Shown here: piece by piece, positions 1 to 64,000 of the stretch | Layout of the letters: each line of letters opens with the position of its first letter | Numbering within the stretch: position 1 is the stretch's first letter | Assembly: GCA_015272395.1 (NCBI GenBank) | Contig: JACYLQ010000035.1 | Span: 1 to 64,000, forward strand | Length of the DNA: 64,000 bases | Reading direction: 5' to 3' | Origin: Calothrix sp. C42_A2020_038 | Lineage (GTDB): Bacteria > Cyanobacteriota > Cyanobacteriia > Cyanobacteriales > Nostocaceae | Position numbers and translations under genes: made by a program | The notes under the pieces: generated by a model | Database searches by the model: none | The model's input: only the letters and a program-made list of their open reading frames with translations | What the model was told of the DNA's origin: nothing

Positions 1-63
1 CTGGGTTAGTTGGGGGTGTAACTGGGTTAGTTGGGGGTGTAACTGGGTTAGTTGGTGGAGTAA
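1..63. repeat. 21-bp tandem repeat in adhesin gene
   Basis: Three units of 21 bp start at positions 1, 22 and 43; the first two are identical and the third differs at two bases. On the minus strand each encodes TPPTNPV, a Thr/Pro-rich stalk. The array is cut by the window edge, so its true copy number is unknown. Confidence 0.9.
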
Positions 64-3000
64 CTGGCTCAGTGGGAATACTATTGTTAGTTAAGTTGAA
101 ATTGACATTTGCGCTGCCACTACCCAAAGTTACTGTATAACTACCAGCAACTGCATTCGCTCTGACAGGAATTGATACCTGTCCGTTAGTATCTGCTGTA
201 ACAGTGTTAGCTGTGGTGGTAGCAGAGGCGCCACTATTTGGTGCAGTAAAGGTGATGCTGGCACCAGGTACAATATTGCCGTATTGGTCTTTGACTACTG
301 CTTGTAGGTTATTAGCAAAGTTTGTATCAACAGTTGTACTTTGGTTGTTACCTCCAGTAACAGTGATATTAGCAGATGCATCTGGGGTATTGGTTAAGTT
401 GAAACTAACAGGAATAACACCGTTACCAACACCCAAACTGACTTGATAACCACCAGCAATTGTGTTTGCTTTGACTCCTATTGATATTTCACCCTTGGAA
501 TCTGTAGTCAAAGTGCTACTTGTAGTTGCAGAGGCGCCACTACTGGGTGCGGTGAAGGTAATGGTGGCGCCAGGTATTACATTACCGTATTGGTCTTTAA
601 CTAATGCTTGCAAGTTGTTTGCAAAGTTAGTATTAACGGTAGTAGTTTGATTGTTGCCTCCTGTTGACGTGATGCTGGCGGGTACATCCGGAATGTTGGT
701 GAGAGTCAAGTCAGTGGGTGCAGTTCCATCATTACTATCAACACTAACAGTGTAACTACCAGCAACTGTATTTGCAGTAGCTGTAACACTAGCTTGACCA
801 GAGACATCAATAGTTGCAGTGTTAGTGCCAAGGGTCGCAGTGGCGCCTGTAGTACCCGTGGAAACGGAGTAATTAACAACACCACCTGCAACTGGTTCAC
901 CGGGTGTATTCGCAGTCACAGTTACAGTTACTGGGTAGCTGGTGTTAACAACATTACTTTGATTATTTCCAGTGATTGTAAATCCACCGGATTCAAAGGC
1001 GCCGATATCTGTTTCACCAACTCTGTTAAATCCTCGCTGGTCATCAGTGGTGACACTGGGGTCTCCTGTGTTGATAGCAGGACTTCCTGGTAAAAGAGCC
1101 ATTGTTTGGGTGGCGCCACCATAGTTACCGAGGTTAGTAAGTAAAGGGTTAATCGGATTTGCAGCTGTACCTACCTGGTTGCCATTAACTCCATTGTTGA
1201 TGCCCGACATACCAGTCCCATCTCCAATCAGATTGTACTTACTTTCATTGACAAACCCAGATATATCAGGATTGGCGCCATAGTTTTTCGCAACAATGGA
1301 GTTATTTAATATGAAGTAACCACTAAAGTGACGAATACCTCCACCTTCTTGGTTATATGTGGTGTTATCGCTGATAGTACTATTGCTTACTCTCAAAAAA
1401 TTGAAGTTATAAATACCACCACCACTATTATTTGCTGTGTTTCCACTGATAGTGCTGTTATTAACATCCAATATGCCAAAGTTAATGATACCACCACCAC
1501 CGAAGTTTAGTGCATCATTGTCGTTAATGGTGCTGTTATTTACCATTAATGTGCCAGTATTTAAAATACCGCCACCGTCGTGCTGTGATGTATTGTCGTT
1601 GATGGTACTGCTATTTACTGTTAATGTACCAGTATTAAAAATCCCACCACCACCACCGTTACCAAGGTTCTGTGCTAAGTTATTGCTGATAATAGTGTGA
1701 TTGAGAGTGAGGTTGCCGTTGTTGTTAATACCACCTCCATTTAATGAATTACCCTCTGTAACTTTTAAATATTGCAGTGTAACAGTGGCTCCAGAACCGA
1801 TATTGAAAACTTGTGAAGCATTTCTACCACTGATAGTCAGGTGATTAATACCTGTACCATCAACGGTAGTATTCCCAGAAGTAAAGGTTAATGGGCTGCC
1901 TGCTAATGTAATAATAGCTGGGTTAAAAAAGGCGCCAGTATTGTCAAACCGGATTGTGGTAGTAGGAATACTTTGGGTTGAGTTAACGTTTTGATTCGCA
2001 AAATTGACAGCCGCGCGCAGACTTCCCATATTATTGTTATCAGTGGTATTCGTCACAAGATAAGAGGAAGTCGCTTCGTAAGCTCCAATATCAATACGGG
2101 AACCAGAGTTAATACCATTTGCTCCCCTTTGTCCACCTCGTTGGTCAGTGCTGATAGTACTATCAGGGTCTCCAGCATCGATAGCTGGACTACCTGCCAG
2201 TAATGCGTGGGTCTGGGTGGCGCCACCATTATTTGCTAGAGGACCAAGGAGAGGGTTAACACCGACTTGGTTGCCGTTGGCGCCGTTACTAATACCCGTC
2301 ATGCCACTGGCATTACCGATGATATTATAGCTGCTGCTTGGGTTTATTGAACCGGAAAATATAAAAATATCAGGATTGGCATTTCTGTTTTGTGCCACAA
2401 TCGAATTGTTCAACGTCAAGTTACCAGCGTTGAAAATACCATTACCTTGCCTAATACCAGTAGTGATGTTATCAGTAATGGTACTATTCTCGACTGTCAA
2501 ATTTCCTATGTTGTAAAAGCCGCCACCACCGTCTCCTTTAGCTGTGTTACCACTAATGGTGCTGTTTGATAAAGTAAAAGTGCCACCATTAGTAATAGCA
2601 CCACCACCACCTTCGGCTGTGTTACCACTGACAGTGCTATTTAATAGAGTGAAGGTTGCATTACTGTTATTGTTAATAGCACCACCATAACCTAATGTAT
2701 AATTTCCGGTTATGGCGCTGTTGCCTACTGTTAAATTACCTGAGTTATTGATACCACTACTACTGGTAGATTGTCCTTTAGTAATGGTTAGGTTTTGGAG
2801 TGTAGCAGTTACTCCGGAAGCGACATTAAACACTTGGTTCGCATTATTGCCACTCAAGACAGTGCTACCAGCACCTACACCATTAATCGTAACGTTCTTA
2901 TTGACATTAACAGTACCACCTTCATAAGTACCCGCACCTAGATTAATTATGCGACTTCCTGCGACATTGCCAATAGCGTTGATAGCATTGTTAATCGAAC

Positions 3001-4630
3001 TGGTATTAGGATTAGTTTCTGGGTTGACTTGATTCAAGTTAAAGTTCAACCCACCTGTACTATTCATATTGATGGTGGCGCCATTTGGTTGGAAAAACAT
3101 GCGTCCTGTCAGAGTTAGGGATGCATTTCCTCCACCAGTCTGGTTAATTGAATCTTTTAAATAAATATCACCGAAACCACCAGAACCAGAAGCAGTTTGA
3201 ATTTCTACGTTAGTTCCACCATCAAGTGTATTTTCAATGGTTGCAGGAGAAATATTATTTCCTGTTCCACCATTAACAATGTCGATGTCAGTTGGGTCAA
3301 GCAACCAAGTACCTGCTTGTCCATTAACTGCACTAGCGTTTACTTTTCCACCTGTCACATCCAATGTCTTCTTGCCAGAAGTTTCTACCAAACCACCATT
3401 ACCGCCATTGGCGCCACCACGTGCGGTGATACTTCCAGCAAACTTGGTGTTATTATCTGCCCAGACAATTACCTTACCACCATTACCGTTATTGACTGCA
3501 TCAGCATTAATTACAGTATCGCTACTAACAACGGTATCTTTTGCGTTTGGAACAGTTCCTTTACCTTGATAGTCTCCTCCAACCAAAACTGTACCACCAC
3601 CATTGGAACCAGAAGCATTTATATTTGCAGCAATTAAACCAACTTTTTCACCAAGGATGTTGATTTTTCCAGCAGGAGCAGATACTTGACCACTAACAAT
3701 ATTTGTACCTTGTTCGGCTGGAATTGAAGTTCCTGAACTTGTTAGCATAACTGCACCATTCTCTACAGTCATGCCAGTGGCGCCGATAGCATCACCACCT
3801 GTGAGTAATTGTGGTAATGATAATGGTGTGTTTGGTGTGTTAACAGCAGTCTTGGTTTCGACTGGTAAATCTAAACTTAGTAAACTACCTTCGCTACTGA
3901 CTCGGACTAGCTTTTCTCCTGGTACTGCGGTAATTGTAATATTGCCACCTGGAGCAGAAATTTTTCCGGTGTTAACTACCGTTCCACCAAGTAAAGTTAA
4001 ACTTTGTCCTTCGTTAACTGCTAAGTTTCCAGCATTAACGATACTACCCAATTGATTACTAGTGAATGCAAAACTAGAGGGATTACCGTTAAGCTGTGTA
4101 TAGTTGTTATTTCCAACTGCGTTGAACCATAGGTTATTGCCAAAGCCAATACCGTTAGCAGTTGTAGCATTGAACGCCGCAGGTACATTCAAGCTAGCAT
4201 TTTGACCAAAGACAATACCTGCTGGGTTCATCAGGTAAAGGTTTGAGGCGCCACTGCTTACCTGTATCAAACCGTTAATATAAGACGCATCACCACCAAC
4301 AACCCGACCTAAGATGTTCTGAATATTCGGAGTTGAAAGGAAGTTAGCGATTTGTCCACTGTTGAGACCAAATTTTTGAAAGCTATGGAATAGATTGGCG
4401 CCGGACTGAGTACCACCAGTTATATTAAATTGATTTGGGTTACTCCCGTTCGTATTGACAATAGTACCCGTACCATCATTCGCTGGAGTAATTACTTGTG
4501 CTAATACCTGATGCGGACCAAAGCTTAGAAATAAAACCAGCCAAACAAGTAATACTTTAGCTTTGCTCTTAACTTTAGTTTTGACTTTATTTTTGATTTT
4601 TCTCAACTTCGCGCGGTGGGAAATATGCAT
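1..4630 (-). CDS. Giant secreted adhesin with filamentous haemagglutinin N-terminal domain (partial, 3' end outside window)
   Basis: 1543 codons are visible from the ATG at 4630 to the window edge, and the frame is the same at both ends. Residues 1-44 form a long basic signal peptide ending in QVLA. Residues about 46-170 match the two-partner-secretion (haemagglutination activity) domain, including the diagnostic MNPAGIVFGQNASLNV near residue 134. A long parallel beta-helix region follows, with many NNGG/STIS-type rungs and two module ends reading DIGAYE (near residue 847) and DIGAFES (near 1207). From about residue 1210 there are three invasin-like Ig domains (for example DQYGNIVPGASITF), then a Thr/Pro linker of TPPTNPV repeats. 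This is known as a cell-surface or secreted adhesin architecture in cyanobacteria; the family is exported by a TpsB/Omp85 partner, which is not seen here. Function in attachment or filament contact is inferred. Confidence 0.88.
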   Translation of the reverse strand, partial: MHISHRAKLRKIKNKVKTKVKSKAKVLLVWLVLFLSFGPHQVLAQVITPANDGTGTIVNTNGSNPNQFNITGGTQSGANLFHSFQKFGLNSGQIANFLSTPNIQNILGRVVGGDASYINGLIQVSSGASNLYLMNPAGIVFGQNASLNVPAAFNATTANGIGFGNNLWFNAVGNNNYTQLNGNPSSFAFTSNQLGSIVNAGNLAVNEGQSLTLLGGTVVNTGKISAPGGNITITAVPGEKLVRVSSEGSLLSLDLPVETKTAVNTPNTPLSLPQLLTGGDAIGATGMTVENGAVMLTSSGTSIPAEQGTNIVSGQVSAPAGKINILGEKVGLIAANINASGSNGGGTVLVGGDYQGKGTVPNAKDTVVSSDTVINADAVNNGNGGKVIVWADNNTKFAGSITARGGANGGNGGLVETSGKKTLDVTGGKVNASAVNGQAGTWLLDPTDIDIVNGGTGNNISPATIENTLDGGTNVEIQTASGSGGFGDIYLKDSINQTGGGNASLTLTGRMFFQPNGATINMNSTGGLNFNLNQVNPETNPNTSSINNAINAIGNVAGSRIINLGAGTYEGGTVNVNKNVTINGVGAGSTVLSGNNANQVFNVASGVTATLQNLTITKGQSTSSSGINNSGNLTVGNSAITGNYTLGYGGAINNNSNATFTLLNSTVSGNTAEGGGGAITNGGTFTLSNSTISGNTAKGDGGGGFYNIGNLTVENSTITDNITTGIRQGNGIFNAGNLTLNNSIVAQNRNANPDIFIFSGSINPSSSYNIIGNASGMTGISNGANGNQVGVNPLLGPLANNGGATQTHALLAGSPAIDAGDPDSTISTDQRGGQRGANGINSGSRIDIGAYEATSSYLVTNTTDNNNMGSLRAAVNFANQNVNSTQSIPTTTIRFDNTGAFFNPAIITLAGSPLTFTSGNTTVDGTGINHLTISGRNASQVFNIGSGATVTLQYLKVTEGNSLNGGGINNNGNLTLNHTIISNNLAQNLGNGGGGGIFNTGTLTVNSSTINDNTSQHDGGGILNTGTLMVNNSTINDNDALNFGGGGIINFGILDVNNSTISGNTANNSGGGIYNFNFLRVSNSTISDNTTYNQEGGGIRHFSGYFILNNSIVAKNYGANPDISGFVNESKYNLIGDGTGMSGINNGVNGNQVGTAANPINPLLTNLGNYGGATQTMALLPGSPAINTGDPSVTTDDQRGFNRVGETDIGAFESGGFTITGNNQSNVVNTSYPVTVTVTANTPGEPVAGGVVNYSVSTGTTGATATLGTNTATIDVSGQASVTATANTVAGSYTVSVDSNDGTAPTDLTLTNIPDVPASITSTGGNNQTTTVNTNFANNLQALVKDQYGNVIPGATITFTAPSSGASATTSSTLTTDSKGEISIGVKANTIAGGYQVSLGVGNGVIPVSFNLTNTPDASANITVTGGNNQSTTVDTNFANNLQAVVKDQYGNIVPGASITFTAPNSGASATTTANTVTADTNGQVSIPVRANAVAGSYTVTLGSGSANVNFNLTNNSIPTEPVTPPTNPVTPPTNPVTPPTNP

Positions 4631-5098
4631 ATTTTGTAATTTATTTTACTTTTAATTTACACATGAGCGCAAATATAGAAATACTGAACTGTGATACTTT
4701 TGACCTGATGAAAATCTACTCTACTCTACATGAGTGCTATATACTTACAGTATTTTTTTTCACCAGATTTATAAACCTTTAGATAAGTCGTTATTAAGGT
4801 TTTTAGAGGTTTGTAATGTATTTAACCAATTAGCATAACTTGTCCATCTGCGTGTCGGAGAGGAATGGCAAGAAAAAAGGCACTCGTGCAGATGACAGAG
4901 GGCACTTGTGGGCGATCTGTGCAGCAAGAAGAATATTTTGCCCCTCTCCGTGTCGGAGAGGGGTTTCCGGGTAAATGAGGTACGCGCGCAACGGGTTGTT
5001 TTGAGGGGTCAGCTAGCTGAGTGCTTACCAATTTGAGCTTAACAAGGGCGCCAGTTTTCTCTCAATATTTTCTCTCAATATAAATAAGCTCGCATTGT
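4631..5098. other. Intergenic region upstream of adhesin, with palindromic repeats
   Basis: No supported gene. The first part upstream of the adhesin ATG at 4630 is very AT-rich and must hold its promoter, but no clear boxes can be assigned. The right part holds dispersed palindromes: 4941-4963 and a partial relative around 4849-4863 sharing GTGTCGGAGAGG. Near 5056-5082 the phrase TTTTCTCTCAATA is repeated in tandem. A 69-codon minus frame across 4822-5031 is only a translation of the repeat. Confidence 0.6.
4941..4963. repeat. Perfect palindrome of a dispersed cyanobacterial repeat
   Basis: CCCCTCTCCG and CGGAGAGGGG form a perfect 10-bp stem with a TGT loop. The surrounding sequence, read on the minus strand, gives the NPSPTRRGA phrase that recurs as a spurious peptide in many cyanobacterial annotations, so this is a dispersed element rather than a gene. 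Confidence 0.75.
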
Positions 5099-5329
5099 TT
5101 AATCAAAAACAAAGTAGAATTCAACTTCGCTAAAAACACGCTGGCTGAGTTGATTATCTGGAATAAAAAACAGGAAAGAATCGTCGCAACAAGAAGGATG
5201 TATCAGTTCTAATAGCAATTTGCCATTTGCCATCTCTGCAATTTCGTTAGTATTAGAATGAAAATCTACATATCCACCAAGCTTGCTACCTCGAATTTCT
5301 GTCTGATTTGCATAATCGTATCTATTATA
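5099..5329 (-). pseudogene. C-terminal gene remnant, possibly DUF1963-like
   Basis: An open minus frame of 76 codons without a start codon ends at TAA 5099-5101 and is bounded upstream by an in-frame stop at 5330-5332. The translation is clearly protein-like (RGSKLGGYVDFHSN near the start, then LLLELIHPSCCDDSFLFFIP). The KLGGY phrase followed by a hydrophobic strand resembles the core of DUF1963 (YwqG-type) proteins, but that match is from memory and weak. The 5' part is missing. It lies just downstream of the small unknown gene at 5381-5875. Confidence 0.5.
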
Positions 5330-5380
5330 TTACTTGTCATAACTGTTTCTGAATAAAACTAGCGTTAGTAAAAATTGAAC

Positions 5381-5875
5381 CTATTGCTTAGTTTGAAGAT
5401 AAATCTCAAAATCTGTACCTACTTCCTGAATATCAATGTCAGGATGTTGTAATGCTTTTGCAACAAGTTTTCGTGCCAATTGAGTGTCAAGCTGAATATA
5501 AAGCTCTAATAATCGTCTATACTCTTCATCTGTACCATTGTTCAATACAAATTCTGCTTGAGTTTCAATATTATCTAAAAGCCATATTTTATCAAATGAA
5601 AGAATCACATCACGAACTAGTTGAATATCTGAATGCCCAACACTAGCTAGCTTAATTAATTCATTAAATAAACTTTGACGTTCCGTATTAGTTAAATAAT
5701 TAATAACTTTCAGTGCTGTAGCTCTTTCCAAGGGATTTTGTAAGGCGAGTCTAATTAACTCTACTCTAGAGGGGCTATTTAAAAAATTCTTTCGAGTTTC
5801 TAGATAAGCTTTTTCTTGGTCAATTAATTTATGCCAAAGGTCTGTATCTTGTTGGTAATATTTTGTTTCAGTCAT
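5381..5875 (-). CDS. Hypothetical helical protein, 164 aa
   Basis: I do not recognise the family. The ATG at 5875 has no clear Shine-Dalgarno sequence. The predicted protein is almost entirely amphipathic helix, with repeated Leu/Ala-rich segments of about 35 residues (IRLALQNPLERATALKVI, IKLASVGHSDIQLVRDVI), suggesting a short HEAT-like helical repeat fold. It has no signal peptide or membrane segment. Such small acidic helical proteins are sometimes immunity or adaptor proteins, but nothing here proves this. Its neighbours are gene remnants, so its genomic context gives little help. Confidence 0.6.
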   Translation of the reverse strand: MTETKYYQQDTDLWHKLIDQEKAYLETRKNFLNSPSRVELIRLALQNPLERATALKVINYLTNTERQSLFNELIKLASVGHSDIQLVRDVILSFDKIWLLDNIETQAEFVLNNGTDEEYRRLLELYIQLDTQLARKLVAKALQHPDIDIQEVGTDFEIYLQTKQ

Positions 5876-5887
5876 AGCTAGTATTAA

Positions 5888-6094
5888 TTATATTTCTTTT
5901 TTATCAGTATAAACCCAGCCACAACTCATGAATTTTTCGACAAACTCTGAAAATGGCATTTCAACGACAGGGTAAATAGTATGGTGGGTAGGCAAGTGAG
6001 TTCCACCAACATCTTTACCATCCGCTGCACTACGCGCTGTGCCTGTGGCACCGATGGAGATTGGCATTCGCCCTCCGAAGGGAGACTTGAACAA
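5888..6094 (-). pseudogene. Gene tail fused to a dispersed repeat
   Basis: A 68-codon minus frame has only a TTG start. Its first half (GGRMPISIGATGTARSAAD) is the translation of a GC-richer dispersed repeat at about 6000-6090. The second half (VVEMPFSEFVEKFMSCGWVYTD) looks like the genuine C-terminus of a small protein. The likely reading is a truncated gene whose 5' part was replaced by repeat sequence. Its stop lies 12 bp from the start of the next gene at 5875. Confidence 0.45.
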
Positions 6095-6141
6095 GTATCC
6101 CTTACTTTTAATTGGAGGAAGGTGCGGAGGGTGTGCGCAGT

Positions 6142-7347
6142 TTACGCATTTCTGCTTATAAAAGTATCTGGAAGTGGTTTATGATTAACAATAGCGGAGT
6201 AGACAGAGGCAAGATTTCGCGCAATTACTTCCCAAGAGTATTGTTGCTGTACTAATTTCTTACCATTTTCACCAAGCTGGCGCCGTAAATTAGGAGATTT
6301 GAGTAATTTAGCAAGGGCTTGAGCGACTGGTTCAAGTTCTCCATCAACAACTAATCCAGCTTCAGCGTTAGCTACGTCTGGAGAGATTTGAATACCTGGA
6401 GTAATTACAACGGGTAATCCCACAACCATTGCTTCAGCAATGGCAACACCAAAGTTTTCGGAAAATGAGGGTAGAGCAAATATATCTGAACCTTGGAGTA
6501 TTAAATCTTTATCTTGTCCAGTAACGAAACCCGCAAAGGTTGTTTGATTAATTATGCCATTTGATGCTGCGAGGTTTTTAAGTTCTGCTTCATACTCTGG
6601 TTTACCAGAACCTGCAACTATTAAATGAAAGTCAATATTGTGTTTGGCGATATGGCTGAGAGCTTTGATTAAAAGGTCTGGACGTTTCTTGGGGTGAAGT
6701 CGCGATAGGAATAAGACTATGGAAGTGTCTTCAGGGATATTGTAAACGTGGCATAGCTTTTGTTTGGCGCCTGGTAATAAGTTGGGTTGATTGATTCCAA
6801 GTGGTAAAGTCACGATGGGTGTCTTGACTCCAAAGTTACGCACATCTTCTGCTTCACCGATGCTTGTACAGTGAACAGCTGCCGCGCGGTTCAGATTGCG
6901 ACGTTCAATTAATGATGAGTAAGCTTGTTTTTTTAACTTACCTTGAGCGAGCGCCCAAGGTGATAATTGACCTATGGTACGGACTATATAAGGAATTTTG
7001 TGTCGGCGCGCGATTGCTCCTGCACAAGTAGGAGCGTAGGAGAAAAGATAATGAGTTGCGACTAAATCGTAATTTTGGATATTTTTCCAAAGCCAAGAAG
7101 TCAAATCAGCAGAAAAAATGAAGTCTTTCATCCGAGGGGAAACACGGGAAAAAAACCAAATAGGTATCTTTTGATACTCAGTTCTTTGTAGTAGAGGAAC
7201 GTCTAGTAAAGTTGAGCCGTTATCATTAGTTGTCGCAATTTCTGTATTGATTCCAGCCTGACGTAAGGCTTTGACTTGATTTAGGATAGCATGAGTTGGT
7301 CCGCCCATTGCTGGGCTGACGGAGGGAATGACTTGTAATATTTTCAC
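6142..7347 (-). CDS. Glycosyltransferase family 4 (GT-B fold)
   Basis: 401 aa if started at the GTG at 7347, whose GTGA overlaps the TGA stop of the amidotransferase gene, a typical translational-coupling junction. Longer upstream starts would run through that gene. The N-terminus VKILQVIPSVSPAMGGP has the GT4 glycine-rich donor-side loop. The C-terminal half carries LFLSRLHPKKRPDLLIKAL and the SENFGVAIAEAM nucleotide-sugar binding motif. It transfers an activated sugar to a lipid-linked or growing glycan in the cytoplasm. It is the last gene of the long minus-strand polysaccharide cluster. Sugar specificity cannot be told. Confidence 0.9.
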   Translation of the reverse strand: MKILQVIPSVSPAMGGPTHAILNQVKALRQAGINTEIATTNDNGSTLLDVPLLQRTEYQKIPIWFFSRVSPRMKDFIFSADLTSWLWKNIQNYDLVATHYLFSYAPTCAGAIARRHKIPYIVRTIGQLSPWALAQGKLKKQAYSSLIERRNLNRAAAVHCTSIGEAEDVRNFGVKTPIVTLPLGINQPNLLPGAKQKLCHVYNIPEDTSIVLFLSRLHPKKRPDLLIKALSHIAKHNIDFHLIVAGSGKPEYEAELKNLAASNGIINQTTFAGFVTGQDKDLILQGSDIFALPSFSENFGVAIAEAMVVGLPVVITPGIQISPDVANAEAGLVVDGELEPVAQALAKLLKSPNLRRQLGENGKKLVQQQYSWEVIARNLASVYSAIVNHKPLPDTFISRNA

Positions 7348-9146
7348 TTGGAAATTTGTCTCCACCAGTGTTGTAAGACTAGTAAACCCCAGCGGCGATA
7401 CCAGGGTGTAAGGGGTATATTTTTTGGGCAATTTATGTTGCTGAAGTAATCTTTTAATTCCCCTGAAATCCAAGTTTCCAGAGGAAAGCTGAAGCCTTGT
7501 TTCCGGCGATTGTAAATCCACTCAGGTAATTCTGGAACAGCTTGGATTAGTAGTTGTTTACCCTGAGCTAAACGAATATTGCTAGGGATTGTTGCAATCA
7601 CTTCGAGTAAATTTTGGTCAACGAGAGGAACACGCAGTTCTAAGCCCCAATTCATGCTCATCACATCGCTGTCTCGCAATAACTGATTACGCATGTAGGA
7701 GGTTAGTTCAAGAAAGCTCACTTCATCTTGTGGGGTTTGGAACCCTACCCCCACCCCCTCCCTGCATACGGGGAAGGAGGAAGGAAGGGGGGTGAGGTTT
7801 ATGTATTGTTGAAGAATTGCACGGGCTTCATTGTGTGAGAAAATGCCTCGGAAGCTATGGTAAGCGTTGCTGATAGTAGAGGGTTGCTGTAAAAAATCAC
7901 CTAAGCGTTTAGTTTGTGATGTTCTTCCCCAATGTGCTAATCCTTTGCCAAAAAGAATGGCTAGTTGAGGAATTGTGTGCAGATGCTTGCCCCATGTCAC
8001 CATTTTTGGAACTTTTTGGAATGAACGGTATCCACCAAAAAGCTCGTCTCCACCTAGTCCGGATAGTACTACTTTTGTACCGTTATCGTGGGCAATTTGC
8101 GATACACAAAAGGTATTAAAACCATCAACGCTAGGTTGGTCGATAGCTTCTAAATATCTAGGTAATAGGTTTTTTGCGATTGATGCTGTGATTTTGTATT
8201 CTGTATGGTTGGCGCCGAAATGCTTTGCTGCTCGCTGGGCAATTTCTCCTTCGCTCCATTTTTGTTCTTCAAAGGCGACGGAGTAGGTCTGCAATTGTTG
8301 GCTTTGAGTTTGGCTTGCTAGGGCGAGAACACTTGTTGAGTCAATTCCACCGCTTAGGAAAATTCCTACGGGTACATCGCTAATAAAGTGGTGTTTGATA
8401 GAGTCAACTAAAGCCGTGCGAGTTATTTCTCTAGCTTCTTGTGGTGAAATTTTTTCTGGAGTAAATTGAATTCGCCAGTATTGCTTTTGTATTATGTTAC
8501 CGCTTTGCCATTGCAACCAATGACCAGCACTTAAACAGCGTACACCTTCAATTAGGGTATATGGTTCTGGTACTGAGCCGTTGATTAGGTAGCCGTATAA
8601 TCCTTCTACACTTAGATTAACAGGTGGTAGTCCTGATGCTACAATCGCTCTAAGTTCCGAGGCAAAAGCTATAGTTGAACTAGACTGCCAGTAGTAAAGC
8701 GGCTTAATTCCTAGAGGGTCGCGCGCTAAGAAACAAGTTTTTTCTAAGTCATCCCAAATCGCAAAAGCGAACATGCCACGTAAATGATTAACACAGTCGG
8801 CGCCTATTCTTTGGTAAAGTTTGAGGATGACTTCTGTGTCGGTTTGCGATTGGAATTGTTCGCCTTGGGATATTAGATTTTGCCGTAGTTGTTGAAAGTT
8901 ATATATTTCTCCATTAAAAGTAATCCAATATCGCCCACAAGGAGTAGACATTGGTTGATGTCCAGCCGCGCTGAGGTCTAGGATTGATAGACGAGTATGG
9001 GCGAGGGCTACTTGATGGTCTTTTGATATGTAGATACCTTTATCATCAGGGCCGCGATGTTGGAGAGCCATTTGCATTCGCTCGATTCTGCTTGCCAAAC
9101 TATCCTGATGGTGATTAATTGCTAAAATTCCAGCGATACCACACAT
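7344..9146 (-). CDS. asnB: Asparagine synthase-like glutamine amidotransferase
   Basis: 600 aa from the ATG at 9146, chosen because it places the catalytic cysteine at residue 2 (MCGIAGIL) and is preceded by GAGGAT. Residues 1-215 are the class II glutaminase domain (HRGPDD, FNGEIYN). The synthetase domain carries the ATP motif SGGIDST near residues 264-270 and RVPLVDQ. In exopolysaccharide clusters such proteins are thought to amidate sugar acids or to supply amide groups; real asparagine synthesis cannot be excluded. Residues about 449-470 (TPLPSSFPVCREGVGVGF) are translated from a dispersed repeat inserted in frame (see 7737-7800). The gene starts 4 bp after the preceding glycosyltransferase and overlaps the next. 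Confidence 0.88.
   Translation of the reverse strand: MCGIAGILAINHHQDSLASRIERMQMALQHRGPDDKGIYISKDHQVALAHTRLSILDLSAAGHQPMSTPCGRYWITFNGEIYNFQQLRQNLISQGEQFQSQTDTEVILKLYQRIGADCVNHLRGMFAFAIWDDLEKTCFLARDPLGIKPLYYWQSSSTIAFASELRAIVASGLPPVNLSVEGLYGYLINGSVPEPYTLIEGVRCLSAGHWLQWQSGNIIQKQYWRIQFTPEKISPQEAREITRTALVDSIKHHFISDVPVGIFLSGGIDSTSVLALASQTQSQQLQTYSVAFEEQKWSEGEIAQRAAKHFGANHTEYKITASIAKNLLPRYLEAIDQPSVDGFNTFCVSQIAHDNGTKVVLSGLGGDELFGGYRSFQKVPKMVTWGKHLHTIPQLAILFGKGLAHWGRTSQTKRLGDFLQQPSTISNAYHSFRGIFSHNEARAILQQYINLTPLPSSFPVCREGVGVGFQTPQDEVSFLELTSYMRNQLLRDSDVMSMNWGLELRVPLVDQNLLEVIATIPSNIRLAQGKQLLIQAVPELPEWIYNRRKQGFSFPLETWISGELKDYFSNINCPKNIPLTPWYRRWGLLVLQHWWRQISK
7737..7800. repeat. Dispersed repeat inserted in frame in the amidotransferase gene
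   Basis: A C/A-rich then G/A-rich stretch within the synthetase domain translates on the minus strand to PSSFPVCREGVGVGF, the peptide left by a widespread cyanobacterial intergenic repeat. The reading frame is open through it. Relatives in this window lie at 24915-24966 and 51932-51970. Confidence 0.75.
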
Positions 9147-9150
9147 ATTT

Positions 9151-10302
9151 TTATCCTCTCGGTTGAAAATGCTCGTGCAAATGACTCGCCAAAGTTTGTT
9201 GAAAACGCTCAAATCCAAAGGTATCAACGACTTTTTGGCGTAGAGCTTCAGGTTGGTAGATTAAAGGATTGGGATAGGCGCCTTTAAGAATTTGGATAAG
9301 AGTTTGAGCAATTTCTTGGGTATCATCAGGGTTAACTAATGCACCTAGTTCACCTTGACAAACTGCATCAACTGAACCATCTTGGTTGCCTGCTAATACA
9401 GGTTTACCACAAGCTAATGCTTCTAAATAGACGATGCCAAATCCTTCTTTTTTGCTGGGCATCGCAAAAACATCGCAAAGATTGTAGTAATCACATAATT
9501 GTTCATCAGGCACAAATCCTGCTAGGGTGACATGATCTTGCAAGTCTAATTGTGTGATTAATTGTTCGATTCTAGATTTATCATTACCTTTACCAACAAG
9601 AATATAATGGATATTTGGGATGCTGTTACGAATCTGTGGTAAAGATTTCAGGATTTGGTCGTAACCCTTGTACTTCTCTGTTTCTGCTAACCGCGCGACA
9701 GTTAATATTACTGGTTGCGATGGTTTTAGTTTGTATTGCTGTAGTAAATATTCTGGTTTTGGTGCGATTTTAAATCTACTAATATCAAACGTGCATGGCA
9801 AGAGTGATATTTTACTTGGGTCAATGTTTTGTTCGTGAATCAGACGGTCGCGAGTATAATTACTTATAGACAGAATTTTATCAGCGTTTTTTAGGGCTTT
9901 TTTCAAACTTGTATTTTCGACATTCCAAGCTTCGATACCGTAAACAGTAATCCAGTAAGGAGTACCTACTAAACATTTTAACCAGTAAGCAACTATTGAA
10001 AAGTTTAGATGGTTAGAAAATATCAAACTAGGACGTTGCCAAAGTCCATGAAATAAAATTTGTAAGGTAAAAGTAAATGTCCGTAAATAAGGAGAATATT
10101 GACCGGCAAAGTAATATCGATGATTATTGCTGTTTGGAACATACTCATGACTATAAGCATCGTGTTTTAGAAATACATCTTGGTTTAATTCAGGATTAGA
10201 GATGCTTAACGCTTTCAAAAAAAACTCTGAGTATACCTGAATTCCTCCTTTCAAACAAAAGAGATTAGGTATCCAAAGGTGGACTGATGGTGTGCGTTTC
10301 AA
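9151..10302 (-). CDS. Glycosyltransferase family 4
   Basis: 383 aa. The start is a TTG at 10302, supported by a strong GAGAGGA sequence 5 bp upstream and by the immediate GT4 N-terminus HLWIPNLFCLKGGIQVYSE; no ATG fits. The donor half has ILTVARLAETEKYKGYDQIL and the binding motif KKEGFGIVYLEALACGKPV. The gene overlaps the upstream polymerase gene by 38 bp and sits 4 bp before the amidotransferase, so all three are one transcript. It probably adds one sugar of the repeat unit; substrate unknown. Confidence 0.88.
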   Translation of the reverse strand: MKRTPSVHLWIPNLFCLKGGIQVYSEFFLKALSISNPELNQDVFLKHDAYSHEYVPNSNNHRYYFAGQYSPYLRTFTFTLQILFHGLWQRPSLIFSNHLNFSIVAYWLKCLVGTPYWITVYGIEAWNVENTSLKKALKNADKILSISNYTRDRLIHEQNIDPSKISLLPCTFDISRFKIAPKPEYLLQQYKLKPSQPVILTVARLAETEKYKGYDQILKSLPQIRNSIPNIHYILVGKGNDKSRIEQLITQLDLQDHVTLAGFVPDEQLCDYYNLCDVFAMPSKKEGFGIVYLEALACGKPVLAGNQDGSVDAVCQGELGALVNPDDTQEIAQTLIQILKGAYPNPLIYQPEALRQKVVDTFGFERFQQTLASHLHEHFQPRG

Positions 10303-11644
10303 AGTATCCTCTCTGATTACTTATAGGTGATGACTGAATAAATTGAGGTAGTCTAAAAAGAAATAACAGTGTGATTATTAATGGTAGACAGGCGTAAAAT
10401 TCAAATATAATAATTGTGGCTGCTGTATTAATAAAATATATTAAAAAACCTACTTTATCTTGTCTTAGCCCTCCGGAGAAATAATTTAAATTATAATTTT
10501 GTATATAGTATTTTTTTCGAGATGAATTATTGATAAGTATGCAGATAATACATATAAAAATAAAAACGCCTAAAAATCCAAACTGAGTTAATATAGATGT
10601 CAATGTAGAATCAGCAAGAAAGTATTCGTTATTGGCGCCTGTATTCTTATTTAATATCTGAACTAAGTTAGAACCGTAACCCAGATATTTGCCAAAGATT
10701 AATGAGAGAGTATCAGTTTCACTAAAATAAGATTTTAAAATATCTACTCTACCATCACCTGAAGCACTCTGAGTACGACCGCTTAAAGAATTTACATGCG
10801 ATAATGCAGATGTTGATATTATCAAGAATAAGGGGATACCAAAGAAACAGATTAAAAGTTTGTCTTTAATGATTGGATATAATTTACTTAGTTTTGTATA
10901 TAAATTTATAAAAATAAGTAGTAAAATTATTAATAAACCTGTTCTGGAACCAGAAAATAAAATTCCAACAGAATAGAGTAAAAGTATTAACCATCGAAAT
11001 TTATGCGGCGGTAGAACAGATAAATTTAGATAAAATACTAGTGCTAAAAATAGCGCTAACGTATTAGGTCCAATGAAAGTGCCAACAGAGCGAGCTAAAC
11101 CAGAACTAAACCAGCCTATACCATTTTGATTTACCCCGGCTTGGCGCTGCAAATAAGCATAGTATACTTGAACTATAGATAAAAAGTTTGTAGATTCAAA
11201 AACCCATCGTAAATAATAAGGATGTAAATGCCGATGGCAAAACACAAATACAGCAACAGCAGCAATGAAAGGTCGTAGGCAAGTGAAAACTAGTGTAATA
11301 CTAAAACTGGTAAAGATACACCGAGCTATAGCGATGGCAAGGCTGACAAGGCAGAAAGAGTAACAAATTATTAAACCTCGATTTTCCTTTAAATTTAATT
11401 TAGGGGCGGTTGAGGGAAACCATAAACTTAGGAATAGAAGTAGAAATGCAAATATATCTTTCAGTACCTTTGCCCAACCTGGTACAAGTTCTATGTAGCT
11501 TTGTTTTTGGAAGTAGTAAGGATCCCAGTTTTCGTAGAGAGCATGATTTGCTACTGACCAATAGTTAAGAGTTGAAGAAGCAACTATTGCAAATAAAAGT
11601 GTGTGTAAGAAAATTGAAACTCTAACCGAGGGTGTTCGTAACAT
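10265..11644 (-). CDS. O-antigen polymerase/ligase family membrane protein (Wzy-like)
   Basis: 459 aa from the ATG at 11644; an in-frame start 48 bp further upstream would overlap the previous gene. About ten hydrophobic segments run through the protein. The Wzy_C-type signature region is present: GTFIGPNTLALFLAL, ILFSGSRTGLLI and a large periplasmic loop with SGRTQSASGDGRVDIL. Family members polymerise or ligate lipid-linked glycans on the periplasmic side of the inner membrane. With Wzc at 25367 this suggests a Wzy-dependent pathway. The start lies 2 bp after the preceding stop, indicating coupling. Polymerase versus ligase cannot be decided from sequence. Confidence 0.83.
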   Translation of the reverse strand: MLRTPSVRVSIFLHTLLFAIVASSTLNYWSVANHALYENWDPYYFQKQSYIELVPGWAKVLKDIFAFLLLFLSLWFPSTAPKLNLKENRGLIICYSFCLVSLAIAIARCIFTSFSITLVFTCLRPFIAAVAVFVFCHRHLHPYYLRWVFESTNFLSIVQVYYAYLQRQAGVNQNGIGWFSSGLARSVGTFIGPNTLALFLALVFYLNLSVLPPHKFRWLILLLYSVGILFSGSRTGLLIILLLIFINLYTKLSKLYPIIKDKLLICFFGIPLFLIISTSALSHVNSLSGRTQSASGDGRVDILKSYFSETDTLSLIFGKYLGYGSNLVQILNKNTGANNEYFLADSTLTSILTQFGFLGVFIFICIICILINNSSRKKYYIQNYNLNYFSGGLRQDKVGFLIYFINTAATIIIFEFYACLPLIITLLFLFRLPQFIQSSPISNQRGYFETHTISPPLDT

Positions 11645-11646
11645 GT

Positions 11647-12774
11647 TCAGCCTTGTAGATAAGGAAGAAGCGTCTGAGTAACGGCGAGCCAACTTAGATG
11701 ACTGTGGTAGTAATGCTGAGTTTCTTGGATAGCATTGTGTAAGTTAGCTCGTCTTGAAATAGTATTCAGTACTTGTTCTTGGAAAACCGAATAATCTTTA
11801 TCAGGAGCTAAAAATAAACTAGGTAACTTATACAAAAAGCTGTCAGTCAGTCTGCCATAAGTTCCGACTACAGGTAAACCATGTTCTAAAGCCGACATTA
11901 GAGAGGTTCGTTTTGCACTAACCCCAAATTCATGGGGCATTAAAAGTAAATCGGAAATTTGTAAGTAATGAGATAGTTCGTTTGAAGTTAAATAGCCAGG
12001 GCGAAGAACAGGATTTTTGAATGGAACCGTGACAGATTTAGCTTCTCCCAATAGTAACCAAGTAACGGCATAGTCTGAATTGTGAAGATAATTATCTAAA
12101 CTAGCAACCCAATCTTGGCGAATTGAAGCTAGACAGCCAAACAAGAGTAAGACAATCTGTTTCGGAGCAATGTCAATTTTTTGGCGTAATGCGTGCTTTT
12201 CTTCTACTGATAAAAGTTGGGGTGAGATGTTATTTGGTATAGGTAAATAGTGAATTTTTTCAGAGCTATTGCTAAAGCGTTTTATCTGTTTTAGATAAAG
12301 CTCAGAGCCGCAAAAGATATGATGACTACTCTGGACTAACTTATACAAAATATATTGTTGGAATAAGCCATTGACCCAAGTACCAGGGTATTTAAGGAAC
12401 CAGTAATAAGTTTCATGAGCAATTAATAAGGTTTGAAATTTCTTAGAGCATTCTTGCCAGAATTTAATTAAATTTAAGTTGTATTCTTTTGAAGTATATA
12501 ATCGAGGCGTATACTGCAAAATAACAGTTTTCACATTTTCTGCTTCAAGTAGATTGAGAAGTTTTCGACAACCAGTTTTTGACCAATTATCTACATAAGG
12601 TATAATTGTTACAGGTTCGGAAGAGCTTTTACAGCTTTTCTCAACAATTAGGTCTAGCTCTAAGCCACAATGCTTTTTCAAATATGTAGATAGGTTAATT
12701 GAATAATCACCTACTCCACATACATGAAGACTTGTTTTCGCTGTTATTATGACAGTTTGTGTTAGTTTATGCAT
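11647..12774 (-). CDS. GT-B glycosyltransferase (GT4-like, divergent)
   Basis: 375 aa from the ATG at 12774, preferred over a TTG two codons upstream. The N-terminus VIITAKTSLHVCGVGDYSINLSTYL has the GVGDYS glycine-rich loop of GT4 enzymes that begin with an inverted Rossmann half. The C-terminal half has VLLLFGCLASIRQDW and a modified donor motif FGVSAKRTSLMSALEHGLPVV, where the usual E-x7-E pair is altered, so activity is less certain. The following polymerase gene is tightly coupled. A decayed glycosyltransferase tail (12817-12903) lies just upstream. Confidence 0.78.
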   Translation of the reverse strand: MHKLTQTVIITAKTSLHVCGVGDYSINLSTYLKKHCGLELDLIVEKSCKSSSEPVTIIPYVDNWSKTGCRKLLNLLEAENVKTVILQYTPRLYTSKEYNLNLIKFWQECSKKFQTLLIAHETYYWFLKYPGTWVNGLFQQYILYKLVQSSHHIFCGSELYLKQIKRFSNSSEKIHYLPIPNNISPQLLSVEEKHALRQKIDIAPKQIVLLLFGCLASIRQDWVASLDNYLHNSDYAVTWLLLGEAKSVTVPFKNPVLRPGYLTSNELSHYLQISDLLLMPHEFGVSAKRTSLMSALEHGLPVVGTYGRLTDSFLYKLPSLFLAPDKDYSVFQEQVLNTISRRANLHNAIQETQHYYHSHLSWLAVTQTLLPYLQG

Positions 12775-12816
12775 TTGCAAAAAATTAAAATTGAGAAATA
12801 TAGTGAATTGAATTTA

Positions 12817-12903
12817 CTACGATTTTTTTGAAATATTTGCTACTGCACTTAAGTAATCCTTAGCTATAGCATTCAAAGTGAATTTTTGATAACAATACGT
12901 AAG
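12817..12903 (-). pseudogene. C-terminal glycosyltransferase scrap
   Basis: A short minus frame without start codon reads YQKFTLNAIAKDYLSAVA before a TAG stop at 12817-12819. This is the usual GT4 ending (compare the living paralogue ending SWEVIARNLASVYS at 6142). It suggests that a glycosyltransferase gene was deleted between the genes at 12774 and 12964. The evidence is one short motif. Confidence 0.5.
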
Positions 12904-12963
12904 CTAAGATGCTTACAGGTTAAAAAGCTGCTTGTACATTTTTAAATTGATTAGAATTAAAAC

Positions 12964-13932
12964 TTACAGCGCAGTTTTTAGGCGATGAATTAAACGATAT
13001 ATTTGACAACCTATAACTTTTGGTAACAGTGTACAAAAATTTTGTACTAAACCATTAACACGTTTTCGTTGATATTCAGGGTAGTACTCGCTACAAAATA
13101 AATCTCTTGCTTGTTTATGCTGGTTTTTTAATAGAGAACGGCTAACTGCGTTGACCATTAATTGTGATAGTAATTCTTGTTTATAAGGCTCTACTTTAGA
13201 TTTAACAGAAATTGGTAGTAAATAATTTACCAAACTCTCAGTACGAAGTCCTAATGTTGTGGCTGATTGTTCATGTATACGGTATTCAGATAAGTATTGA
13301 GGAACAAATAAGAAGTCTCCTTCCTCGAAGGACAAACGAATAAAAAATTCTATTTCCGGAGTATTTAAATCTTCTTTAAAACGTAGTCGTTGAACATCTT
13401 TGGTACGAATTAAAGAAGCAGACATCGGGATAGAATTTTGCCATACCCATTTTTCTGGTTCAATTACTTTGCCATTAGGAATTAAATCGCGATGGTAGCG
13501 CTCAGTCCACTCGTAGCTTTTTTGTTCCAAGCGTTTGCCCTGACTATTGATAATATAGTGGTTAGAAAATATAACTAGAGTATCTGAGTTAGCCACAGAC
13601 ATCAAAGTTTCGACAAAGTTAGGTAAAAGACGGTCATCATCACCAATAATGATTAAATATTCTCCTTTTGCAGCATCAGCTAACGCATTCCAGTTACCAG
13701 CTAAACCAAGATTATGAGAATTAAATTGATAACGAACTTTGGAGTTTTGGCTCACACACATTTGACTCCAAACTTGGATAGATTGGTCCAAACCATTTGG
13801 AGTCGGGTCTTGACCAATAATGACCTCAATATGAGGATAGGTTTGTGCAAGTGCTGATGCTACTGCTTCTTTTAAGTAGTTTAGGCGGTTATAAGTAGGT
13901 ATTGCAATCGTAATTAATGTACTCATAAACAT
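12964..13932 (-). CDS. Glycosyltransferase family 2 (GT-A fold)
   Basis: 322 aa; ATG at 13932, with a second ATG two codons later that is equally possible. The N-terminal catalytic domain is classic GT2: TIAIPTYNRLNYLKEAVASAL, acidic GDDD metal/nucleotide motif (EYLIIIGDDDRLLP) and NLGLAGNWN. The C-terminal third is helical with basic residues and may associate with the membrane. It should transfer a sugar from a nucleotide donor to the lipid-linked glycan. A MITE-like element lies immediately upstream of it (13960-14091). Confidence 0.88.
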   Translation of the reverse strand: MFMSTLITIAIPTYNRLNYLKEAVASALAQTYPHIEVIIGQDPTPNGLDQSIQVWSQMCVSQNSKVRYQFNSHNLGLAGNWNALADAAKGEYLIIIGDDDRLLPNFVETLMSVANSDTLVIFSNHYIINSQGKRLEQKSYEWTERYHRDLIPNGKVIEPEKWVWQNSIPMSASLIRTKDVQRLRFKEDLNTPEIEFFIRLSFEEGDFLFVPQYLSEYRIHEQSATTLGLRTESLVNYLLPISVKSKVEPYKQELLSQLMVNAVSRSLLKNQHKQARDLFCSEYYPEYQRKRVNGLVQNFCTLLPKVIGCQIYRLIHRLKTAL

Positions 13933-13959
13933 TTTAATAAAGCTATATTATTCTATACA

Positions 13960-14091
13960 ATTAAGTAAGTAGGCACAATTAAACCGAACTACGTGAACTG
14001 CTGTAAAGCACCAAAAACGCTTTGAATATAAGCTTTTAAGGGATTTACATTTCTTAATCTAGTTGTGTTTTTTAGCACCCACCTACTTAAT
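13960..14091. mobile_element. MITE-like element with imperfect terminal inverted repeats
   Basis: The 132-bp AT-rich gap between a methyltransferase and a GT2 gene begins ATTAAGTAAGTAGGC and ends with the complement of ATTAAGTAGGTGGGT. The termini align over about 24 bp with a handful of mismatches. There is no coding capacity. Length, terminal repeats and intergenic position suit a non-autonomous transposable element; no transposase or flanking duplication was identified. Confidence 0.5.
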
Positions 14092-14101
14092 GTTTCTAAA
14101 A

Positions 14102-14746
14102 TTATGAGTTTAAACGACAAGAAAAAATAAATTGAAATCCAAATAATCCGGGAAATTTTTGGACAGCTTTTTGATCAATAAAAGAAGTAATAAAAGATGG
14201 TATAAACTTACGAAACATTGGCAAAGGAAAGCTCCCTTCTGACTGTGATGTAACTATTGTATAGCCACTATTTTCTAAAAGTTCACGTGCTGTTTCCCAA
14301 TCAAAGAACCGAAAATGAGTCATATCCATAAGTCCACCTTCAGTGTATCTAAATCTTCCTGCTAAAAACTTTAAGCGTTGTTTAAAATGTAGAACATTAG
14401 GTAGAGCGACGATTATAATTGAGTCAGCAGTAAGATATTCATGAAGTTGTTTAAGTAGTTCTGATGGTTGATACAAATGCTCTAAAACGTGACTACAAAT
14501 AATACAATCAAACTTACCAAGTGAGTCAATATCAAAGCTATTTAGATTGTGAATATATACTTTATCTAAATATTTATTAGCTAAAGCTGCTTCTATTTCT
14601 GAGTAAGTAATTCCAATTACTTCACAATTAAAATCTTCCTTAATTTTCCTACCTAGATTTCCAGAACCACATCCGATATCAAGAACTCGTTTCACAGTTT
14701 TTGGAACTTGTGAAAGGACAGGTGCATTAATCGAACCGTATATCAT
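14102..14746 (-). CDS. Class I SAM-dependent methyltransferase
   Basis: 214 aa from the ATG at 14746, which follows an AAGG sequence and avoids overlap with the upstream gene; a longer non-ATG frame adds 36 unlikely residues. SAM-binding motif I is VLDIGCGSGNLGRKI, followed by IICSHVLEHL (motif IV-like) and a WHXY-type C-terminus with GYTIVTSQSEGSFPLP. It most likely methylates a sugar hydroxyl or terminates a glycan chain, given its position between glycosyltransferases. The acceptor cannot be told. Confidence 0.85.
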   Translation of the reverse strand: MIYGSINAPVLSQVPKTVKRVLDIGCGSGNLGRKIKEDFNCEVIGITYSEIEAALANKYLDKVYIHNLNSFDIDSLGKFDCIICSHVLEHLYQPSELLKQLHEYLTADSIIIVALPNVLHFKQRLKFLAGRFRYTEGGLMDMTHFRFFDWETARELLENSGYTIVTSQSEGSFPLPMFRKFIPSFITSFIDQKAVQKFPGLFGFQFIFSCRLNS

Positions 14747-14831
14747 ACTAAAAACCTTGTTATGTAAGTGATAATAGACACAAATACTCAAATTTATATA
14801 AATAATATATAAAGTTTTATTTAGTGTAATT

Positions 14832-15935
14832 TCAATTTTTTTTACATAAATCAATAATAATTAAATTTATGTAAGACTTAGCAATTTCTGACCATGTGAA
14901 TATTTTATAATAATCCTCAAAATTTTGAGAGTTTATTGAAAAATTAGTCATTAATTGCAATGGCGGTGGAAATGGTTTGAGTGTCTCTTTAAAGAAAGAC
15001 TGTAAATCTTGCACTCCGCCCACAGGTGTTGCATAAACTTGCATTCCAGACTCTAGCATCTCATTCAATACAAGTCCCCACCCTTCTACCTTGCTTGTAA
15101 ATAAACCTACATCATGATTAGCAAGCAAAGTGTAAAGCTGGCTTCTCTCAAATGAATGTACAATTTTTATTACACCTGCTCGAATTAGTTCAATAGGAAC
15201 ATCTTTCTCAGCCTCAGTACCACAGCCTGCAATTGTAAAAGTATCTTGAGGGTGTGAAGCTGTCCTTTTTTTAATAAAATTAAGCATCTGAGTTGTACCC
15301 TTATGAGAAACCCAACGTCCAATCCATAGAAATTTGATACTACCTTGCGAATGATTTTGCCTACGATGTAACCGGATTTGCGTTAGAGCTTCCTGTTCTT
15401 CTTTAGAAAGTGCATTGACGTAGTAGATTAATTTACTCCTCCACCAAGGAAACCATTTCTTCATCCATTGAAGTTCTAAACTACCCAAACAAAGAATGTA
15501 TTTTGCTCTTTTCCAACCTTGCAGTATTAAACTTACTTGAAACAATGAATACAAATTGCTAAGGGGAATACGAACAATGTCTTTAATATTTTTGATTTTA
15601 CAGTTTGTAAAACTTTCTGCTATGTATAAAATGTCAGGCTGAACACTACGAGCTACTACTAAAGCTGATTGGCTAACTCGTTGGGTAATAAATATTGGAG
15701 GAATGTCAATAATATCGAACGGTTTCTGACTTTCGATAAATGCATCCACTTTAGATCGCATTTGCTGTGTACTTTGCCACCATTTTGTTTCAGGAGGCAA
15801 AGGAAGAGGAGACCATAAAGTAACATCATGTCCCTGCTCTTGGAATACTTTTGCTAGATTAATTGCCATCTGACTAGCACCATATTTTGGAGAGAGGGGA
15901 GCGTGAGTAATAATGAGGATACGTAATGACTGCAA
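14832..15935 (-). CDS. Glycosyltransferase family 4
   Basis: 367 aa. The start is a TTG at 15935 with AAGGAG six bases upstream, followed directly by the GT4 opening LRILIITHAPLSPKYGASQM. Donor half motifs are FLWIGRWVSHKGTTQML and TSKVEGWGLVLNEMLESG. It belongs to the continuous minus-strand cluster, 18 bp downstream of the next glycosyltransferase. Role: addition of a sugar to the repeating unit, inferred from family and context. Confidence 0.88.
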   Translation of the reverse strand: MQSLRILIITHAPLSPKYGASQMAINLAKVFQEQGHDVTLWSPLPLPPETKWWQSTQQMRSKVDAFIESQKPFDIIDIPPIFITQRVSQSALVVARSVQPDILYIAESFTNCKIKNIKDIVRIPLSNLYSLFQVSLILQGWKRAKYILCLGSLELQWMKKWFPWWRSKLIYYVNALSKEEQEALTQIRLHRRQNHSQGSIKFLWIGRWVSHKGTTQMLNFIKKRTASHPQDTFTIAGCGTEAEKDVPIELIRAGVIKIVHSFERSQLYTLLANHDVGLFTSKVEGWGLVLNEMLESGMQVYATPVGGVQDLQSFFKETLKPFPPPLQLMTNFSINSQNFEDYYKIFTWSEIAKSYINLIIIDLCKKN

Positions 15936-15953
15936 CTGGCACTCCTTGAAAAA

Positions 15954-17051
15954 CTATTCAACGTTTTTACCTTGATAGATACTCAAATTTTTTTGAACTA
16001 CTGTTGACCAACTAAGTGATTGTATCCAACGACGGCAGCGAGTTTGGTATTCTTTATACTCCGATGCCGATAAATCAATTAGTTGACGGATAGCAGCAGC
16101 AATAGCTTCACCTGAATTTTGCTTGACTACAAATCCAGTTTGACTATCATCTACAAACTCATGCATGGCACCTGCATCTGTACAAATAGCAGGGGTTCCA
16201 CAAGCTTGAGATTCGAGCAATGTAAAACCCATTAATTCTGGGACTGGAGTATATTCTCCATAACAGGTGGTATGGACAGAGGGTAAAATTGTTACCATTG
16301 CTGTACGGTACTCATAGAGTAGCTGCTCGTCGTCAGCATCGTGAACAAACTCTACATTTAGTCCGTTTGCCTGATTTTTTAGGTCTTGGTAATATCTTTC
16401 GCTATAAGCCCGACCTACAATCTTGAGTTTGTAATCTGCCTGGTTTAACAAGCGCAAGGCATCTATTAGGTAATTAATACCCTTGTGAGGCAAGATTCGA
16501 CCAACGAAAAGGATTTTTTTTTCTTTTGGCAAAGAGGATTCTGGGCAGAATTTATTTGTATCAATACCCCCTTTGATTAAAACAGCTTTTTTTTGTAATT
16601 CACTAGGAAGAAAATCTAAACCGTACTGAGAATAAGCAATTGCATTTTGGTAGCCCCAGAAAATAGGTAGTTTTTGATTTAAGAATAGACTTCCACCTCC
16701 ACCATAATCTGTAACAAAGACACGTTTACCAACTAAAGATGCTGTTAGACAAGCGAGGTCAGAAATTAAGGTATTTATATGATGAATATGAACTACATCT
16801 GCATTCCAAATTGAACCAAGATACTTAAAGCATAAAGGATTCAGCTTATTACCATGTATTAAGTGTTTAACACTATACGTTTCTATTTTTAAATTACCTT
16901 GCTTGTAAGATTTTCGTTTAGAAGAGAAACTTACAAGAGTGGTATCCACAAACTTGGACATCCATAATGCTAACTCTGTCGGGTAACGTTCGCCACCACC
17001 GATTATAGATGATTCATCAAAGTAAGTAGGCGTGATATGAACAACTTTCAT
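15954..17051 (-). CDS. Glycosyltransferase family 4
   Basis: 365 aa from the ATG at 17051. The N-terminus KVVHITPTYFDESSIIGGGERYPTE carries the GGGER acceptor-side loop, and the C-terminal half has ILFVGRILPHKGINYLIDAL and the donor motif GFTLLESQACGTPAIC. Both are textbook GT4. It is 20 bp downstream of a methyltransferase gene in the same direction. Its specificity is unknown. Confidence 0.9.
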   Translation of the reverse strand: MKVVHITPTYFDESSIIGGGERYPTELALWMSKFVDTTLVSFSSKRKSYKQGNLKIETYSVKHLIHGNKLNPLCFKYLGSIWNADVVHIHHINTLISDLACLTASLVGKRVFVTDYGGGGSLFLNQKLPIFWGYQNAIAYSQYGLDFLPSELQKKAVLIKGGIDTNKFCPESSLPKEKKILFVGRILPHKGINYLIDALRLLNQADYKLKIVGRAYSERYYQDLKNQANGLNVEFVHDADDEQLLYEYRTAMVTILPSVHTTCYGEYTPVPELMGFTLLESQACGTPAICTDAGAMHEFVDDSQTGFVVKQNSGEAIAAAIRQLIDLSASEYKEYQTRCRRWIQSLSWSTVVQKNLSIYQGKNVE

Positions 17052-17071
17052 AATAAAAAATAATTACACCA

Positions 17072-17611
17072 TTACTTGATAGTTTCTAACTCAAAGTAGA
17101 GAAACCAAGCTGGAAATATCCATACCCATCTTTGTTCGTAAGATTGTGGATACTTATTCGCTAATCTACTTATGATTGAGCGATTGAATCTACCTCCTTG
17201 AAATTGTATATGACGCTTTTTAATTCTGTATCTAGCTGTCGAATAGTATGCCAAGGTGTGGTCTTGAGAAAAGTAATCAAATGAGAAATAGCTCAAATGA
17301 TGTTTATGAGTTGGATCAATATATGAATTTGCACAAGAGAAATGAGGTGTTGTAATTTTTATAATTCCACCTGGTTGGACAATTCTATAAAATTCTTCCA
17401 GAGTTCTAGGAATATTTTCTACGTGTTCAATAACATCGAAACACTCAATTTCTGAAAAACTATCATTATCAAATGGGTAGGGAAACTGTCCTAAATCCCA
17501 TACAACATCAGGATTAACATCAGTAGAAATATCGAGTCGAACTAAACCTGGTTCGCTTTGCCGCTCACCACAACCGACAGATAGTACTAAATTACTTTTT
17601 TTTATAATCAT
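17072..17611 (-). CDS. Class I SAM-dependent methyltransferase (methyltransferase type 11-like)
   Basis: 179 aa, ATG at 17611. The protein is short: motif I is LVLSVGCGERQSEPGLVRLD, followed by SEIECFDVIEHVENIPRTLEEFYRI and the PGGIIKITTPHFS strand. The C-terminal part contains HKHHLSYFSFDYF. The Cys-Gly-Glu form of motif I is seen in many small polysaccharide-cluster methyltransferases. It lies between two glycosyltransferases, so sugar or chain-terminus methylation is the simplest role. Confidence 0.8.
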   Translation of the reverse strand: MIIKKSNLVLSVGCGERQSEPGLVRLDISTDVNPDVVWDLGQFPYPFDNDSFSEIECFDVIEHVENIPRTLEEFYRIVQPGGIIKITTPHFSCANSYIDPTHKHHLSYFSFDYFSQDHTLAYYSTARYRIKKRHIQFQGGRFNRSIISRLANKYPQSYEQRWVWIFPAWFLYFELETIK

Positions 17612-17646
17612 AGTTACAGAGGAACAAAAAGGTAATCTGAGCTTTT

Positions 17647-18696
17647 TTATGAATGTTTAGCCATTTTCTTAATGATTTGGTATGCTTCATGACTAATTAA
17701 TGCTTTTATGAACATCTTCCAAAATAGTAACCAACTTATTAATGTTGGTCTCAAGATTACTGTTCTCAGAATGGTGTTCAATGTTAACGTAGTAGTATCA
17801 CTAATATAAGGGCTAATTGCAAGAAAATCATTACATGATATCTGAAATAAAAATTGGCGCCATATATTATAATTTTTTTGAGCTTCTAAGATAGCTACTC
17901 TATAAAGTTCAGCATAAGTTACTGCATCTGAACTCATAGTTTTATTATCGCCATGATATTTGAACTTAACCCAGGTTTGTTTCACCCAAATAGAACGAGG
18001 TGATTGGCTCAGTACTCTCAGAAACAGTTGATAATCCATTGTACCACGCAACGTTTTATCTAGAGGAAAAGCACGGTCTGTAAGTTGCTTGTCAATGAAT
18101 ACAGCAGGTTGGGGCAAAGGTACAAATGACCAGAATTTTAAATAGTCCTCAAATTTCTGAGGAATAGAGTAGCCATTAAATTTCTGGCTAATTTGTATGG
18201 GATTGTTGCTACTATCAACATTAAGGCATTCCCCCACGATAAGCTGATGTCCTTGCTTGTATAATTCACTGACTTGTTTTAAACAGGTTGAATTAATGTA
18301 CGCATCATCAGCATTTAGCCAAACAAAGAGATTTCCTGTACAGTGCTGGTAGCCTTTATTAATTGCATCGGTTTGCCCTTCGTCTAGTTCGCTTACCGAG
18401 TAGGATAAATACTCTTCATATTTCTGAATAATTTCAATAGTATTATCAGTCGAGCCACCATCAATAATAATATATTCTAAATTAGGATACCCTTGCAAAA
18501 GTACAGAGCGAATTGTTTCTTCAATAAAACGTCCGTAATTATAACTAGGTGTTACTATACTGATTTTAGGAAATTCTGAACCGTCAACCATTTGACTAGG
18601 CAAAGGTTCTATCTCCTCTGTCCAAGGCCAACCTGTTTTACCTTCGGGTGGTGGGGGCAAATCTTTTAGAGTCAAAGCAGTGTTAATTGATCGCAT
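17647..18696 (-). CDS. Glycosyltransferase family 2
   Basis: 349 aa, ATG at 18696. After about 45 residues of Pro-rich leader comes the GT2 core: ISIVTPSYNYGRFIEETIRSVLLQ, IIDGGSTDNTIEI, and NADDAY as the DxD-type metal motif. The C-terminal part has two hydrophobic stretches (LISWLLFWKMFIKAL) that may anchor it to the membrane. It sits 8 bp upstream-adjacent to the next GT4 gene. The WNADD-type GT2 enzymes often use UDP-sugars; that is inference. Confidence 0.88.
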   Translation of the reverse strand: MRSINTALTLKDLPPPPEGKTGWPWTEEIEPLPSQMVDGSEFPKISIVTPSYNYGRFIEETIRSVLLQGYPNLEYIIIDGGSTDNTIEIIQKYEEYLSYSVSELDEGQTDAINKGYQHCTGNLFVWLNADDAYINSTCLKQVSELYKQGHQLIVGECLNVDSSNNPIQISQKFNGYSIPQKFEDYLKFWSFVPLPQPAVFIDKQLTDRAFPLDKTLRGTMDYQLFLRVLSQSPRSIWVKQTWVKFKYHGDNKTMSSDAVTYAELYRVAILEAQKNYNIWRQFLFQISCNDFLAISPYISDTTTLTLNTILRTVILRPTLISWLLFWKMFIKALISHEAYQIIKKMAKHS

Positions 18697-18704
18697 TCTT
18701 ATTA

Positions 18705-19793
18705 TTAATTAGCAATAGAACGATAAACTTCAAGGGTCTGGGCAACAGTCTGATCCCAGCTAAAAATTTTTGAGCGTTCGAGACCTCTGGCAACTAGACG
18801 TTCGCGCTCTGCTGGATTGTCTAATAGAAAAAGTAATATTTCTGTTAAGTCGCTTGTTGATTTGGGGTCAAAGAGTAAGCCACCATTACCTACCACTTCA
18901 GGAATACTAGAAGTATTTGAAGCAATAGCAACAGTTCCACAAGACATTGCCTCTAAAGGAGGAATACCAAAACCTTCGTAGAGGGAGGGATAAACAAAAG
19001 CAATACTACAACGATAAAGCTTAGCTAAGTGACAATCACTAGCATAACCGTAATGTTCGATATGATCACTCAATTTTAAATTATAAATGAGCTGCTGTTC
19101 TGTAGAATTAAATAAGGAACCAACAACACAAAGCTTAATATCAGAATACTTAGAGATTACTTTGGCAAATGCAGTCAAAAATCCATCAAAGTTTTTGTAG
19201 CTAGCTCGGCTACCTACATAGAGATAGTAGGGATGAGCGGGGACTGGTTCACTGCCATATGATAAACTATAGTCAATTTCTGAAGCTAAGTAAGTAACCG
19301 TAATTTTTTCTTCTGACAAACTTGGATAACGCTCTAAAATGTCTTTTTTAGTGTTATTAGATATACAAAGGATTGACTGTGCTGCCAGAACAGCCCTTCG
19401 TTTTTGCTCAACCTGTATATCATCGGGAGCAAAAATCTCATGAATCATATCCCAAACTGTTAAAACTATCGGAAAACGATAACTCTTAATTTCCTGTCGA
19501 GTCAGTAGAGAATAGTAGGTAGGATGAACTACATTAAAATTTTGAAAGCTAGTCAATGCCCTAAAGTAGTAAGGTTCCAGCCAGTAAGAAAGGCGCCCCG
19601 GACGAAATCCAAATCGTTTATAGAAGATAGTTTTCAGCTTAGGATGGGTAGGATAGTTAACCTTATGAGGCTGACAGGTGGTTAGGGTAGGAACAAAGTC
19701 TTGTGGTAGCCTGCCAATAATATTAGCAAAATACCGATTGATACCTCCTGCCGTCTGCATTCCATAGATTTGTCCATCATAGAGAATACGCAT
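18705..19793 (-). CDS. Glycosyltransferase family 4, mannosyltransferase-like
   Basis: 362 aa, ATG at 19793. RILYDGQIYGMQTAGGINRY is the typical start of GT4 enzymes of the WbaZ/mannosyltransferase group. It is followed by YYLYVGSRASYKNFDGFLTAF and the donor motif SLYEGFGIPPLEAMSCGTVAI. With a GDP-mannose dehydratase in the same cluster, a mannose-derived donor is plausible but unproven. A remnant reading frame (19805-20011) lies upstream. Confidence 0.9.
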   Translation of the reverse strand: MRILYDGQIYGMQTAGGINRYFANIIGRLPQDFVPTLTTCQPHKVNYPTHPKLKTIFYKRFGFRPGRLSYWLEPYYFRALTSFQNFNVVHPTYYSLLTRQEIKSYRFPIVLTVWDMIHEIFAPDDIQVEQKRRAVLAAQSILCISNNTKKDILERYPSLSEEKITVTYLASEIDYSLSYGSEPVPAHPYYLYVGSRASYKNFDGFLTAFAKVISKYSDIKLCVVGSLFNSTEQQLIYNLKLSDHIEHYGYASDCHLAKLYRCSIAFVYPSLYEGFGIPPLEAMSCGTVAIASNTSSIPEVVGNGGLLFDPKSTSDLTEILLFLLDNPAERERLVARGLERSKIFSWDQTVAQTLEVYRSIAN

Positions 19794-19804
19794 AATTAGC
19801 TTTT

Positions 19805-20011
19805 TTACTTAGAGCAAAGAAAGGAATAAAGTCTACCAGGAAATTTGTGATTATAAGATAGTCGATATCGATAAAATTTTTCAATAATTGGAAGTTTTAT
19901 CAGAAATAAAGCAATTATTCCTCCTACCTTTGTTTGTAATGATTTATATAACATAGCTTTGATATCAGCATCAGATGTGGGGAAGTGATTAATAATATTA
20001 GCAATGTTTCA
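19805..20011 (-). pseudogene. Remnant of a cluster gene (frameshifted C-terminus)
   Basis: The gap between two glycosyltransferase genes holds a protein-like minus frame beginning NIINHFPTSDADIKAMLY and running to about 19870. It continues one frame over as YRYRLSYNHKFPGRLYSF to a TAA at 19805-19807. The switch falls at an A5T5 run, so one base was probably gained or lost. No start codon and no recognised family. It is likely the tail of a deleted polysaccharide gene. Confidence 0.4.
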
Positions 20012-20014
20012 CAA

Positions 20015-20944
20015 CTAATTTCTGAGTAGATTATATACTAAACTTACTTTTCGCTTACATCTTGATAAAAAATTATTCTTTTGCTTCAGACTGTTACCAC
20101 CATAATGATGAGCAAATGTATAATCATCAGCTATCTTATTCCTATAAACAAATAAAGGATGGTTTATCTCGTGAATATCACTAGTAGGTAAGTTTGCCCA
20201 AGGACTTTCACAAGGCACATGTGTCGCATCTGGTCTAAAACCCACATTTGAAATAAGATTATAATTAGGAATTATTGATAGACCATTTTGAGACCAACAT
20301 GTATAAACCCATTGGTAGTCCCAGGTATCTACATTACCTTTAAAAACATCATCAAATATACTCGTCCAATATTTTTGTTCATAAGAGTCTTCGCAAATTG
20401 AACTGATGGCATTTTGTTTTTTGTATTCAGGCCATGTTTTTATATCAACGTCATAATGTTTCCAGGCTCTCCTCCAAGAAGCCCAACCCCAAATGTGGGC
20501 ATATTTTGAGAAATAGTAACTAGATTCAGTTCTACTTTGATTTAGCTGGTAGTTTGTGCCACCTATCATTACAATTCTTTCATCATACCTGTATCGTTCA
20601 AGTAAAGTTTGACAAAAATTGAAAAAAGAAGGCGCCGGTAAACAGTCATCCTCTAAAATTATTGCTTCTTCAACTTCAGAAAATACCCAATCTAAACCAC
20701 TGGAGACTCGGCGTTTACATCCCATATTTGTTTCAGAGAAGTTAGTTAAGACTTCACAATCCCAATCAATTTTCTGAATAACTGCTCTTGCCTTCTCACA
20801 TTTTTCAGCTTCTTCAGGAAAACGAGGACCATCTGCAACTACTAGTAACTTTTGAGGTTTGGCTTCACGAATTGCTTCAAAGACAATATTTGTTAAATCT
20901 GGGCGATTAAATATCAGGAATGCTACAGGTGTTAAAAAAGACAT
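20015..20944 (-). CDS. GT-A type glycosyltransferase (HlpA-like)
   Basis: 309 aa, ATG at 20944. The start TPVAFLIFNRPDLTNIVFEAI, the acidic motif IILEDDCLPAPSFF and the signature IWGWASWRRAWKHYD are those of proteins annotated as haemolytic protein HlpA or sugar transferase, related to GNT-I-like GT-A enzymes. Despite the historic name it is most likely a glycosyltransferase of this cluster. It follows wzt by 14 bp. Donor and acceptor are unknown. Confidence 0.85.
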   Translation of the reverse strand: MSFLTPVAFLIFNRPDLTNIVFEAIREAKPQKLLVVADGPRFPEEAEKCEKARAVIQKIDWDCEVLTNFSETNMGCKRRVSSGLDWVFSEVEEAIILEDDCLPAPSFFNFCQTLLERYRYDERIVMIGGTNYQLNQSRTESSYYFSKYAHIWGWASWRRAWKHYDVDIKTWPEYKKQNAISSICEDSYEQKYWTSIFDDVFKGNVDTWDYQWVYTCWSQNGLSIIPNYNLISNVGFRPDATHVPCESPWANLPTSDIHEINHPLFVYRNKIADDYTFAHHYGGNSLKQKNNFLSRCKRKVSLVYNLLRN

Positions 20945-20958
20945 AGGTTAATAAATTT

Positions 20959-22254
20959 TTAAGTTTCAAGCTCATAAGAATCAACAGACAACCACTCAGA
21001 TTTGGCTAAAATTTTGCAATGGCTAGGTAAACCAGAACTGCCTGTACCAAAAAAGTCTCCACCATCTACAGTGATATAAGCTGCATCCTGAATAAAATCA
21101 AGTATTTCTTGATCTGCATGTGAAATAAATACAGAAAACCGATATAAGCCATTTGCTAATGCTAAATTACTTACCTTACATCTAACATAACCAGCTTTTG
21201 CGTTTAAATTTAGATTGCTATTAGTAAAATTAGTTCTAAATAATAAAACAGTGTTCCCCTTCTCATCAAAAAAGTCAAAGCTAAAAACAACGTTACTAAG
21301 AGCTTTTTCAGTATAGTTTAAATACCCAACTTCAAAGTAATAATCTTTGCCTGACTGTAAAGATGATACTTCTTTATATTTTGCGTCAAAAACTCTAAAA
21401 CTAATTGCTCTTACTTTACCAGAGCCGTTTCTGTCTGTTCTATTAGCCAGTAAGACATTATCTGCTAATGCGTAAGCATTTTCTAAATATCTACTTATTG
21501 CTGCTTGAGGACTAGTATCTAAACCTAAACAGCCACAGTCAAGATAAATTCCTCGGCTGCACAAAGATTCAACAGCGCTCATGTTATGGCTTACAAACAA
21601 AACTGTTCTTCCCTCTTTTCCAACATCCTCCATCTTTCCCAAACACTTCTTTTGAAAATGGGCATCTCCCACTGCTAACACTTCATCTATAATTAAAATC
21701 TCTGGTTCCAAGTGAGCTGCTACTGCAAACGCCAAGCGTACATACATCCCTGAAGAATATCGCTTAACAGGTGTATCTAAAAACTTTTCGACTTCAGCAA
21801 AAGCGACAATTTCATCAAACTTGCGTTGAATTTCTTTCTTGCCCATTCCCAGAATGGCGCCATTCAGATAGATATTCTCTCGCCCAGTCAATTCTGGGTG
21901 AAACCCTGTACCAACTTCTAGCAAACTTGCAACTCGTCCCTTAATGTTGATACGTCCTTTTGTAGGCTCAGTAATTCGGCTCAGAATCTTCAGCAAAGTA
22001 GATTTTCCGGCGCCATTACGTCCGATAATTCCAACTCTATCACCTTGCTTAATTTCAAAAGACACATCCTTCAGTGCCCAAAACTCTTCACGTTCAGGAT
22101 TTAATTGTTTCTTGCCGGGGTGCCGTAATTTATCTTCTAATAACTTGAGCTTTTTTGTAAGACTATCTCGTACAGATTTATAACGTTCTTGTTGCTGATG
22201 TGCAAGGATATACTTTTTAGCTATATTTTCAACTTTTATTACTGTATCCGACAC
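20959..22254 (-). CDS. wzt: Polysaccharide ABC transporter ATP-binding protein with glycan-binding C-domain
   Basis: 431 aa. The start is a GTG at 22254 with GAGGGAG eight bases upstream. Residues 1-245 form the ATPase: Walker [10 protein letters not shown] (78-86), signature [11 protein letters not shown], Walker [13 protein letters not shown] and LFVSHNM. Residues about 275-415 are a Wzt_C beta-sandwich ([21 protein letters not shown]), which in characterised systems binds the finished, capped glycan. The partner permease Wzm, normally next door, is absent from this window, so it must be encoded elsewhere if the transporter is active. Confidence 0.93.
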
Positions 22255-22403
22255 TTGCTTTACTCCCTCTTGAATTATATGCTAATTCTGTATTTATAAC
22301 CGTTTTCAACTACATCTAAAAATCTTGAATATCTTTGCTCAATATCTATAAATATCTACATGTAAAATATCTAATAACCGAATATTTTTAAACAAAATAA
22401 TAA

Positions 22404-23360
22404 TCAATCAGATAATCTTGCTTTCACCATCATTTGCACCACATCTTTCATCTTATATTTTGCCTCCCATCCCAACTGATTCTTTGCCTTAGCAGGATTA
22501 CCCTTACCTATTTCCAAATCTGTAGGACGTAACAAACTAGCATCACTCACAACATGGTCATGCCAATCTAAACTCACAGATGCAAATACTGCTGCGACAA
22601 AATCTTTTAATGAAGCACTCTCTCCAGTTGCAATTACATAATCATTGGGCTGCTCTTGTTGCAACATTAAATACATTGCTTCAACATACTCCGGCGCCCA
22701 TCCCCAATCACGTTGTATGCACATATTCCCTAAGTACAGTTTTTCAGCACTTCCTTGAGCAATTCGGCAAGCAGCAGTAACTATTTTTTGGGTAACAAAT
22801 CGTTCTGGACGTAAAGGTGATTCATGGTTAAACAGAATGCCAGAACAAGCAAATAAACCATAAGCTTCGCGGTAATTAGCAACTTCCCAAAAAGCTGCGG
22901 CTTTAGCTACAGCATATGGACTTCTAGGACGGAATGGTGTAGTTTCATCCGCTGCTATCCCACCAGTATCGCCAAAACACTCACTCGAACTCGCATTATA
23001 AAACTTGATCCGCGCCTTCAAAAAGCGAATAGCTTCAAGTAAATTCAGCGTACCAGTAGCAATACTTTCTAGAGTTTCGACTGGTTGCTCAAAAGATAAA
23101 CCAACCGAACTTTGCCCTGCTAGATTATAAATTTCATCTGGTTGGATTTTCGTTAGTACCTGTAATACACTGCGAAAATCAGTCAAAGCCATTGATTCTA
23201 ATTTGACTTCGTTGCGAATACCCAAACGAACCAAGTTATTAAAAGACGAAATCTGAGCATCGCGCGAAGTCCCGCAGACTGTATAACCTTTATTCAAGAG
23301 TAACTGTGCGAGATATGCTCCATCCTGACCCGATATTCCACAAATAAGTGCTTTCTTCAT
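22404..23360 (-). CDS. gmd: GDP-mannose 4,6-dehydratase
   Basis: 318 aa, ATG at 23360. A short-chain dehydrogenase/reductase with the NADP loop ALICGISGQDGAYLAQLL, the catalytic SSSECFG, the Y-x3-K pair in SPYAVAKAAAF, and the Gmd-specific FNHESPLRPERFVT and RDWGWAPEYVEAM. It converts GDP-mannose to GDP-4-keto-6-deoxymannose. No GDP-fucose synthase or 4-reductase is in the window, so the final sugar (fucose, rhamnose or perosamine type) cannot be told. It is somewhat shorter than many Gmd proteins. A 97-bp palindromic repeat separates it from the upstream glycosyltransferase. Confidence 0.93.
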   Translation of the reverse strand: MKKALICGISGQDGAYLAQLLLNKGYTVCGTSRDAQISSFNNLVRLGIRNEVKLESMALTDFRSVLQVLTKIQPDEIYNLAGQSSVGLSFEQPVETLESIATGTLNLLEAIRFLKARIKFYNASSSECFGDTGGIAADETTPFRPRSPYAVAKAAAFWEVANYREAYGLFACSGILFNHESPLRPERFVTQKIVTAACRIAQGSAEKLYLGNMCIQRDWGWAPEYVEAMYLMLQQEQPNDYVIATGESASLKDFVAAVFASVSLDWHDHVVSDASLLRPTDLEIGKGNPAKAKNQLGWEAKYKMKDVVQMMVKARLSD

Positions 23361-23401
23361 TTCATTCTAACTGTTCAAATGTTCAAAATGAGTTAGTTTG
23401 C

Positions 23402-23500
23402 AACGGATATAGCGAATTTAACAGATGAGTTATTTGCTACAAACAAAATCTAGTTATTTAAAATTAATTATCCGTTACATCCGTTTATCATCCGTTGCCA
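23402..23500 (-). repeat. Palindromic dispersed element, copy 1
   Basis: About 97 bp bounded by CAACGGAT and ATCCGTTG. Read on the minus strand it aligns along its length (roughly three quarters identical by eye) with 46403-46495, sharing AACGGATGTAACGGAT-type repeats and the core CTAGATTTTGTT. No coding capacity. A MITE or REP-like element is likely. Confidence 0.65.
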
Positions 23501-23511
23501 ATTTCCCCCAC

Positions 23512-24831
23512 CTACAATTTGATGGCTTGACTTAGCACCTCAAGATATTGTTTGGATATGATTTCTGGTGTGAAGTGCGACTGCAAGTATCGGCGCCCAT
23601 CATTACCCATTCCTTCTGCGAGTTGCTGGTCTTGGCTTAACTGGCGTATAAACTCAGCTAACCCACTACTGTCCCCATTCACAAAGGTGGCGCCACATTT
23701 GGCATCTGCAATCACTTGTCTCAAGTATGAAGTAGGAGGACAAACTGCTGCGATGGGTCTTGCTGTTGCTAAAGCTGGATATAGCTTGCTCGGCGCCACT
23801 AAACTTTCAAACCCTGCATCGACGCTGACTAGTGACAAATCGCAAGCGGTCATTGAATATGGTAGATTCTCTTTATCTTGATAAGGCAAAAACACGACAT
23901 TATCAAGTCCTAAATTATACAATTCCTCCTGAACTTTTTTACGCTTGGCGCCGCCCCCGATGAAAACAAACTGAATTGGTTCATCTCGAAGTAGCTTAAT
24001 TGCTTCCAAGATTGTGTCAATGTCATGGCACCGACCCATATTACCAGAATAGAGGACAGTAAATTTTTTAACTAACTTATGTTTTAAGGCGAACCAATTC
24101 TCTTGCTTGCTGATTGGCACAATTGCATCAGGGTCTGCCCAACTGTGAATCACAGAAATCTTATCTGCAATATCAGGACAGATTCCCGCTACTCGCTCCT
24201 TCATTGTTTGACTCAACACAACAATACCTTCGGCTTGCCGCCAAACCAGTTTGTTAAACTGAAGCCACAACTTTGCTAACCAGTGGTCTTGGTCAATGAC
24301 ATCGAGTGCAACTGCAATATCTGGATACAAATCATAGAGAATACAGACGTAAGATTTGCCCAACCATACTTTAGCCAAATATCCTACAACTGGCAAAAAT
24401 GGCGGCGCCGTCGTTACTAGCAAAACATTACTCCGGTAAGTATTTTTCAGCAGATGAATGACCGCGCGTAAAGTGTACAATATGCCATTAACAGCTTTAC
24501 CGCGAATACGTCCAGGCCAAATTTGTGAACTACGGGAGCGCTTAATTCTGACACTATCTATTTTTTCAAAGTATGGAGCGCTAGATACATTAAAAGCGTA
24601 TCCAGGTTGACTAGTAAAAACTTCAACCTCCACACCAAGATACCCCAACTGAGTCACTAATTCCTCAACCAATTGTCCTGTAGCAGCAAAGTCAGGAGGA
24701 AAAAACTGGGTAATAACAGATAATTTAATTGTCTGCTCAATTTTTTTCAATTGCTGATTATTAATATCTAAATTAGAGCTTTTACTAGAACCTGTCAAAA
24801 AATTGTTAGGAGGCAATTCATTTAGTCTCAT
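23512..24831 (-). CDS. Glycosyltransferase family 4, WcaI-like
   Basis: 439 aa from the ATG at 24831, first gene of the minus-strand cluster. After about 35 poorly conserved residues the WcaI-type GT4 core begins: KLSVITQFFPPDFAATGQLV, then TTAPPFLPVVGYLA, VCILYDLYPDIAVAL and VLYSGNMGRCHDIDTILEAI. The WcaI group takes part in colanic-acid-like exopolysaccharide synthesis, often as a fucosyl- or galactosyltransferase; in cyanobacteria it is common in heterocyst or sheath polysaccharide clusters. It probably acts on the membrane-bound lipid-linked intermediate. Confidence 0.88.
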   Translation of the reverse strand: MRLNELPPNNFLTGSSKSSNLDINNQQLKKIEQTIKLSVITQFFPPDFAATGQLVEELVTQLGYLGVEVEVFTSQPGYAFNVSSAPYFEKIDSVRIKRSRSSQIWPGRIRGKAVNGILYTLRAVIHLLKNTYRSNVLLVTTAPPFLPVVGYLAKVWLGKSYVCILYDLYPDIAVALDVIDQDHWLAKLWLQFNKLVWRQAEGIVVLSQTMKERVAGICPDIADKISVIHSWADPDAIVPISKQENWFALKHKLVKKFTVLYSGNMGRCHDIDTILEAIKLLRDEPIQFVFIGGGAKRKKVQEELYNLGLDNVVFLPYQDKENLPYSMTACDLSLVSVDAGFESLVAPSKLYPALATARPIAAVCPPTSYLRQVIADAKCGATFVNGDSSGLAEFIRQLSQDQQLAEGMGNDGRRYLQSHFTPEIISKQYLEVLSQAIKL

Positions 24832-25366
24832 CGACTATCTTTTCCTGTAGAAATTAAGAATAATAAGCAAAAGATGGTAGATATTTGTGTTTGCCCTGTT
24901 TATTCCAGCGTAGAACTTAACCCCCCGACCCCCTTTCTCTTCAAGGGAAGGGGGAGAGGTTTTAATCAAGATGAGACCCTTATAAAATCCGATTATCAAA
25001 TTTCTGAACTTCAAAACTATCGTGCCAATAAAACAGGCACCGTATGTCTTTCATGAATAATCCTATTTACACATATACTGATGAAGTTTTGTGTAAACGA
25101 TATCACAAATATCTAAGCTTTAAAATTAATCGTAAATTTGGTAAAGAACTATTAAAGGCTCAAAAAATATCCTGATTATTTTAGCTATTTTCCGCAAATT
25201 ACTGTGTGCTAATTATTTTCTTTTATATGCTAATCTATGCATGATGCTAAAATTATTTTAATTAAACTAATTTTTTCGTAGCATCACATACTCTAAATTA
25301 ATTGTTCATAAATTTCGTAATTATATTATGTATTTTGCCTTACATTTAATCAATCGTATATAAAAT
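24832..25366. other. Divergent intergenic region between the cluster and wzc
   Basis: This 535-bp region separates the minus-strand cluster from the plus-strand wzc-like gene and should hold both promoters. A dispersed repeat lies at 24915-24966. The rest, from about 25060, is very AT-rich with no gene, no clear operator and no terminator that I can assign. Confidence 0.6.
24915..24966. repeat. Dispersed C/G-run repeat
   Basis: A C-rich half (CCCCCGACCCCCTTTCTC) faces a G-rich half (GGGAAGGGGGAGAGG) around a TTCAAGG centre, forming a strong imperfect hairpin. It is the same kind of element found inside the amidotransferase gene (7737-7800) and in degenerate form at 51932-51970. Confidence 0.7.
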
Positions 25367-27463
25367 ATGAAGAATTCTTTTTCTCAAAACTCACATTCTT
25401 CTGAACAAATGATTCCTCTACCTTCAGCTTATTTTGAAGCTCAAACTTTTCCTGTTTCTCCAGAACCGGAGGATGATAAGACTTTGGTAGAACTAGTGGG
25501 AGTTGTCAAGCGCAGATTGCCCCTGATGGTGGGAATTGCCACTGTTGCTATGACTTCTACTGTTTTGTTGAGTCCAAAGCAGGAAGCTGAATATGTTGGT
25601 AATTTTAAGTTGTTGGTAGAGCCAATTAATAATGATGGTAATCTAGAAAAATTAACTGATAATAACAAAAATCAGTCTGGCTTAGACTACACAACCCAGA
25701 TAGAAGTCCTCAAAAGTCCCGGACTGATGGCGCCTGTTGTCAAACAACTACAAGTCTCTTATCCAGAAATGACCTATGACTCCCTCATGGATTCATTGAA
25801 GATTGCTCGTGAGGGAGAAACAAAGATTATAGAAGTTTCTTATCAAAGCTCTGACCCAGCTCAAACAAAAGCAGTATTAGATACCGTTTCCAAAGCTTAT
25901 TTAAAATATAGTTTAGAAAAACGTCAAACAAAGCTTCGTCAAGGAGTACAGTATGTAAATGCACAACTGCCATTTCTACAAGGTCGAGTTAACAAACTCC
26001 AAAAAGCTCTGCAAATATTCCGACAACAAAATAACTTTAATACTCCAGAAATTCAAGCACAGCAAATAACAACTCAAGCTAGCTCTTTAACTCAACAGCG
26101 ACAAGCACTTAACCAGCAGCTTGTAAAAGCTCGTTACAATTATAATAGTTTACAAGATAATAAGGGTAAGTTAACAGCACTAAACAGCGCCCAAGTATAC
26201 CAGCAGTTACTCGTTAAGCTGCGTGAATTAGATGCTCAGATATCTGGAGAATTAGCTCGCTTCCAAGAAGATGCCCCTAATATTGAAACATTAAAAGATA
26301 AACGTCAAAGGCTCTTCAGTTTACTACAAGAAGAAGGAACACGGTTTTTAGATGTCAGGCAAGCTGAAGCCACAACCGAACTGCGCGCTTTAGAAGTTCA
26401 AAGTCAAGAACTTGCCAATGCTGAAAAACAACTGAAACAACAACTTAAAGAGCTACCTGTTTTAACCAGAAGATATACTGAACTGCAACGCGAACTCCAA
26501 GTCGCAACCGATAGTCTAACCCGTTTTCTCACAACAAAAGAGAATCTGCAAATCGAAATTTCTCAAAGAGAACTTCCCTGGCAACTCATTCAGGCGCCTG
26601 TCAAACCCGAACGACCTTTGCCTACAGACACTACACGTAATTTGGTTTTAGGAGTAGTTGCCAGTACAGTTATGGCAATTGGTAGTGGTATATTAATTGA
26701 AAAACTCGACAACTCATACCATACAGTTGATGCCATCAAAGAAAGACTCAAGCTACCTTTGCTCGGAGTTATTCCTTTTGAAAAGCAAATCAAACTTAAC
26801 GACCGCGCCTTGAAAGCCAAAACGAGTCCAAACCAAACTCACATCACTGAAAATAACTATAACAACTATTCACAAAACTTTTTAGAAGCTTTACGCATAT
26901 TCCATACCAATATAAAACTCCTAACTAGTAGAGACCAGCCAATTCGTTCACTCGTTGTCACCTCTGCTTCATCTGGAGATGGTAAATCTACTATTGCGTA
27001 TCATCTCGCTCAAATTGCAACTGCAATGGGACAAAGAGTCCTCCTCGTTGACGCGGATATGCGCCAACCCCGAATTCATATCTTATCAGAAATTGAAAAT
27101 CAGCAAGGATTAAGTAATCTCATTTCAGGCAATTTACTCTTAGAACAAGTAATCCAACTCGAATCCTCAGCCAAAGAATTATCCATCTTATCATCGGGCA
27201 CTATCCCACCAGACCCCACCAAACTACTTTCATCCTCAAGAATGATATCTCTAATGAATGATTTTCGCCACGCCTTTGATTTAGTAATTTATGATGCTCC
27301 TCCTTTAGTTGGTCTTGCTGACGTTAACCTACTGGCGCCTCACACTGACGGTATCGTACTTGTCACAAGAATACATAAAACCGTGCGCGCGGCACTTAGA
27401 CAAGCAATGGAAAACTTAAAAATGGCACGAATTAATGTTTTAGGTCTGGTGGTAAATGGGTAA
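25367..27463 (+). CDS. Polysaccharide co-polymerase/BY-type tyrosine kinase (Wzc-like), 3' truncated
   Basis: 698 aa. A Wzz-type chain-length domain lies between two membrane segments (about 51-68 and 425-443), with a long periplasmic coiled coil. The cytoplasmic kinase has Walker A SASSGDGKST (near 534-543), Walker A' VLLVDADMRQP and Walker B LVIYDAPPLVG. These proteins control polymerisation and export of exopolysaccharide. The protein stops at GLVVNG, about where relatives continue into a tail that usually contains a tyrosine cluster; none is present. A second copy of the final coding bases occurs at 28207-28235. It is divergent from the sugar cluster and very likely serves it. Confidence 0.9.
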   Translation: MKNSFSQNSHSSEQMIPLPSAYFEAQTFPVSPEPEDDKTLVELVGVVKRRLPLMVGIATVAMTSTVLLSPKQEAEYVGNFKLLVEPINNDGNLEKLTDNNKNQSGLDYTTQIEVLKSPGLMAPVVKQLQVSYPEMTYDSLMDSLKIAREGETKIIEVSYQSSDPAQTKAVLDTVSKAYLKYSLEKRQTKLRQGVQYVNAQLPFLQGRVNKLQKALQIFRQQNNFNTPEIQAQQITTQASSLTQQRQALNQQLVKARYNYNSLQDNKGKLTALNSAQVYQQLLVKLRELDAQISGELARFQEDAPNIETLKDKRQRLFSLLQEEGTRFLDVRQAEATTELRALEVQSQELANAEKQLKQQLKELPVLTRRYTELQRELQVATDSLTRFLTTKENLQIEISQRELPWQLIQAPVKPERPLPTDTTRNLVLGVVASTVMAIGSGILIEKLDNSYHTVDAIKERLKLPLLGVIPFEKQIKLNDRALKAKTSPNQTHITENNYNNYSQNFLEALRIFHTNIKLLTSRDQPIRSLVVTSASSGDGKSTIAYHLAQIATAMGQRVLLVDADMRQPRIHILSEIENQQGLSNLISGNLLLEQVIQLESSAKELSILSSGTIPPDPTKLLSSSRMISLMNDFRHAFDLVIYDAPPLVGLADVNLLAPHTDGIVLVTRIHKTVRAALRQAMENLKMARINVLGLVVNG

Positions 27464-27532
27464 TTTGCCGATAGGTATGTTGGGTGAAGCATAGAGACCT
27501 CGCAATGCTACGTCTTTACAAAATGTTGGATT

Positions 27533-27949
27533 TTATGGAGAAACAGCAGATTGTAAAATACGGTTCAGAATCTCTCTACCATTGGGGTTAAAAACCTGTA
27601 AACGAATTACACTGGGGTCATTAGGACGAAATGAAATTTGGTAGCGATGTCTGTTTTTTGTCCATGTATATACTTGTCTTTGTTTATTTCCCGATAGCCT
27701 TGGATATGTAGCAATCTCAATACTGCTACCATTACTCAGATTTGTACCTCTATACATGTATGTCTGACCCACGCGTTGTAGAGAGACAAGCCAGTCATTA
27801 CGAGTTTGAGTACCAGCAATAAAGTCACCTTCAGGAAAGTCAAAAGACGAGCTTGCTAAAACTGGATTACTAAAAGCTACTTCCGTAATTGCAGGCGCCG
27901 AAATACCAATAATAGTAGCAAGTACAATGGCTTTGATATTCATAGTCAT
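27533..27949 (-). CDS. Small secreted protein of unknown function, 138 aa
   Basis: Residues 1-32 form a signal peptide (IKAIVLATIIGISAP... ending VLAS). The mature part is about 105 residues, rich in Arg, Asn and Thr, and predicted mostly beta (TRNDWLVSLQRVGQTYMYRG, RYQISFRPNDPSVIRLQVF). No cysteines or lipobox are seen. The ATG at 27949 or 27943 may be used; neither has a strong Shine-Dalgarno. I do not recognise the family. It faces the end of the wzc-like gene. Confidence 0.65.
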   Translation of the reverse strand: MTMNIKAIVLATIIGISAPAITEVAFSNPVLASSSFDFPEGDFIAGTQTRNDWLVSLQRVGQTYMYRGTNLSNGSSIEIATYPRLSGNKQRQVYTWTKNRHRYQISFRPNDPSVIRLQVFNPNGREILNRILQSAVSP

Positions 27950-28372
27950 TTGCTTGTCAATTTAGATTTCAAGTACTAAACCAAAGCTAATCTGGAATTG
28001 AAGGCAAATTACACCTAAAAATTACGGAATTTAATATGAAAATTTAATGAACTCACATTCTTTATAGCTTAATATTTTACGTAGGGCGCCTCAACCACCC
28101 TTATCAAAGCAGAATGGCACATCTTAAACACAGAAACTGCACGTTATTGCTGCTTTAAATATTTTGCTGTTGCCCACCATAGTTTTTCGCTACCATCACA
28201 AGTTGCGGATTAATGTTTTGGGTCTAGTGGTAAAATCTTTGTGTAACATTGCTATCACGCACCCTACTTTCTAACTCGTTGTTTTGTGAGCATCCCTAAT
28301 ATGTAAAAATATATTAAAAATATATTATGAGTCTCGCAGTAAAGCATTTTAGATGCATCCCTTACTTGCTCT
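27950..28372. other. Intergenic region with a wzc-tail fragment
   Basis: No complete gene. AT-rich, with one GGCGCC at 28086 and the wzc-like 3' fragment at 28207-28235. Promoter elements for the ATPase gene at 28373 could lie in the AT-rich stretch 28290-28330, but no boxes can be assigned with confidence. Confidence 0.5.
28207..28253 (+). pseudogene. Fragment matching the 3' end of the wzc-like gene
   Basis: The bases GATTAATGTTTTGGGTCTAG and the next seven match the gene's own final codons (27429-27457) with about three mismatches, and translate as RINVLGLVV before diverging (KSLCN). Either a second kinase gene once ended here or the tail of the present gene was duplicated. The stretch is short, so only homology, not function, is claimed. 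Confidence 0.55.
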
Positions 28373-29488
28373 ATGTTGAAACGGATATATATTGATAACT
28401 TTCGTTGTCTTGTTAATTTTGAACTTAAAGTTGATGCGATTAATCTGTTTCTTGGTTCTAATGGAGCAGGTAAATCAAGCATATTTGAAGTTTTACAAAA
28501 AATCCAGCTATTCGTTAGTGGTGATAGCAAAATTGATACAATCTTTAAATCTAGGGATTGCACTCGTTGGCAAATTTCAAAAATTCAAAGTTTTGAGCTT
28601 GAGATTTTAAGCCATGATGGTATTTACAAATACGAGTTGGGAATTAGTCACGAAAATCAAGATAAATGTCGTGTAGAATACGAAAGATTATGGCTCAACA
28701 ATCAACTTTTATTAAAATTTGAGTTAGGTGAGGTTGAAATTTTCAAAGACGATTATTCGAGAGAATCACAATACTCTTTTAATTGGTTACAGTCAGTTCT
28801 TCCTTCATTATTACCCAAAGCTGATAATACTAAGATAACTTGCTTTAAAGAACGAATGGCACGATTTATTATTGTGCGAGTTATTCCAAGTTTAATGCAA
28901 GATGAGAGCCATCAGGAAGAAACTTATCTTACCAGCCAAATGGAAAATTATGTGTCTTGGTATCGTTATCTTTCTGAAGACCAAGGTAAAATTGCTGAAT
29001 TAGGAAGTATATTAAAAGAAGTTTTGGAAGGTTTTAAAAACTTTAAATTTGAGCGAGTCGGTGAGCAAAGCTTAGTGCTAAAACTACGATTTTCAGGAGT
29101 AACAAATAATAAGCTTATTGACTATCGTTTCGGAGAACTATCAGATGGGCAGAAAACCTTAATTGCCTTGTATACACTTATTCACTGTACAAAATCTGAA
29201 GATTACACTATATGTATCGATGAACCAGAAAATTTCTTAGCTTTACCAGAAATTCAACCTTGGTTAGTTCAACTTTATGATCTGTGTAGCGAAGGAGAAC
29301 TTCAGGCTTTAATAATATCTCATCATCCAGAATTAATCAATTACCTCCTAGCATCGCCTGTAGGTTATTGGTTTGAACGCCAAAGCAATGCTCCCGTTCG
29401 AGTAAAGCATATTGGTAGTAGAACAGAAAATTCTGGACTACCCGTTTCCGAATTAGTCGCGCGGGGATGGTTGAATGAGTCAGCGTAG
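28373..29488 (+). CDS. SMC-like AAA family ATPase (OLD/AAA_21 type)
   Basis: 371 aa, ATG at 28373. RIYIDNFRCLVNFEL and Walker A GSNGAGKSS (29-37) open the protein; an ABC-like signature ELSDGQKTL, Walker B ICIDEPENF (about 281-289) and H-loop IISHHPE close the ATPase site. No TOPRIM domain is fused, unlike full OLD nucleases. Such stand-alone ATPases are usually the first gene of two-gene cassettes, often with anti-phage or genome-conflict roles. The next gene overlaps it by 14 bp but is cut after 38 codons (29475-29591), so the cassette is probably dead. DNA-conflict function is inference from family. Confidence 0.85.
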   Translation: MLKRIYIDNFRCLVNFELKVDAINLFLGSNGAGKSSIFEVLQKIQLFVSGDSKIDTIFKSRDCTRWQISKIQSFELEILSHDGIYKYELGISHENQDKCRVEYERLWLNNQLLLKFELGEVEIFKDDYSRESQYSFNWLQSVLPSLLPKADNTKITCFKERMARFIIVRVIPSLMQDESHQEETYLTSQMENYVSWYRYLSEDQGKIAELGSILKEVLEGFKNFKFERVGEQSLVLKLRFSGVTNNKLIDYRFGELSDGQKTLIALYTLIHCTKSEDYTICIDEPENFLALPEIQPWLVQLYDLCSEGELQALIISHHPELINYLLASPVGYWFERQSNAPVRVKHIGSRTENSGLPVSELVARGWLNESA

Positions 29489-29591
29489 AGTCCAGATTGT
29501 TATTCTTTGTGAAGATAGGCAACAAGAGGTTTTCGCTCGTTATTTTCTAAAAAAGCGTGGTTTTACAGGTTTATTTCGTCTTTACATGTAA
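29475..29591 (+). pseudogene. Truncated partner gene of the AAA ATPase
   Basis: The ATG at 29475 overlaps the ATPase stop (29486-29488), as expected of a translationally coupled second gene. The product is 38 aa: MSQRRVQIVILCEDRQQEVF followed by a basic segment, then a TAA at 29589. The opening strand with CED resembles the start of small TOPRIM/RloB-like partner proteins of such ATPases, where an acidic strand-loop begins the nuclease fold. The rest is missing and AT-rich intergenic DNA follows. Confidence 0.6.
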
Positions 29592-29678
29592 CATATATAA
29601 TTTTTGTAAAGTTTTGTAAAATATAGTAGTAGAGGTGATTATGCCTCACTGTTACATACAAAAATATAAAAACTACCC

Positions 29679-30167
29679 ATGTCATTATCGAATACTGAAA
29701 AATACAACTCTGAACAAGGTTTGAGCCAATCTGCATCTTCACCTACATGGAAAATCAAGCTGTTGTACGATGGTGAGTGTCCTTTATGTATGCGTGAAGT
29801 AAACTTTCTCAAAAAGCGAGATGCTGGTAGGGGGTTAGTTGCTTTTGTGGACATTGCAGATGAAAACTATAACTCTGATGCAAACGGTGGGGTTGACTTT
29901 GAAACTGCGATGGGTCGTATTCATGCAGTACTACCAGATGGAACCGTAGTAAAAAATGTTGAAGTATTTCGTCGTGTTTACGAAACTTTGGGAATGGGAT
30001 GGGTTTACGCTGTGACAAAATTACCTGTTATCGGCGCCATTGCTGACTTTATATATAGTATTTGGGCAAACTGGCGCCTTGCTTTAACTGGAAGACCAAA
30101 TTTAGCTACAGTCGTAGCACAGCGTCAGCAGCGTATGGAATGTATAGACCGTTGTCGCATAGATTAA
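29679..30167 (+). CDS. DCC-family (DUF393) thiol-disulfide oxidoreductase-like protein
   Basis: 162 aa. After a 25-residue leader comes LLYDGECPLCMREVNFLKKR, with the DxxCPxC signature of the DUF393/DCC family, which adopts a thioredoxin-like fold. The rest of the domain follows (AFVDIADENY, GRIHAVLPDGTV, VFRRVYETLGMGWVYA). A hydrophobic stretch near residues 115-130 may touch the membrane. A redox role is assumed from the family. Its end is 5 bp from the convergent ureohydrolase gene. Confidence 0.88.
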   Translation: MSLSNTEKYNSEQGLSQSASSPTWKIKLLYDGECPLCMREVNFLKKRDAGRGLVAFVDIADENYNSDANGGVDFETAMGRIHAVLPDGTVVKNVEVFRRVYETLGMGWVYAVTKLPVIGAIADFIYSIWANWRLALTGRPNLATVVAQRQQRMECIDRCRID

Positions 30168-30172
30168 TTTAT

Positions 30173-31210
30173 CTATTTTTGCCAGGATAAATCTAGAAAA
30201 TTTGCTAGTTTTAGAACAATTCTGGCACCGACATTACCATCCCACTCAGCATCACCAACCTCACATAAGTCAAAGCCAATAATCTTTCTACCGCTGTTTA
30301 CTAGTTCTCTAAATAAACAAAAAGCTTGTTCTAGTTCTAAACCTCCTGGTACTGGAGTACCTGTTTGTGAACAAAGTTTCGGGTCTAAACCGTCAACGTC
30401 GAAGCTAATATGAACGTATTCTGGTAAGTTATTAATGATTTCTCGACATAAGTCTATCCAAGTGGCGCCAGCATATTGTTTTTGTTTGATGAGTGAGTCG
30501 TAATAGGCAACTATGCGACCGTTTGAGTTGTTAATGAAATCAACTTCTTCATGACAAATATCGCGTAAACCGACTTGAACTAACTTAGAAATTTGCGGTA
30601 TTTTCATGGCGTTAAACATAATTGAAGCGTGGGAATATTCAAACCCTTCATATGCATCCCGTAAGTCAGCATGTGCATCGATATGTAAAATTCCAAAATT
30701 AGGATGTGTTGCTGCTAATGCTTGAAAATAACCTAACGGTACACTATGGTCTCCACCAATAACAGCAACTCGCTTACCTTTATTTATCGCTTCCTGACAG
30801 TTTTGAAATAACCATTGATTTACATTGGCGCCAGCTTGATTAATTTCTGTAATTATAGGTGTCAAATCTGGTGTTTCTGTCAGTGACTTACCTTGTTCTA
30901 ACCGCTCAATAATCTCCGCAGCGCGCGCACGATAAAATTGATTTTTGTCTAGTATATCCTGGGGAATTTCCTGCATAAAAATTCCCTGTTTCCACCCATC
31001 AGGATTATCAAAATCAAACAAATCTAATTGCGGTGATGCTTCTAAAACTCGCTGCGGCCCATTCGCTGTTCCGGCGCCGTAGGATACAGTGACTTCCCAC
31101 GGTACTGCAAAAACAATTAAGTTTGCTGATTCATAATCAAACGGTAAACCAAAAAGATTGCCATTCGCTTGACCTACCCCACTAGGGTTGTAGTCTTGTA
31201 AATTACCCAT
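30173..31210 (-). CDS. Ureohydrolase (agmatinase/arginase family)
   Basis: 345 aa from the ATG at 31210; a TTG three codons upstream is less likely. The binuclear metal motifs of the family are complete: VIGGDHSVPLGYF, HIDAHADLRDAYEG and SFDVDGLDPKLCS. The enzyme hydrolyses a guanidino compound to urea plus an amine. Spermidine synthase lies 2 kb upstream on the same strand, which favours agmatinase (putrescine supply). One caution from published work: a Synechocystis protein long annotated as agmatinase proved to be a nickel-dependent guanidine hydrolase, so the substrate should not be taken as settled. No guanidine riboswitch was recognised upstream. Confidence 0.85.
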   Translation of the reverse strand: MGNLQDYNPSGVGQANGNLFGLPFDYESANLIVFAVPWEVTVSYGAGTANGPQRVLEASPQLDLFDFDNPDGWKQGIFMQEIPQDILDKNQFYRARAAEIIERLEQGKSLTETPDLTPIITEINQAGANVNQWLFQNCQEAINKGKRVAVIGGDHSVPLGYFQALAATHPNFGILHIDAHADLRDAYEGFEYSHASIMFNAMKIPQISKLVQVGLRDICHEEVDFINNSNGRIVAYYDSLIKQKQYAGATWIDLCREIINNLPEYVHISFDVDGLDPKLCSQTGTPVPGGLELEQAFCLFRELVNSGRKIIGFDLCEVGDAEWDGNVGARIVLKLANFLDLSWQK

Positions 31211-31674
31211 AACATGCAATGTATTCTGTAACTAAACCATTACTATTTTAAAGGTCAAACACGAAATCTGAAAAATCACAAAATTTCAGTTCCAAAGTTA
31301 TAATAAACTAAAATGCTTGGCACTACCAGGAGGTAAAGATGCACTTTTAAGCATTATTCCACTTGAAGCATTGGGGCTATAATTAGACTTTAAAAATCAA
31401 AACTTAAAAGTTTTACCTATCAACCCAACAGAAACTTATCTGACAATTTTATAAAACAAATATGATAAATTTGATTAAACTCAACAAGACTGTCACCAGT
31501 CTGGTTGGTCTTCAAAACGGAACTCCTTGCCCGTTTCTAATTTGGGCGGGCATAGAAAGCCCACCCCACAAGAAAATTGTAAACATTTATTTATTTGAGA
31601 GTTTCTTATAAAAATTCATTTTTTCACAACAAGTTAGGGCTATCATATAGAGTGTGTGTACCAGCGTGTAACTT
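31211..31674. other. Intergenic region with a hairpin repeat and a possible short remnant
   Basis: No supported gene. Around 31313-31382 a plus frame reads ALPGGKDALLSIIPLEALGL to a stop, protein-like but too short to identify. A dispersed hairpin lies at 31540-31573. The remaining bases, including the promoter area of the Uma2 gene at 31675, show nothing assignable. Confidence 0.45.
31540..31573. repeat. Dispersed hairpin repeat (TGGGCATCC family)
   Basis: GGGCGGGC (31544-31551) and GCCCACCC (31559-31566) form a stem around ATAGAAA. The minus strand reads TTGTGGGGTGGGC, closely like 42680-42713 and the in-gene copy at 61840-61902. These are one dispersed repeat family. Confidence 0.65.
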
Positions 31675-32460
31675 ATGGTTCTACAAGCTCCCCCCCAGAA
31701 ACAGCCAACCATCACTTGGGAAGCACTTCCTGACGACTTTGCTCTACCAGATGACCCTGTGGAAAACATTCAACAACCTCCTCTTGCTGCTGGACTGACT
31801 GATGCGTTAGGTGCAGCAGGACGTATTCAACCGCAGATGCTAATTGGTTCTAATTTTGGACTTGTTGCCAACATTAATAAAAAAACAGTTGTTAAAGCAC
31901 CTGATTGGTTTTATGTACCAAATGTAAAACCTGTAGCATCGGATGTAATTCGCCGTAGCTATACTCAGAATTTAGAGGGTGACAGGGTTGCAGTTGTAAT
32001 GGAATTCCTCTCGAATGAGGACAATGGAGAACTTTCTGTCCGCGCGACTCCGCCATATGGAAAACTTTACTTTTACGAGCAGGTTCTCGCTGTTCCTACA
32101 TATGTAACTTACGACCCTTACGAACCAATTTTGGAAGTCCGGCGCCTACAAAATCAACAATATGTATTACAGGAACCATCCGAACAGGGGCGCCACTGGA
32201 TTCCTGAATTAGAGCTATTTTTAGGAATTTGGCGAGGTGAGCGACTATGCCAAACTATGAACTGGCTCAGATGGTGGGATGCAGATGGTAATATGTTGCT
32301 ATGGAGTAGCGAGCAAGCTTCCCTGGAACGTCAACGTGCGGAACAAGAACGTCAACGTGCGGAGCAAGAACGTCAACGCGCGGAGCAAGAACGTCAACGC
32401 GCGGACAAGCTAGCCGCAAAACTACAAGAATTAGGGTTAGACCCTGATGAATTAGGTTAA
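31675..32460 (+). CDS. Uma2-family (DUF820) endonuclease-like protein with coiled-coil tail
   Basis: 261 aa, ATG at 31675. The central part has the Uma2 restriction-endonuclease-like core (TVVKAPDWFYVPNV, VAVVMEFLSNEDNG, YEQVLAVPTYVTYDP) as found in very many cyanobacterial copies. Residues about 218-245 are four ERQRAEQ heptads encoded by a 21-bp tandem repeat and form a charged coiled coil, then KLAAKLQELGLDPDELG. The biological role of the family is not established. Heptad number probably varies between strains. Confidence 0.88.
   Translation: MVLQAPPQKQPTITWEALPDDFALPDDPVENIQQPPLAAGLTDALGAAGRIQPQMLIGSNFGLVANINKKTVVKAPDWFYVPNVKPVASDVIRRSYTQNLEGDRVAVVMEFLSNEDNGELSVRATPPYGKLYFYEQVLAVPTYVTYDPYEPILEVRRLQNQQYVLQEPSEQGRHWIPELELFLGIWRGERLCQTMNWLRWWDADGNMLLWSSEQASLERQRAEQERQRAEQERQRAEQERQRADKLAAKLQELGLDPDELG
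32326..32409 (+). repeat. Four-unit 21-bp tandem repeat
   Basis: Four consecutive 21-bp units start with GAACGTCAACG and encode ERQRAEQ three times and ERQRADK once. Units differ only at wobble-type positions, indicating recent expansion by slippage or unequal exchange. Confidence 0.92.
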
Positions 32461-32539
32461 AAATTATGGTGCCTCTCTTATCTAAGAGGCGCCAGCTTAC
32501 GGTTAAACTTGACTGCGGGTTATCGCATAGTAGAACCAC

Positions 32540-33073
32540 TTAAGACAGTAACCTTTGAACATCGATTTGAATTTGAGAGATTTGGGCGAAACCACTGTAA
32601 AAAGTTTGTTCCAAAGTGTAAACACCATTTATAGGGTTGGAATAATAAATTACCTTAGAGCTTTTGAGGTCAGCTATGATGTAATCAGGAATACCATGCT
32701 CGGCATAAACATCTCGTTTAACACCTGTATCCTTAGCCTGGGTGCTGAAAGCATATTCTACAATCAAGCGAACATCTTCAGGGTAGGGATACTGCTGGCT
32801 ATAATCTCGGTCTCTTACAATAGCAATATCTGGTTCCGGTTCTGAGTCAGATAAGGTAATTGGTTTGCCTTGACGTGCCCACCAACCTTTACCAAATAAA
32901 CGTTCTAAGTAACGGGCAGATGTTTCACACCGATGTGCATGTCCTGGCCCTTCAGGTGTCATGTCAACTATTTCTCCTCGGATGAGTTCGCACCTATGGT
33001 CTGCTAAAACTCCTGATGCAACAATACAATGATAATCATCAACAGTCCAGCGGTGTGGTAGTAGAGTTGTCAT
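32540..33073 (-). CDS. Uma2-family (DUF820) endonuclease-like protein
   Basis: 177 aa from the ATG at 33073; a GTG six codons upstream is less likely. The start TLLPHRWTVDDYHCIVASGVL, ELIRGEIVDMTPEGPGHAH, EPEPDIAIVRDRDY and LIVEYAFSTQAKDTG-KRDVYAEHGIPDYII match the PD-(D/E)xK core of Uma2 proteins, with Asp, Glu and Lys present. It is convergent with the other Uma2 gene 79 bp away but is a different subtype (no coiled-coil tail). Function unknown. Confidence 0.88.
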   Translation of the reverse strand: MTTLLPHRWTVDDYHCIVASGVLADHRCELIRGEIVDMTPEGPGHAHRCETSARYLERLFGKGWWARQGKPITLSDSEPEPDIAIVRDRDYSQQYPYPEDVRLIVEYAFSTQAKDTGVKRDVYAEHGIPDYIIADLKSSKVIYYSNPINGVYTLEQTFYSGFAQISQIQIDVQRLLS

Positions 33074-33166
33074 TGTACACAATTCCAACACTTATTGATA
33101 TATCTAAGATACAAGATCAGTTATGATATCTGCTCCATAAAATGATTATACCTTGTCTGCAATCTT

Positions 33167-33198
33167 TGTAGAGACGCGATGTTATATGCGTCTCTACA
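33167..33198. repeat. Palindromic dispersed repeat downstream of speE
   Basis: TGTAGAGACGC and GCGTCTCTACA form a perfect 11-bp stem around a 10-base loop. This GTAGAGACG palindrome is one of the common cyanobacterial intergenic repeats. Sitting 22 bp past the speE stop, it may also act in transcript end formation. Confidence 0.75.
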
Positions 33199-33219
33199 TA
33201 ATTTTCGGGTATGTCGGAT

Positions 33220-34104
33220 TTAATTTATTTGATTTTGAATATAACCTGGCAGTGCAAATGCTGCTTGATGAATATCTGGAGTGTAATATTGCAGTTGATG
33301 CTCTTTAGTAAATTGTGCAGCTTTGTCGCGGTCAAAATTTTGAACAGGATGTTTCCCTTGTTTAGAACAATATGTCAAACTCCACATTCCTGTGGGGTAC
33401 ATGGGTATAAATACCAAATATGGATGTACAAAGTCAGTGCCAAATACTTGTTTGAGGCATTTATTTAAGTCTACAAATGCGCTACTGTGAAATAGCGGTG
33501 ACTCACTTTGTATGGACACAACTCCACCAGGACGCAAACAGCGGTACACATCTTCATAAAATGATTTACTGAAAAGTCCTTCCGATGGACCCACTGGGTC
33601 GGAAGAGTCGATAATGACTAAATCATAAGATGCATCGGCAGCATCTTTTACAAATTTAATCCCGTCATCGATAAGTAAATTCAACTTTGGATGCTCTAAT
33701 GCTGATGATATTGTTGGTAAAAACTGCTTACTCGCGCGTACTACAACTTCATCAATTTCCACCATCGTCACTCGCTCTATTCCCGGATGACGCATTAGTT
33801 CTCGAATTGTACCACCATCTCCGGCGCCGATTACCAATACATCTTTGATATCTGGATTTGCAAACATCGGTACATGAACAATCATCTCATGATAGTTGGC
33901 TTCATCTGACTCAGTACACATTAGCATCCGGTCAATCGTCAGTATTTTACCTCTATCATATGTATCAAATACTTCTACAACCTGAAAAGGTGATTGTTCT
34001 CTAAAAAGACATTCTCCTTTAACGCGAATTGAAAGCGCGGTTTTATTGTTATGGTCAATTACCCATTCGTCCGGGTTAAATTGAGAAGTGTCGGGTTTAG
34101 TCAT
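33220..34104 (-). CDS. speE: Spermidine synthase (polyamine aminopropyltransferase)
   Basis: 294 aa, ATG at 34104. The aminopropyltransferase signature is clear: VLVIGAGDGGTIRELMRH, VEIDEVVVRASKQF, LIDDGIKFV, and the catalytic IIDSSDPVGPSEGLF. The substrate gate region YHEMIVHVPMF is also present. It transfers an aminopropyl group from decarboxylated S-adenosylmethionine to putrescine (or a related amine; agmatine use is known in some bacteria). With the ureohydrolase nearby it suggests local polyamine metabolism, although the two genes are separated by three others. Confidence 0.93.
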   Translation of the reverse strand: MTKPDTSQFNPDEWVIDHNNKTALSIRVKGECLFREQSPFQVVEVFDTYDRGKILTIDRMLMCTESDEANYHEMIVHVPMFANPDIKDVLVIGAGDGGTIRELMRHPGIERVTMVEIDEVVVRASKQFLPTISSALEHPKLNLLIDDGIKFVKDAADASYDLVIIDSSDPVGPSEGLFSKSFYEDVYRCLRPGGVVSIQSESPLFHSSAFVDLNKCLKQVFGTDFVHPYLVFIPMYPTGMWSLTYCSKQGKHPVQNFDRDKAAQFTKEHQLQYYTPDIHQAAFALPGYIQNQIN

Positions 34105-34281
34105 TGTAGTAGCTATTTTAGAGGGGCGCCAGTATTAAACAAATCAAATGCCAGTTCAACAGTATACATGAATTTGACATCTAGAACCCCACCTTTTTAA
34201 AGAAGTCAGGTTTGTGAATTTTTAGAGACGGTTTTTTGTTAAGATTTAAGATTAGAGGGATAAGAACACGGATTTTTAGAT

Positions 34282-35688
34282 ATGAGCAAGGGCACGCTGT
34301 TTGATAAAGTTTGGGAATTGCATACTGTTGGTACGCTTCCATCAGGACAAACGCAGCTATTTATAGGACTGCACCTAATTCACGAAGTTACTAGTCCTCA
34401 AGCCTTTGCAATGCTACGTGAGCGGGGTTTAAAGGTATTGTTTCCTGAACGCACGATCGCTACGGTAGACCATATTGTACCTACCGACAACCAAGCACGT
34501 CCATTTATTGATACTCTCGCTGAAGAGATGATGCAGGCGTTAGAAGATAACGCTAAAGATAATAATATTACTTTTTATAATATCGGTTCCGGTAATCAGG
34601 GAATAGTTCACGTTATTGCACCTGAACAGGGTTTGACTCAACCGGGAATGACTATTGCTTGTGGTGATAGTCATACTTCCACACATGGCGCCTTTGGTGC
34701 AATTGCTTTTGGTATTGGTACTAGCCAAGTTCGTGATGTTCTCGCTTCCCAAACCCTTGCTTTATCAAAACTCAAAGTTCGTAAAATCGAAGTTAACGGT
34801 GCCTTAAAACCAGGTGTATATGCCAAAGACGTGATTTTACATATTATTCGTACCCTTGGTGTGAAAGGTGGAGTGGGGTATGCTTATGAATTTGCTGGCA
34901 CTACCTTTGAAGCAATGGATATGGAAGAACGAATGACCGTTTGCAACATGGCTATTGAAGGTGGCGCCCGTTGTGGTTATGTTAATCCTGATTGCATTAC
35001 TTACGATTATCTTAAAGGACGGGACTTTGCTCCCAAAGGTGTAGACTGGGACAAAGCATTAGCATGGTGGGAGTCTATAAAAAGTGATGTTGATGCCCAA
35101 TATGATGATATAGTTGTGTTCAAAGCTGAAGATATTCCTCCTACTTTGACTTGGGGAATTACACCCGGTCAAGGTATTGGAGTTGATCAAACAGTTCCTA
35201 CTCCCGACCAGTTTCCCGAAGATGACCGTTTAGTTGTTGAAGAAGCATATCAATATATGGACTTAGCTCCAGGTCAAGCTATCAAAGGCACCAAAATCGA
35301 TGTATGCTTTATTGGTAGTTGTACCAACGGACGTATCAGTGACCTACGCGAAGCTGCAAAAATTGCTAAAGGGCGCCAAGTTGCTTCTGGTATCAAAGCG
35401 TTTGTAGTTCCAGGTTCGGAACGAGTCAAAAAACAAGCAGAAGCTGAAGGGCTTGATAAAATCTTTGTTGAAGCTGGTTTTGAATGGCGCGAAGCTGGGT
35501 GTTCGATGTGTTTAGCCATGAACCCCGATAAACTTCAAGGACGACAAATCAGTGCTTCTTCCTCTAATCGTAACTTTAAAGGGCGCCAAGGTTCAGCAAG
35601 TGGTCGTACTTTATTAATGAGTCCTGCAATGGTTGCTGCTGCTGCTGTTAAAGGTGAAGTCATTGATGTACGCGAATTAATTAATTGA
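34282..35688 (+). CDS. leuC: 3-isopropylmalate dehydratase large subunit
   Basis: 468 aa, ATG at 34282. An aconitase-superfamily protein with the 4Fe-4S ligands in [10 protein letters not shown] and [11 protein letters not shown], the [13 protein letters not shown] substrate loop and [10 protein letters not shown]. With LeuD it isomerises 2- to 3-isopropylmalate, the second committed step of leucine synthesis. Length is normal for the family. leuD follows 576 bp later on the same strand; the space between them holds a dead UDP-glycosyltransferase, so the two genes may be one transcript interrupted by an insertion. Confidence 0.96.
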
Positions 35689-35715
35689 CAAAGAAAGAAA
35701 ATCAGAGGCAAAAAA

Positions 35716-36186
35716 GTGGCTCGTTTTCTCATTGGTACCCTACCTGCTGTCGGACATGTTAATCCTGCTTTGCCCATTGCGCGTAAGCTGATAGAACGTG
35801 GTCATGAAGTATGGTGGTATAAACTAAACATACCGGGAAATTCTTTCAAGCCAAAATCGAAGCTACTGGCGCCTGCTATATTCCCATGAATAAAGGGTTA
35901 GATTTTTCTGATTTTGAAAATATTCCCAAATCTGTGTGGGAACAACGGGAAAAACTTAAAGGGTTGGCACGGTTTAAATACGACATGAAAACCTTTATGA
36001 TTGACCCAGCTGTTTCCCAGATACATGCCAAAATTGAACCTTTTATTCCTCATTCCCATTTGTTACTATCGACAAAAAGCTAAGTTAATGGCTGGTGAAA
36101 TTTCGCATTATGATGCACCAATAAACACTGCTACGCTACTAGAAAAACTAGCAGAAACCAAACAACCTGTTTTAAGAACCTTGTAG
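35716..36186 (+). pseudogene. Decayed UDP-glycosyltransferase (MGT/GT1-like)
   Basis: The GTG at 35716 opens RFLIGTLPAVGHVNPALPIA-RKLIERGHEVWWY, the GT1 N-terminus. An 11-bp stretch (about 35821-35831) then breaks the frame; it resumes as TGKFFQAKIEATGACYIPMN and continues from 35886 to a stop at 36083. Another frame supplies the family's C-terminus (ATLLEKLAETKQPVLR) up to TAG at 36184. Roughly the middle two thirds of a normal protein of about 420 aa is missing. Thus a frameshift plus a large deletion have killed the gene. Confidence 0.82.
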
Positions 36187-36264
36187 TAATTGCAAAGCGC
36201 TATTAAAATATTTCATATGGAATATTTTAATTTTAATTTTTTATTAATCCAAGGTTAAACTTTC

Positions 36265-36858
36265 ATGGTTAGCGAAGTAAAATCAGTTTCCGGTCGTGCT
36301 ATTCCTTTAGTTGGCAATGACATCGATACCGACCGTATTATCCCCGCACGCTTTTTACGTTGCGTCACCTTTGATGGTTTAGGCGCCCATGCTTTTGAAG
36401 ATGACCGTATTGCTCTCAAAGGTGAACATCCTTTTGACCAACCACAGTATCAAGGCGCCAATATTTTAGTTGTCAATAGGAACTTTGGTTGTGGTTCATC
36501 GCGCGAACATGCACCGCAAGCTCTTGCTAAATGGGGTATTACGGCAGTAGTTGGTGAAAGTTTCGCTGAAATATTCTTTGGTAATTGCGTAGCTATGGGT
36601 ATACCTTGTGTGAGTGCTGATAGCGAAACAGTAAAGCAACTCCAAGATTTAATTACTGCTAACCCCAACGCCTCAGTAACAGTAAACTTAGAAACAATGC
36701 AAGTTCAATGTAGTAAATTTACAGGTGCCATTTCAATAAATCAAGGAGCAAGAAATATGTTCGTTTCCGGTTCCTGGGATGCATGTGGACAACTAGTAGC
36801 ACAAGCAGAACAAGTCAAAGCCACGGCAGTAAAATTACCCTACATAAGTTGGCATTAG
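36265..36858 (+). CDS. leuD: 3-isopropylmalate dehydratase small subunit
   Basis: 197 aa, ATG at 36265. Contains [19 protein letters not shown], the swivel-domain signature [18 protein letters not shown] and [16 protein letters not shown]. It pairs with LeuC (34282-35688) to form the isopropylmalate isomerase. Spacing from leuC is unusually large because of the pseudogene between. A bidirectional hairpin (37073-37097) lies in the gap before the convergent RND pump gene. Confidence 0.96.
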
Positions 36859-37072
36859 CTTGAAGTTTGACTGATTAAACAACACGCTCAGATCGCCGTG
36901 GCGTGAAAACTAAGTTTTTGTTAGAAATTAACCCATGTAACTGTTGTCGAAGCAAGTTTTTGGGAATTTAAATAGATTTTTTACCCCACTAAGTACGGAA
37001 GATCCAGTTTTGTCCAGATTCACTTCATTACAGGGCGAATACAGCCTTTAGATGCACCCTGATTAATGCTTT

Positions 37073-37097
37073 GCCTTGGTTCATAAAGAACTAAGGC
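37073..37097. terminator. Hairpin between convergent leuD and RND pump genes
   Basis: GCCTTGGTTC and GAACTAAGGC pair over 10 bp with one mismatch around ATAAA and are followed on the plus strand by TTTT. It lies between two converging transcripts. A terminator is plausible, though its distance from the leuD stop (215 bp) is long. Confidence 0.5.
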
Positions 37098-37107
37098 TTT
37101 TACTATA

Positions 37108-40100
37108 TCAGAGTTGTTGATGGCGGTCTCGTTTATTAAAACCTTCAGTAAGCATTTTAATAACAATATACAAAATTGGCACTACAAACAAACTCAAAAA
37201 GGTAGCAATTAACATTCCACCAAATACTGCCGTTCCCAAAGATTGACGACTTCCGGCTCCGGCGCCTGTCGCTATAGCTAAGGGGAAAATTCCTAACAGT
37301 GTAGAAAAAGCGGTCATCAAAATCGGTCGTAGTCGCTGTTGTGAAGCTTCAATTGCAGCTTTGGTAATTGATAGTCCTTGTTCTCGTAATTGGTTTGCAA
37401 ATTCAACAATTAAAATAGCATTTTTACTAGCTAAACCAATCAACATTACTAACCCAATTTGACAGTATACATCATTAGAAAATCCCCGCATTGATTGAGC
37501 TAAAAGCGCTCCAAATATTGCTAAAGGAACTGAAAGCAGGATGATAATTGGGTCAATATAGTTCTCATACTGAGCCGCTAGCACCAAAAAGACGAAGACT
37601 AAACCTAAGCCAAAAATTAAAGGTGCTAAACCACCAGATTCTATTTCTTCTAATGCTGTTCCCGACCATTCATAACCATAGCCTGGTGGTAATACTTCTT
37701 GAGCAACTTGTTCCATTGCTTTGATTGCATCTCCAGAACTAGAGCCAGGAGCTGCTGAACCATTAATTTCAATTGAACGGAACAAATTATAATGATTAAT
37801 TGTTTGCGCCCCCACTGTCGGCGTAATTGTAACTAAGTTGCTCAAAGGAATCATTTGATTATTTTGAGAACGTACAAATAGTTGCTCAATATCTTTGGGG
37901 TTGGAACGAAATTGTTCGTCTGCTTGAACGTAAACTCGATAATTACGTTGTTGCAAATTAAAGTCATTAACATATCGTGACCCCAAAGCAGTTTGCAGAG
38001 TGTTAAATACATCATCTATAGAAACTTGCAAGGCTTTTGCTTTGTTGCGGTCTACCTCTACTAAAACTTGTGGTGTATTTGCTGCAAAGGTGCTAAACAC
38101 CGCTTGCAACCCTGGAGTCTGATTCGCGCGACCAAGCAACTGTCCCATTGCTTGCACTAAATTTTCTAAACCACTGTTACCTCTACGGTCTTGAAGTTGA
38201 AAGACAAAACCGCCAAAGTTTCCCAAACCTTGGATGGGTGGGGGGTTGACTGGAAATACCCTAGCTTCGGATATTGCCATTAACTTTCCTCGCAAATTAC
38301 CCAAAATAGCCTGTACTGACTGATTTGGTTTTTGACGTTGATTCCAAGGCTTTAAAGTTGTGAATACAATGCCACTGTTGGCTGTGCTACCACTAAAACC
38401 AAAACCTCCGACAGCAAAAGTTCCTACGACTTCAGGAATTTGCAGAATTTCTTTTTCGACTTTTTCCATAACTTCGCTGGTATATTGCAGCGAAACTCCT
38501 TGCGGCCCTTGAATCAAAGTTATAAAAAAGCCTTCATCTTCTTCAGGTAAAAAGGCTGTAGGTACAGTCATGTAGAGCCAAGCAGTCATTCCCAACGAGA
38601 CAATAAATAACCCAATCACGATACTTTTGATGCGGGTTAGAAAAGTAAGCAATTGCCTATAACCTCTTGTTAACCAATCGAGAAAGCGATTAACTATATC
38701 AAATAGCCAACTAATCCATCTAGGAGAACGTTGCCCTTGGCGCAGTAGTTGACCGCATAATGAAGGAGTTAACGTGAGCGCTAAAAAAGTCGAAATCGCA
38801 ATCGCAAATGCAATCGTCAATGCAAATTGTCGATACAAGGCGCCTGTAGTTCCGGGAAAGAATGCCACTGGCACAAACACGGCCATCAGAACTAGGGAAG
38901 TAGCAATTACGGCGCCAAAAAGTTCAGCCATCGATTCACTCGCTGCCCGTTGAGGACTCATGCCTTTGTCCTGAATAAAGCGGCTGATTTGCTCTACGAC
39001 AACAATTGCATCGTCTACTACCATACCTGAAGCTAAAGTCAGCCCGAACAAAGTTAAACTATTAATAGAGAAGTCAAAAGCTTTAACAAAAATAAATGTC
39101 CCAATCAGAGAAAGGGGAATAGTAACTGCGGGAATTAATGTAGTTCGCCAATCCTGTAAGAAGACAAAAATCACAATCACAACTAACACAACCGCTGCGA
39201 TGAGAGTCTTGAATACTTCTGCTAATGACTCTTCAACAAACATGGTTGTGTCAAATGCTACTTGATATTTCAGACCTGGGGGAAAGCTAGAAGCTAACTC
39301 CACCATTGCGGCTTTTACTCCCTTGGCCACATCTAAAGCATTGCTACCTGGAACCTGATAAATCCCTAGACCCACAGCCTCTTGACCGCGAAATCTCAAA
39401 AATGTATTGTAATTTTCCGCACCTAATTCAGCTCTACCTACATCTTTGAGCTTGACTAAGGTGCCGTTATCCTCAGATTTCAGAACAATTTCTTCAAATT
39501 CTGCTGCATCTTTTAAGCGACTGGAAGCACGTACATCAAGTTGGTATTTTTGCCCTTTGGGAGCAGGTTCTTGCCCAATTCTGCCAGCACCTATTTGTAG
39601 GTTTTGTTCATTCAGCGCTCTGGTAACATCATCGGTTGTGAGTCCGCGACTGGCTAGTCGATTCGGGTCTAGCCACAAACGCATTGCATAACGACGTTCA
39701 CCAAAAATTCGCACATCACTGACACCTTTAACTCTTTTTAGAGCGTCTGCCAAGTAAAGGTCAGCATAATTACTTAAAAATATATTGTTATACTCATTTT
39801 TTTCCGAGTACAAACCAATCGCTAGGAGAATGCTACTCGATTGCTTAGAAACCCGAACTCCTGTTCGCTGCACAACATCAGGCAGTTGTGGTTGAGCGAC
39901 GGAAACACGGTTTTGTATATCGACTGCGGCAATATCTTTATCCCGTGATGAATCAAAGGTGGCTGTAATATTAGTAGAACCGTCATTACTGCTGCTGGAA
40001 GTAATATACCTAAGTCCCTCAACTCCATTAATTTGCCTTTCTAAGATGTTCGTTACCCCGCTTTCTACCACTTCCGCACTAGCTCCACTGTAGTTAGCAG

Positions 40101-40239
40101 TAACACTGATTTGTGTAGGGGTGATATCTGGAAATCGAGCAATCGGCAGTGTGGGAATGCTAATTGCTCCTATAATCAGGATAATCAGACCGCAGACCGT
40201 AGCAAAGATTGGTCGTTTAATAAAGAAATCAACAAACAT
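37108..40239 (-). CDS. RND multidrug efflux pump, HAE1 (AcrB) family
   Basis: 1043 aa from the ATG at 40239, which gives the family start MFVDFFIKRPIFATV; an upstream TTG adds 11 residues and is unlikely. Twelve membrane segments and two large periplasmic loops are visible. The proton-relay residues are present: paired Asp in GMVVDDAIVVVEQ (TM4) and Lys in GLASKNAILIVEF (TM10). The trimeric pump expels hydrophobic compounds across both membranes, using an adaptor (next gene) and a TolC-like outer-membrane channel not found here. It is the last gene of the TetR-adaptor-pump operon. Confidence 0.95.
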   Translation of the reverse strand: MFVDFFIKRPIFATVCGLIILIIGAISIPTLPIARFPDITPTQISVTANYSGASAEVVESGVTNILERQINGVEGLRYITSSSSNDGSTNITATFDSSRDKDIAAVDIQNRVSVAQPQLPDVVQRTGVRVSKQSSSILLAIGLYSEKNEYNNIFLSNYADLYLADALKRVKGVSDVRIFGERRYAMRLWLDPNRLASRGLTTDDVTRALNEQNLQIGAGRIGQEPAPKGQKYQLDVRASSRLKDAAEFEEIVLKSEDNGTLVKLKDVGRAELGAENYNTFLRFRGQEAVGLGIYQVPGSNALDVAKGVKAAMVELASSFPPGLKYQVAFDTTMFVEESLAEVFKTLIAAVVLVVIVIFVFLQDWRTTLIPAVTIPLSLIGTFIFVKAFDFSINSLTLFGLTLASGMVVDDAIVVVEQISRFIQDKGMSPQRAASESMAELFGAVIATSLVLMAVFVPVAFFPGTTGALYRQFALTIAFAIAISTFLALTLTPSLCGQLLRQGQRSPRWISWLFDIVNRFLDWLTRGYRQLLTFLTRIKSIVIGLFIVSLGMTAWLYMTVPTAFLPEEDEGFFITLIQGPQGVSLQYTSEVMEKVEKEILQIPEVVGTFAVGGFGFSGSTANSGIVFTTLKPWNQRQKPNQSVQAILGNLRGKLMAISEARVFPVNPPPIQGLGNFGGFVFQLQDRRGNSGLENLVQAMGQLLGRANQTPGLQAVFSTFAANTPQVLVEVDRNKAKALQVSIDDVFNTLQTALGSRYVNDFNLQQRNYRVYVQADEQFRSNPKDIEQLFVRSQNNQMIPLSNLVTITPTVGAQTINHYNLFRSIEINGSAAPGSSSGDAIKAMEQVAQEVLPPGYGYEWSGTALEEIESGGLAPLIFGLGLVFVFLVLAAQYENYIDPIIILLSVPLAIFGALLAQSMRGFSNDVYCQIGLVMLIGLASKNAILIVEFANQLREQGLSITKAAIEASQQRLRPILMTAFSTLLGIFPLAIATGAGAGSRQSLGTAVFGGMLIATFLSLFVVPILYIVIKMLTEGFNKRDRHQQL

Positions 40240-40275
40240 ATTCTTTTTGGTAATCGGTGGGTGTTGGCGCAATAC

Positions 40276-41850
40276 TTAGTTCCGATTACTGCTTTCCGGT
40301 TCAGCAATAATAGGTACACCGTTGTTCAGGTTGAGAATACCAGAAACAACAATTTTTTCTCCAGCTTTCAATCCTTCGATAACTTGATAATTATTACCTT
40401 CAATCGCCCCGAGCTTGACAGGTTTTTGCGCTGCTACTAAAGTTGGCATTCCTGGTTTCGCTTGTTCTGGCGCCTGAGCAACAAACACAAAAGTCTCTCC
40501 ACCTAAACGAGAGACTGCTGTGACTGGAATCAAAACACCTGGACGTTCATCCCAAATCACTCTAGCTTTTACTAGTTGACGATTAAGCAACTGCCCACTA
40601 GTATTCGCAAAGCTGGCTTTAGCTAAAATTGTCTGCGAATTTACATTGGCTTCTGGAGAAATAAAAGTTATTCTTCCGATCGCAGTGGGTTGCCCTTGCG
40701 TATCCAACATTTCTACAGGCAATCCCGCACGTAATTTCTTGGCTTGGTTAATTGGGATGGATAGGTTTAATTCTAAAGAATCGTTTTTTGTGATCGTGGT
40801 AAGTTCGCTGCCTTTACTGACAAACTCTCCTAATTTCACCGGAATATTGCCGACAATACCAGTAAACGGAGCCAGAACGTTAGTATATTGCAGTTTCACT
40901 TGTGCAGCCTTGACTTGAGCTGCTGCTTCAGTCACTTGCGAACGTGCCTGGGCAATCTCTTCTTGGCGTGGACCATTTTGTAATTGCTCTAAATTTTGTT
41001 TTTCTTGTTCAACAACAGCAACTAGCTCATCAATATTAGAACGTCTGCTTTTGCGAACTTGCTCTAGCCGACGCTGGGCTTCTTGTAACCTAGCTCTAGC
41101 ACTACGCTCCTCTTTAAGAAACCCTTCTAGCTGATCTTGAGAAACCGCACCCTCCTTTCTTAGTTGTTCATATCGCTTGGCGCGCGACTGAGCCAGTTCT
41201 AAATCTGATTTTGCCGCTTCAATTTGAGCTTCGGCTTGAGCTATTTCCTCTGGAAGCGCTCCGGCTTTGGCATTGCTGAGGCGAGCTTGCGCTTGATTTA
41301 ACCTAGCTCTAGCTTGGGCAATCTCCTCTTGACGAGTACCCGCTTTGAGTTCAGCAAGTCGTGCTTGAGTACGTTCTAATGCCGCTTTCGCCTGTAATAG
41401 CTGGGCTTTGGCATCGTCACTTTGCAGGCGAATTATAACTTGTCCAACTTGAACGCGATCGCCTTCCTTAACTGCAATCTGTGTAACTCGCCCATCAATA
41501 TCAGGCTTCAATACTACTGAACGTGGAGCTTCTAAGGAGCCAACAAACTGGGAAGTTTCTTGCAAATTTCCAGTTTCTACAGCGGCTAACTTCACAGGAA
41601 CACCCATCGGTTTACCAGCAGGAGTTCCAGCAGAACCTGTATTGCTAGCAGAACTATTCCACCAGCGCCAACCAAAGCCGAGACCCACAAGTAATAGAAT
41701 GCTTCCTATCACCAGCCAAGGCTTTTTACCAAATTTATGTGTTTTCTCTAAATGTATTTGGGGCTGTTCTGCTTCTGCCTGATGTATATCTACAGCAGAC
41801 TTTTCTTTATCGAAAGGAACAGAAGAATCGGGAAACTTAGAATCTGACAT
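40276..41850 (-). CDS. RND efflux periplasmic adaptor (membrane fusion protein)
   Basis: 524 aa, ATG at 41850. One membrane anchor (PWLVIGSILLLVGLGFGWRW, about 45-64) is followed by the lipoyl half (VVLKPDIDGRVTQIAVKEGDRV), an unusually long helical hairpin containing repeated LNQAQARLSNAKAGALPEEI-type units, and the second lipoyl half with the beta-barrel (VLAPFTGIVGNIPVKLGEFV). The repeated RQEEIAQARARL/LPEEIAQAEAQI units suggest that the hairpin grew by internal duplication. It bridges the pump to an outer-membrane channel. The pump starts 36 bp downstream. Confidence 0.93.
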   Translation of the reverse strand: MSDSKFPDSSVPFDKEKSAVDIHQAEAEQPQIHLEKTHKFGKKPWLVIGSILLLVGLGFGWRWWNSSASNTGSAGTPAGKPMGVPVKLAAVETGNLQETSQFVGSLEAPRSVVLKPDIDGRVTQIAVKEGDRVQVGQVIIRLQSDDAKAQLLQAKAALERTQARLAELKAGTRQEEIAQARARLNQAQARLSNAKAGALPEEIAQAEAQIEAAKSDLELAQSRAKRYEQLRKEGAVSQDQLEGFLKEERSARARLQEAQRRLEQVRKSRRSNIDELVAVVEQEKQNLEQLQNGPRQEEIAQARSQVTEAAAQVKAAQVKLQYTNVLAPFTGIVGNIPVKLGEFVSKGSELTTITKNDSLELNLSIPINQAKKLRAGLPVEMLDTQGQPTAIGRITFISPEANVNSQTILAKASFANTSGQLLNRQLVKARVIWDERPGVLIPVTAVSRLGGETFVFVAQAPEQAKPGMPTLVAAQKPVKLGAIEGNNYQVIEGLKAGEKIVVSGILNLNNGVPIIAEPESSNRN

Positions 41851-41894
41851 CTTTAATTTCTCACCTAATTGCTAAACTTTGCACCTGCTGTTGA

Positions 41895-42542
41895 TTATTC
41901 CTTCTCACCTTCTGTCTTCTCTTTTCTGCCTTGTTTCAACGGCAAGCTACTAATACCTGTCACAAATAGATTGACACAAGTTTCAATGTAAAGTTTTGTA
42001 CTATAACCTAGTGTACTAGGGGTTGCAGTCCTACGCAGCATCCCAGCAAGTAACATACCTGTAAACATATCCACTGCTGGCATTAAATCTATATCTGAAC
42101 GTACAGTATCGTTTTCTTGACCTTTTCGTAGGTATGCAATCAGTTTTTCGTTCAATGATTGAGCGGCATCGTGGAGTATCTGGCAAGCAGCGTTAGGATG
42201 TCGTTTTGCTTCGCCAATAAATGTCCGAATCAGGGCTTCATGTTCTTCTAACATCTGATTAAAAAGCCATGCATAATGGCTCAGGTCTGTATACAAGTCT
42301 TGAGTCCATTTATCCTGATTATCTAAAGCTTCTGCTTGCAATGCTATGACTTTCTCTATGACAGCAGCTAATAATTGCTCTTTGTTCTGAAAATGCCGAA
42401 ACAATGTTACCTCGTTGACCCCTGCGACACGAGCAATTTCGCGCGTTGTTGCTCCGGCTAAACCTGCATCTGCAAAAACCTCAGTTGCTGCTTTCAAAAG
42501 CCGCGCACGAGTTTGCGCGGTTCTAGATAGTAAATTTTCCAT
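41895..42542 (-). CDS. TetR-family transcriptional regulator
   Basis: 215 aa, ATG at 42542. The N-terminal helix-turn-helix is typical: LLKAATEVFADAGLAGATTREIARVAGVNEVTLFRHFQNKEQLL. The rest is the helical ligand-binding domain. It heads an operon with the RND adaptor (44 bp downstream) and pump, so it most likely represses the operon and releases it on binding a drug or metabolite. An imperfect inverted repeat touching the start codon (42543-42567) is a good operator candidate. Confidence 0.92.
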   Translation of the reverse strand: MENLLSRTAQTRARLLKAATEVFADAGLAGATTREIARVAGVNEVTLFRHFQNKEQLLAAVIEKVIALQAEALDNQDKWTQDLYTDLSHYAWLFNQMLEEHEALIRTFIGEAKRHPNAACQILHDAAQSLNEKLIAYLRKGQENDTVRSDIDLMPAVDMFTGMLLAGMLRRTATPSTLGYSTKLYIETCVNLFVTGISSLPLKQGRKEKTEGEKE

Positions 42543-42567
42543 GTAAGTAATGCAAGCACTTACTTAC
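42543..42567. promoter_or_regulatory. Candidate TetR operator
   Basis: GTAAGTAATGC and GCACTTACTTAC form an inverted repeat around AA; the two arms agree except for one extra G. It abuts the tetR start codon. TetR-type regulators of efflux operons commonly bind such TTACTTAC palindromes, so autoregulation is inferred. Confidence 0.6.
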
Positions 42568-42679
42568 AATATACATTGTGCATGTAATATACGCACAAAA
42601 ATAATTCCAATTTGAAAAATAAATGCGACAGATAAAGCAGTTTTTAGGTTGCGCTCTTGTACATAGATTAAAATCAAAC

Positions 42680-42713
42680 TGTTGTGGAGTGGGCATCCTT
42701 GTCCGCTCGGTTG
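42680..42713. repeat. Partial dispersed repeat (TGGGCATCC family)
   Basis: GTTGTGGAGTGGGCATCCTT followed by GTCCGCTC resembles the repeat inside the histidine kinase gene (61840-61902) and the one at 31540-31573. No clear pairing partner is retained, so it is a half copy. Confidence 0.55.
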
Positions 42714-42821
42714 TATCTAACCAACTTCAAATTTGTTGTAGATTTTGGAAAGTATTACTGTGTAAGCTTTTTCAAATCTAAATTTCAAATCTAAAATTGT
42801 ATAATTTTTGCGCTATGCAAA

Positions 42822-42849
42822 ATTCCCGACTTCCAAAGAAGTCGGGAAT
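42822..42849 (-). terminator. Terminator of the ThDP enzyme gene
   Basis: ATTCCCGACTTC and GAAGTCGGGAAT form a perfect 12-bp stem with a four-base loop, followed on the minus strand by TTTT. It starts 19 bp after the stop codon. Near-identical hairpins occur at 48457-48490 and 60179-60206. Confidence 0.8.
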
Positions 42850-42868
42850 CTGAAAAATCAACTAAATA

Positions 42869-44512
42869 TTACACTTTACAATTTAGTTCACCAGCTTTTT
42901 GAGAGAAACGCACGTTCTCACGATAATCAACAGGGCAATCAATCACTGCGGGTACATCCTGCGCTAGAGCTTCTTTGAGGACAGGTATCAAATCTGTTGC
43001 TGAAGTGACTCTGTAACCTTTTAAACCCATACTCTCAGCGAATTTAACGAAGTCAGGATTTCCAAAATGGACAAAGGATGACCGACCTTTACCAAAGTGG
43101 TTTTCTTGCTTCCACTCAATTAAGCCGTAGCCACCGTCGTTGAAAATCAACGTTACAAATGGTGTACCTACACGCAATGCAGTTTCTAGCTCTTGACAGT
43201 TCATCATAAAGCCACCGTCTCCTGTCGCAGCGATGACTTTACGGTTGGGATGTACAATTTTGGCTGCGATGGCGCCTGGAATTGCGATACCCATTGCAGC
43301 AAAGCCATTAGAAATAATACAAGTATTGGGACTATGGCAATGATAATGACGGGCAATCCACATTTTATGGGCGCCAACATCGGAGATAACAATATCTTCT
43401 GGCCCCATTACTTGGCGCATATCATAAATTAATTTCTGCGGTTTAATAGGGAACCCATCATCCGATGCATACTGCTCATAGTCAGAACGAATATTATCGC
43501 GCAGGGTTAGAGAGTAAGGTTTAGGTTTGGATTGTCTGTCAGCAACTTTTAAAATTTCAAACAGGGAATCTGAGATATCTCCAACAACTTCTACTATTGG
43601 AATGTAACTACTATCAATTTCAGCAGGGTTAAGACCAATATGGATAATGGGAATCTTCCCATCAGGATTCCATTTTTTTGGTGAAAATTCGATTAAGTCA
43701 TAACCGATAGCAATTACTAGGTCAGTGTTATCAAAACCACAACTAACAAAATCACGCTGCTGTAACCCAACTGCCCATAATGCTAAAGGATGTGTATAAG
43801 GTATTACACCTTTACCCATAAATGTATTGGCAGTCGGGATATTGAGTTGAGTCGCGAATTGAGTGACTGCATCACTAGCTAGCGCGCGGATTGCTCCATT
43901 GCCGACAAGGATTATCGGATTAACAGCTTGGGAAATAGCGGCAGCAGCAGCACGAATGCTAGCAAAAGAAGCAAAAGTTCTTTCTATTTTATCAATGCGT
44001 AAGGGTTGACCTTCTACTGGCATCGCGGCGATATTTTCAGGTAAGTCGATATGAACTGCACCTGGCTTTTCGCTTTGCGACTTTTTAAATGCTTTACGTA
44101 CTAATTCAGGTGTAATACTTGGTCGTACAATTTGCTTACTCCATTTAGTGACAGGAGCAAACATTGCGACTAAATCTAAGTATTGGTGAGATTCGATATG
44201 CATCCGGTCAGTACCAACTTGACCAGTAATTGCCACTAATGGCGCCCCATCTAAGTTAGCATCTGCAACACCCGTCATTAAATTAGTTGCACCGGGACCA
44301 AGTGTGGAAAGACACACTCCAGCTTTACCTGTAAGGCGCCCGTAAACATCAGCCATGAAGGCTGCACCCTGTTCATGACGAGTAGTAATGAATTGAATCG
44401 AAGAATTTTTCAGTGCTTCTAATACATGTAAATTTTCTTCACCAGGAAGACCAAAAACATACTGCACCCCTTCATTTTCCAAACATTTTACTAATAGTTC
44501 TGCTGTATTCAT
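42869..44512 (-). CDS. ThDP-dependent enzyme, probable 2-oxoglutarate decarboxylase (often annotated acetolactate synthase)
   Basis: 547 aa from the ATG at 44512, preceded by GAGAG; a GTG six codons earlier is less likely. ThDP enzyme features are complete: GLPGEEN, the activating glutamate in TTRHEQGAAFMAD (Glu46), and the cofactor motif TGDGGFMMNCQELETAL-FNDGGYG. By similarity alone it would be called acetolactate synthase. Its immediate upstream partner is a succinic semialdehyde dehydrogenase, the arrangement known from Synechococcus PCC 7002, where the pair converts 2-oxoglutarate to succinate and replaces 2-oxoglutarate dehydrogenase. I therefore favour the decarboxylase; acetolactate synthesis is the alternative. 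Confidence 0.82.
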   Translation of the reverse strand: MNTAELLVKCLENEGVQYVFGLPGEENLHVLEALKNSSIQFITTRHEQGAAFMADVYGRLTGKAGVCLSTLGPGATNLMTGVADANLDGAPLVAITGQVGTDRMHIESHQYLDLVAMFAPVTKWSKQIVRPSITPELVRKAFKKSQSEKPGAVHIDLPENIAAMPVEGQPLRIDKIERTFASFASIRAAAAAISQAVNPIILVGNGAIRALASDAVTQFATQLNIPTANTFMGKGVIPYTHPLALWAVGLQQRDFVSCGFDNTDLVIAIGYDLIEFSPKKWNPDGKIPIIHIGLNPAEIDSSYIPIVEVVGDISDSLFEILKVADRQSKPKPYSLTLRDNIRSDYEQYASDDGFPIKPQKLIYDMRQVMGPEDIVISDVGAHKMWIARHYHCHSPNTCIISNGFAAMGIAIPGAIAAKIVHPNRKVIAATGDGGFMMNCQELETALRVGTPFVTLIFNDGGYGLIEWKQENHFGKGRSSFVHFGNPDFVKFAESMGLKGYRVTSATDLIPVLKEALAQDVPAVIDCPVDYRENVRFSQKAGELNCKV

Positions 44513-44622
44513 AGATTTTGATTCTCTCACTTGTAAAATTTTGGATTCAGGATTTGAGATTTTGGACTAATCTAAATGAGCCTGAAATTTTTCTAGTTTT
44601 TAACCCCTAGTTCAAGTCTCCC

Positions 44623-44653
44623 CAATCTAAAATCCAAAATCTAAAATCCAAAA
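44623..44653. repeat. Short AAAATC tandem repeat in the ogdA-ssadh gap
   Basis: AATCTAAAATCCAAA is repeated twice between the two genes, and a partly complementary stretch (TTTTGGATTCAGGATTTGAG) lies at 44540-44570, so the spacer RNA can fold into an AT-rich hairpin. Such AATCYAAAAT tracts are common in Nostocales spacers. Confidence 0.6.
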
Positions 44654-46018
44654 TCATTTCACCCACACTGTTTTAACATTTACAAACTCATGTATCCCCT
44701 GGATACTTAATTCGCGTCCATAACCGGAACGCTTAATACCACCGAAAGGTAAGCGGGGGTCAGATTTGACCATACCGTTAATAAATACTGAACCTGCTTC
44801 AATTTCACTAATCAAACGTTTTTGCTCGGTTTCATCAGTTGTCCAAGCACTGGCACCCAAGCCAAAAGGAGTATCATTGGCAAGTTCGATAGCAGCATCA
44901 ATATCTTTGACACGAAACAGCATTGCCACCGGACCAAAGAATTCTTCTTTTGCAACAGGGTTATCTGGAGAAATAGTTAAAATTGTTGGTGGATAGAAGT
45001 TACCGGGCTGATTATTAATTGGATTTCCTCCAATTACGACTTTGGCACCGTTGTCAACAGCTGCTTTGACTTGCTCATGTATATCATTAAGAATATTGGG
45101 TGTTGCCAGCGGTCCAATATCGGTGTCGTTTGACATTGGGTCGCCAACTTTTAAAGCCTGAAATTTTTCAAGGAGTAATTTTTCAAATTTATCTGCAATT
45201 GTTTGTGTGACAATAAACCGTTTCGCTGCTATACATGATTGTCCGTTATTTAGCATTCGGGCGCTTGTTGCAGTGGTTGCGGCAGCTTCGAGGTCTGCAC
45301 TTTCCAAAACTATAAATGGGTCGCTTCCACCCAATTCCAAAACTACTTTTTTAATTTGTTTTCCAGCAGCAGCAGCAAGTGACGCACCAGCTGGTTCACT
45401 ACCTGTTAGTGTTGCAGCTTTTACGCGGTCATCGGCGATAATATCGGCAACTTTGGCGGCGCCTACTAGAAAGGTTTGAAATATACCTGACTCAAAACCC
45501 GCGATTCTAAATATTTCTTCAATTGCCAGCGCGCATTGAGGTACATTTGATGCGTGTTTGAGTATACCCACGTTACCTGCCATCAGGGCAGGCGCCGCAA
45601 ATCTAAATACTTGCCAAAACGGAAAATTCCACGGCATGACGGCAAGAATAATACCCAATGGCTGGTAACGAACAAAGCTCTGACTCGCGTCTGTATCGAC
45701 ATAAACGTCAGCGAGGAACTGGGGTGCATGTTCAGCATAATAGCGACAAACAAGCGCGCATTTTTCAACTTCAGCAATAGCGCTTTTGTAAGTCTTGCCC
45801 ATTTCTAGGGTCATCAACTTGGCAAACTTGTCCTTATCTTCTTCCAAAATATCCGCAACCTTATTGAGTAAACGCGAGCGCACTTCAAAACTTGTGTTAC
45901 GGTACTTCAGAAACGCTGCTTGTGCCAAATTTAACTTGGCACCTATTTCACTATCATTGAGTGGCTCAAAGGTTTTGAGCAACTCCCCGGTAGCGGGATT
46001 AATGGTGGCAATTGCCAT
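44654..46018 (-). CDS. gabD: Succinic semialdehyde dehydrogenase
   Basis: 454 aa from the ATG at 46018, preceded by GGGAGG. Aldehyde dehydrogenase features: IILAVMPWNFPFWQVFR, catalytic Glu in VVLELGGSDPF and catalytic Cys262 in NNGQSCIAAKRF, then EEFFGPVAMLFRV. The INPATGELLKTFEP start and the EIEAGSVFINGMVKSDPRLP tail match cyanobacterial succinic semialdehyde dehydrogenases. It oxidises succinic semialdehyde to succinate, using semialdehyde made by the adjacent decarboxylase or from GABA. The two genes are in one direction, 141 bp apart. Confidence 0.9.
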   Translation of the reverse strand: MAIATINPATGELLKTFEPLNDSEIGAKLNLAQAAFLKYRNTSFEVRSRLLNKVADILEEDKDKFAKLMTLEMGKTYKSAIAEVEKCALVCRYYAEHAPQFLADVYVDTDASQSFVRYQPLGIILAVMPWNFPFWQVFRFAAPALMAGNVGILKHASNVPQCALAIEEIFRIAGFESGIFQTFLVGAAKVADIIADDRVKAATLTGSEPAGASLAAAAGKQIKKVVLELGGSDPFIVLESADLEAAATTATSARMLNNGQSCIAAKRFIVTQTIADKFEKLLLEKFQALKVGDPMSNDTDIGPLATPNILNDIHEQVKAAVDNGAKVVIGGNPINNQPGNFYPPTILTISPDNPVAKEEFFGPVAMLFRVKDIDAAIELANDTPFGLGASAWTTDETEQKRLISEIEAGSVFINGMVKSDPRLPFGGIKRSGYGRELSIQGIHEFVNVKTVWVK

Positions 46019-46264
46019 GACCTGACCTCCCGTTGAATACACCTAAAGTTAACATCTATTTTTGACTATCCACTATTGGGTTATAGCAAATATTCATTAA
46101 ATGGACATTAATTATATTTCTGTTTCCGTGAAATTTTCAATTCCTGTAATTAGTTGTAATTAGACTGAAAACAAAATACACATTCATTCATAGTATATAT
46201 AAGGATTTTGTACACTATAAATGAAGTATGGCTTACGTGATTATTTGACTACATTTATACCAGC

Positions 46265-46283
46265 TAATGGCTGAAAGCCATTA
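46265..46283. repeat. Small perfect hairpin
   Basis: TAATGGCT and AGCCATTA pair perfectly around GAA. The AATGGCTGAAAGCCATTA phrase is a recurrent cyanobacterial intergenic hairpin. No function can be assigned. Confidence 0.6.
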
Positions 46284-46402
46284 ACAAATAGCATAATTGT
46301 TGTAGCTTTATTCAGTGCTAATAATTCAAATTTTCGCTTTGTTTTTACGCTGTAACTAGTGGTTTGTGTCATTAATTCTTGAGTGTAGAATAATTGGTCA
46401 CA

Positions 46403-46495
46403 GATGATGAACGGATATAACGGATGAGTAATTTTAAGTAGCTAGATTTTGTTGATCACCAATAATCCATCCGTGACATCCGCTACATGAGTTGC
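46403..46495 (+). repeat. Palindromic dispersed element, copy 2
   Basis: Aligns along its length with the minus strand of 23402-23500: AACGGATATAACGGATGAG, the AATTTTAA stretch, CTAGATTTTGTT and a closing CATCCGCTA block in the same order. Its ends are less perfectly inverted than those of copy 1. It lies just past the cyclase stop codon. Confidence 0.65.
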
Positions 46496-46516
46496 CAACC
46501 AGCACCCACTCCAGTA

Positions 46517-48145
46517 TTAAGGTTGATGCATTTTGGTTTGATAAACTTTGACTAAACGGTCAATACCTTTGAATCGATATTCGCCCATCTCATAAAATGC
46601 AGAATTAGAATTGAGTAGTTGGTAAGTGGCCTCACTTACTACGCATTCACCTGGTGGACATATACTTTCTAAGCGTGAGGCTAAATTAATTGTTGCTCCT
46701 AAAGCTGTGTACTCTACCCTTTGTGAACTACCGACATCGCCAACAACAGCTTTACCGCTATTTATGGCAATTCGTAGTTGTAAAGGTTCTTGCCAAAAAT
46801 TATTGGCATTCAAATGCTCTAAACGTATTAACATTCCCTGTGCAGCTGCAACTGCCCGCTCTGCATGGTCGGGCTGCTGTTCAGGGGCGCCGAAAAACGC
46901 CATAATGCAATCACCAATATACTTATCTAAAGTTCCACCGTAAGCAAAAACCTCTTGCAGCATTTCTTCAAATAAATGATTGAGCATTTCGGCAATTTGC
47001 GTTGGTGTCATTCGCTCAGAAATAGCCGTAAATCCAACAATATCAGCAAATAAAATACTAATTTCACTTTCTTGAGGTGGTAAACGTCCATCGGGTAAGG
47101 CGCCAACCTCAATTAACTGTTGAACAACCGCTGGTGAGTGGTATCGTTCTAAACGTTGACGAATTACTTCTTCGTTCTTGAGTTTTTCTGCTAGCAACCA
47201 ACGTTGAACACTCGATGCCACAATATTCGCTAATGCTGAGAAAAAACTTAATTCTTGCTCTCCTTCTTCTTCCCAATGATATGAAGAAAGATGTGCGTCT
47301 GCATATAAAACACCAACAACTTTATTTTCATCCCATAAGGGTACAGCCATTGCGCTGCGTATATCGTTGATTAATATACTGTATTCACTGGCAAATCTTT
47401 CATCGCTTTGGGCATCCGCAATCTGAATTGCAATTTTTTCTTCAAATACTTTTTGACAAATACTACGACTAACCCAACTGCCATCAGCAGAGAGATTTTT
47501 TTCAGAAGAAGTTACTCTGACTCCAGCACTCATTAACTCCAGTTTACTACAACCTTTAACATCTATTAAAAGTGCTAAACGGTCAATGCTATTGAGATAA
47601 CGGAATACAACTTTCTGCACTTGTGAAAAGATTTCTTCTATTGAGGCAGCAGCAGAAAGATTTTTGGCAATATCAACCAAATCCTTCAAGCGAGCAATAG
47701 TTTTATCTTTGTTACTATCACTACCCTCTTTCCCCTCTGCTTCTATCCAACTTTGCTGTAACTGCTTAACATTTCGTAGGATAGTGCGTTGCTCTCCATC
47801 TCCAAACAATTTCGGCGCCTGTGGAGAATGATCATTGAGAATAACTAGTAAGCTAACGTTACCCAACCAAATGACATCGCCGTGATGGAATTCTTGTGGT
47901 CCTGTAATCATGGTGTCATTGACATGGGTTCCGTTTTTGCTTCCCAAATCCTCTATTATCCATACATCATCAGATTTTTTGACCAAACGAGCATGGTAAC
48001 GAGAAATCCCACCAAACGGCAAATATAAGTCGCATTCCGGCAAGCGACCGATGGTAAATACATCTTGATGTACTTTTACGATTTTGTCAGTACTTCCCTC
48101 TTTGAGGCGCAGTTTCAGTTCGGTCATGGGTGACGAAAACTCCAT
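46517..48145 (-). CDS. Class III adenylyl cyclase with FHA and GAF domains
   Basis: 542 aa from the ATG at 48145; an ATG six codons later is also possible. Domains: FHA (about 8-105; FTIGRLPECDLYLPF, SRYHARLV, GSKNGTHVN), GAF (165-330), and cyclase (345-540). In the cyclase, the metal Asp residues (FADIVGFT and IGDCIMAFFG), adenine-selecting Lys (TLDKYIGD), Thr in place of the second purine-selecting Asp (EYTALGATIN) and the transition-state Asn and Arg (INLASRLE) are all seen. That Lys/Thr combination is class IIIb, whose cyanobacterial members include bicarbonate-stimulated enzymes. FHA suggests control through phosphothreonine proteins, GAF through a small ligand. Product is predicted to be cAMP. 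Confidence 0.92.
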   Translation of the reverse strand: MEFSSPMTELKLRLKEGSTDKIVKVHQDVFTIGRLPECDLYLPFGGISRYHARLVKKSDDVWIIEDLGSKNGTHVNDTMITGPQEFHHGDVIWLGNVSLLVILNDHSPQAPKLFGDGEQRTILRNVKQLQQSWIEAEGKEGSDSNKDKTIARLKDLVDIAKNLSAAASIEEIFSQVQKVVFRYLNSIDRLALLIDVKGCSKLELMSAGVRVTSSEKNLSADGSWVSRSICQKVFEEKIAIQIADAQSDERFASEYSILINDIRSAMAVPLWDENKVVGVLYADAHLSSYHWEEEGEQELSFFSALANIVASSVQRWLLAEKLKNEEVIRQRLERYHSPAVVQQLIEVGALPDGRLPPQESEISILFADIVGFTAISERMTPTQIAEMLNHLFEEMLQEVFAYGGTLDKYIGDCIMAFFGAPEQQPDHAERAVAAAQGMLIRLEHLNANNFWQEPLQLRIAINSGKAVVGDVGSSQRVEYTALGATINLASRLESICPPGECVVSEATYQLLNSNSAFYEMGEYRFKGIDRLVKVYQTKMHQP

Positions 48146-48621
48146 CCAGGGGACAAGGGTGCTAGCATCTTAACTCAGTAGCCAGCAGGCTTGAGTGATT
48201 GACCGTTCATTTTTTCTTGATGGCACTCCTTTTGATTCTACGACTTTCAATATATTAAGTAATACAAAGCACATATATTTTCGCAATCAAATTCAGTTAG
48301 CGCAAGGCTGAAAGTACTAGAAAGTATGACATAAAAGTATTGATTCAGCTTTGCCAATCGGCGCTTTTAAGTAATTTCCACTACAAGTTAACCTAAATTT
48401 ATGCCAAGTGCCAGAGGTATAACATTTTTAGAGTCTATATCATTGGCATATTTTCTAGATTCCCGACAATTTTTACAAAGTCAGGAATCTCTGGATAACA
48501 AGCTTAAGCATTTTGCGTATTCTTTATACCAGCTTTATTCAATCTTGACGGTTTTATAGCCAAAATTGTATACGGTCGTAAAATATTCGCGTCAAGTAAG
48601 TTTTACATCTAAAATAGAAGC
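48146..48621. other. Divergent intergenic region (cyclase / VanZ)
   Basis: 476 bp between divergent genes. It must hold both promoters. Apart from an imperfect hairpin at 48457-48490 no feature can be supported; no gene fragments were recognised. Confidence 0.55.
48457..48490. repeat. Imperfect hairpin of the ATTCCCGAC family
   Basis: AGATTCCCGAC and GTCAGGAATCT pair over 11 bp with one mismatch around a 12-base loop. It resembles the terminator hairpins at 42822-42849 and 60179-60206 but lies between divergent genes, so termination is not its obvious job here. Confidence 0.6.
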
Positions 48622-50157
48622 ATGAAGGATTATAACTCATATTCTGTAAATCGATTACTGGGTATTCCAGTTGATTTGATACTGCTAATAGGCAGTATTT
48701 TAGTAGTGGCAATCGCAACATTATATCCATATAATTTTTCAATCCCAGAAAATTTCTCGTTACATCTGTTGTTGGAAAGGTTTGATAACACTAGTTTTTT
48801 TAAAGATCAGGTAGAAAATGTTTTGTTATTTATGCCTTTTGGGTGTGGATTAGCAAGCATCCTGATGCGTAAAGGAGTTCAACCATTAATCCAAATACTT
48901 GTCGTCGTTTTTGCAGGCGCCAGTTTATCTTGTACTGTAGAGTTTTTACAAATATTCTTACCATCACGTGACCCAACTCCTGCTGATATTGTCAACAATA
49001 CAATCGGTAGCTTTATCGGATTGTTAAGTTTATATATCTTAGATGCACGTAGTTTCCGTTCGACACTCAATTATATTGAAAATAGCCAACTCAGCAATTC
49101 CCGCAAAGCAATTACAATATTTTTTTCTGGGTATATACTACTAACGTTTTTAATTGGTTTCTCTTGGGAAAATAACACCACCCTAAGTCACTGGAGTCAA
49201 AATTTTCCCCTATTAATTGGTAACGAACTTACTGGTGATAGACCCTGGCAAGGAAGTGTCTCGCAAATATTGATTGCTGAAAAAGCTATTTCCAATGACG
49301 ACGTTCAAAAAATATTGTCTAACCCCGACTATTTGGCAAGCATTAATCTAGGTAGTAAAAATATACTACTAGCAAAGTATAAATTTAATGGTAAAGACTA
49401 TTACCGCGATATCACAGAAAAACAACCTGATTTACTATGGCATGGACAAGCATCCGAAAGCCAAAATGAAAGCGAGCAGCAAGGTATATTCGTAGACTCC
49501 AGTCGCTGGTTAGAAACAGCAGAACCAGTCAGATTAATTAACCAAAGAATTCGTCAAACTTCACAATTTACAATTATTACATCAATTGCTTCTGCCAATC
49601 CAAATCAACAAGGTCCTGCACGTATAATTTCTGTATCTGGAGGCCCGCTACGTCGCAATTTCACACTTGGGCAAGATCAAACTGATTTATCACTGCGTTT
49701 ACGAACACCTATAACTGGACAAAACGGAGCAGATATTAGATTGTCTGTACCTAATGTTTTTTCCGATACTAATTTACATAAAGTTATTATAACTTATGCA
49801 AGAGGTCTAATTAGTGTATATGTAAATAAACCTGAAAATGCTTACTTCTTCAACTTGTTAGAACTCTACCCTAAGCGTGAGAGAGTCTTCGCATATGCAG
49901 CACTTTTTATTCCATTAGGATTTTACTTAACGTTACTTACTATCATAGCAAAGCGTAAATACGCTCTCAATCAAGTGTTGTTAATCAGCGGTACTATATT
50001 GCCATCATTAATAATTGAAAGTAGTTTAGTTCATTTAACTAGTAAGAGTTTTAGCTTTACAAATGTAGGGTTAGGAATATTTTTTACTGCCGTCACTACC
50101 TTCGCATTCAAAGTCCGCGCGGCGATCTCAAGTAATCAGTTGGGAGTTGGGAGTTAG
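48622..50157 (+). CDS. VanZ-like membrane protein with embedded LamG-type domain
   Basis: 511 aa, ATG at 48622. The N-terminal 160 residues are a VanZ-like four-helix membrane domain (FKDQVENVLLFMPFGCGLAS, SCTVEFLQIFLPSRDPTPADI-NNTIGSFIG). Residues about 180-410 are soluble and predicted beta-rich, with the pattern of a concanavalin/LamG-like sandwich (FTIITSIASANPNQQGPARII-SVSG, KVIITYARGLISVYVN). The C-terminus has three further membrane segments. The VanZ name comes from teicoplanin resistance; here a cell-surface or carbohydrate-sensing role is more likely but unproven. It converges with rbgA. Confidence 0.8.
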   Translation: MKDYNSYSVNRLLGIPVDLILLIGSILVVAIATLYPYNFSIPENFSLHLLLERFDNTSFFKDQVENVLLFMPFGCGLASILMRKGVQPLIQILVVVFAGASLSCTVEFLQIFLPSRDPTPADIVNNTIGSFIGLLSLYILDARSFRSTLNYIENSQLSNSRKAITIFFSGYILLTFLIGFSWENNTTLSHWSQNFPLLIGNELTGDRPWQGSVSQILIAEKAISNDDVQKILSNPDYLASINLGSKNILLAKYKFNGKDYYRDITEKQPDLLWHGQASESQNESEQQGIFVDSSRWLETAEPVRLINQRIRQTSQFTIITSIASANPNQQGPARIISVSGGPLRRNFTLGQDQTDLSLRLRTPITGQNGADIRLSVPNVFSDTNLHKVIITYARGLISVYVNKPENAYFFNLLELYPKRERVFAYAALFIPLGFYLTLLTIIAKRKYALNQVLLISGTILPSLIIESSLVHLTSKSFSFTNVGLGIFFTAVTTFAFKVRAAISSNQLGVGS

Positions 50158-50215
50158 TCGGCGCGGAGTTGGGATTTGGGAATTGTAGAGATGCTTCGGC
50201 ACCCAGGCTATGATT

Positions 50216-51100
50216 TTAGGATGCATTTGGTATTTCCAGAGGTATTTGACCCAATAAACCTTTACGAAAATCAGTTAGCAATTGACGTGCAGTACGTTCC
50301 ACATCTCCCTTATTGCGATATTCGGCTAAAGCATGAAGGTACTGTTCACCAGTTTGATCTGTGGGGTCAAGATTGTAACGCTCGTTTAGTGCTTGTTTCG
50401 GCAATAGTTCCGGCGCCAGAGCTTCTAAATAAGTAATTATGTCTACAAAAGCAGCTGCGACTAACTGATTATCATAGGACGCATCACCAATATCATCACA
50501 AATTGCTAGCTTGAGGGCTGCATCTTGATTTTCTAATTTCAAAGGAATTACTCCTGGTGCATCAAGAAGCTCCAACTCATTAGAAATTCTCACCCACCTT
50601 AACGAACGTGTTACACCCGGACGTGCAGCGCTTTCAACAACACGCTTTCCCAATAACCGATTGATTAATGCCGATTTTCCAACGTTGGGAAAACCAATAA
50701 CAACCGCGCGCACAGGACGTGGCAACATTCCTCTACTTTTGCGACGTTCATTGACTTCTCCACCAGCAGCTTGTGCAGCTTTCAATATCGCTGGCACACC
50801 CTGCCCATGTTGGGCATTAGTATAATACGGTACTTCGCCCTGTTGCTTAAACCAATCAGTCCAAACTTGCTTGGTTTTTGGTGAAATCATATCCAGACGG
50901 TTAATTACTAGTACACGCGATTTATTCCCTATCCATTCAAACAATTGAGGGTGATGCGTTGATATCGGAATACGCGCGTCACGCACTTCTAACACTACAT
51001 CAACAAGCTTGAGTTGTTCTTTAAGTTGCTTTTCAGCTTTTGCTATGTGACCAGGATACCACTGGATAGTATTTAATTTATAGTTCTGAGTTAGTCCCAT
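50216..51100 (-). CDS. ylqF: Ribosome biogenesis GTPase RbgA/YlqF
   Basis: 294 aa, ATG at 51100. A circularly permuted GTPase: G4 (here NRLD, the usual NKxD varied) precedes G1 GFPNVGKSALINRLL and G3 DAPGV. The start IQWYPGHIAKAEKQLKEQL and the ARPGVTRSLRWVRI G2 region are diagnostic. It assists late assembly of the 50S ribosomal subunit in other bacteria. It is probably an ordinary housekeeping gene; the 3' ends of this gene and the VanZ gene are 58 bp apart. Confidence 0.93.
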   Translation of the reverse strand: MGLTQNYKLNTIQWYPGHIAKAEKQLKEQLKLVDVVLEVRDARIPISTHHPQLFEWIGNKSRVLVINRLDMISPKTKQVWTDWFKQQGEVPYYTNAQHGQGVPAILKAAQAAGGEVNERRKSRGMLPRPVRAVVIGFPNVGKSALINRLLGKRVVESAARPGVTRSLRWVRISNELELLDAPGVIPLKLENQDAALKLAICDDIGDASYDNQLVAAAFVDIITYLEALAPELLPKQALNERYNLDPTDQTGEQYLHALAEYRNKGDVERTARQLLTDFRKGLLGQIPLEIPNAS

Positions 51101-51171
51101 TTTTGATTAGCAGTTAGGAGTGTAGAAACACGATTAATCATATTTGTGTAAGTTAGAAGTTAGGGTTCTCT

Positions 51172-51540
51172 TCAAAACGCTTGATGTAATATAATGCGGT
51201 TGCCTTCGGGGTCGTAAGCATATATTTCTCGACCGTGAGATGCGGTAGTAATGACGCCAGGTGGAGGATAGCCTAAATTTGTAAGGAGTACTATCGCCTC
51301 TTCTAAGTTATTTACTTCTAAACACAAACTCATTGTACTCTGAGTCGCGTTTTTAAATTCCCCCTCATTTGTGGTTTTTGGTTTGAAAATTCCTAGTATA
51401 CTACCTGGTAACTGAAATTCTGCATATATATTAGGAATGTAGTTGCTAGCTTCTCCAACTAAACTAGTATAAAATGTAACTAACTTTTCTAAATTAATCG
51501 ATGCAATAGTTACAAGTGAATTTTGCAGTTGTAAAACCAT
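51172..51540 (-). CDS. VOC-superfamily (glyoxalase/bleomycin resistance fold) protein
   Basis: 122 aa, ATG at 51540. One betaalphabetabetabeta pair is visible: SLVTIASINLEKLVTFYTSL at the start, then MSLCLEVNNLEEAIVLLTNLG and GREIYAYDPEGNRIILHQ at the end. The DPEGNRI phrase with its metal-ligand Glu is typical. Substrate unknown; many such proteins bind small hydrophobic or electrophilic compounds. Confidence 0.85.
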   Translation of the reverse strand: MVLQLQNSLVTIASINLEKLVTFYTSLVGEASNYIPNIYAEFQLPGSILGIFKPKTTNEGEFKNATQSTMSLCLEVNNLEEAIVLLTNLGYPPPGVITTASHGREIYAYDPEGNRIILHQAF

Positions 51541-51548
51541 TACGAGTA

Positions 51549-51734
51549 TTACGTATTAACTAATATTCTCTCCAATCCAGAATATACGTTAAACTGTTTA
51601 CCGCGCAAAAAGCCAATCAGAGTAATACCAAACTCTTTATCTAAAGATACAGCTAGACTACTTGGCGCCGAAACAGCACAAAAAATAATTACATGAGGGG
51701 TAACACCCACAAAGTGGCTTACCCCATAGAACAT
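51549..51734 (-). pseudogene. fdhD: C-terminal remnant of fdhD (formate dehydrogenase sulfurtransferase)
   Basis: The minus frame contains [20 protein letters not shown] then [14 protein letters not shown], which is the conserved end of FdhD. The first 14 residues come from unrelated spacer that folds into a GGGGTAA/TTACCCC hairpin (51697-51725). Family members are around 260-280 aa, so only the last fifth survives. A molybdopterin oxidoreductase tail (52666-52884) nearby indicates that a formate-dehydrogenase-like locus has decayed. Confidence 0.75.
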
Positions 51735-52107
51735 TATACAAATTTCGCCTAAAATCAGTGTTTGCTTATACCTGATAAACTATCGGCGCCAGATAATTGC
51801 ACCATATTTTCTGGCGTTTTTATTCTACCCTGTTATTATCAGACAGAAAGGTGTGCTTTACCCCGTAGGTGTGTTACCCATGCATTAAGAAATACTTCTG
51901 GTTATAGCAATTTTTAATTATTTGTACTACTTTAAACCTAACCACCTTCCCTTCAAGGAAAGGGGGAATATTAAATTTATTTAGGTGAAAATAGCTGTAA
52001 GTTTGTATCAAACAACTATGTTCACAAATCATTCTGTTGTGTATGGTGATTGGGTGAATAACTCTACTAGAAGTAAATATATTTGTCACCGTATATCGCC
52101 TAGCCGT
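51735..52107. other. Intergenic region with degenerate repeat
   Basis: No supported gene up to the small frame at 52108. It contains a degenerate C/G-run repeat at 51932-51970 (CTTCCCTTCAAGGAAAGGGG) and short phrases TTTACCCCGTAGGTGTGTTACCC near 51858 that echo the hairpin in the fdhD remnant. Confidence 0.5.
51932..51970. repeat. Degenerate C/G-run repeat
   Basis: CCACCTTCCCTTCAAGGAAAGGGGG forms a hairpin centred on TTCAAGG, matching the layout of 24915-24966 and the in-gene copy at 7737-7800 with shorter arms. Confidence 0.55.
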
Positions 52108-52290
52108 ATGATTAACACTATAATTCACTCAGTTATTTGCAAACAAGAGGCAATCTTAACAGTTTTTTGCATAGAACCTAAAGGATGGCAGTTCCGAGTT
52201 ATCAGTTCGGGAGGTGCAGTGTATGGGGAAGACAAGTTTTACTGCACCCAAGTTGCGGCAGAGAAAGCAGCGCGAAAATGGTTAAAGTAG
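52108..52290 (+). CDS. Small hypothetical protein, 60 aa
   Basis: The C-terminal 40 residues look protein-like (EPKGWQFRVISSGGAVYGED, then YCTQVAAEKAARKWLK), with an alternating beta pattern and an amphipathic terminal helix. The frame is open further upstream to 51985, and the ATG at 52108 is only one choice; no Shine-Dalgarno is evident. Its stop is 8 bp from the convergent gene at 52299. I do not recognise a family. Confidence 0.4.
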   Translation: MINTIIHSVICKQEAILTVFCIEPKGWQFRVISSGGAVYGEDKFYCTQVAAEKAARKWLK

Positions 52291-52298
52291 TTCTAAAC

Positions 52299-52640
52299 TT
52301 AGATGGCTTTTTTTTGAAAGATGCGTAATTGTTCGACTATGTGATCTTCTACTTCTTGCTTATCTCGACTACTGGCGCTACGTTGGTAGTTTCTACCTGT
52401 TTCCTTAATAAACTGGCGTTTTTCACTTGCTGAAAACTTAGCTTTTGCTCCTGATTTTGAAAGATTTTTTTGTAACTCTTCCCAAGTTTGCTCTGCCACT
52501 GCTTCACCCACTTTCGTTAGTGCAGTCGGTAACAGCCTTCTTGCTTCTGCACGAAAATCATCCTCTGTTTCAAGTGCTGCTAAATCAACGCTTGCACAAC
52601 TAATATCACTAAAATCTACACTATTAAGGTCAATCTTCAT
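52299..52640 (-). CDS. Hypothetical protein, 113 aa
   Basis: ATG at 52640. A soluble, highly charged helical protein: acidic N-terminal half (VDLAALETEDDFRAEARRLL), then basic segments (KNLSKSGAKAKFSASEKRQF) and a charged C-terminus. No family is recognised. It begins 25 bp after the stop of the decayed molybdopterin oxidoreductase frame, so it may once have been that gene's downstream neighbour in an operon. Confidence 0.6.
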   Translation of the reverse strand: MKIDLNSVDFSDISCASVDLAALETEDDFRAEARRLLPTALTKVGEAVAEQTWEELQKNLSKSGAKAKFSASEKRQFIKETGRNYQRSASSRDKQEVEDHIVEQLRIFQKKAI

Positions 52641-52665
52641 TTGTTTTTCTTTAAGAAACGCGCGT

Positions 52666-52884
52666 CTACTTTTTTTCCAACCTTGCTATTGCGTTGTAAT
52701 TAGGCACTCCTTCTCTAGAGCGCTTGGTTTTATCGAGTAGTACATTACCTTCGGACCAGTGAATTTGCAAATTGCGCGGTTGAATTGGAGCAATGTAAAC
52801 TTTACCATGATATTTGCCCAATTCGTTTTTGAGAATCACAGCATCTCCATCTTGGAGTTCCAGTTTTCTGGTATCAACCGCACG
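52666..52884 (-). pseudogene. C-terminal remnant of a molybdopterin oxidoreductase (FdhF-like)
   Basis: Seventy-two codons without a start, bounded by stops at 52885-52887 and 52666-52668. The translation has the molybdopterin-dinucleotide-binding domain pattern: LELQDGDAVILKNELGKYHG, IQPRNLQIHWSEGNVLLD and SREGVPNYNAIARLE. In cyanobacteria this ending belongs to FdhF-type subunits of formate-dehydrogenase-like enzymes that depend on FdhD, whose remnant lies at 51549-51734. More than 90 percent of the gene is gone. Confidence 0.7.
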
Positions 52885-53626
52885 TTACTTTTTGATCTAC
52901 TCTCTACTTTCTAACATAATCTATCGGTAGGAAGAGTGCCATCTCAATTATAGGCATTAATGTGTAGGGTGTAGTTTTTACTAGTTTGTTTTCGGTATGG
53001 ATAGCAGTTCCTGATCAATAAGATACACATTTCAATAGTGCATTTTTTGTAGGGTGGGTTTCGCAAGCATTAGTGTCAGAGGATACATGTAGTAATTTAC
53101 ATGTAACGTTTCTACAGGGTCTGGAATAATGCATTAATTGCCGCAAGCAAATAGTGATGCTGGGTGGCAATACCCCGTTAGGAACTGGCAGTATCGTTGT
53201 AGGGAAGGGATTAGGTTCGAGCGTTAAGATCAATACTTTTCAAATAATCTCTGATGTACTTTATAGTGGTTCCCATTTTAAATAAAGCATATAATGATGG
53301 GCAGGGATGCCGTTCCACAAGAGTTTTATTAACTTAATTTGTAGCTCCCTTGGTTGAAAAAGCTGTATCATAACAGCAAATGCTATAATCTTAAGCGCTT
53401 TGAATTCACTACCTTAAAAAAAGGTTTTCTAAAGGTTAAGTATTTATAAAAAACAAGTTTTCTTACTTTTTATATAAGCTAGGAATATAAGTCAGGAATA
53501 TAAAAACCTCAACTAACTAAAAAGTCATAGAAGAATTATTTATTAATTATTTTACAAGCTTGTATTAAGAGCGTAAATGTTATCTTAAATCGTGGAGCTA
53601 CGCTAATATTACTTGAGGTAAATACC
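52885..53626. other. Intergenic region upstream of the class I aldolase
   Basis: 742 bp with no supported gene. It was probably occupied by the deleted oxidoreductase. Short frames here have no protein-like composition. The AT-rich stretch 53400-53600 should contain the aldolase promoter; no regulator site (for example a GTA-N8-TAC NtcA box) was found by eye. Confidence 0.55.
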
Positions 53627-54709
53627 ATGACTACAACATTGTCATCATCTTCTTCGATTGAGTCAATTTTAGGTCAAGAAGCAGAAGATTTACTTACTTA
53701 TAAAGCAAAAGTTTCTAAGGATTTGCTACACTTACCAGGTCCTGATTTTGTTGACCGTGTTTGGTCAAGTAGTGACCGTACACCTCAAGTTCTTCGCAGT
53801 TTACAAACTCTTTACTCTACAGGTAGACTTGCTTACACTGGTTATCTATCGATTTTGCCTGTAGACCAAGGCATCGAACATTCCGCAGGCGCCTCGTTTG
53901 CACCAAATCCAATGTATTTTGACCCAGAGAATATCATTCGATTAGCAATTGCTGCTGGTTGTAATGGTGTGGCAACCACTTTGGGTGTTTTAGGGGCTGT
54001 ATCACGTAAATACGCTCATAAAATTCCGTTCATTGCTAAAATAAACCATAATGAATTGTTAACCTCCCCGAATCAATTTGACCAAGTTTTGTTTGCTGAT
54101 GTTGAACAAGCTTGGAATTTGGGAGCAGTTGCAGTTGGCGCCACTATATATTTTGGTTCGGAGAATTCAACGCGCCAAATTCAAGAAATTAGTCAAGCAT
54201 TTAAACTCGCGCACGAATTTGGCATGACGACAATACTTTGGTGTTATTTGCGTAACAATGCTTTCAAACAAGACAAGGACTATCACCTTGCTGCTGACTT
54301 AACTGGACAAGCAAATCATTTGGGAGTGACAATCGAGGCTGACATTATTAAACAAAAGTTACCTGAAAATAATAATGGTTATGGGGCAGTTGTAAAAGCG
54401 ACAGGGCATAGTTACGGCAAAACTCATGAAAAAGTCTACAGCGAATTAACTAGTGACCATCCAATAGACTTAACTCGTTACCAAGTTTTGAATTGCTACT
54501 GCGGACGCGCAGGATTAATCAATTCTGGTGGTGCATCAGGTCAAAATGACTTTGTAGAAGCAGTACGTACAGCAGTAATTAATAAGCGTGCGGGTGGAAC
54601 TGGTCTAATTTCCGGACGTAAAACATTCCAGCGTCCTTTTGAAGAAGGTGTTAAGTTATTCCACGCTATTCAGGATGTATATTTGTCCGAAGAAGTAACT
54701 ATCGCTTAA
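53627..54709 (+). CDS. fbaB: Class I fructose-bisphosphate aldolase (FbaB/DhnA type)
   Basis: 360 aa, ATG at 53627 after TTGAGGTAA. The archaeal/bacterial class I pattern is present: [47 protein letters not shown] and the Schiff-base region with VKATG. It cleaves fructose 1,6-bisphosphate to glyceraldehyde 3-phosphate and dihydroxyacetone phosphate (glycolysis, gluconeogenesis, and in cyanobacteria possibly a second aldolase beside the class II enzyme). A hairpin repeat follows at 54718-54776. Confidence 0.92.
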
Positions 54710-54717
54710 AGTCAGAT

Positions 54718-54776
54718 GGTGCGTGACGCTATAAGTCTTATCGCTATGTTGAAATTTTTTGAGGGCGTCACGCACC
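54718..54776. repeat. 12-bp inverted repeat downstream of the aldolase gene
   Basis: GGTGCGTGACGC and GCGTCACGCACC are perfect inverted repeats separated by 35 bases. The first arm starts 8 bp after the aldolase stop. It may act as a terminator or be a short dispersed element; the arm sequence TCACGCACCCT also occurs at 28255-28265. Confidence 0.65.
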
Positions 54777-54915
54777 CTAAGCTTTTGCCATATAAAAAAG
54801 TCTATATTTTGGTATACAATCCAAAATTACTCAACTTATCCAGAGGAAGAAGTTTACTTGATAAAAATTGTTTAGCATTCAGTAGAAACTGCCAAGAGCT
54901 AAGGATACATCACGA

Positions 54916-55317
54916 ATGCTAATATTTAGTAATTTCAATAAAATATTTCGTAAAATAGCGATTGTTTTCCTAGTTGGTTTAGTAGCATTAACTGGTGTTG
55001 CCATTACCCCAGCGCAAGCCAACCCCATTGAAGCTGCGAAAGAAAGAATTTTGGAAGGAAATGCAGAAAACGCAGCTAAAGCCCAAGAAGCTGCTGATGA
55101 TTACATCGAAAGTGGTAGACGCGCGGCTGAAGTTATCCCTCAAGAATTGGGAACCGGAAGCCGTCAAAAGAACCCTGTTAATATGCTAAAACGTGCGGGT
55201 GAAGAATTAGGTAACGACCTACCTAAGCGTGTAGTTGGCGCCAATGACTATGACCGTAGTCAAGTAGAACAAGAATTAGCACGCAATAAAGCTAAAAGAG
55301 GCGATTTCGGTTCATAA
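54916..55317 (+). CDS. Small secreted cyanobacterial protein, 133 aa
   Basis: ATG at 54916 with AAGGAT ten bases upstream. Residues 1-35 are a signal peptide (IAIVFLVGLVALTGVAITPAQA). The mature protein is hydrophilic and helical (AKERILEGNAENAAKAQEAADDYIE, then KNPVNMLKRAGEELGNDLPK). No lipobox Cys. It resembles small exported proteins seen across cyanobacteria whose function is unknown. A strong terminator follows. Confidence 0.8.
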   Translation: MLIFSNFNKIFRKIAIVFLVGLVALTGVAITPAQANPIEAAKERILEGNAENAAKAQEAADDYIESGRRAAEVIPQELGTGSRQKNPVNMLKRAGEELGNDLPKRVVGANDYDRSQVEQELARNKAKRGDFGS

Positions 55318-55326
55318 CTAGAAAAT

Positions 55327-55359
55327 AAAAGGGAAAAGTCTGAGACTTTTCCCTTTTTT
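55327..55359 (+). terminator. Rho-independent terminator
   Basis: GGGAAAAGTC (55331-55340) and GACTTTTCCC (55344-55353) form a perfect stem with a TGA loop, extended by A/T pairs and followed by six Ts. It lies 10 bp after the secreted protein gene. Confidence 0.9.
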
Positions 55360-55389
55360 GTAAGTTTTTATTAATATATCAATAAAAGT

Positions 55390-55821
55390 CTAATATCTGA
55401 GACTGGGTAAAAGCAGTAAGTCAATAGTTTCTCCCACTCCTAAACTTAAACCAGTTGATATGAGAATTAGCATAAATCTTTCAGACTTACTTAAGCCAGC
55501 CAAACGTAACTCCATATTAGCAAGCATTATGGTTGCGAACGGCATTAAAACTAAACTAAATATTATCGACCAACTGGCAATAAACGTTACAGATATACTT
55601 AAAAACAAAACTACTACTAATGTTCTTGACCCAATTTCAACTAAATTTTCTAACCAAGATGTAGTCTGCCATATAATTCCAAGCACAAAAACTGTAACGA
55701 CACTACCGACTAGCCAAACAATATGGTGAGCTGATAAGTACCAACCTAACCAAGTATAAGCTAGGCAAAGTAATATCAGCGACTTTACAGGAATTCGCGC
55801 AAAGGCATTAAATTTAATCAT
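55390..55821 (-). CDS. Small membrane protein, 143 aa
   Basis: ATG at 55821. Four hydrophobic segments: LILLCLAYTWLGWYLSA, VWLVGSVVTVFVLGIIW, TLVVVLFLSISVTFIA and SIIFSLVLMPFATIM, then a short helix with MLILISTGLSLGVGE. No recognised domain. Possibly a small permease component or an orphan membrane protein. Convergent with the secreted protein gene, with the terminator between. Confidence 0.7.
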   Translation of the reverse strand: MIKFNAFARIPVKSLILLCLAYTWLGWYLSAHHIVWLVGSVVTVFVLGIIWQTTSWLENLVEIGSRTLVVVLFLSISVTFIASWSIIFSLVLMPFATIMLANMELRLAGLSKSERFMLILISTGLSLGVGETIDLLLLPSLRY

Positions 55822-56130
55822 AAATAATCCGGTTTCGCGAAGTGGCCTTCTCTACATTTATCCCATCAACATGCAATTTGCCATATCTTCTTTCTATAGA
55901 TAGAAAAATTAGTTTTTTTTTCATACTATTTTTATACTAATAGTTAGAGTGTCTAAATCTTTCGCAAATCTTATTCTTAGTAATAGAGTAGCTAGGATTT
56001 TTTGTACAGACTAACTTCCAGAATAAACATACCACATAATAGCCTGAAACTACTTCTCTCGCTAGACGTATCTTACACAAACTAAAAATTATGATAGTTC
56101 TTAGGTAGCTATTACCTTGAGGAGAATTTT
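55822..56130. other. Divergent intergenic region
   Basis: 309 bp between the membrane protein gene and the gene at 56131. A GAGGAGAATTTT Shine-Dalgarno region precedes 56131. No other feature is supported. Confidence 0.5.
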
Positions 56131-56541
56131 ATGCCTTTAAACGAAAGCTTGAGAAATCCAATCAGAGATGTAAACACGACTTATTTAGATAAAACTGAAG
56201 ATATCAATACAACTTTAGACGCAACCCTATACACTCAGGGCGATCTTAATCAAAAAGAGTTTAAGCCTTCTACATTTGGTGATAGCGTTACATTACTTAT
56301 ACCAATATTATTTATCTTAACAACTATAGGGGTTGTACTTTACAAATTGAAACAAGTTAAGCCGATTAGTTATCCTTGTAAAACTTGCAAATATTACAAT
56401 AGTAATAATTATATCAGATGTGCAGTCAACCCTACAGAAGTAATGACAGAAAAAGCTAACGATTGCCGTGACTATAGCTGCGAGGATAAAAAAATGTCTT
56501 GGTTTTCTTGGAAAGGATTTAAAAAATGGGATAGGGACTAG
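56131..56541 (+). CDS. Single-pass membrane protein with a cysteine-rich tail, 136 aa
   Basis: ATG at 56131 with a good Shine-Dalgarno (GAGGAG). Residues about 50-72 form one membrane segment (VTLLIPILFILTTIGVVLY). The tail has CKTCKYYNSNNYIRCAVNP and further Cys at NDCRDYSCED: five or six cysteines in a pattern suited to metal binding or disulfides. Family not recognised. The stop lies 15 bp from the convergent amylase gene. Confidence 0.7.
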   Translation: MPLNESLRNPIRDVNTTYLDKTEDINTTLDATLYTQGDLNQKEFKPSTFGDSVTLLIPILFILTTIGVVLYKLKQVKPISYPCKTCKYYNSNNYIRCAVNPTEVMTEKANDCRDYSCEDKKMSWFSWKGFKKWDRD

Positions 56542-56556
56542 CCCTAATCCCATTCC

Positions 56557-58020
56557 CTACTTCAAGATGCACCCACTGCGAGCAGCAAGACTAAGGGTCA
56601 GTTGTTTGGCTTCGTCTTCATCTTCATTGTTCCATTCAATTTCGGCGCCACCAAATATTACTTTTTCTGATAAAGAACCTAATTTGCTAATGTCCACATT
56701 TGCTTTAGCTGGAACAGTACCAGCATTAACTCCAATTATTAACGTTTCATCTCCTAGCGAGCGCGTAAATATATACAATTGACCTTGTGCGTATAAAACT
56801 TGATAGTCTCCGACTCGCAAGCACGGGTATTGATGACGAAGCGTAATCAAGCGACGATGTGTATCAAGTATTTGTTGATTCCAAGCTTGCTCTACCGGAA
56901 AACCTCGGCGAGAATCTGGGTCTAACGCTCCTGGTAAACCAACTTCATCACCGTAGTACACACTTGGGGCGCCAGGAAATGTCATCAAAAGTAATGTGGA
57001 TAATTCGATACTTGATATATCTCCACCTGCGATTGTCATTAACCGTGCGGTATCATGGCTGGCAAGCAAATTCAACTGCGTTAATTGGATTTCCCAAGGG
57101 TAGAGTTGAAGTAATTTCTGAATTTTTTGGGCATATTCAGCAGCAAATAAAGGCGGATAAGGTTGGTAGTCACGACTTTGTACTTGGTCAAGAACTACCC
57201 TATCTCCCGCAGTAAACGCAATAGTCGGCCCAGCAAACAAATAATTCATTACTCCGTCAAATTGCTTTCCATCTAACCACTGCCGTGAGTCACCCCAAAC
57301 TTCACCGACAATATAAGCATCGGGGTTAATTGCTTTGACACGCTCTCGAAATTCTTCCCAAAACCCTGGTGTTTTAATTTCAAATGGCACATCTAGGCGC
57401 CAGCCATCAATACCAAATTTAATCCAATATTCGGCGATTTCCATAATGTACTCCCGCACTTCGGGGTTATCATGGTTAAACTCAGGTAACGCACGGTTTC
57501 CAGCCCAACTTCCGTAGTTAGCTGGTGCATCCCCTGTATATGGCGCCAAAGGCCAACCTTCAATCTTAAACCAGTTTACCCAAGGCGAATAAGGGCCATT
57601 TTCCAAAACGTCGTGGAAAAAGAAAAAACCACGGCTCGAATGATTAAATACCCCATCCAAGACAATTTTGATATCACGGGTGTGAGCAGCATCAAGCAAT
57701 TCTTTGAATGCTTCATTACCACCCAACATCGGGTCTACCTGATAATAATCGTGGGTGTGATAACGGTGATTGCTGGCAGACTGGAAAATTGGTGTAAAGT
57801 AAATTGCATTAATTCCTAAAGACTCAATGTAGTCTAATTGTTCCATGACCCCCCATAAATCACCCCCTTTGTAACCTTGGAGTGTAGGCATTGCCTCCCA
57901 GTCTTCCCAGCGCGCTTCATGCAAGAGTCGCTTCCGCTTTTGTTTACTCCGAGCAAAGCGGTCAGGAAAAATTTGGTAGAAAACGGCGTGTTTTACCCAG
58001 TCTGGTGTTTGAATTTGCAT
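56557..58020 (-). CDS. GH13 alpha-amylase family enzyme
   Basis: 487 aa, ATG at 58020. The barrel motifs are intact: DGVFNHSSRG, DGWRLDVPFEI (catalytic Asp nucleophile), YIVGEVWGDS (acid/base Glu) and LLASHDTARLM (third Asp). The absence of a signal peptide and the early HAVFYQIFPDRFARS suggest a cytoplasmic neopullulanase/cyclomaltodextrinase-like or maltodextrin-degrading enzyme, probably acting on glycogen-derived oligosaccharides. Its neighbours give no further clue. Confidence 0.92.
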   Translation of the reverse strand: MQIQTPDWVKHAVFYQIFPDRFARSKQKRKRLLHEARWEDWEAMPTLQGYKGGDLWGVMEQLDYIESLGINAIYFTPIFQSASNHRYHTHDYYQVDPMLGGNEAFKELLDAAHTRDIKIVLDGVFNHSSRGFFFFHDVLENGPYSPWVNWFKIEGWPLAPYTGDAPANYGSWAGNRALPEFNHDNPEVREYIMEIAEYWIKFGIDGWRLDVPFEIKTPGFWEEFRERVKAINPDAYIVGEVWGDSRQWLDGKQFDGVMNYLFAGPTIAFTAGDRVVLDQVQSRDYQPYPPLFAAEYAQKIQKLLQLYPWEIQLTQLNLLASHDTARLMTIAGGDISSIELSTLLLMTFPGAPSVYYGDEVGLPGALDPDSRRGFPVEQAWNQQILDTHRRLITLRHQYPCLRVGDYQVLYAQGQLYIFTRSLGDETLIIGVNAGTVPAKANVDISKLGSLSEKVIFGGAEIEWNNEDEDEAKQLTLSLAARSGCILK

Positions 58021-58434
58021 ACATTTCTTAACATTACTCTAAAGTAATAGTTACAAATACACATGACTGTATGGTTCTCACTTCTGGTAGAAATAATCTG
58101 ATTTGAACAGAAAAAGCTCTGTTTCACCCAAAAAACAAGAAATTCAATAAAACTTAAATAAAATTCAAATCATATTGAAAAGTGATTCACCAAAAACAAT
58201 CTCTTTGCGACTTCATTCGCTAGAATTAACTTCCCGACAAAATATTGCCTTGGACAGTAGATTCTTAGGTAAATACTTTAATGCCAATCTATTACTCAAT
58301 CTTACGATTTATTTTGTATCATAAAGTACAAAATAAAATATTTTTACTGAAAAGCTAAATAGATAATATTTATCTAATCAAAAAGTTGCTTTATATACAT
58401 TAACGTAGGTAGGCAAGAGCGCGCATGAGTTTGT
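58021..58434. other. Divergent intergenic region (amylase / WD40)
   Basis: 414 bp, AT-rich, containing both promoters. No boxes, repeats or gene fragments could be assigned. Confidence 0.5.
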
Positions 58435-60171
58435 ATGCACATGGACTGGACTAGCTTGCTCAAATCACAACAAGTAGATTTTCTGCAACGAGTGAAAAAA
58501 CCTAAGACTTATGATGTTTCTTTATTAGAAAGTTCTGTCAAAGGTTGTCACAGTGAGATTATGGCGTTTAAAGGAGAAGCATTATCCAAGCTTCTCCAAA
58601 GAGCGCGTCATCAAGCTGAACTGTTAGCGAAAAACCCACCCCCTGAACCTCCGGAATATCCGGAACCCCCGGACTGGACGATACCTTTTCCCAGGCATTT
58701 TCAGCAGCAAGCAGAAGATTACTTGTTACGCGAACAAATTGTCGAACGGGTAATGCAAGAACGCTTGGGTAAGTTGGTCAAGAAAGTGCCGCATGATGTC
58801 TTGGCCGGCATTGTTTTGGATGATGAAGGTAACTTAAAGGGTGAAAGTAAGTTTTCTTACGCACTTACGGATAATCCGAAATTCAGTATCCAAATTAATG
58901 TAGCAGATGGTGAAAGTTTTAATGGAATTAAGAAAGACAAGATCAAGTGGACTGTTACCCAAGATGACTTAAGAAGTCACGAATTGTTAATTTTTCTATG
59001 TTTACTTTATCCAATTAATAGTAAAAATGGATACGAAAAACAAGTAGTAATTGCAGGGTTTTTACCTACAGGATTTATCGAATCAAGTGACCCTAAAATA
59101 ACTATCATTCCAAGTAAACTACTATACTCAGGAGGTTTAAATTGGTATTTGGACTCACTGACTATGAAGGAGGATGAGTTAGATTTTGAAGAAATAACGT
59201 TGGTTGAGACGATTCAAATCGTATCAGATGATTCGCTTCGAGATGTGGCTGGTAATTGGGAGTACTGGCAGACTTTACGCGGTCATACAAGAGGTATAAA
59301 TTGTTTGGCATTTACCCCTGGTAATAATTTAACTCCACCCTTACTTGCTAGCGCTAGTCGGGGTGAGACAAAACTCTGGGATTTGAATAAAGGGGAGTTA
59401 ATCTGTACACTTTCTGAGTATCCTTGGAGTAAATCTGGATTAGTTGATGAAGTTAACTCGTTGGCATTTAGTCCGGATGGGCAAATCTTAGTTAGTGGTG
59501 GCGCCGACTCTACGGTCAAAATATGGCATGTTGGCGCCAGGGATTTAATAGACATTTTGCACAAGCATAACGGGATGGTACGTTGTGTTGCTTGTAGTCC
59601 TGACAGTCAAATCGTATTTACAGGTGGTGATGACCGAAGAATTTTATATTGGGACTTGATGTCACGACAAGTTAATAATGTGCTTTCTCTTGATGATACG
59701 GCAGCTCATGCATTAGCATTGAGCCAAGACGGAAAGATTCTTGTTACAGGTAGTTACCGCAAAATCAAAATTTGGTATCTTGATGGTGAGCAAACTCAAC
59801 TCAAATATTCGTTAAGCGCGCATTCACATATTGTTAGTTGTTTGTGTTTGAGTCACGACGGCAAAATACTAGTTAGCGGTAGTCGTGATCAAAGCATCAA
59901 AATATGGAACTTACAAACAGGTGAATTGTTGCATGTATTGAAAAGTCATAGTGATGCAGTATGTGCTATTGCCCTTAGTCCTAATGCTGAAATAATTGCC
60001 AGTGGTAGTGTAGACAAAACTATTAAACTATGGCACATCGAAAGTGGTGAGTTATTAGGAACCTTTATTGGTCATACTAATACCGTCACTGGATTAACAT
60101 TTACTGCATCTGGAGAAATGCTTGTAAGCGCCAGCTTAGATAAAACTATTAAAATTTGGCAGCGTTCGTAA
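58435..60171 (+). CDS. WD40-repeat protein with a novel N-terminal domain
   Basis: 578 aa from the ATG at 58435 (an ATG two codons later is possible). Residues about 280-576 are seven WD40 repeats (for example GHTNTVTGLTFTASGEMLVS-ASLDKTIKIW), enough for one beta-propeller. The first 270 residues are unusual: a helical start, a proline-rich PPPEPPEYPEPPDW linker (about 67-80), then a mixed domain. No kinase or effector domain is recognised. Probably a scaffold in signalling or stress responses. A bidirectional hairpin follows the stop. Confidence 0.85.
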   Translation: MHMDWTSLLKSQQVDFLQRVKKPKTYDVSLLESSVKGCHSEIMAFKGEALSKLLQRARHQAELLAKNPPPEPPEYPEPPDWTIPFPRHFQQQAEDYLLREQIVERVMQERLGKLVKKVPHDVLAGIVLDDEGNLKGESKFSYALTDNPKFSIQINVADGESFNGIKKDKIKWTVTQDDLRSHELLIFLCLLYPINSKNGYEKQVVIAGFLPTGFIESSDPKITIIPSKLLYSGGLNWYLDSLTMKEDELDFEEITLVETIQIVSDDSLRDVAGNWEYWQTLRGHTRGINCLAFTPGNNLTPPLLASASRGETKLWDLNKGELICTLSEYPWSKSGLVDEVNSLAFSPDGQILVSGGADSTVKIWHVGARDLIDILHKHNGMVRCVACSPDSQIVFTGGDDRRILYWDLMSRQVNNVLSLDDTAAHALALSQDGKILVTGSYRKIKIWYLDGEQTQLKYSLSAHSHIVSCLCLSHDGKILVSGSRDQSIKIWNLQTGELLHVLKSHSDAVCAIALSPNAEIIASGSVDKTIKLWHIESGELLGTFIGHTNTVTGLTFTASGEMLVSASLDKTIKIWQRS

Positions 60172-60178
60172 CCGACCG

Positions 60179-60206
60179 ATTCTCGACTTCTTAAAAAGTC
60201 GGGAAT
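60179..60206. terminator. Bidirectional terminator hairpin
   Basis: ATTCTCGACTT and AAGTCGGGAAT pair over 11 bp (one G-T) between the convergent WD40 and histidine kinase genes. The sequence is nearly that of the terminator at 42822-42849. Confidence 0.75.
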
Positions 60207-60213
60207 TGAAATT

Positions 60214-63039
60214 TTATGTATTGTTAATTTCGTTCTGAAGAATTTCTTCGATAATTTCGGTTTTAAATTGTTTCGCAAGTTGAATAATTTTTTCAATAAA
60301 TGGCTGATAATCTTGACTCTTTTGAACAATTTTTCCAGCTGCTTCTATGAGTTTTTTCAATCTGCCTTCTTGAGCAATTTTTAAAAGTATTTCCAAATCT
60401 TCTTTTGGTGGCGCCACTAATTTGTCTGTTGATTCAGTTGTAGGTATTGAAGATAACGTATCAACTTGTTCATATTTCCAAATAATATTAAGATAACTTT
60501 TAAGTAAATTATATAATTCCGGCGCGTGAACTGGTTTAGCTAAAAAACCATCGCCTCCAGCTTCCAAACTCATCCTTTGGTCAAGTTGCGCTACGGATGC
60601 CGAAGATACAATCACTTTCAAATTTTGTAAATCTTCAGTTTGGCGCAATTTTCTAAGCATATCAAAACCATCCATTACTGGCATTGACAAATCCGTAATT
60701 ACTAAGTCTGGTTGGTATTGTCGCATTTTCTCTAATCCATCTTGACCATTCTCAGCTTCTATAACTTCAAAGCCAAGCGGTTGCAATAAATTCACTATGA
60801 CCGCGCGGTTTTCCCAACGGTCATCGACTATCAATATTTGACGTTTTTCTCCTTCGTAACCAATAATATTTCCAGCAGCAACAGTCGAAAGCTCAACCCA
60901 GTCAGAAACAATTGGTATCTCGATGTCAAAGAAAAAATTACTACCGACACTAAGTTGACTTTCAACTTGAATTTGTCCACCCATCAACTCGACAATCTGC
61001 TGACTAATCGCCAAACCCAATCCAGTTCCTTCTGATTTACGTTTTTGTTCACCAACCTGTTCAAATGCTTTAAATAATTTGTTAATATCTTCAGATTTAA
61101 TCCCAACCCCTGTATCTTCAATTTGAAAGCGAACTTTACAAGCTGTTAACACCTGACTATTTGGAATACATTCAACTTTAAAGCGAACACTACCTGAATC
61201 AGTAAATTTGATTGCATTGCCTAAAAGATTGATTAAAACTTGACGTAGGCGCTTTTCATCAACTGCTACACATTGTGGTAAATTTGTATCATAAAAATAG
61301 TGAAAATCAAGACCTTTTTCGTCAGAACGAATACGGCAAATTTCAACAACTCCCTGTAGAAATGAAGGAAAATGTAACGCTTTGGGCGAAAGTTCAAGTT
61401 TACGAGCTTCGATTTTTGAAAGGTCAAGAATGTCATTGATTAAAGTCAGCAAATGCGACCCGCATTGATGAATAATATCTACACCATGTTTTTCTTTTTC
61501 TGGTAATGCTTTTGAACGTCCTAAAATTTGGGCGTAACCAAGAATACCGTTGAGAGGAGTACGAAGTTCATGACTCATATTTGCCAAAAAGTCGCTTTTA
61601 GCTTGGTTCGCGCTATCAGCTAAGATTTTAGCTTCTTTAAGCTCCATAGTACGTTCTTCAACACGTTGTTCTAGTTCTTCAAAAGAAGCTTGTAACTGTG
61701 CTGTCATTGTTTGGAACGATTGCTGTAAGATATCAAGTTCATCACCTTGAGCTATTGAAATTGACTGGTGTTGCAAGTCGATTTCAGTATGAGATTCTTG
61801 ATCAAGGGACTTCCAATTAAATAAATACCCAAAATATCTTGTGGGATGGGCATCCTCACCCGTGAGATTTTCAGGGCAGGCAGGATGCCCACCCAACATT
61901 CTGGTAGAATTAACGTCTTGGAAGTTCCTAAGTCGCTGTGTACGTTGATTATCTGATACGGCAAGTTTATTACACTCGTTAAGGATTGGCTTTAAACGTT
62001 GATTGAGTCGCCGGACAAATAAAGTTACTACTAATGCTAGTACAATACCAGCACCTAATGCACCTCCAATAGTAATTGACAACACTGGAGTCAATACTAC
62101 AGAACTAGGAACAGATGCTAACATTAGCCAATCTGTTCCCTTGATACGGCGATAAGCCCAGTACATACCTCCAGATTGCAACATTCCAGCTTCTTTGTTA
62201 TCAACTTGCTGCCAGATAGTTTTTAATTCGGGAATGTCCTTATAAGTTGCTAATTCCTTTGCTTTTTGTGGATTTGGTGGGTAAGCTAGTATGTTGCCTT
62301 TTTTACTGAGAATAGTAAAATAGCCACCTCCCCAAGTTACAGGTGCTTTAATACTTTCAGTTAGTGCTGTAACGTTGACATCTGGTCCAAAGTAAGAAAT
62401 TAAATTATTTTTGTCATCATAAACCCCTAATGCATAAGTAGTAATTGTGATACCGCTCCATTGATAAGGTTCCAACCAAATGGGACGTTTTGCCTCGATT
62501 GGCAATTTATAATAATCTTGCTGCGTGTAATCTTCCAAGGAAGCTACATCCACATAACGAATACCTTTGAACGGAGATGGTAAAGCTTCACCGATTTGAT
62601 TAGGAGTATTTGTATCAATAAAAAAGTAAGGTAAATATAATTTGCGCGTAGGTATAAGTTGATATGGCGCTTGAGCAATACCAATTCCTGTAGTTAATGG
62701 TGAACGAAAAAGAAAACTTTCTAGTGACAACTGTCGGTAAGCTTCTGTTTCTTTGATACCCAAACGATGCATAGTTCTGACCGCTGCTGCCAAACTCATC
62801 GCAGATTGTTCAGCTTTCGCAAGCTCGACTTCGACTGTTTTTACTTGAGTGCTTAAATTACCTTGAATCTCATCTTTCGCGCGTTTTTCTAGTGTTTGAT
62901 AGAAAAAATAAGATATGCTGCCCAAGCCAACTAAAGCACCACTCAGGACATAGAAGAATAATCTAGAACCAATGGATTTACGTATAGGATTAATTAATGG
63001 TAATCTTTTTAAAGATGCTTTGGTGTTAATTATAGTCAT
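60214..63039 (-). CDS. Hybrid sensor histidine kinase/response regulator
   Basis: 941 aa, ATG at 63039. One membrane segment (26-48), a large periplasmic Cache-type sensor region (about 55-310), a second membrane segment (312-340), a coiled-coil region, HisKA with the phospho-acceptor His490 in SHELRTPLNGILGY, HATPase_c (ending GTGLGLAISQQIVELMGG), and a receiver domain whose phosphorylated Asp783 lies in VITDLSMPVMDGF. Residues about 380-400 (MLGGHPACPENLTGEDAHP) are translated dispersed repeat inserted in frame. It likely senses an extracytoplasmic small molecule and phosphorylates its own receiver and perhaps a partner. Another histidine kinase lies 89 bp upstream on the same strand. Confidence 0.93.
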   Translation of the reverse strand: MTIINTKASLKRLPLINPIRKSIGSRLFFYVLSGALVGLGSISYFFYQTLEKRAKDEIQGNLSTQVKTVEVELAKAEQSAMSLAAAVRTMHRLGIKETEAYRQLSLESFLFRSPLTTGIGIAQAPYQLIPTRKLYLPYFFIDTNTPNQIGEALPSPFKGIRYVDVASLEDYTQQDYYKLPIEAKRPIWLEPYQWSGITITTYALGVYDDKNNLISYFGPDVNVTALTESIKAPVTWGGGYFTILSKKGNILAYPPNPQKAKELATYKDIPELKTIWQQVDNKEAGMLQSGGMYWAYRRIKGTDWLMLASVPSSVVLTPVLSITIGGALGAGIVLALVVTLFVRRLNQRLKPILNECNKLAVSDNQRTQRLRNFQDVNSTRMLGGHPACPENLTGEDAHPTRYFGYLFNWKSLDQESHTEIDLQHQSISIAQGDELDILQQSFQTMTAQLQASFEELEQRVEERTMELKEAKILADSANQAKSDFLANMSHELRTPLNGILGYAQILGRSKALPEKEKHGVDIIHQCGSHLLTLINDILDLSKIEARKLELSPKALHFPSFLQGVVEICRIRSDEKGLDFHYFYDTNLPQCVAVDEKRLRQVLINLLGNAIKFTDSGSVRFKVECIPNSQVLTACKVRFQIEDTGVGIKSEDINKLFKAFEQVGEQKRKSEGTGLGLAISQQIVELMGGQIQVESQLSVGSNFFFDIEIPIVSDWVELSTVAAGNIIGYEGEKRQILIVDDRWENRAVIVNLLQPLGFEVIEAENGQDGLEKMRQYQPDLVITDLSMPVMDGFDMLRKLRQTEDLQNLKVIVSSASVAQLDQRMSLEAGGDGFLAKPVHAPELYNLLKSYLNIIWKYEQVDTLSSIPTTESTDKLVAPPKEDLEILLKIAQEGRLKKLIEAAGKIVQKSQDYQPFIEKIIQLAKQFKTEIIEEILQNEINNT
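61840..61902. repeat. Dispersed TGGGCATCC repeat inserted in frame in the kinase gene
   Basis: The plus strand begins GTGGGATGGGCATCC and ends with GGATGCCCACCC, forming a hairpin. Read on the minus strand it encodes GGHPACPENLTGEDAHPT in the kinase frame, between the second membrane segment and the HisKA coil. Relatives are at 31540-31573 and 42680-42713. Confidence 0.8.
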
Positions 63040-63128
63040 AACAGTTCGACTAAGATTATGTCTTTGCTTTTAGTTTGCCCACAAAAGCTAAAAACATAAC
63101 ATCATACATAACATCATATTTGTTCAAA

Positions 63129-64000
63129 CTAATTAATCGGAATTTCAATAATGAACTCTGTTCCTTGTCCAAATTCAGAGTTGACTGTAATATTACCACA
63201 ATGTTTTTCCATCACAATTTGTCTTACAATTGCTAAACCCAATCCTGTTCCTTTACCAACTTGTTTAGTAGTGTATAAATAATTAAACATTTTATCTTTA
63301 ACTTCTGATATCATACCAATACCATTATCTTTAAAATAAATTAAAACTGATTTACTGTCTGCTGATAATTCTGTTTTGATATAAATCAAGTTGGAATTAA
63401 CTTCAATCTCTTGAAAAGTTAATCCGACATTACGTTCTTCTAGGGCATCGATAGCATTAGCTAATATATTCATAAATACTTGATTCATTTGCCCAGCATA
63501 ACAATTAATTTTAGGTATTTGACCATACTCTTTTATCACTTTAATTTCTGGTCTAATGTCCGAAGCTTTGAGTCGATGTTTCAAAATTAAAAGAGTGCTA
63601 TCGATACCTGTATGAATATCAAAACAAACAGGCAACTTATCATCAGAGCGAGAAAATGTTCGTAAACTTGTACTAATATCTTTAATCCGGTGAATACCTG
63701 CTTGCATTGACTCAATTACTTTTGGTAAATCTTCGCGTAAATACTCAAGCTCAATTGCATCTATTTCATTTTGAATCTCTATAAATGCTTGAGGATAGTA
63801 ATGTTGGTAACAGTCAATAAGTTTTAATAAATCTTTAATATATACTTCTGCGTGGCTAATATTATTACTAATAAAGCTAACTGGATTATTAATTTCATGG
63901 GCAATCCCCGCAACAAGTTGTCCTAGTGCTGACATTTTTTCGCTTTGAATAAGTTGGAGTTGTGATGTTTGTAGTTCAAATGCTTTTTGTTTGACTTGAT
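63129..64000 (-). CDS. Histidine kinase, C-terminal part (5' end outside window)
   Basis: The frame runs past the internal ATG at 63935 to the window edge, giving at least 290 residues. A coiled coil (KAFELQTSQLQLIQSEKM) leads into the phospho-acceptor box ALGQLVAGIAHEINNPVSFI, and the ATP-binding domain has NILANAIDALEE and GKGTGLGLAIVRQIV. This HisKA/HATPase arrangement with the AGIAHEINNP box is common in cyanobacterial sensor kinases; N-terminal GAF or PAS sensors are expected outside the window. It probably functions with the hybrid kinase just downstream. Confidence 0.88.
   Translation of the reverse strand, partial: QVKQKAFELQTSQLQLIQSEKMSALGQLVAGIAHEINNPVSFISNNISHAEVYIKDLLKLIDCYQHYYPQAFIEIQNEIDAIELEYLREDLPKVIESMQAGIHRIKDISTSLRTFSRSDDKLPVCFDIHTGIDSTLLILKHRLKASDIRPEIKVIKEYGQIPKINCYAGQMNQVFMNILANAIDALEERNVGLTFQEIEVNSNLIYIKTELSADSKSVLIYFKDNGIGMISEVKDKMFNYLYTTKQVGKGTGLGLAIVRQIVMEKHCGNITVNSEFGQGTEFIIEIPIN

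Follow-up and report, generated by a model that had tools for sequence, protein, structure and literature searches.

Which word occupies the place of the cyanobacterial palindrome HIP1 (GCGATCGC) in a stretch of DNA that is nearly free of it, and what keeps that word there? The question is raised by 64,000 nt of the genome of Calothrix sp. C42_A2020_038, analysed over their whole length and called the window below. According to the initial annotation, the window contains about 80 copies of GGCGCC, where composition predicts about 4, and a single HIP1, and GGCGCC could have taken over the role of HIP1. The kind of element is already known from a member of the same genus: GGCGCC was described by Elhai in 2015 as an alternate highly iterated palindrome (HIP) in Calothrix PCC 7103, as well as in 19 kb from Calothrix D253, and was tied to two GrCGyC methyltransferases (PMC4390886). 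Among the matches listed for open-licence literature on the hexamer or on cyanobacterial HIP, there was no further paper on GGCGCC as a HIP. What is new here is the clade-wide state, an orphan enzyme in seven of seven genomes, a loss spectrum centred on the central cytosine and conservation that is limited to the hexamer.

GGCGCC and HIP1 in the window, the genome and the genus

In the window we counted 82 GGCGCC sites, as compared to a mean of 4.22 and a maximum of 9 in 100 dinucleotide-preserving shuffles. The expectation from composition, 3.3, is close to the annotated value, and also the 43.5 sites expected from an order-5 Markov model (the maximal order) are exceeded. The annotated HIP1 copy is indeed the only one (Table 1); at least one HIP1 was also present in 20 of the 100 shuffles. 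In agreement with the reported spread over coding and intergenic DNA and over both gene strands, 75 sites are located inside ORFs of at least 100 aa (19 in plus-strand and 56 in minus-strand genes, counting the ORF that is open at the window start) and 7 outside. GRCGYC has 84 sites in the window, 82 of which are GGCGCC. The variance/mean ratio of GGCGCC in the window is 2.27 because of an empty stretch, which is probably a later acquisition. It lies within genes that resemble those for glycosyltransferases and polysaccharide assembly, as judged by eye from the translations and not by family search, and the absence of GGCGCC may flag DNA of recent acquisition. The ORF open at the window edge looks by eye like that of a filamentous-haemagglutinin-type surface protein.

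Table 1. Location of the words, stretches and genes referred to in the text. Coordinates are those of the window unless a contig is given.
Feature	Position	Strand	Remarks
GGCGCC sites, 82	1..64000		first 227-232, last 60410-60415; uneven; word count
HIP1 (GCGATCGC), sole copy in the window	41455..41462	+	word count
GACGCC, one of just two GRCGYC sites other than GGCGCC	51253..51258	+	word count
GGCGTC, the second of these two sites	54764..54769	+	word count
GGCGCC-free stretch, 7.2 kb	10640..17855		GC 34.2%; word count
ORF open at the window edge	2..4630	-	15 GGCGCC in a single frame (3.2 per kb); word count
P0001, m5C methyltransferase, 327 aa	G000:C32:50744-51724	+	PF00145, 225 bits; outside the window

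The whole genome of C42_A2020_038 (6,532,080 bases in 50 contigs) contains 7475 GGCGCC and two copies of the reversed word used as a control, while HIP1 is present 147 times and its reversed control 37 times, a fourfold difference. With 147 copies in 6.53 Mb the genome does not belong to those in which HIP1 is over-represented. In a 595-kb sample of this genome, 728 GGCGCC were found, as compared to 32.8 expected from composition, 113.9 from an order-3 Markov model and 347.7 from an order-4 model, the own 5-mers of which are dominated by GGCGCC. With an excess of 22 times composition and 6.4 times the order-3 expectation, it is the most over-represented palindromic hexamer, followed by CGCGCG with 9.6 times composition (O/M3 2.65). 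The words TTCGAA, CCATGG, GAGCTC and CGTACG are nearly absent from this sample, in which 13 HIP1 were found against 3.1 expected, far below the level of HIP1 genomes. Almost all GRCGYC sites of the sample (728 of 740) are GGCGCC; GACGCC, GGCGTC and GACGTC are all depleted. Thus, the count is not near the Markov expectation at order 3 or 4, and HIP1 does not return to normal density elsewhere in the genome, the two outcomes that the initial annotation had named as speaking against its proposal.

We then considered 145 genomes of the family, drawn evenly from a larger group. Seven of them belong to the genus of the window (Calothrix PCC 7103 (G115), PCC 7716, NIES-4105, HK-06 and FI2-JRJ7, Dulcicalothrix desertica PCC 7102, and C42_A2020_038) and 138 do not. 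GGCGCC is present 7475-20380 times in each of the seven and 0-1053 times in the others, and the genome with 1053 copies also has 1270 of the reversed control. HIP1 numbers are 31-163 in the seven (reversed control 37-75), whereas 137 of the 138 others have 535 or more; the sole exception has 30 HIP1 in a genome of 3.2 Mb with a completeness of 88%. With genome sizes rounded, the density of GGCGCC is 1.14 per kb in C42_A2020_038 and 1.51-1.71 per kb in the other six, which corresponds to the approximately 1000-2000 per Mb of a GC-rich palindrome acting as an alternate HIP, and HIP1 is, as in such systems, low or nearly absent. The switch from HIP1 to GGCGCC is a clade trait rather than a sporadic one.

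The suggested takeover of the HIP1 role is supported in so far as, throughout the genus, the abundance of GGCGCC coincides exactly with the lack of HIP1. The positions of HIP1, however, were not reused: only 2 of 53 aligned HIP1 sites of relatives, which come from up to seven outgroup genomes and are not independent of each other, have a GGCGCC within 30 nt, and an in-place conversion was rejected. The genus is poor in GATC (O/E 0.22 in C42_A2020_038 and 0.09 in 100 kb of three genus relatives), whereas the O/E of 0.84 in 148 kb of HIP1 outgroups indicates hardly any depletion; this fits the idea of Elhai that GATC restriction removed HIP1. In genomes of other genera with little HIP1, G022 (535 copies in 10.7 Mb) and G083 (990 in 9.5 Mb), the samples contain 5% and 12% of the expected GATC. 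A replacing word was not found in samples of G022 (92 kb), G083 (80 kb) and G082 (48 kb). Since G022 and G083 are low in HIP1 and GATC and show no new word, the loss of HIP1 is not by itself enough to produce one.

Conservation, spacing and loss of single sites

Between C42_A2020_038 and PCC 7103, GGCGCC was kept at 96 of 126 sites, whereas the numbers for the remaining all-GC hexamers and GC-rich palindromes were 111 of 426 and 36 of 214, respectively, with a baseline of 32% identical hexamers in the alignments. At conserved Gly-Ala pairs, GGC GCC was retained in 54 of 66 cases, while the same codons elsewhere predict a proportion of 0.18 (0.45 x 0.39). The closer pair PCC 7103/PCC 7716 gave 367 of 406 for GGCGCC against 707 of 954. 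Fourfold sites flanking GGCGCC evolve at the ordinary rate, with an identity of 0.860 at a distance of 3-9 nt and of 0.867-0.869 at 300-1200 nt; in pairs with C42_A2020_038 the bin of 18-36 nt was somewhat higher (0.64-0.68) and the nearest bin was not. The protection stops at the edge of the hexamer, and the sites are conserved far beyond the neutral expectation.

A map of the spacing, as proposed in the initial annotation, revealed a nearly random arrangement. In 400 kb each of PCC 7103 and PCC 7716, the variance/mean ratio of 5-kb bins was 0.91 and 1.04, close to Poisson, and an even spacing was not seen. The gaps deviate slightly from an exponential distribution (p = 0.01 and 0.04), because pairs closer than about 100 nt are scarce; gaps below 50 nt are at 0.43 and 0.42 of expectation, a value as low as that of 4-5% of the control words (227 and 249).

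Orthologous genes represented in four or more members of the genus contained 40 sites that all members had retained and another 40 that a single member had lost. Sixteen of the 40 losses fall in C42_A2020_038, whose density is also the lowest; an ongoing loss of sites may be the reason, or a position on the longest branch. One-base changes account for 26 losses: 19 of these led to GGTGCC/GGCACC and five were transitions at the outer pair, with none at the second pair. In line with this, wobble C>T differences within GGCGCC between PCC 7103 and PCC 7716, counted unpolarised and with sites conserved in both species entered in both directions, were found at 43 of 462 central and 6 of 448 outer positions (p = 3e-8). 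At other wobble cytosines a following G has little effect (0.148 and 0.141; 0.153 and 0.134), and the central value of 9.3% is below the 14.2% seen there (1229 of 8665), so that an elevation exists only in comparison with the outer C. The contrast is weak in comparisons with C42_A2020_038 (central 9/69 against outer 4/65 for PCC 7103, and 6/47 against 5/46 and 3/43 against 2/42), and it is absent in frame 2 of the polarised set (3 and 4 synonymous changes). GGCGCC is lost mainly via C-to-T at the central cytosine, the change expected of a methylated C, and this spectrum suggests methylation at that position.

Conservation of this kind has to be weighed against the model published for PCC 7103, a ratchet in which mismatch repair directed by G-methyl-C retains mutations creating GGCGCC until there is about one site per kb, with the sites as functionless by-products (PMC4390886). 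The density near 1 per kb agrees with it, and so does the flood of GGCGCC next to the depletion of GACGCC, GGCGTC and GACGTC, which two rounds of the ratchet predict. However, a two-state calculation, rough because it simplifies strongly and pools counts, predicts 15.4 outer C>T changes for re-creation alone and 5.3 for a bias on both loss and gain, while 6 were observed. Further, if the ratchet ceased to act less than 1 kb from an existing site, the sites should be spaced out, which the near-Poisson bins do not show. The persistence of the trait in a genus of seven species and the single full enzyme copy in C42_A2020_038 and PCC 7102 also argue against it. The flat flanks are a poor test of the ratchet, as hardly any base is more than 1 kb away from a site. 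Altogether we regard the ratchet as a rather unlikely explanation; a selection-like force acting per site fits better than re-creation alone.

A methyltransferase without its endonuclease

The initial annotation further proposed to look for a solitary methyltransferase with specificity for GGCGCC. An enzyme with a matching predicted site is present throughout the genus, but its recognition region is of the GRCGYC type, and an enzyme specific for GGCGCC was not recognised. P0001 (Table 1) has full-length orthologues with 80-90% identity in the six other species. In six of the seven genomes the locus has the same preceding gene (RuBisCO-large-like by Pfam) and the same set of downstream genes; HK-06 differs. 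Its recognition region around the TL motif, RR[AG]IFSIDEPSPTIR, matches that of relatives from endonuclease-bearing genomes. For M.BsaHI, recognition of GRCGYC and methylation of its central C are described in PMC2413257; the comparison with the G/A position of M.BsaHI relied on the text of this paper. P0001 thus resembles a GRCGYC-type m5C methyltransferase with a predicted site that includes GGCGCC, and by sequence a candidate for the methyltransferase that belongs to an alternate HIP is encoded in seven of seven genomes.

The cognate endonuclease (PF09519, HindVP/BsaHI type) was found in none of the seven genus genomes, which makes the enzyme an orphan in the genus. Within the family, PF09519 is present in 32 of 145 genomes, in 31 above the cut-off and in several interrupted. 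Outside the genus, 27 of 34 carriers of the methyltransferase also have an endonuclease match; the carriers (34 of the methyltransferase, 31 of the endonuclease) were picked by eye from listings, partial methyltransferase matches (G003, G034, G069, G077, G118 and G144) were excluded, and endonuclease matches with stops or in pieces were scored as present. The median number of GGCGCC in these genomes is 4 with enzyme and endonuclease (n = 27), 144 with the enzyme alone (range 3-277, n = 7) and 25 with neither (n = 100). The range in the seven genomes with the enzyme alone shows that an orphan enzyme is insufficient for the flood. Since C42_A2020_038 and PCC 7102 each have one full P0001-type copy, the state can be maintained without a second one.

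Compared to the BsaHI/HgiDI/HindVP restriction-modification systems as presented in PMC2413257, the methyltransferase family and the recognition region are alike, whereas the genus has no PF09519 and its site is enriched instead of avoided. As a side observation, 11 of the 12 GGCGCC in the genome of Anabaena cylindrica PCC 7122 (G132) lie within 14 kb of plasmid NC_019774.1 (contig 4:80227-94009; L246, L247), adjoining a transposon and with three HIP1 in the surrounding 27.6 kb; this is possibly DNA from a GGCGCC-rich donor. PCC 7122 harbours the same methyltransferase type together with the endonuclease, which is perhaps AcyI.

It is improbable that GGCGCC is read by another methyltransferase of the genus instead of the BsaHI-type one. 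Candidates exist, namely a PF01555 enzyme (~330 aa), a PF02086 enzyme (~351 aa) and an m5C enzyme of the L006 type in all seven genomes and one of the L007 type in six. However, P0001 represents the only type similar to a family whose known site contains GGCGCC (PMC2413257), and genomes with this enzyme plus the endonuclease are, as given above, very poor in the word. The L006 type was rejected as the switch: it is also present, with 63-75% identity, in 93 of the 138 other family genomes (counted by eye), which have HIP1.

Two more m5C enzymes concern HIP1 rather than GGCGCC. The L013 type was rejected as the lost HIP1 enzyme. Its nearly full-length relatives with 75-80% identity are present in just 18 of the 138 other genomes (a count by eye; in three of them the match contains a stop), and it is therefore not a general CGATCG enzyme. 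Judged from its reading frames, it is decaying in the genus: it is open in HK-06, NIES-4105 and PCC 7102, carries a stop in PCC 7103, is cut short in PCC 7716 and reduced to a fragment in FI2-JRJ7, and has no close match in C42_A2020_038. The L310-type enzyme of HIP1 genomes (three loci) may be the CGATCG enzyme; the m5C enzymes of the genus with which it was compared include no close relative (41% locally at best).

The words that differ from GGCGCC by one base were also counted. Eight of the nine neighbour pairs are below the composition expectation in the C42_A2020_038 sample and in the relatives; GGTGCC/GGCACC is the sole pair above it, with 167 copies in C42_A2020_038 (O/E 1.63) and 74 in the relatives (O/E 1.98), as compared to 11 in the HIP1 outgroup (O/E 0.34). 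This excess is weak evidence alone, because GGTGCC is at the order-3 Markov expectation (1.04 and 1.05) and because the outgroup is low in GGYRCC words generally. Enrichment of a word by Vsr repair has been proposed for E. coli, and a similar very-short-patch T:G repair turning GGTGCC/GGCACC into GGCGCC would act at the very position that changes, but we consider it highly improbable here since these words are undepleted and none of eight clean single-species gains of GGCGCC arose from them.

GGCGCC as an alternate HIP

What was observed directly is the switch throughout the genus, the orphan enzyme, the hexamer-limited conservation and the loss spectrum, and from these we infer methylation in vivo, P0001 as its agent, the order of events and the nature of the force that holds the sites. 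In the account that we favour, with a probability of roughly 0.6, GGCGCC is an alternate HIP. HIP1 would have been lost in the ancestor of the genus, and a BsaHI/HgiDI-type m5C methyltransferase with the predicted site GRCGYC would have been retained without its restriction enzyme as a resident orphan. This enzyme would methylate the central cytosine of GGCGCC, as suggested by its relative M.BsaHI and by the mutation spectrum. Fresh positions would then have been sown with GGCGCC up to the present density, and a motif-specific, selection-like force, either selection or a repair bias towards the intact motif, would hold each site against its steady conversion to GGTGCC/GGCACC by deamination. 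Besides the central C>T value below that of other wobble cytosines, the weak contrast in comparisons with C42_A2020_038, the level of GGTGCC by the order-3 model and the orphan enzymes without a flood, two findings count against this account: GACGCC and GGCGTC are depleted although they are predicted substrates of P0001 too, and the PF01555-type and PF02086-type enzymes are likewise present in the whole genus.

The system of PCC 7103 described by Elhai agrees with ours in the hexamer, the loss of HIP1, the genus and the GrCGyC-type methyltransferase. It differs in that the present state comprises seven of seven genomes, conservation per site, losses at the central C and one enzyme copy in C42_A2020_038, not two. 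In the same paper alternate HIPs were argued to be sporadic and not to persist as clades, and a second enzyme copy was considered as maybe critical (PMC4390886); our data bear on both points. HIP1 of most cyanobacteria is likewise a GC-rich palindrome with about one copy per kb, and it was linked to a resident methyltransferase (PMC4390886), but the word, the enzyme and the positions are different.

A genus that has lost HIP1 and gained another palindrome provides a natural swap experiment for the role of HIP1. It is tempting to speculate, although we would give this reading somewhat less than even chances, that the genus has re-founded the HIP system on a new word, that the marks of an orphan restriction methyltransferase are each under selection (with a scaled strength near 4 by a rough estimate), and that a methylated GC palindrome about once per kb is what matters, and not the sequence of HIP1. 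Since conservation per site and deamination scars are readable from genomes alone, the idea is testable in other lineages. The features common to both words, namely density, palindromy and probably G-methyl-C, may be what matters.
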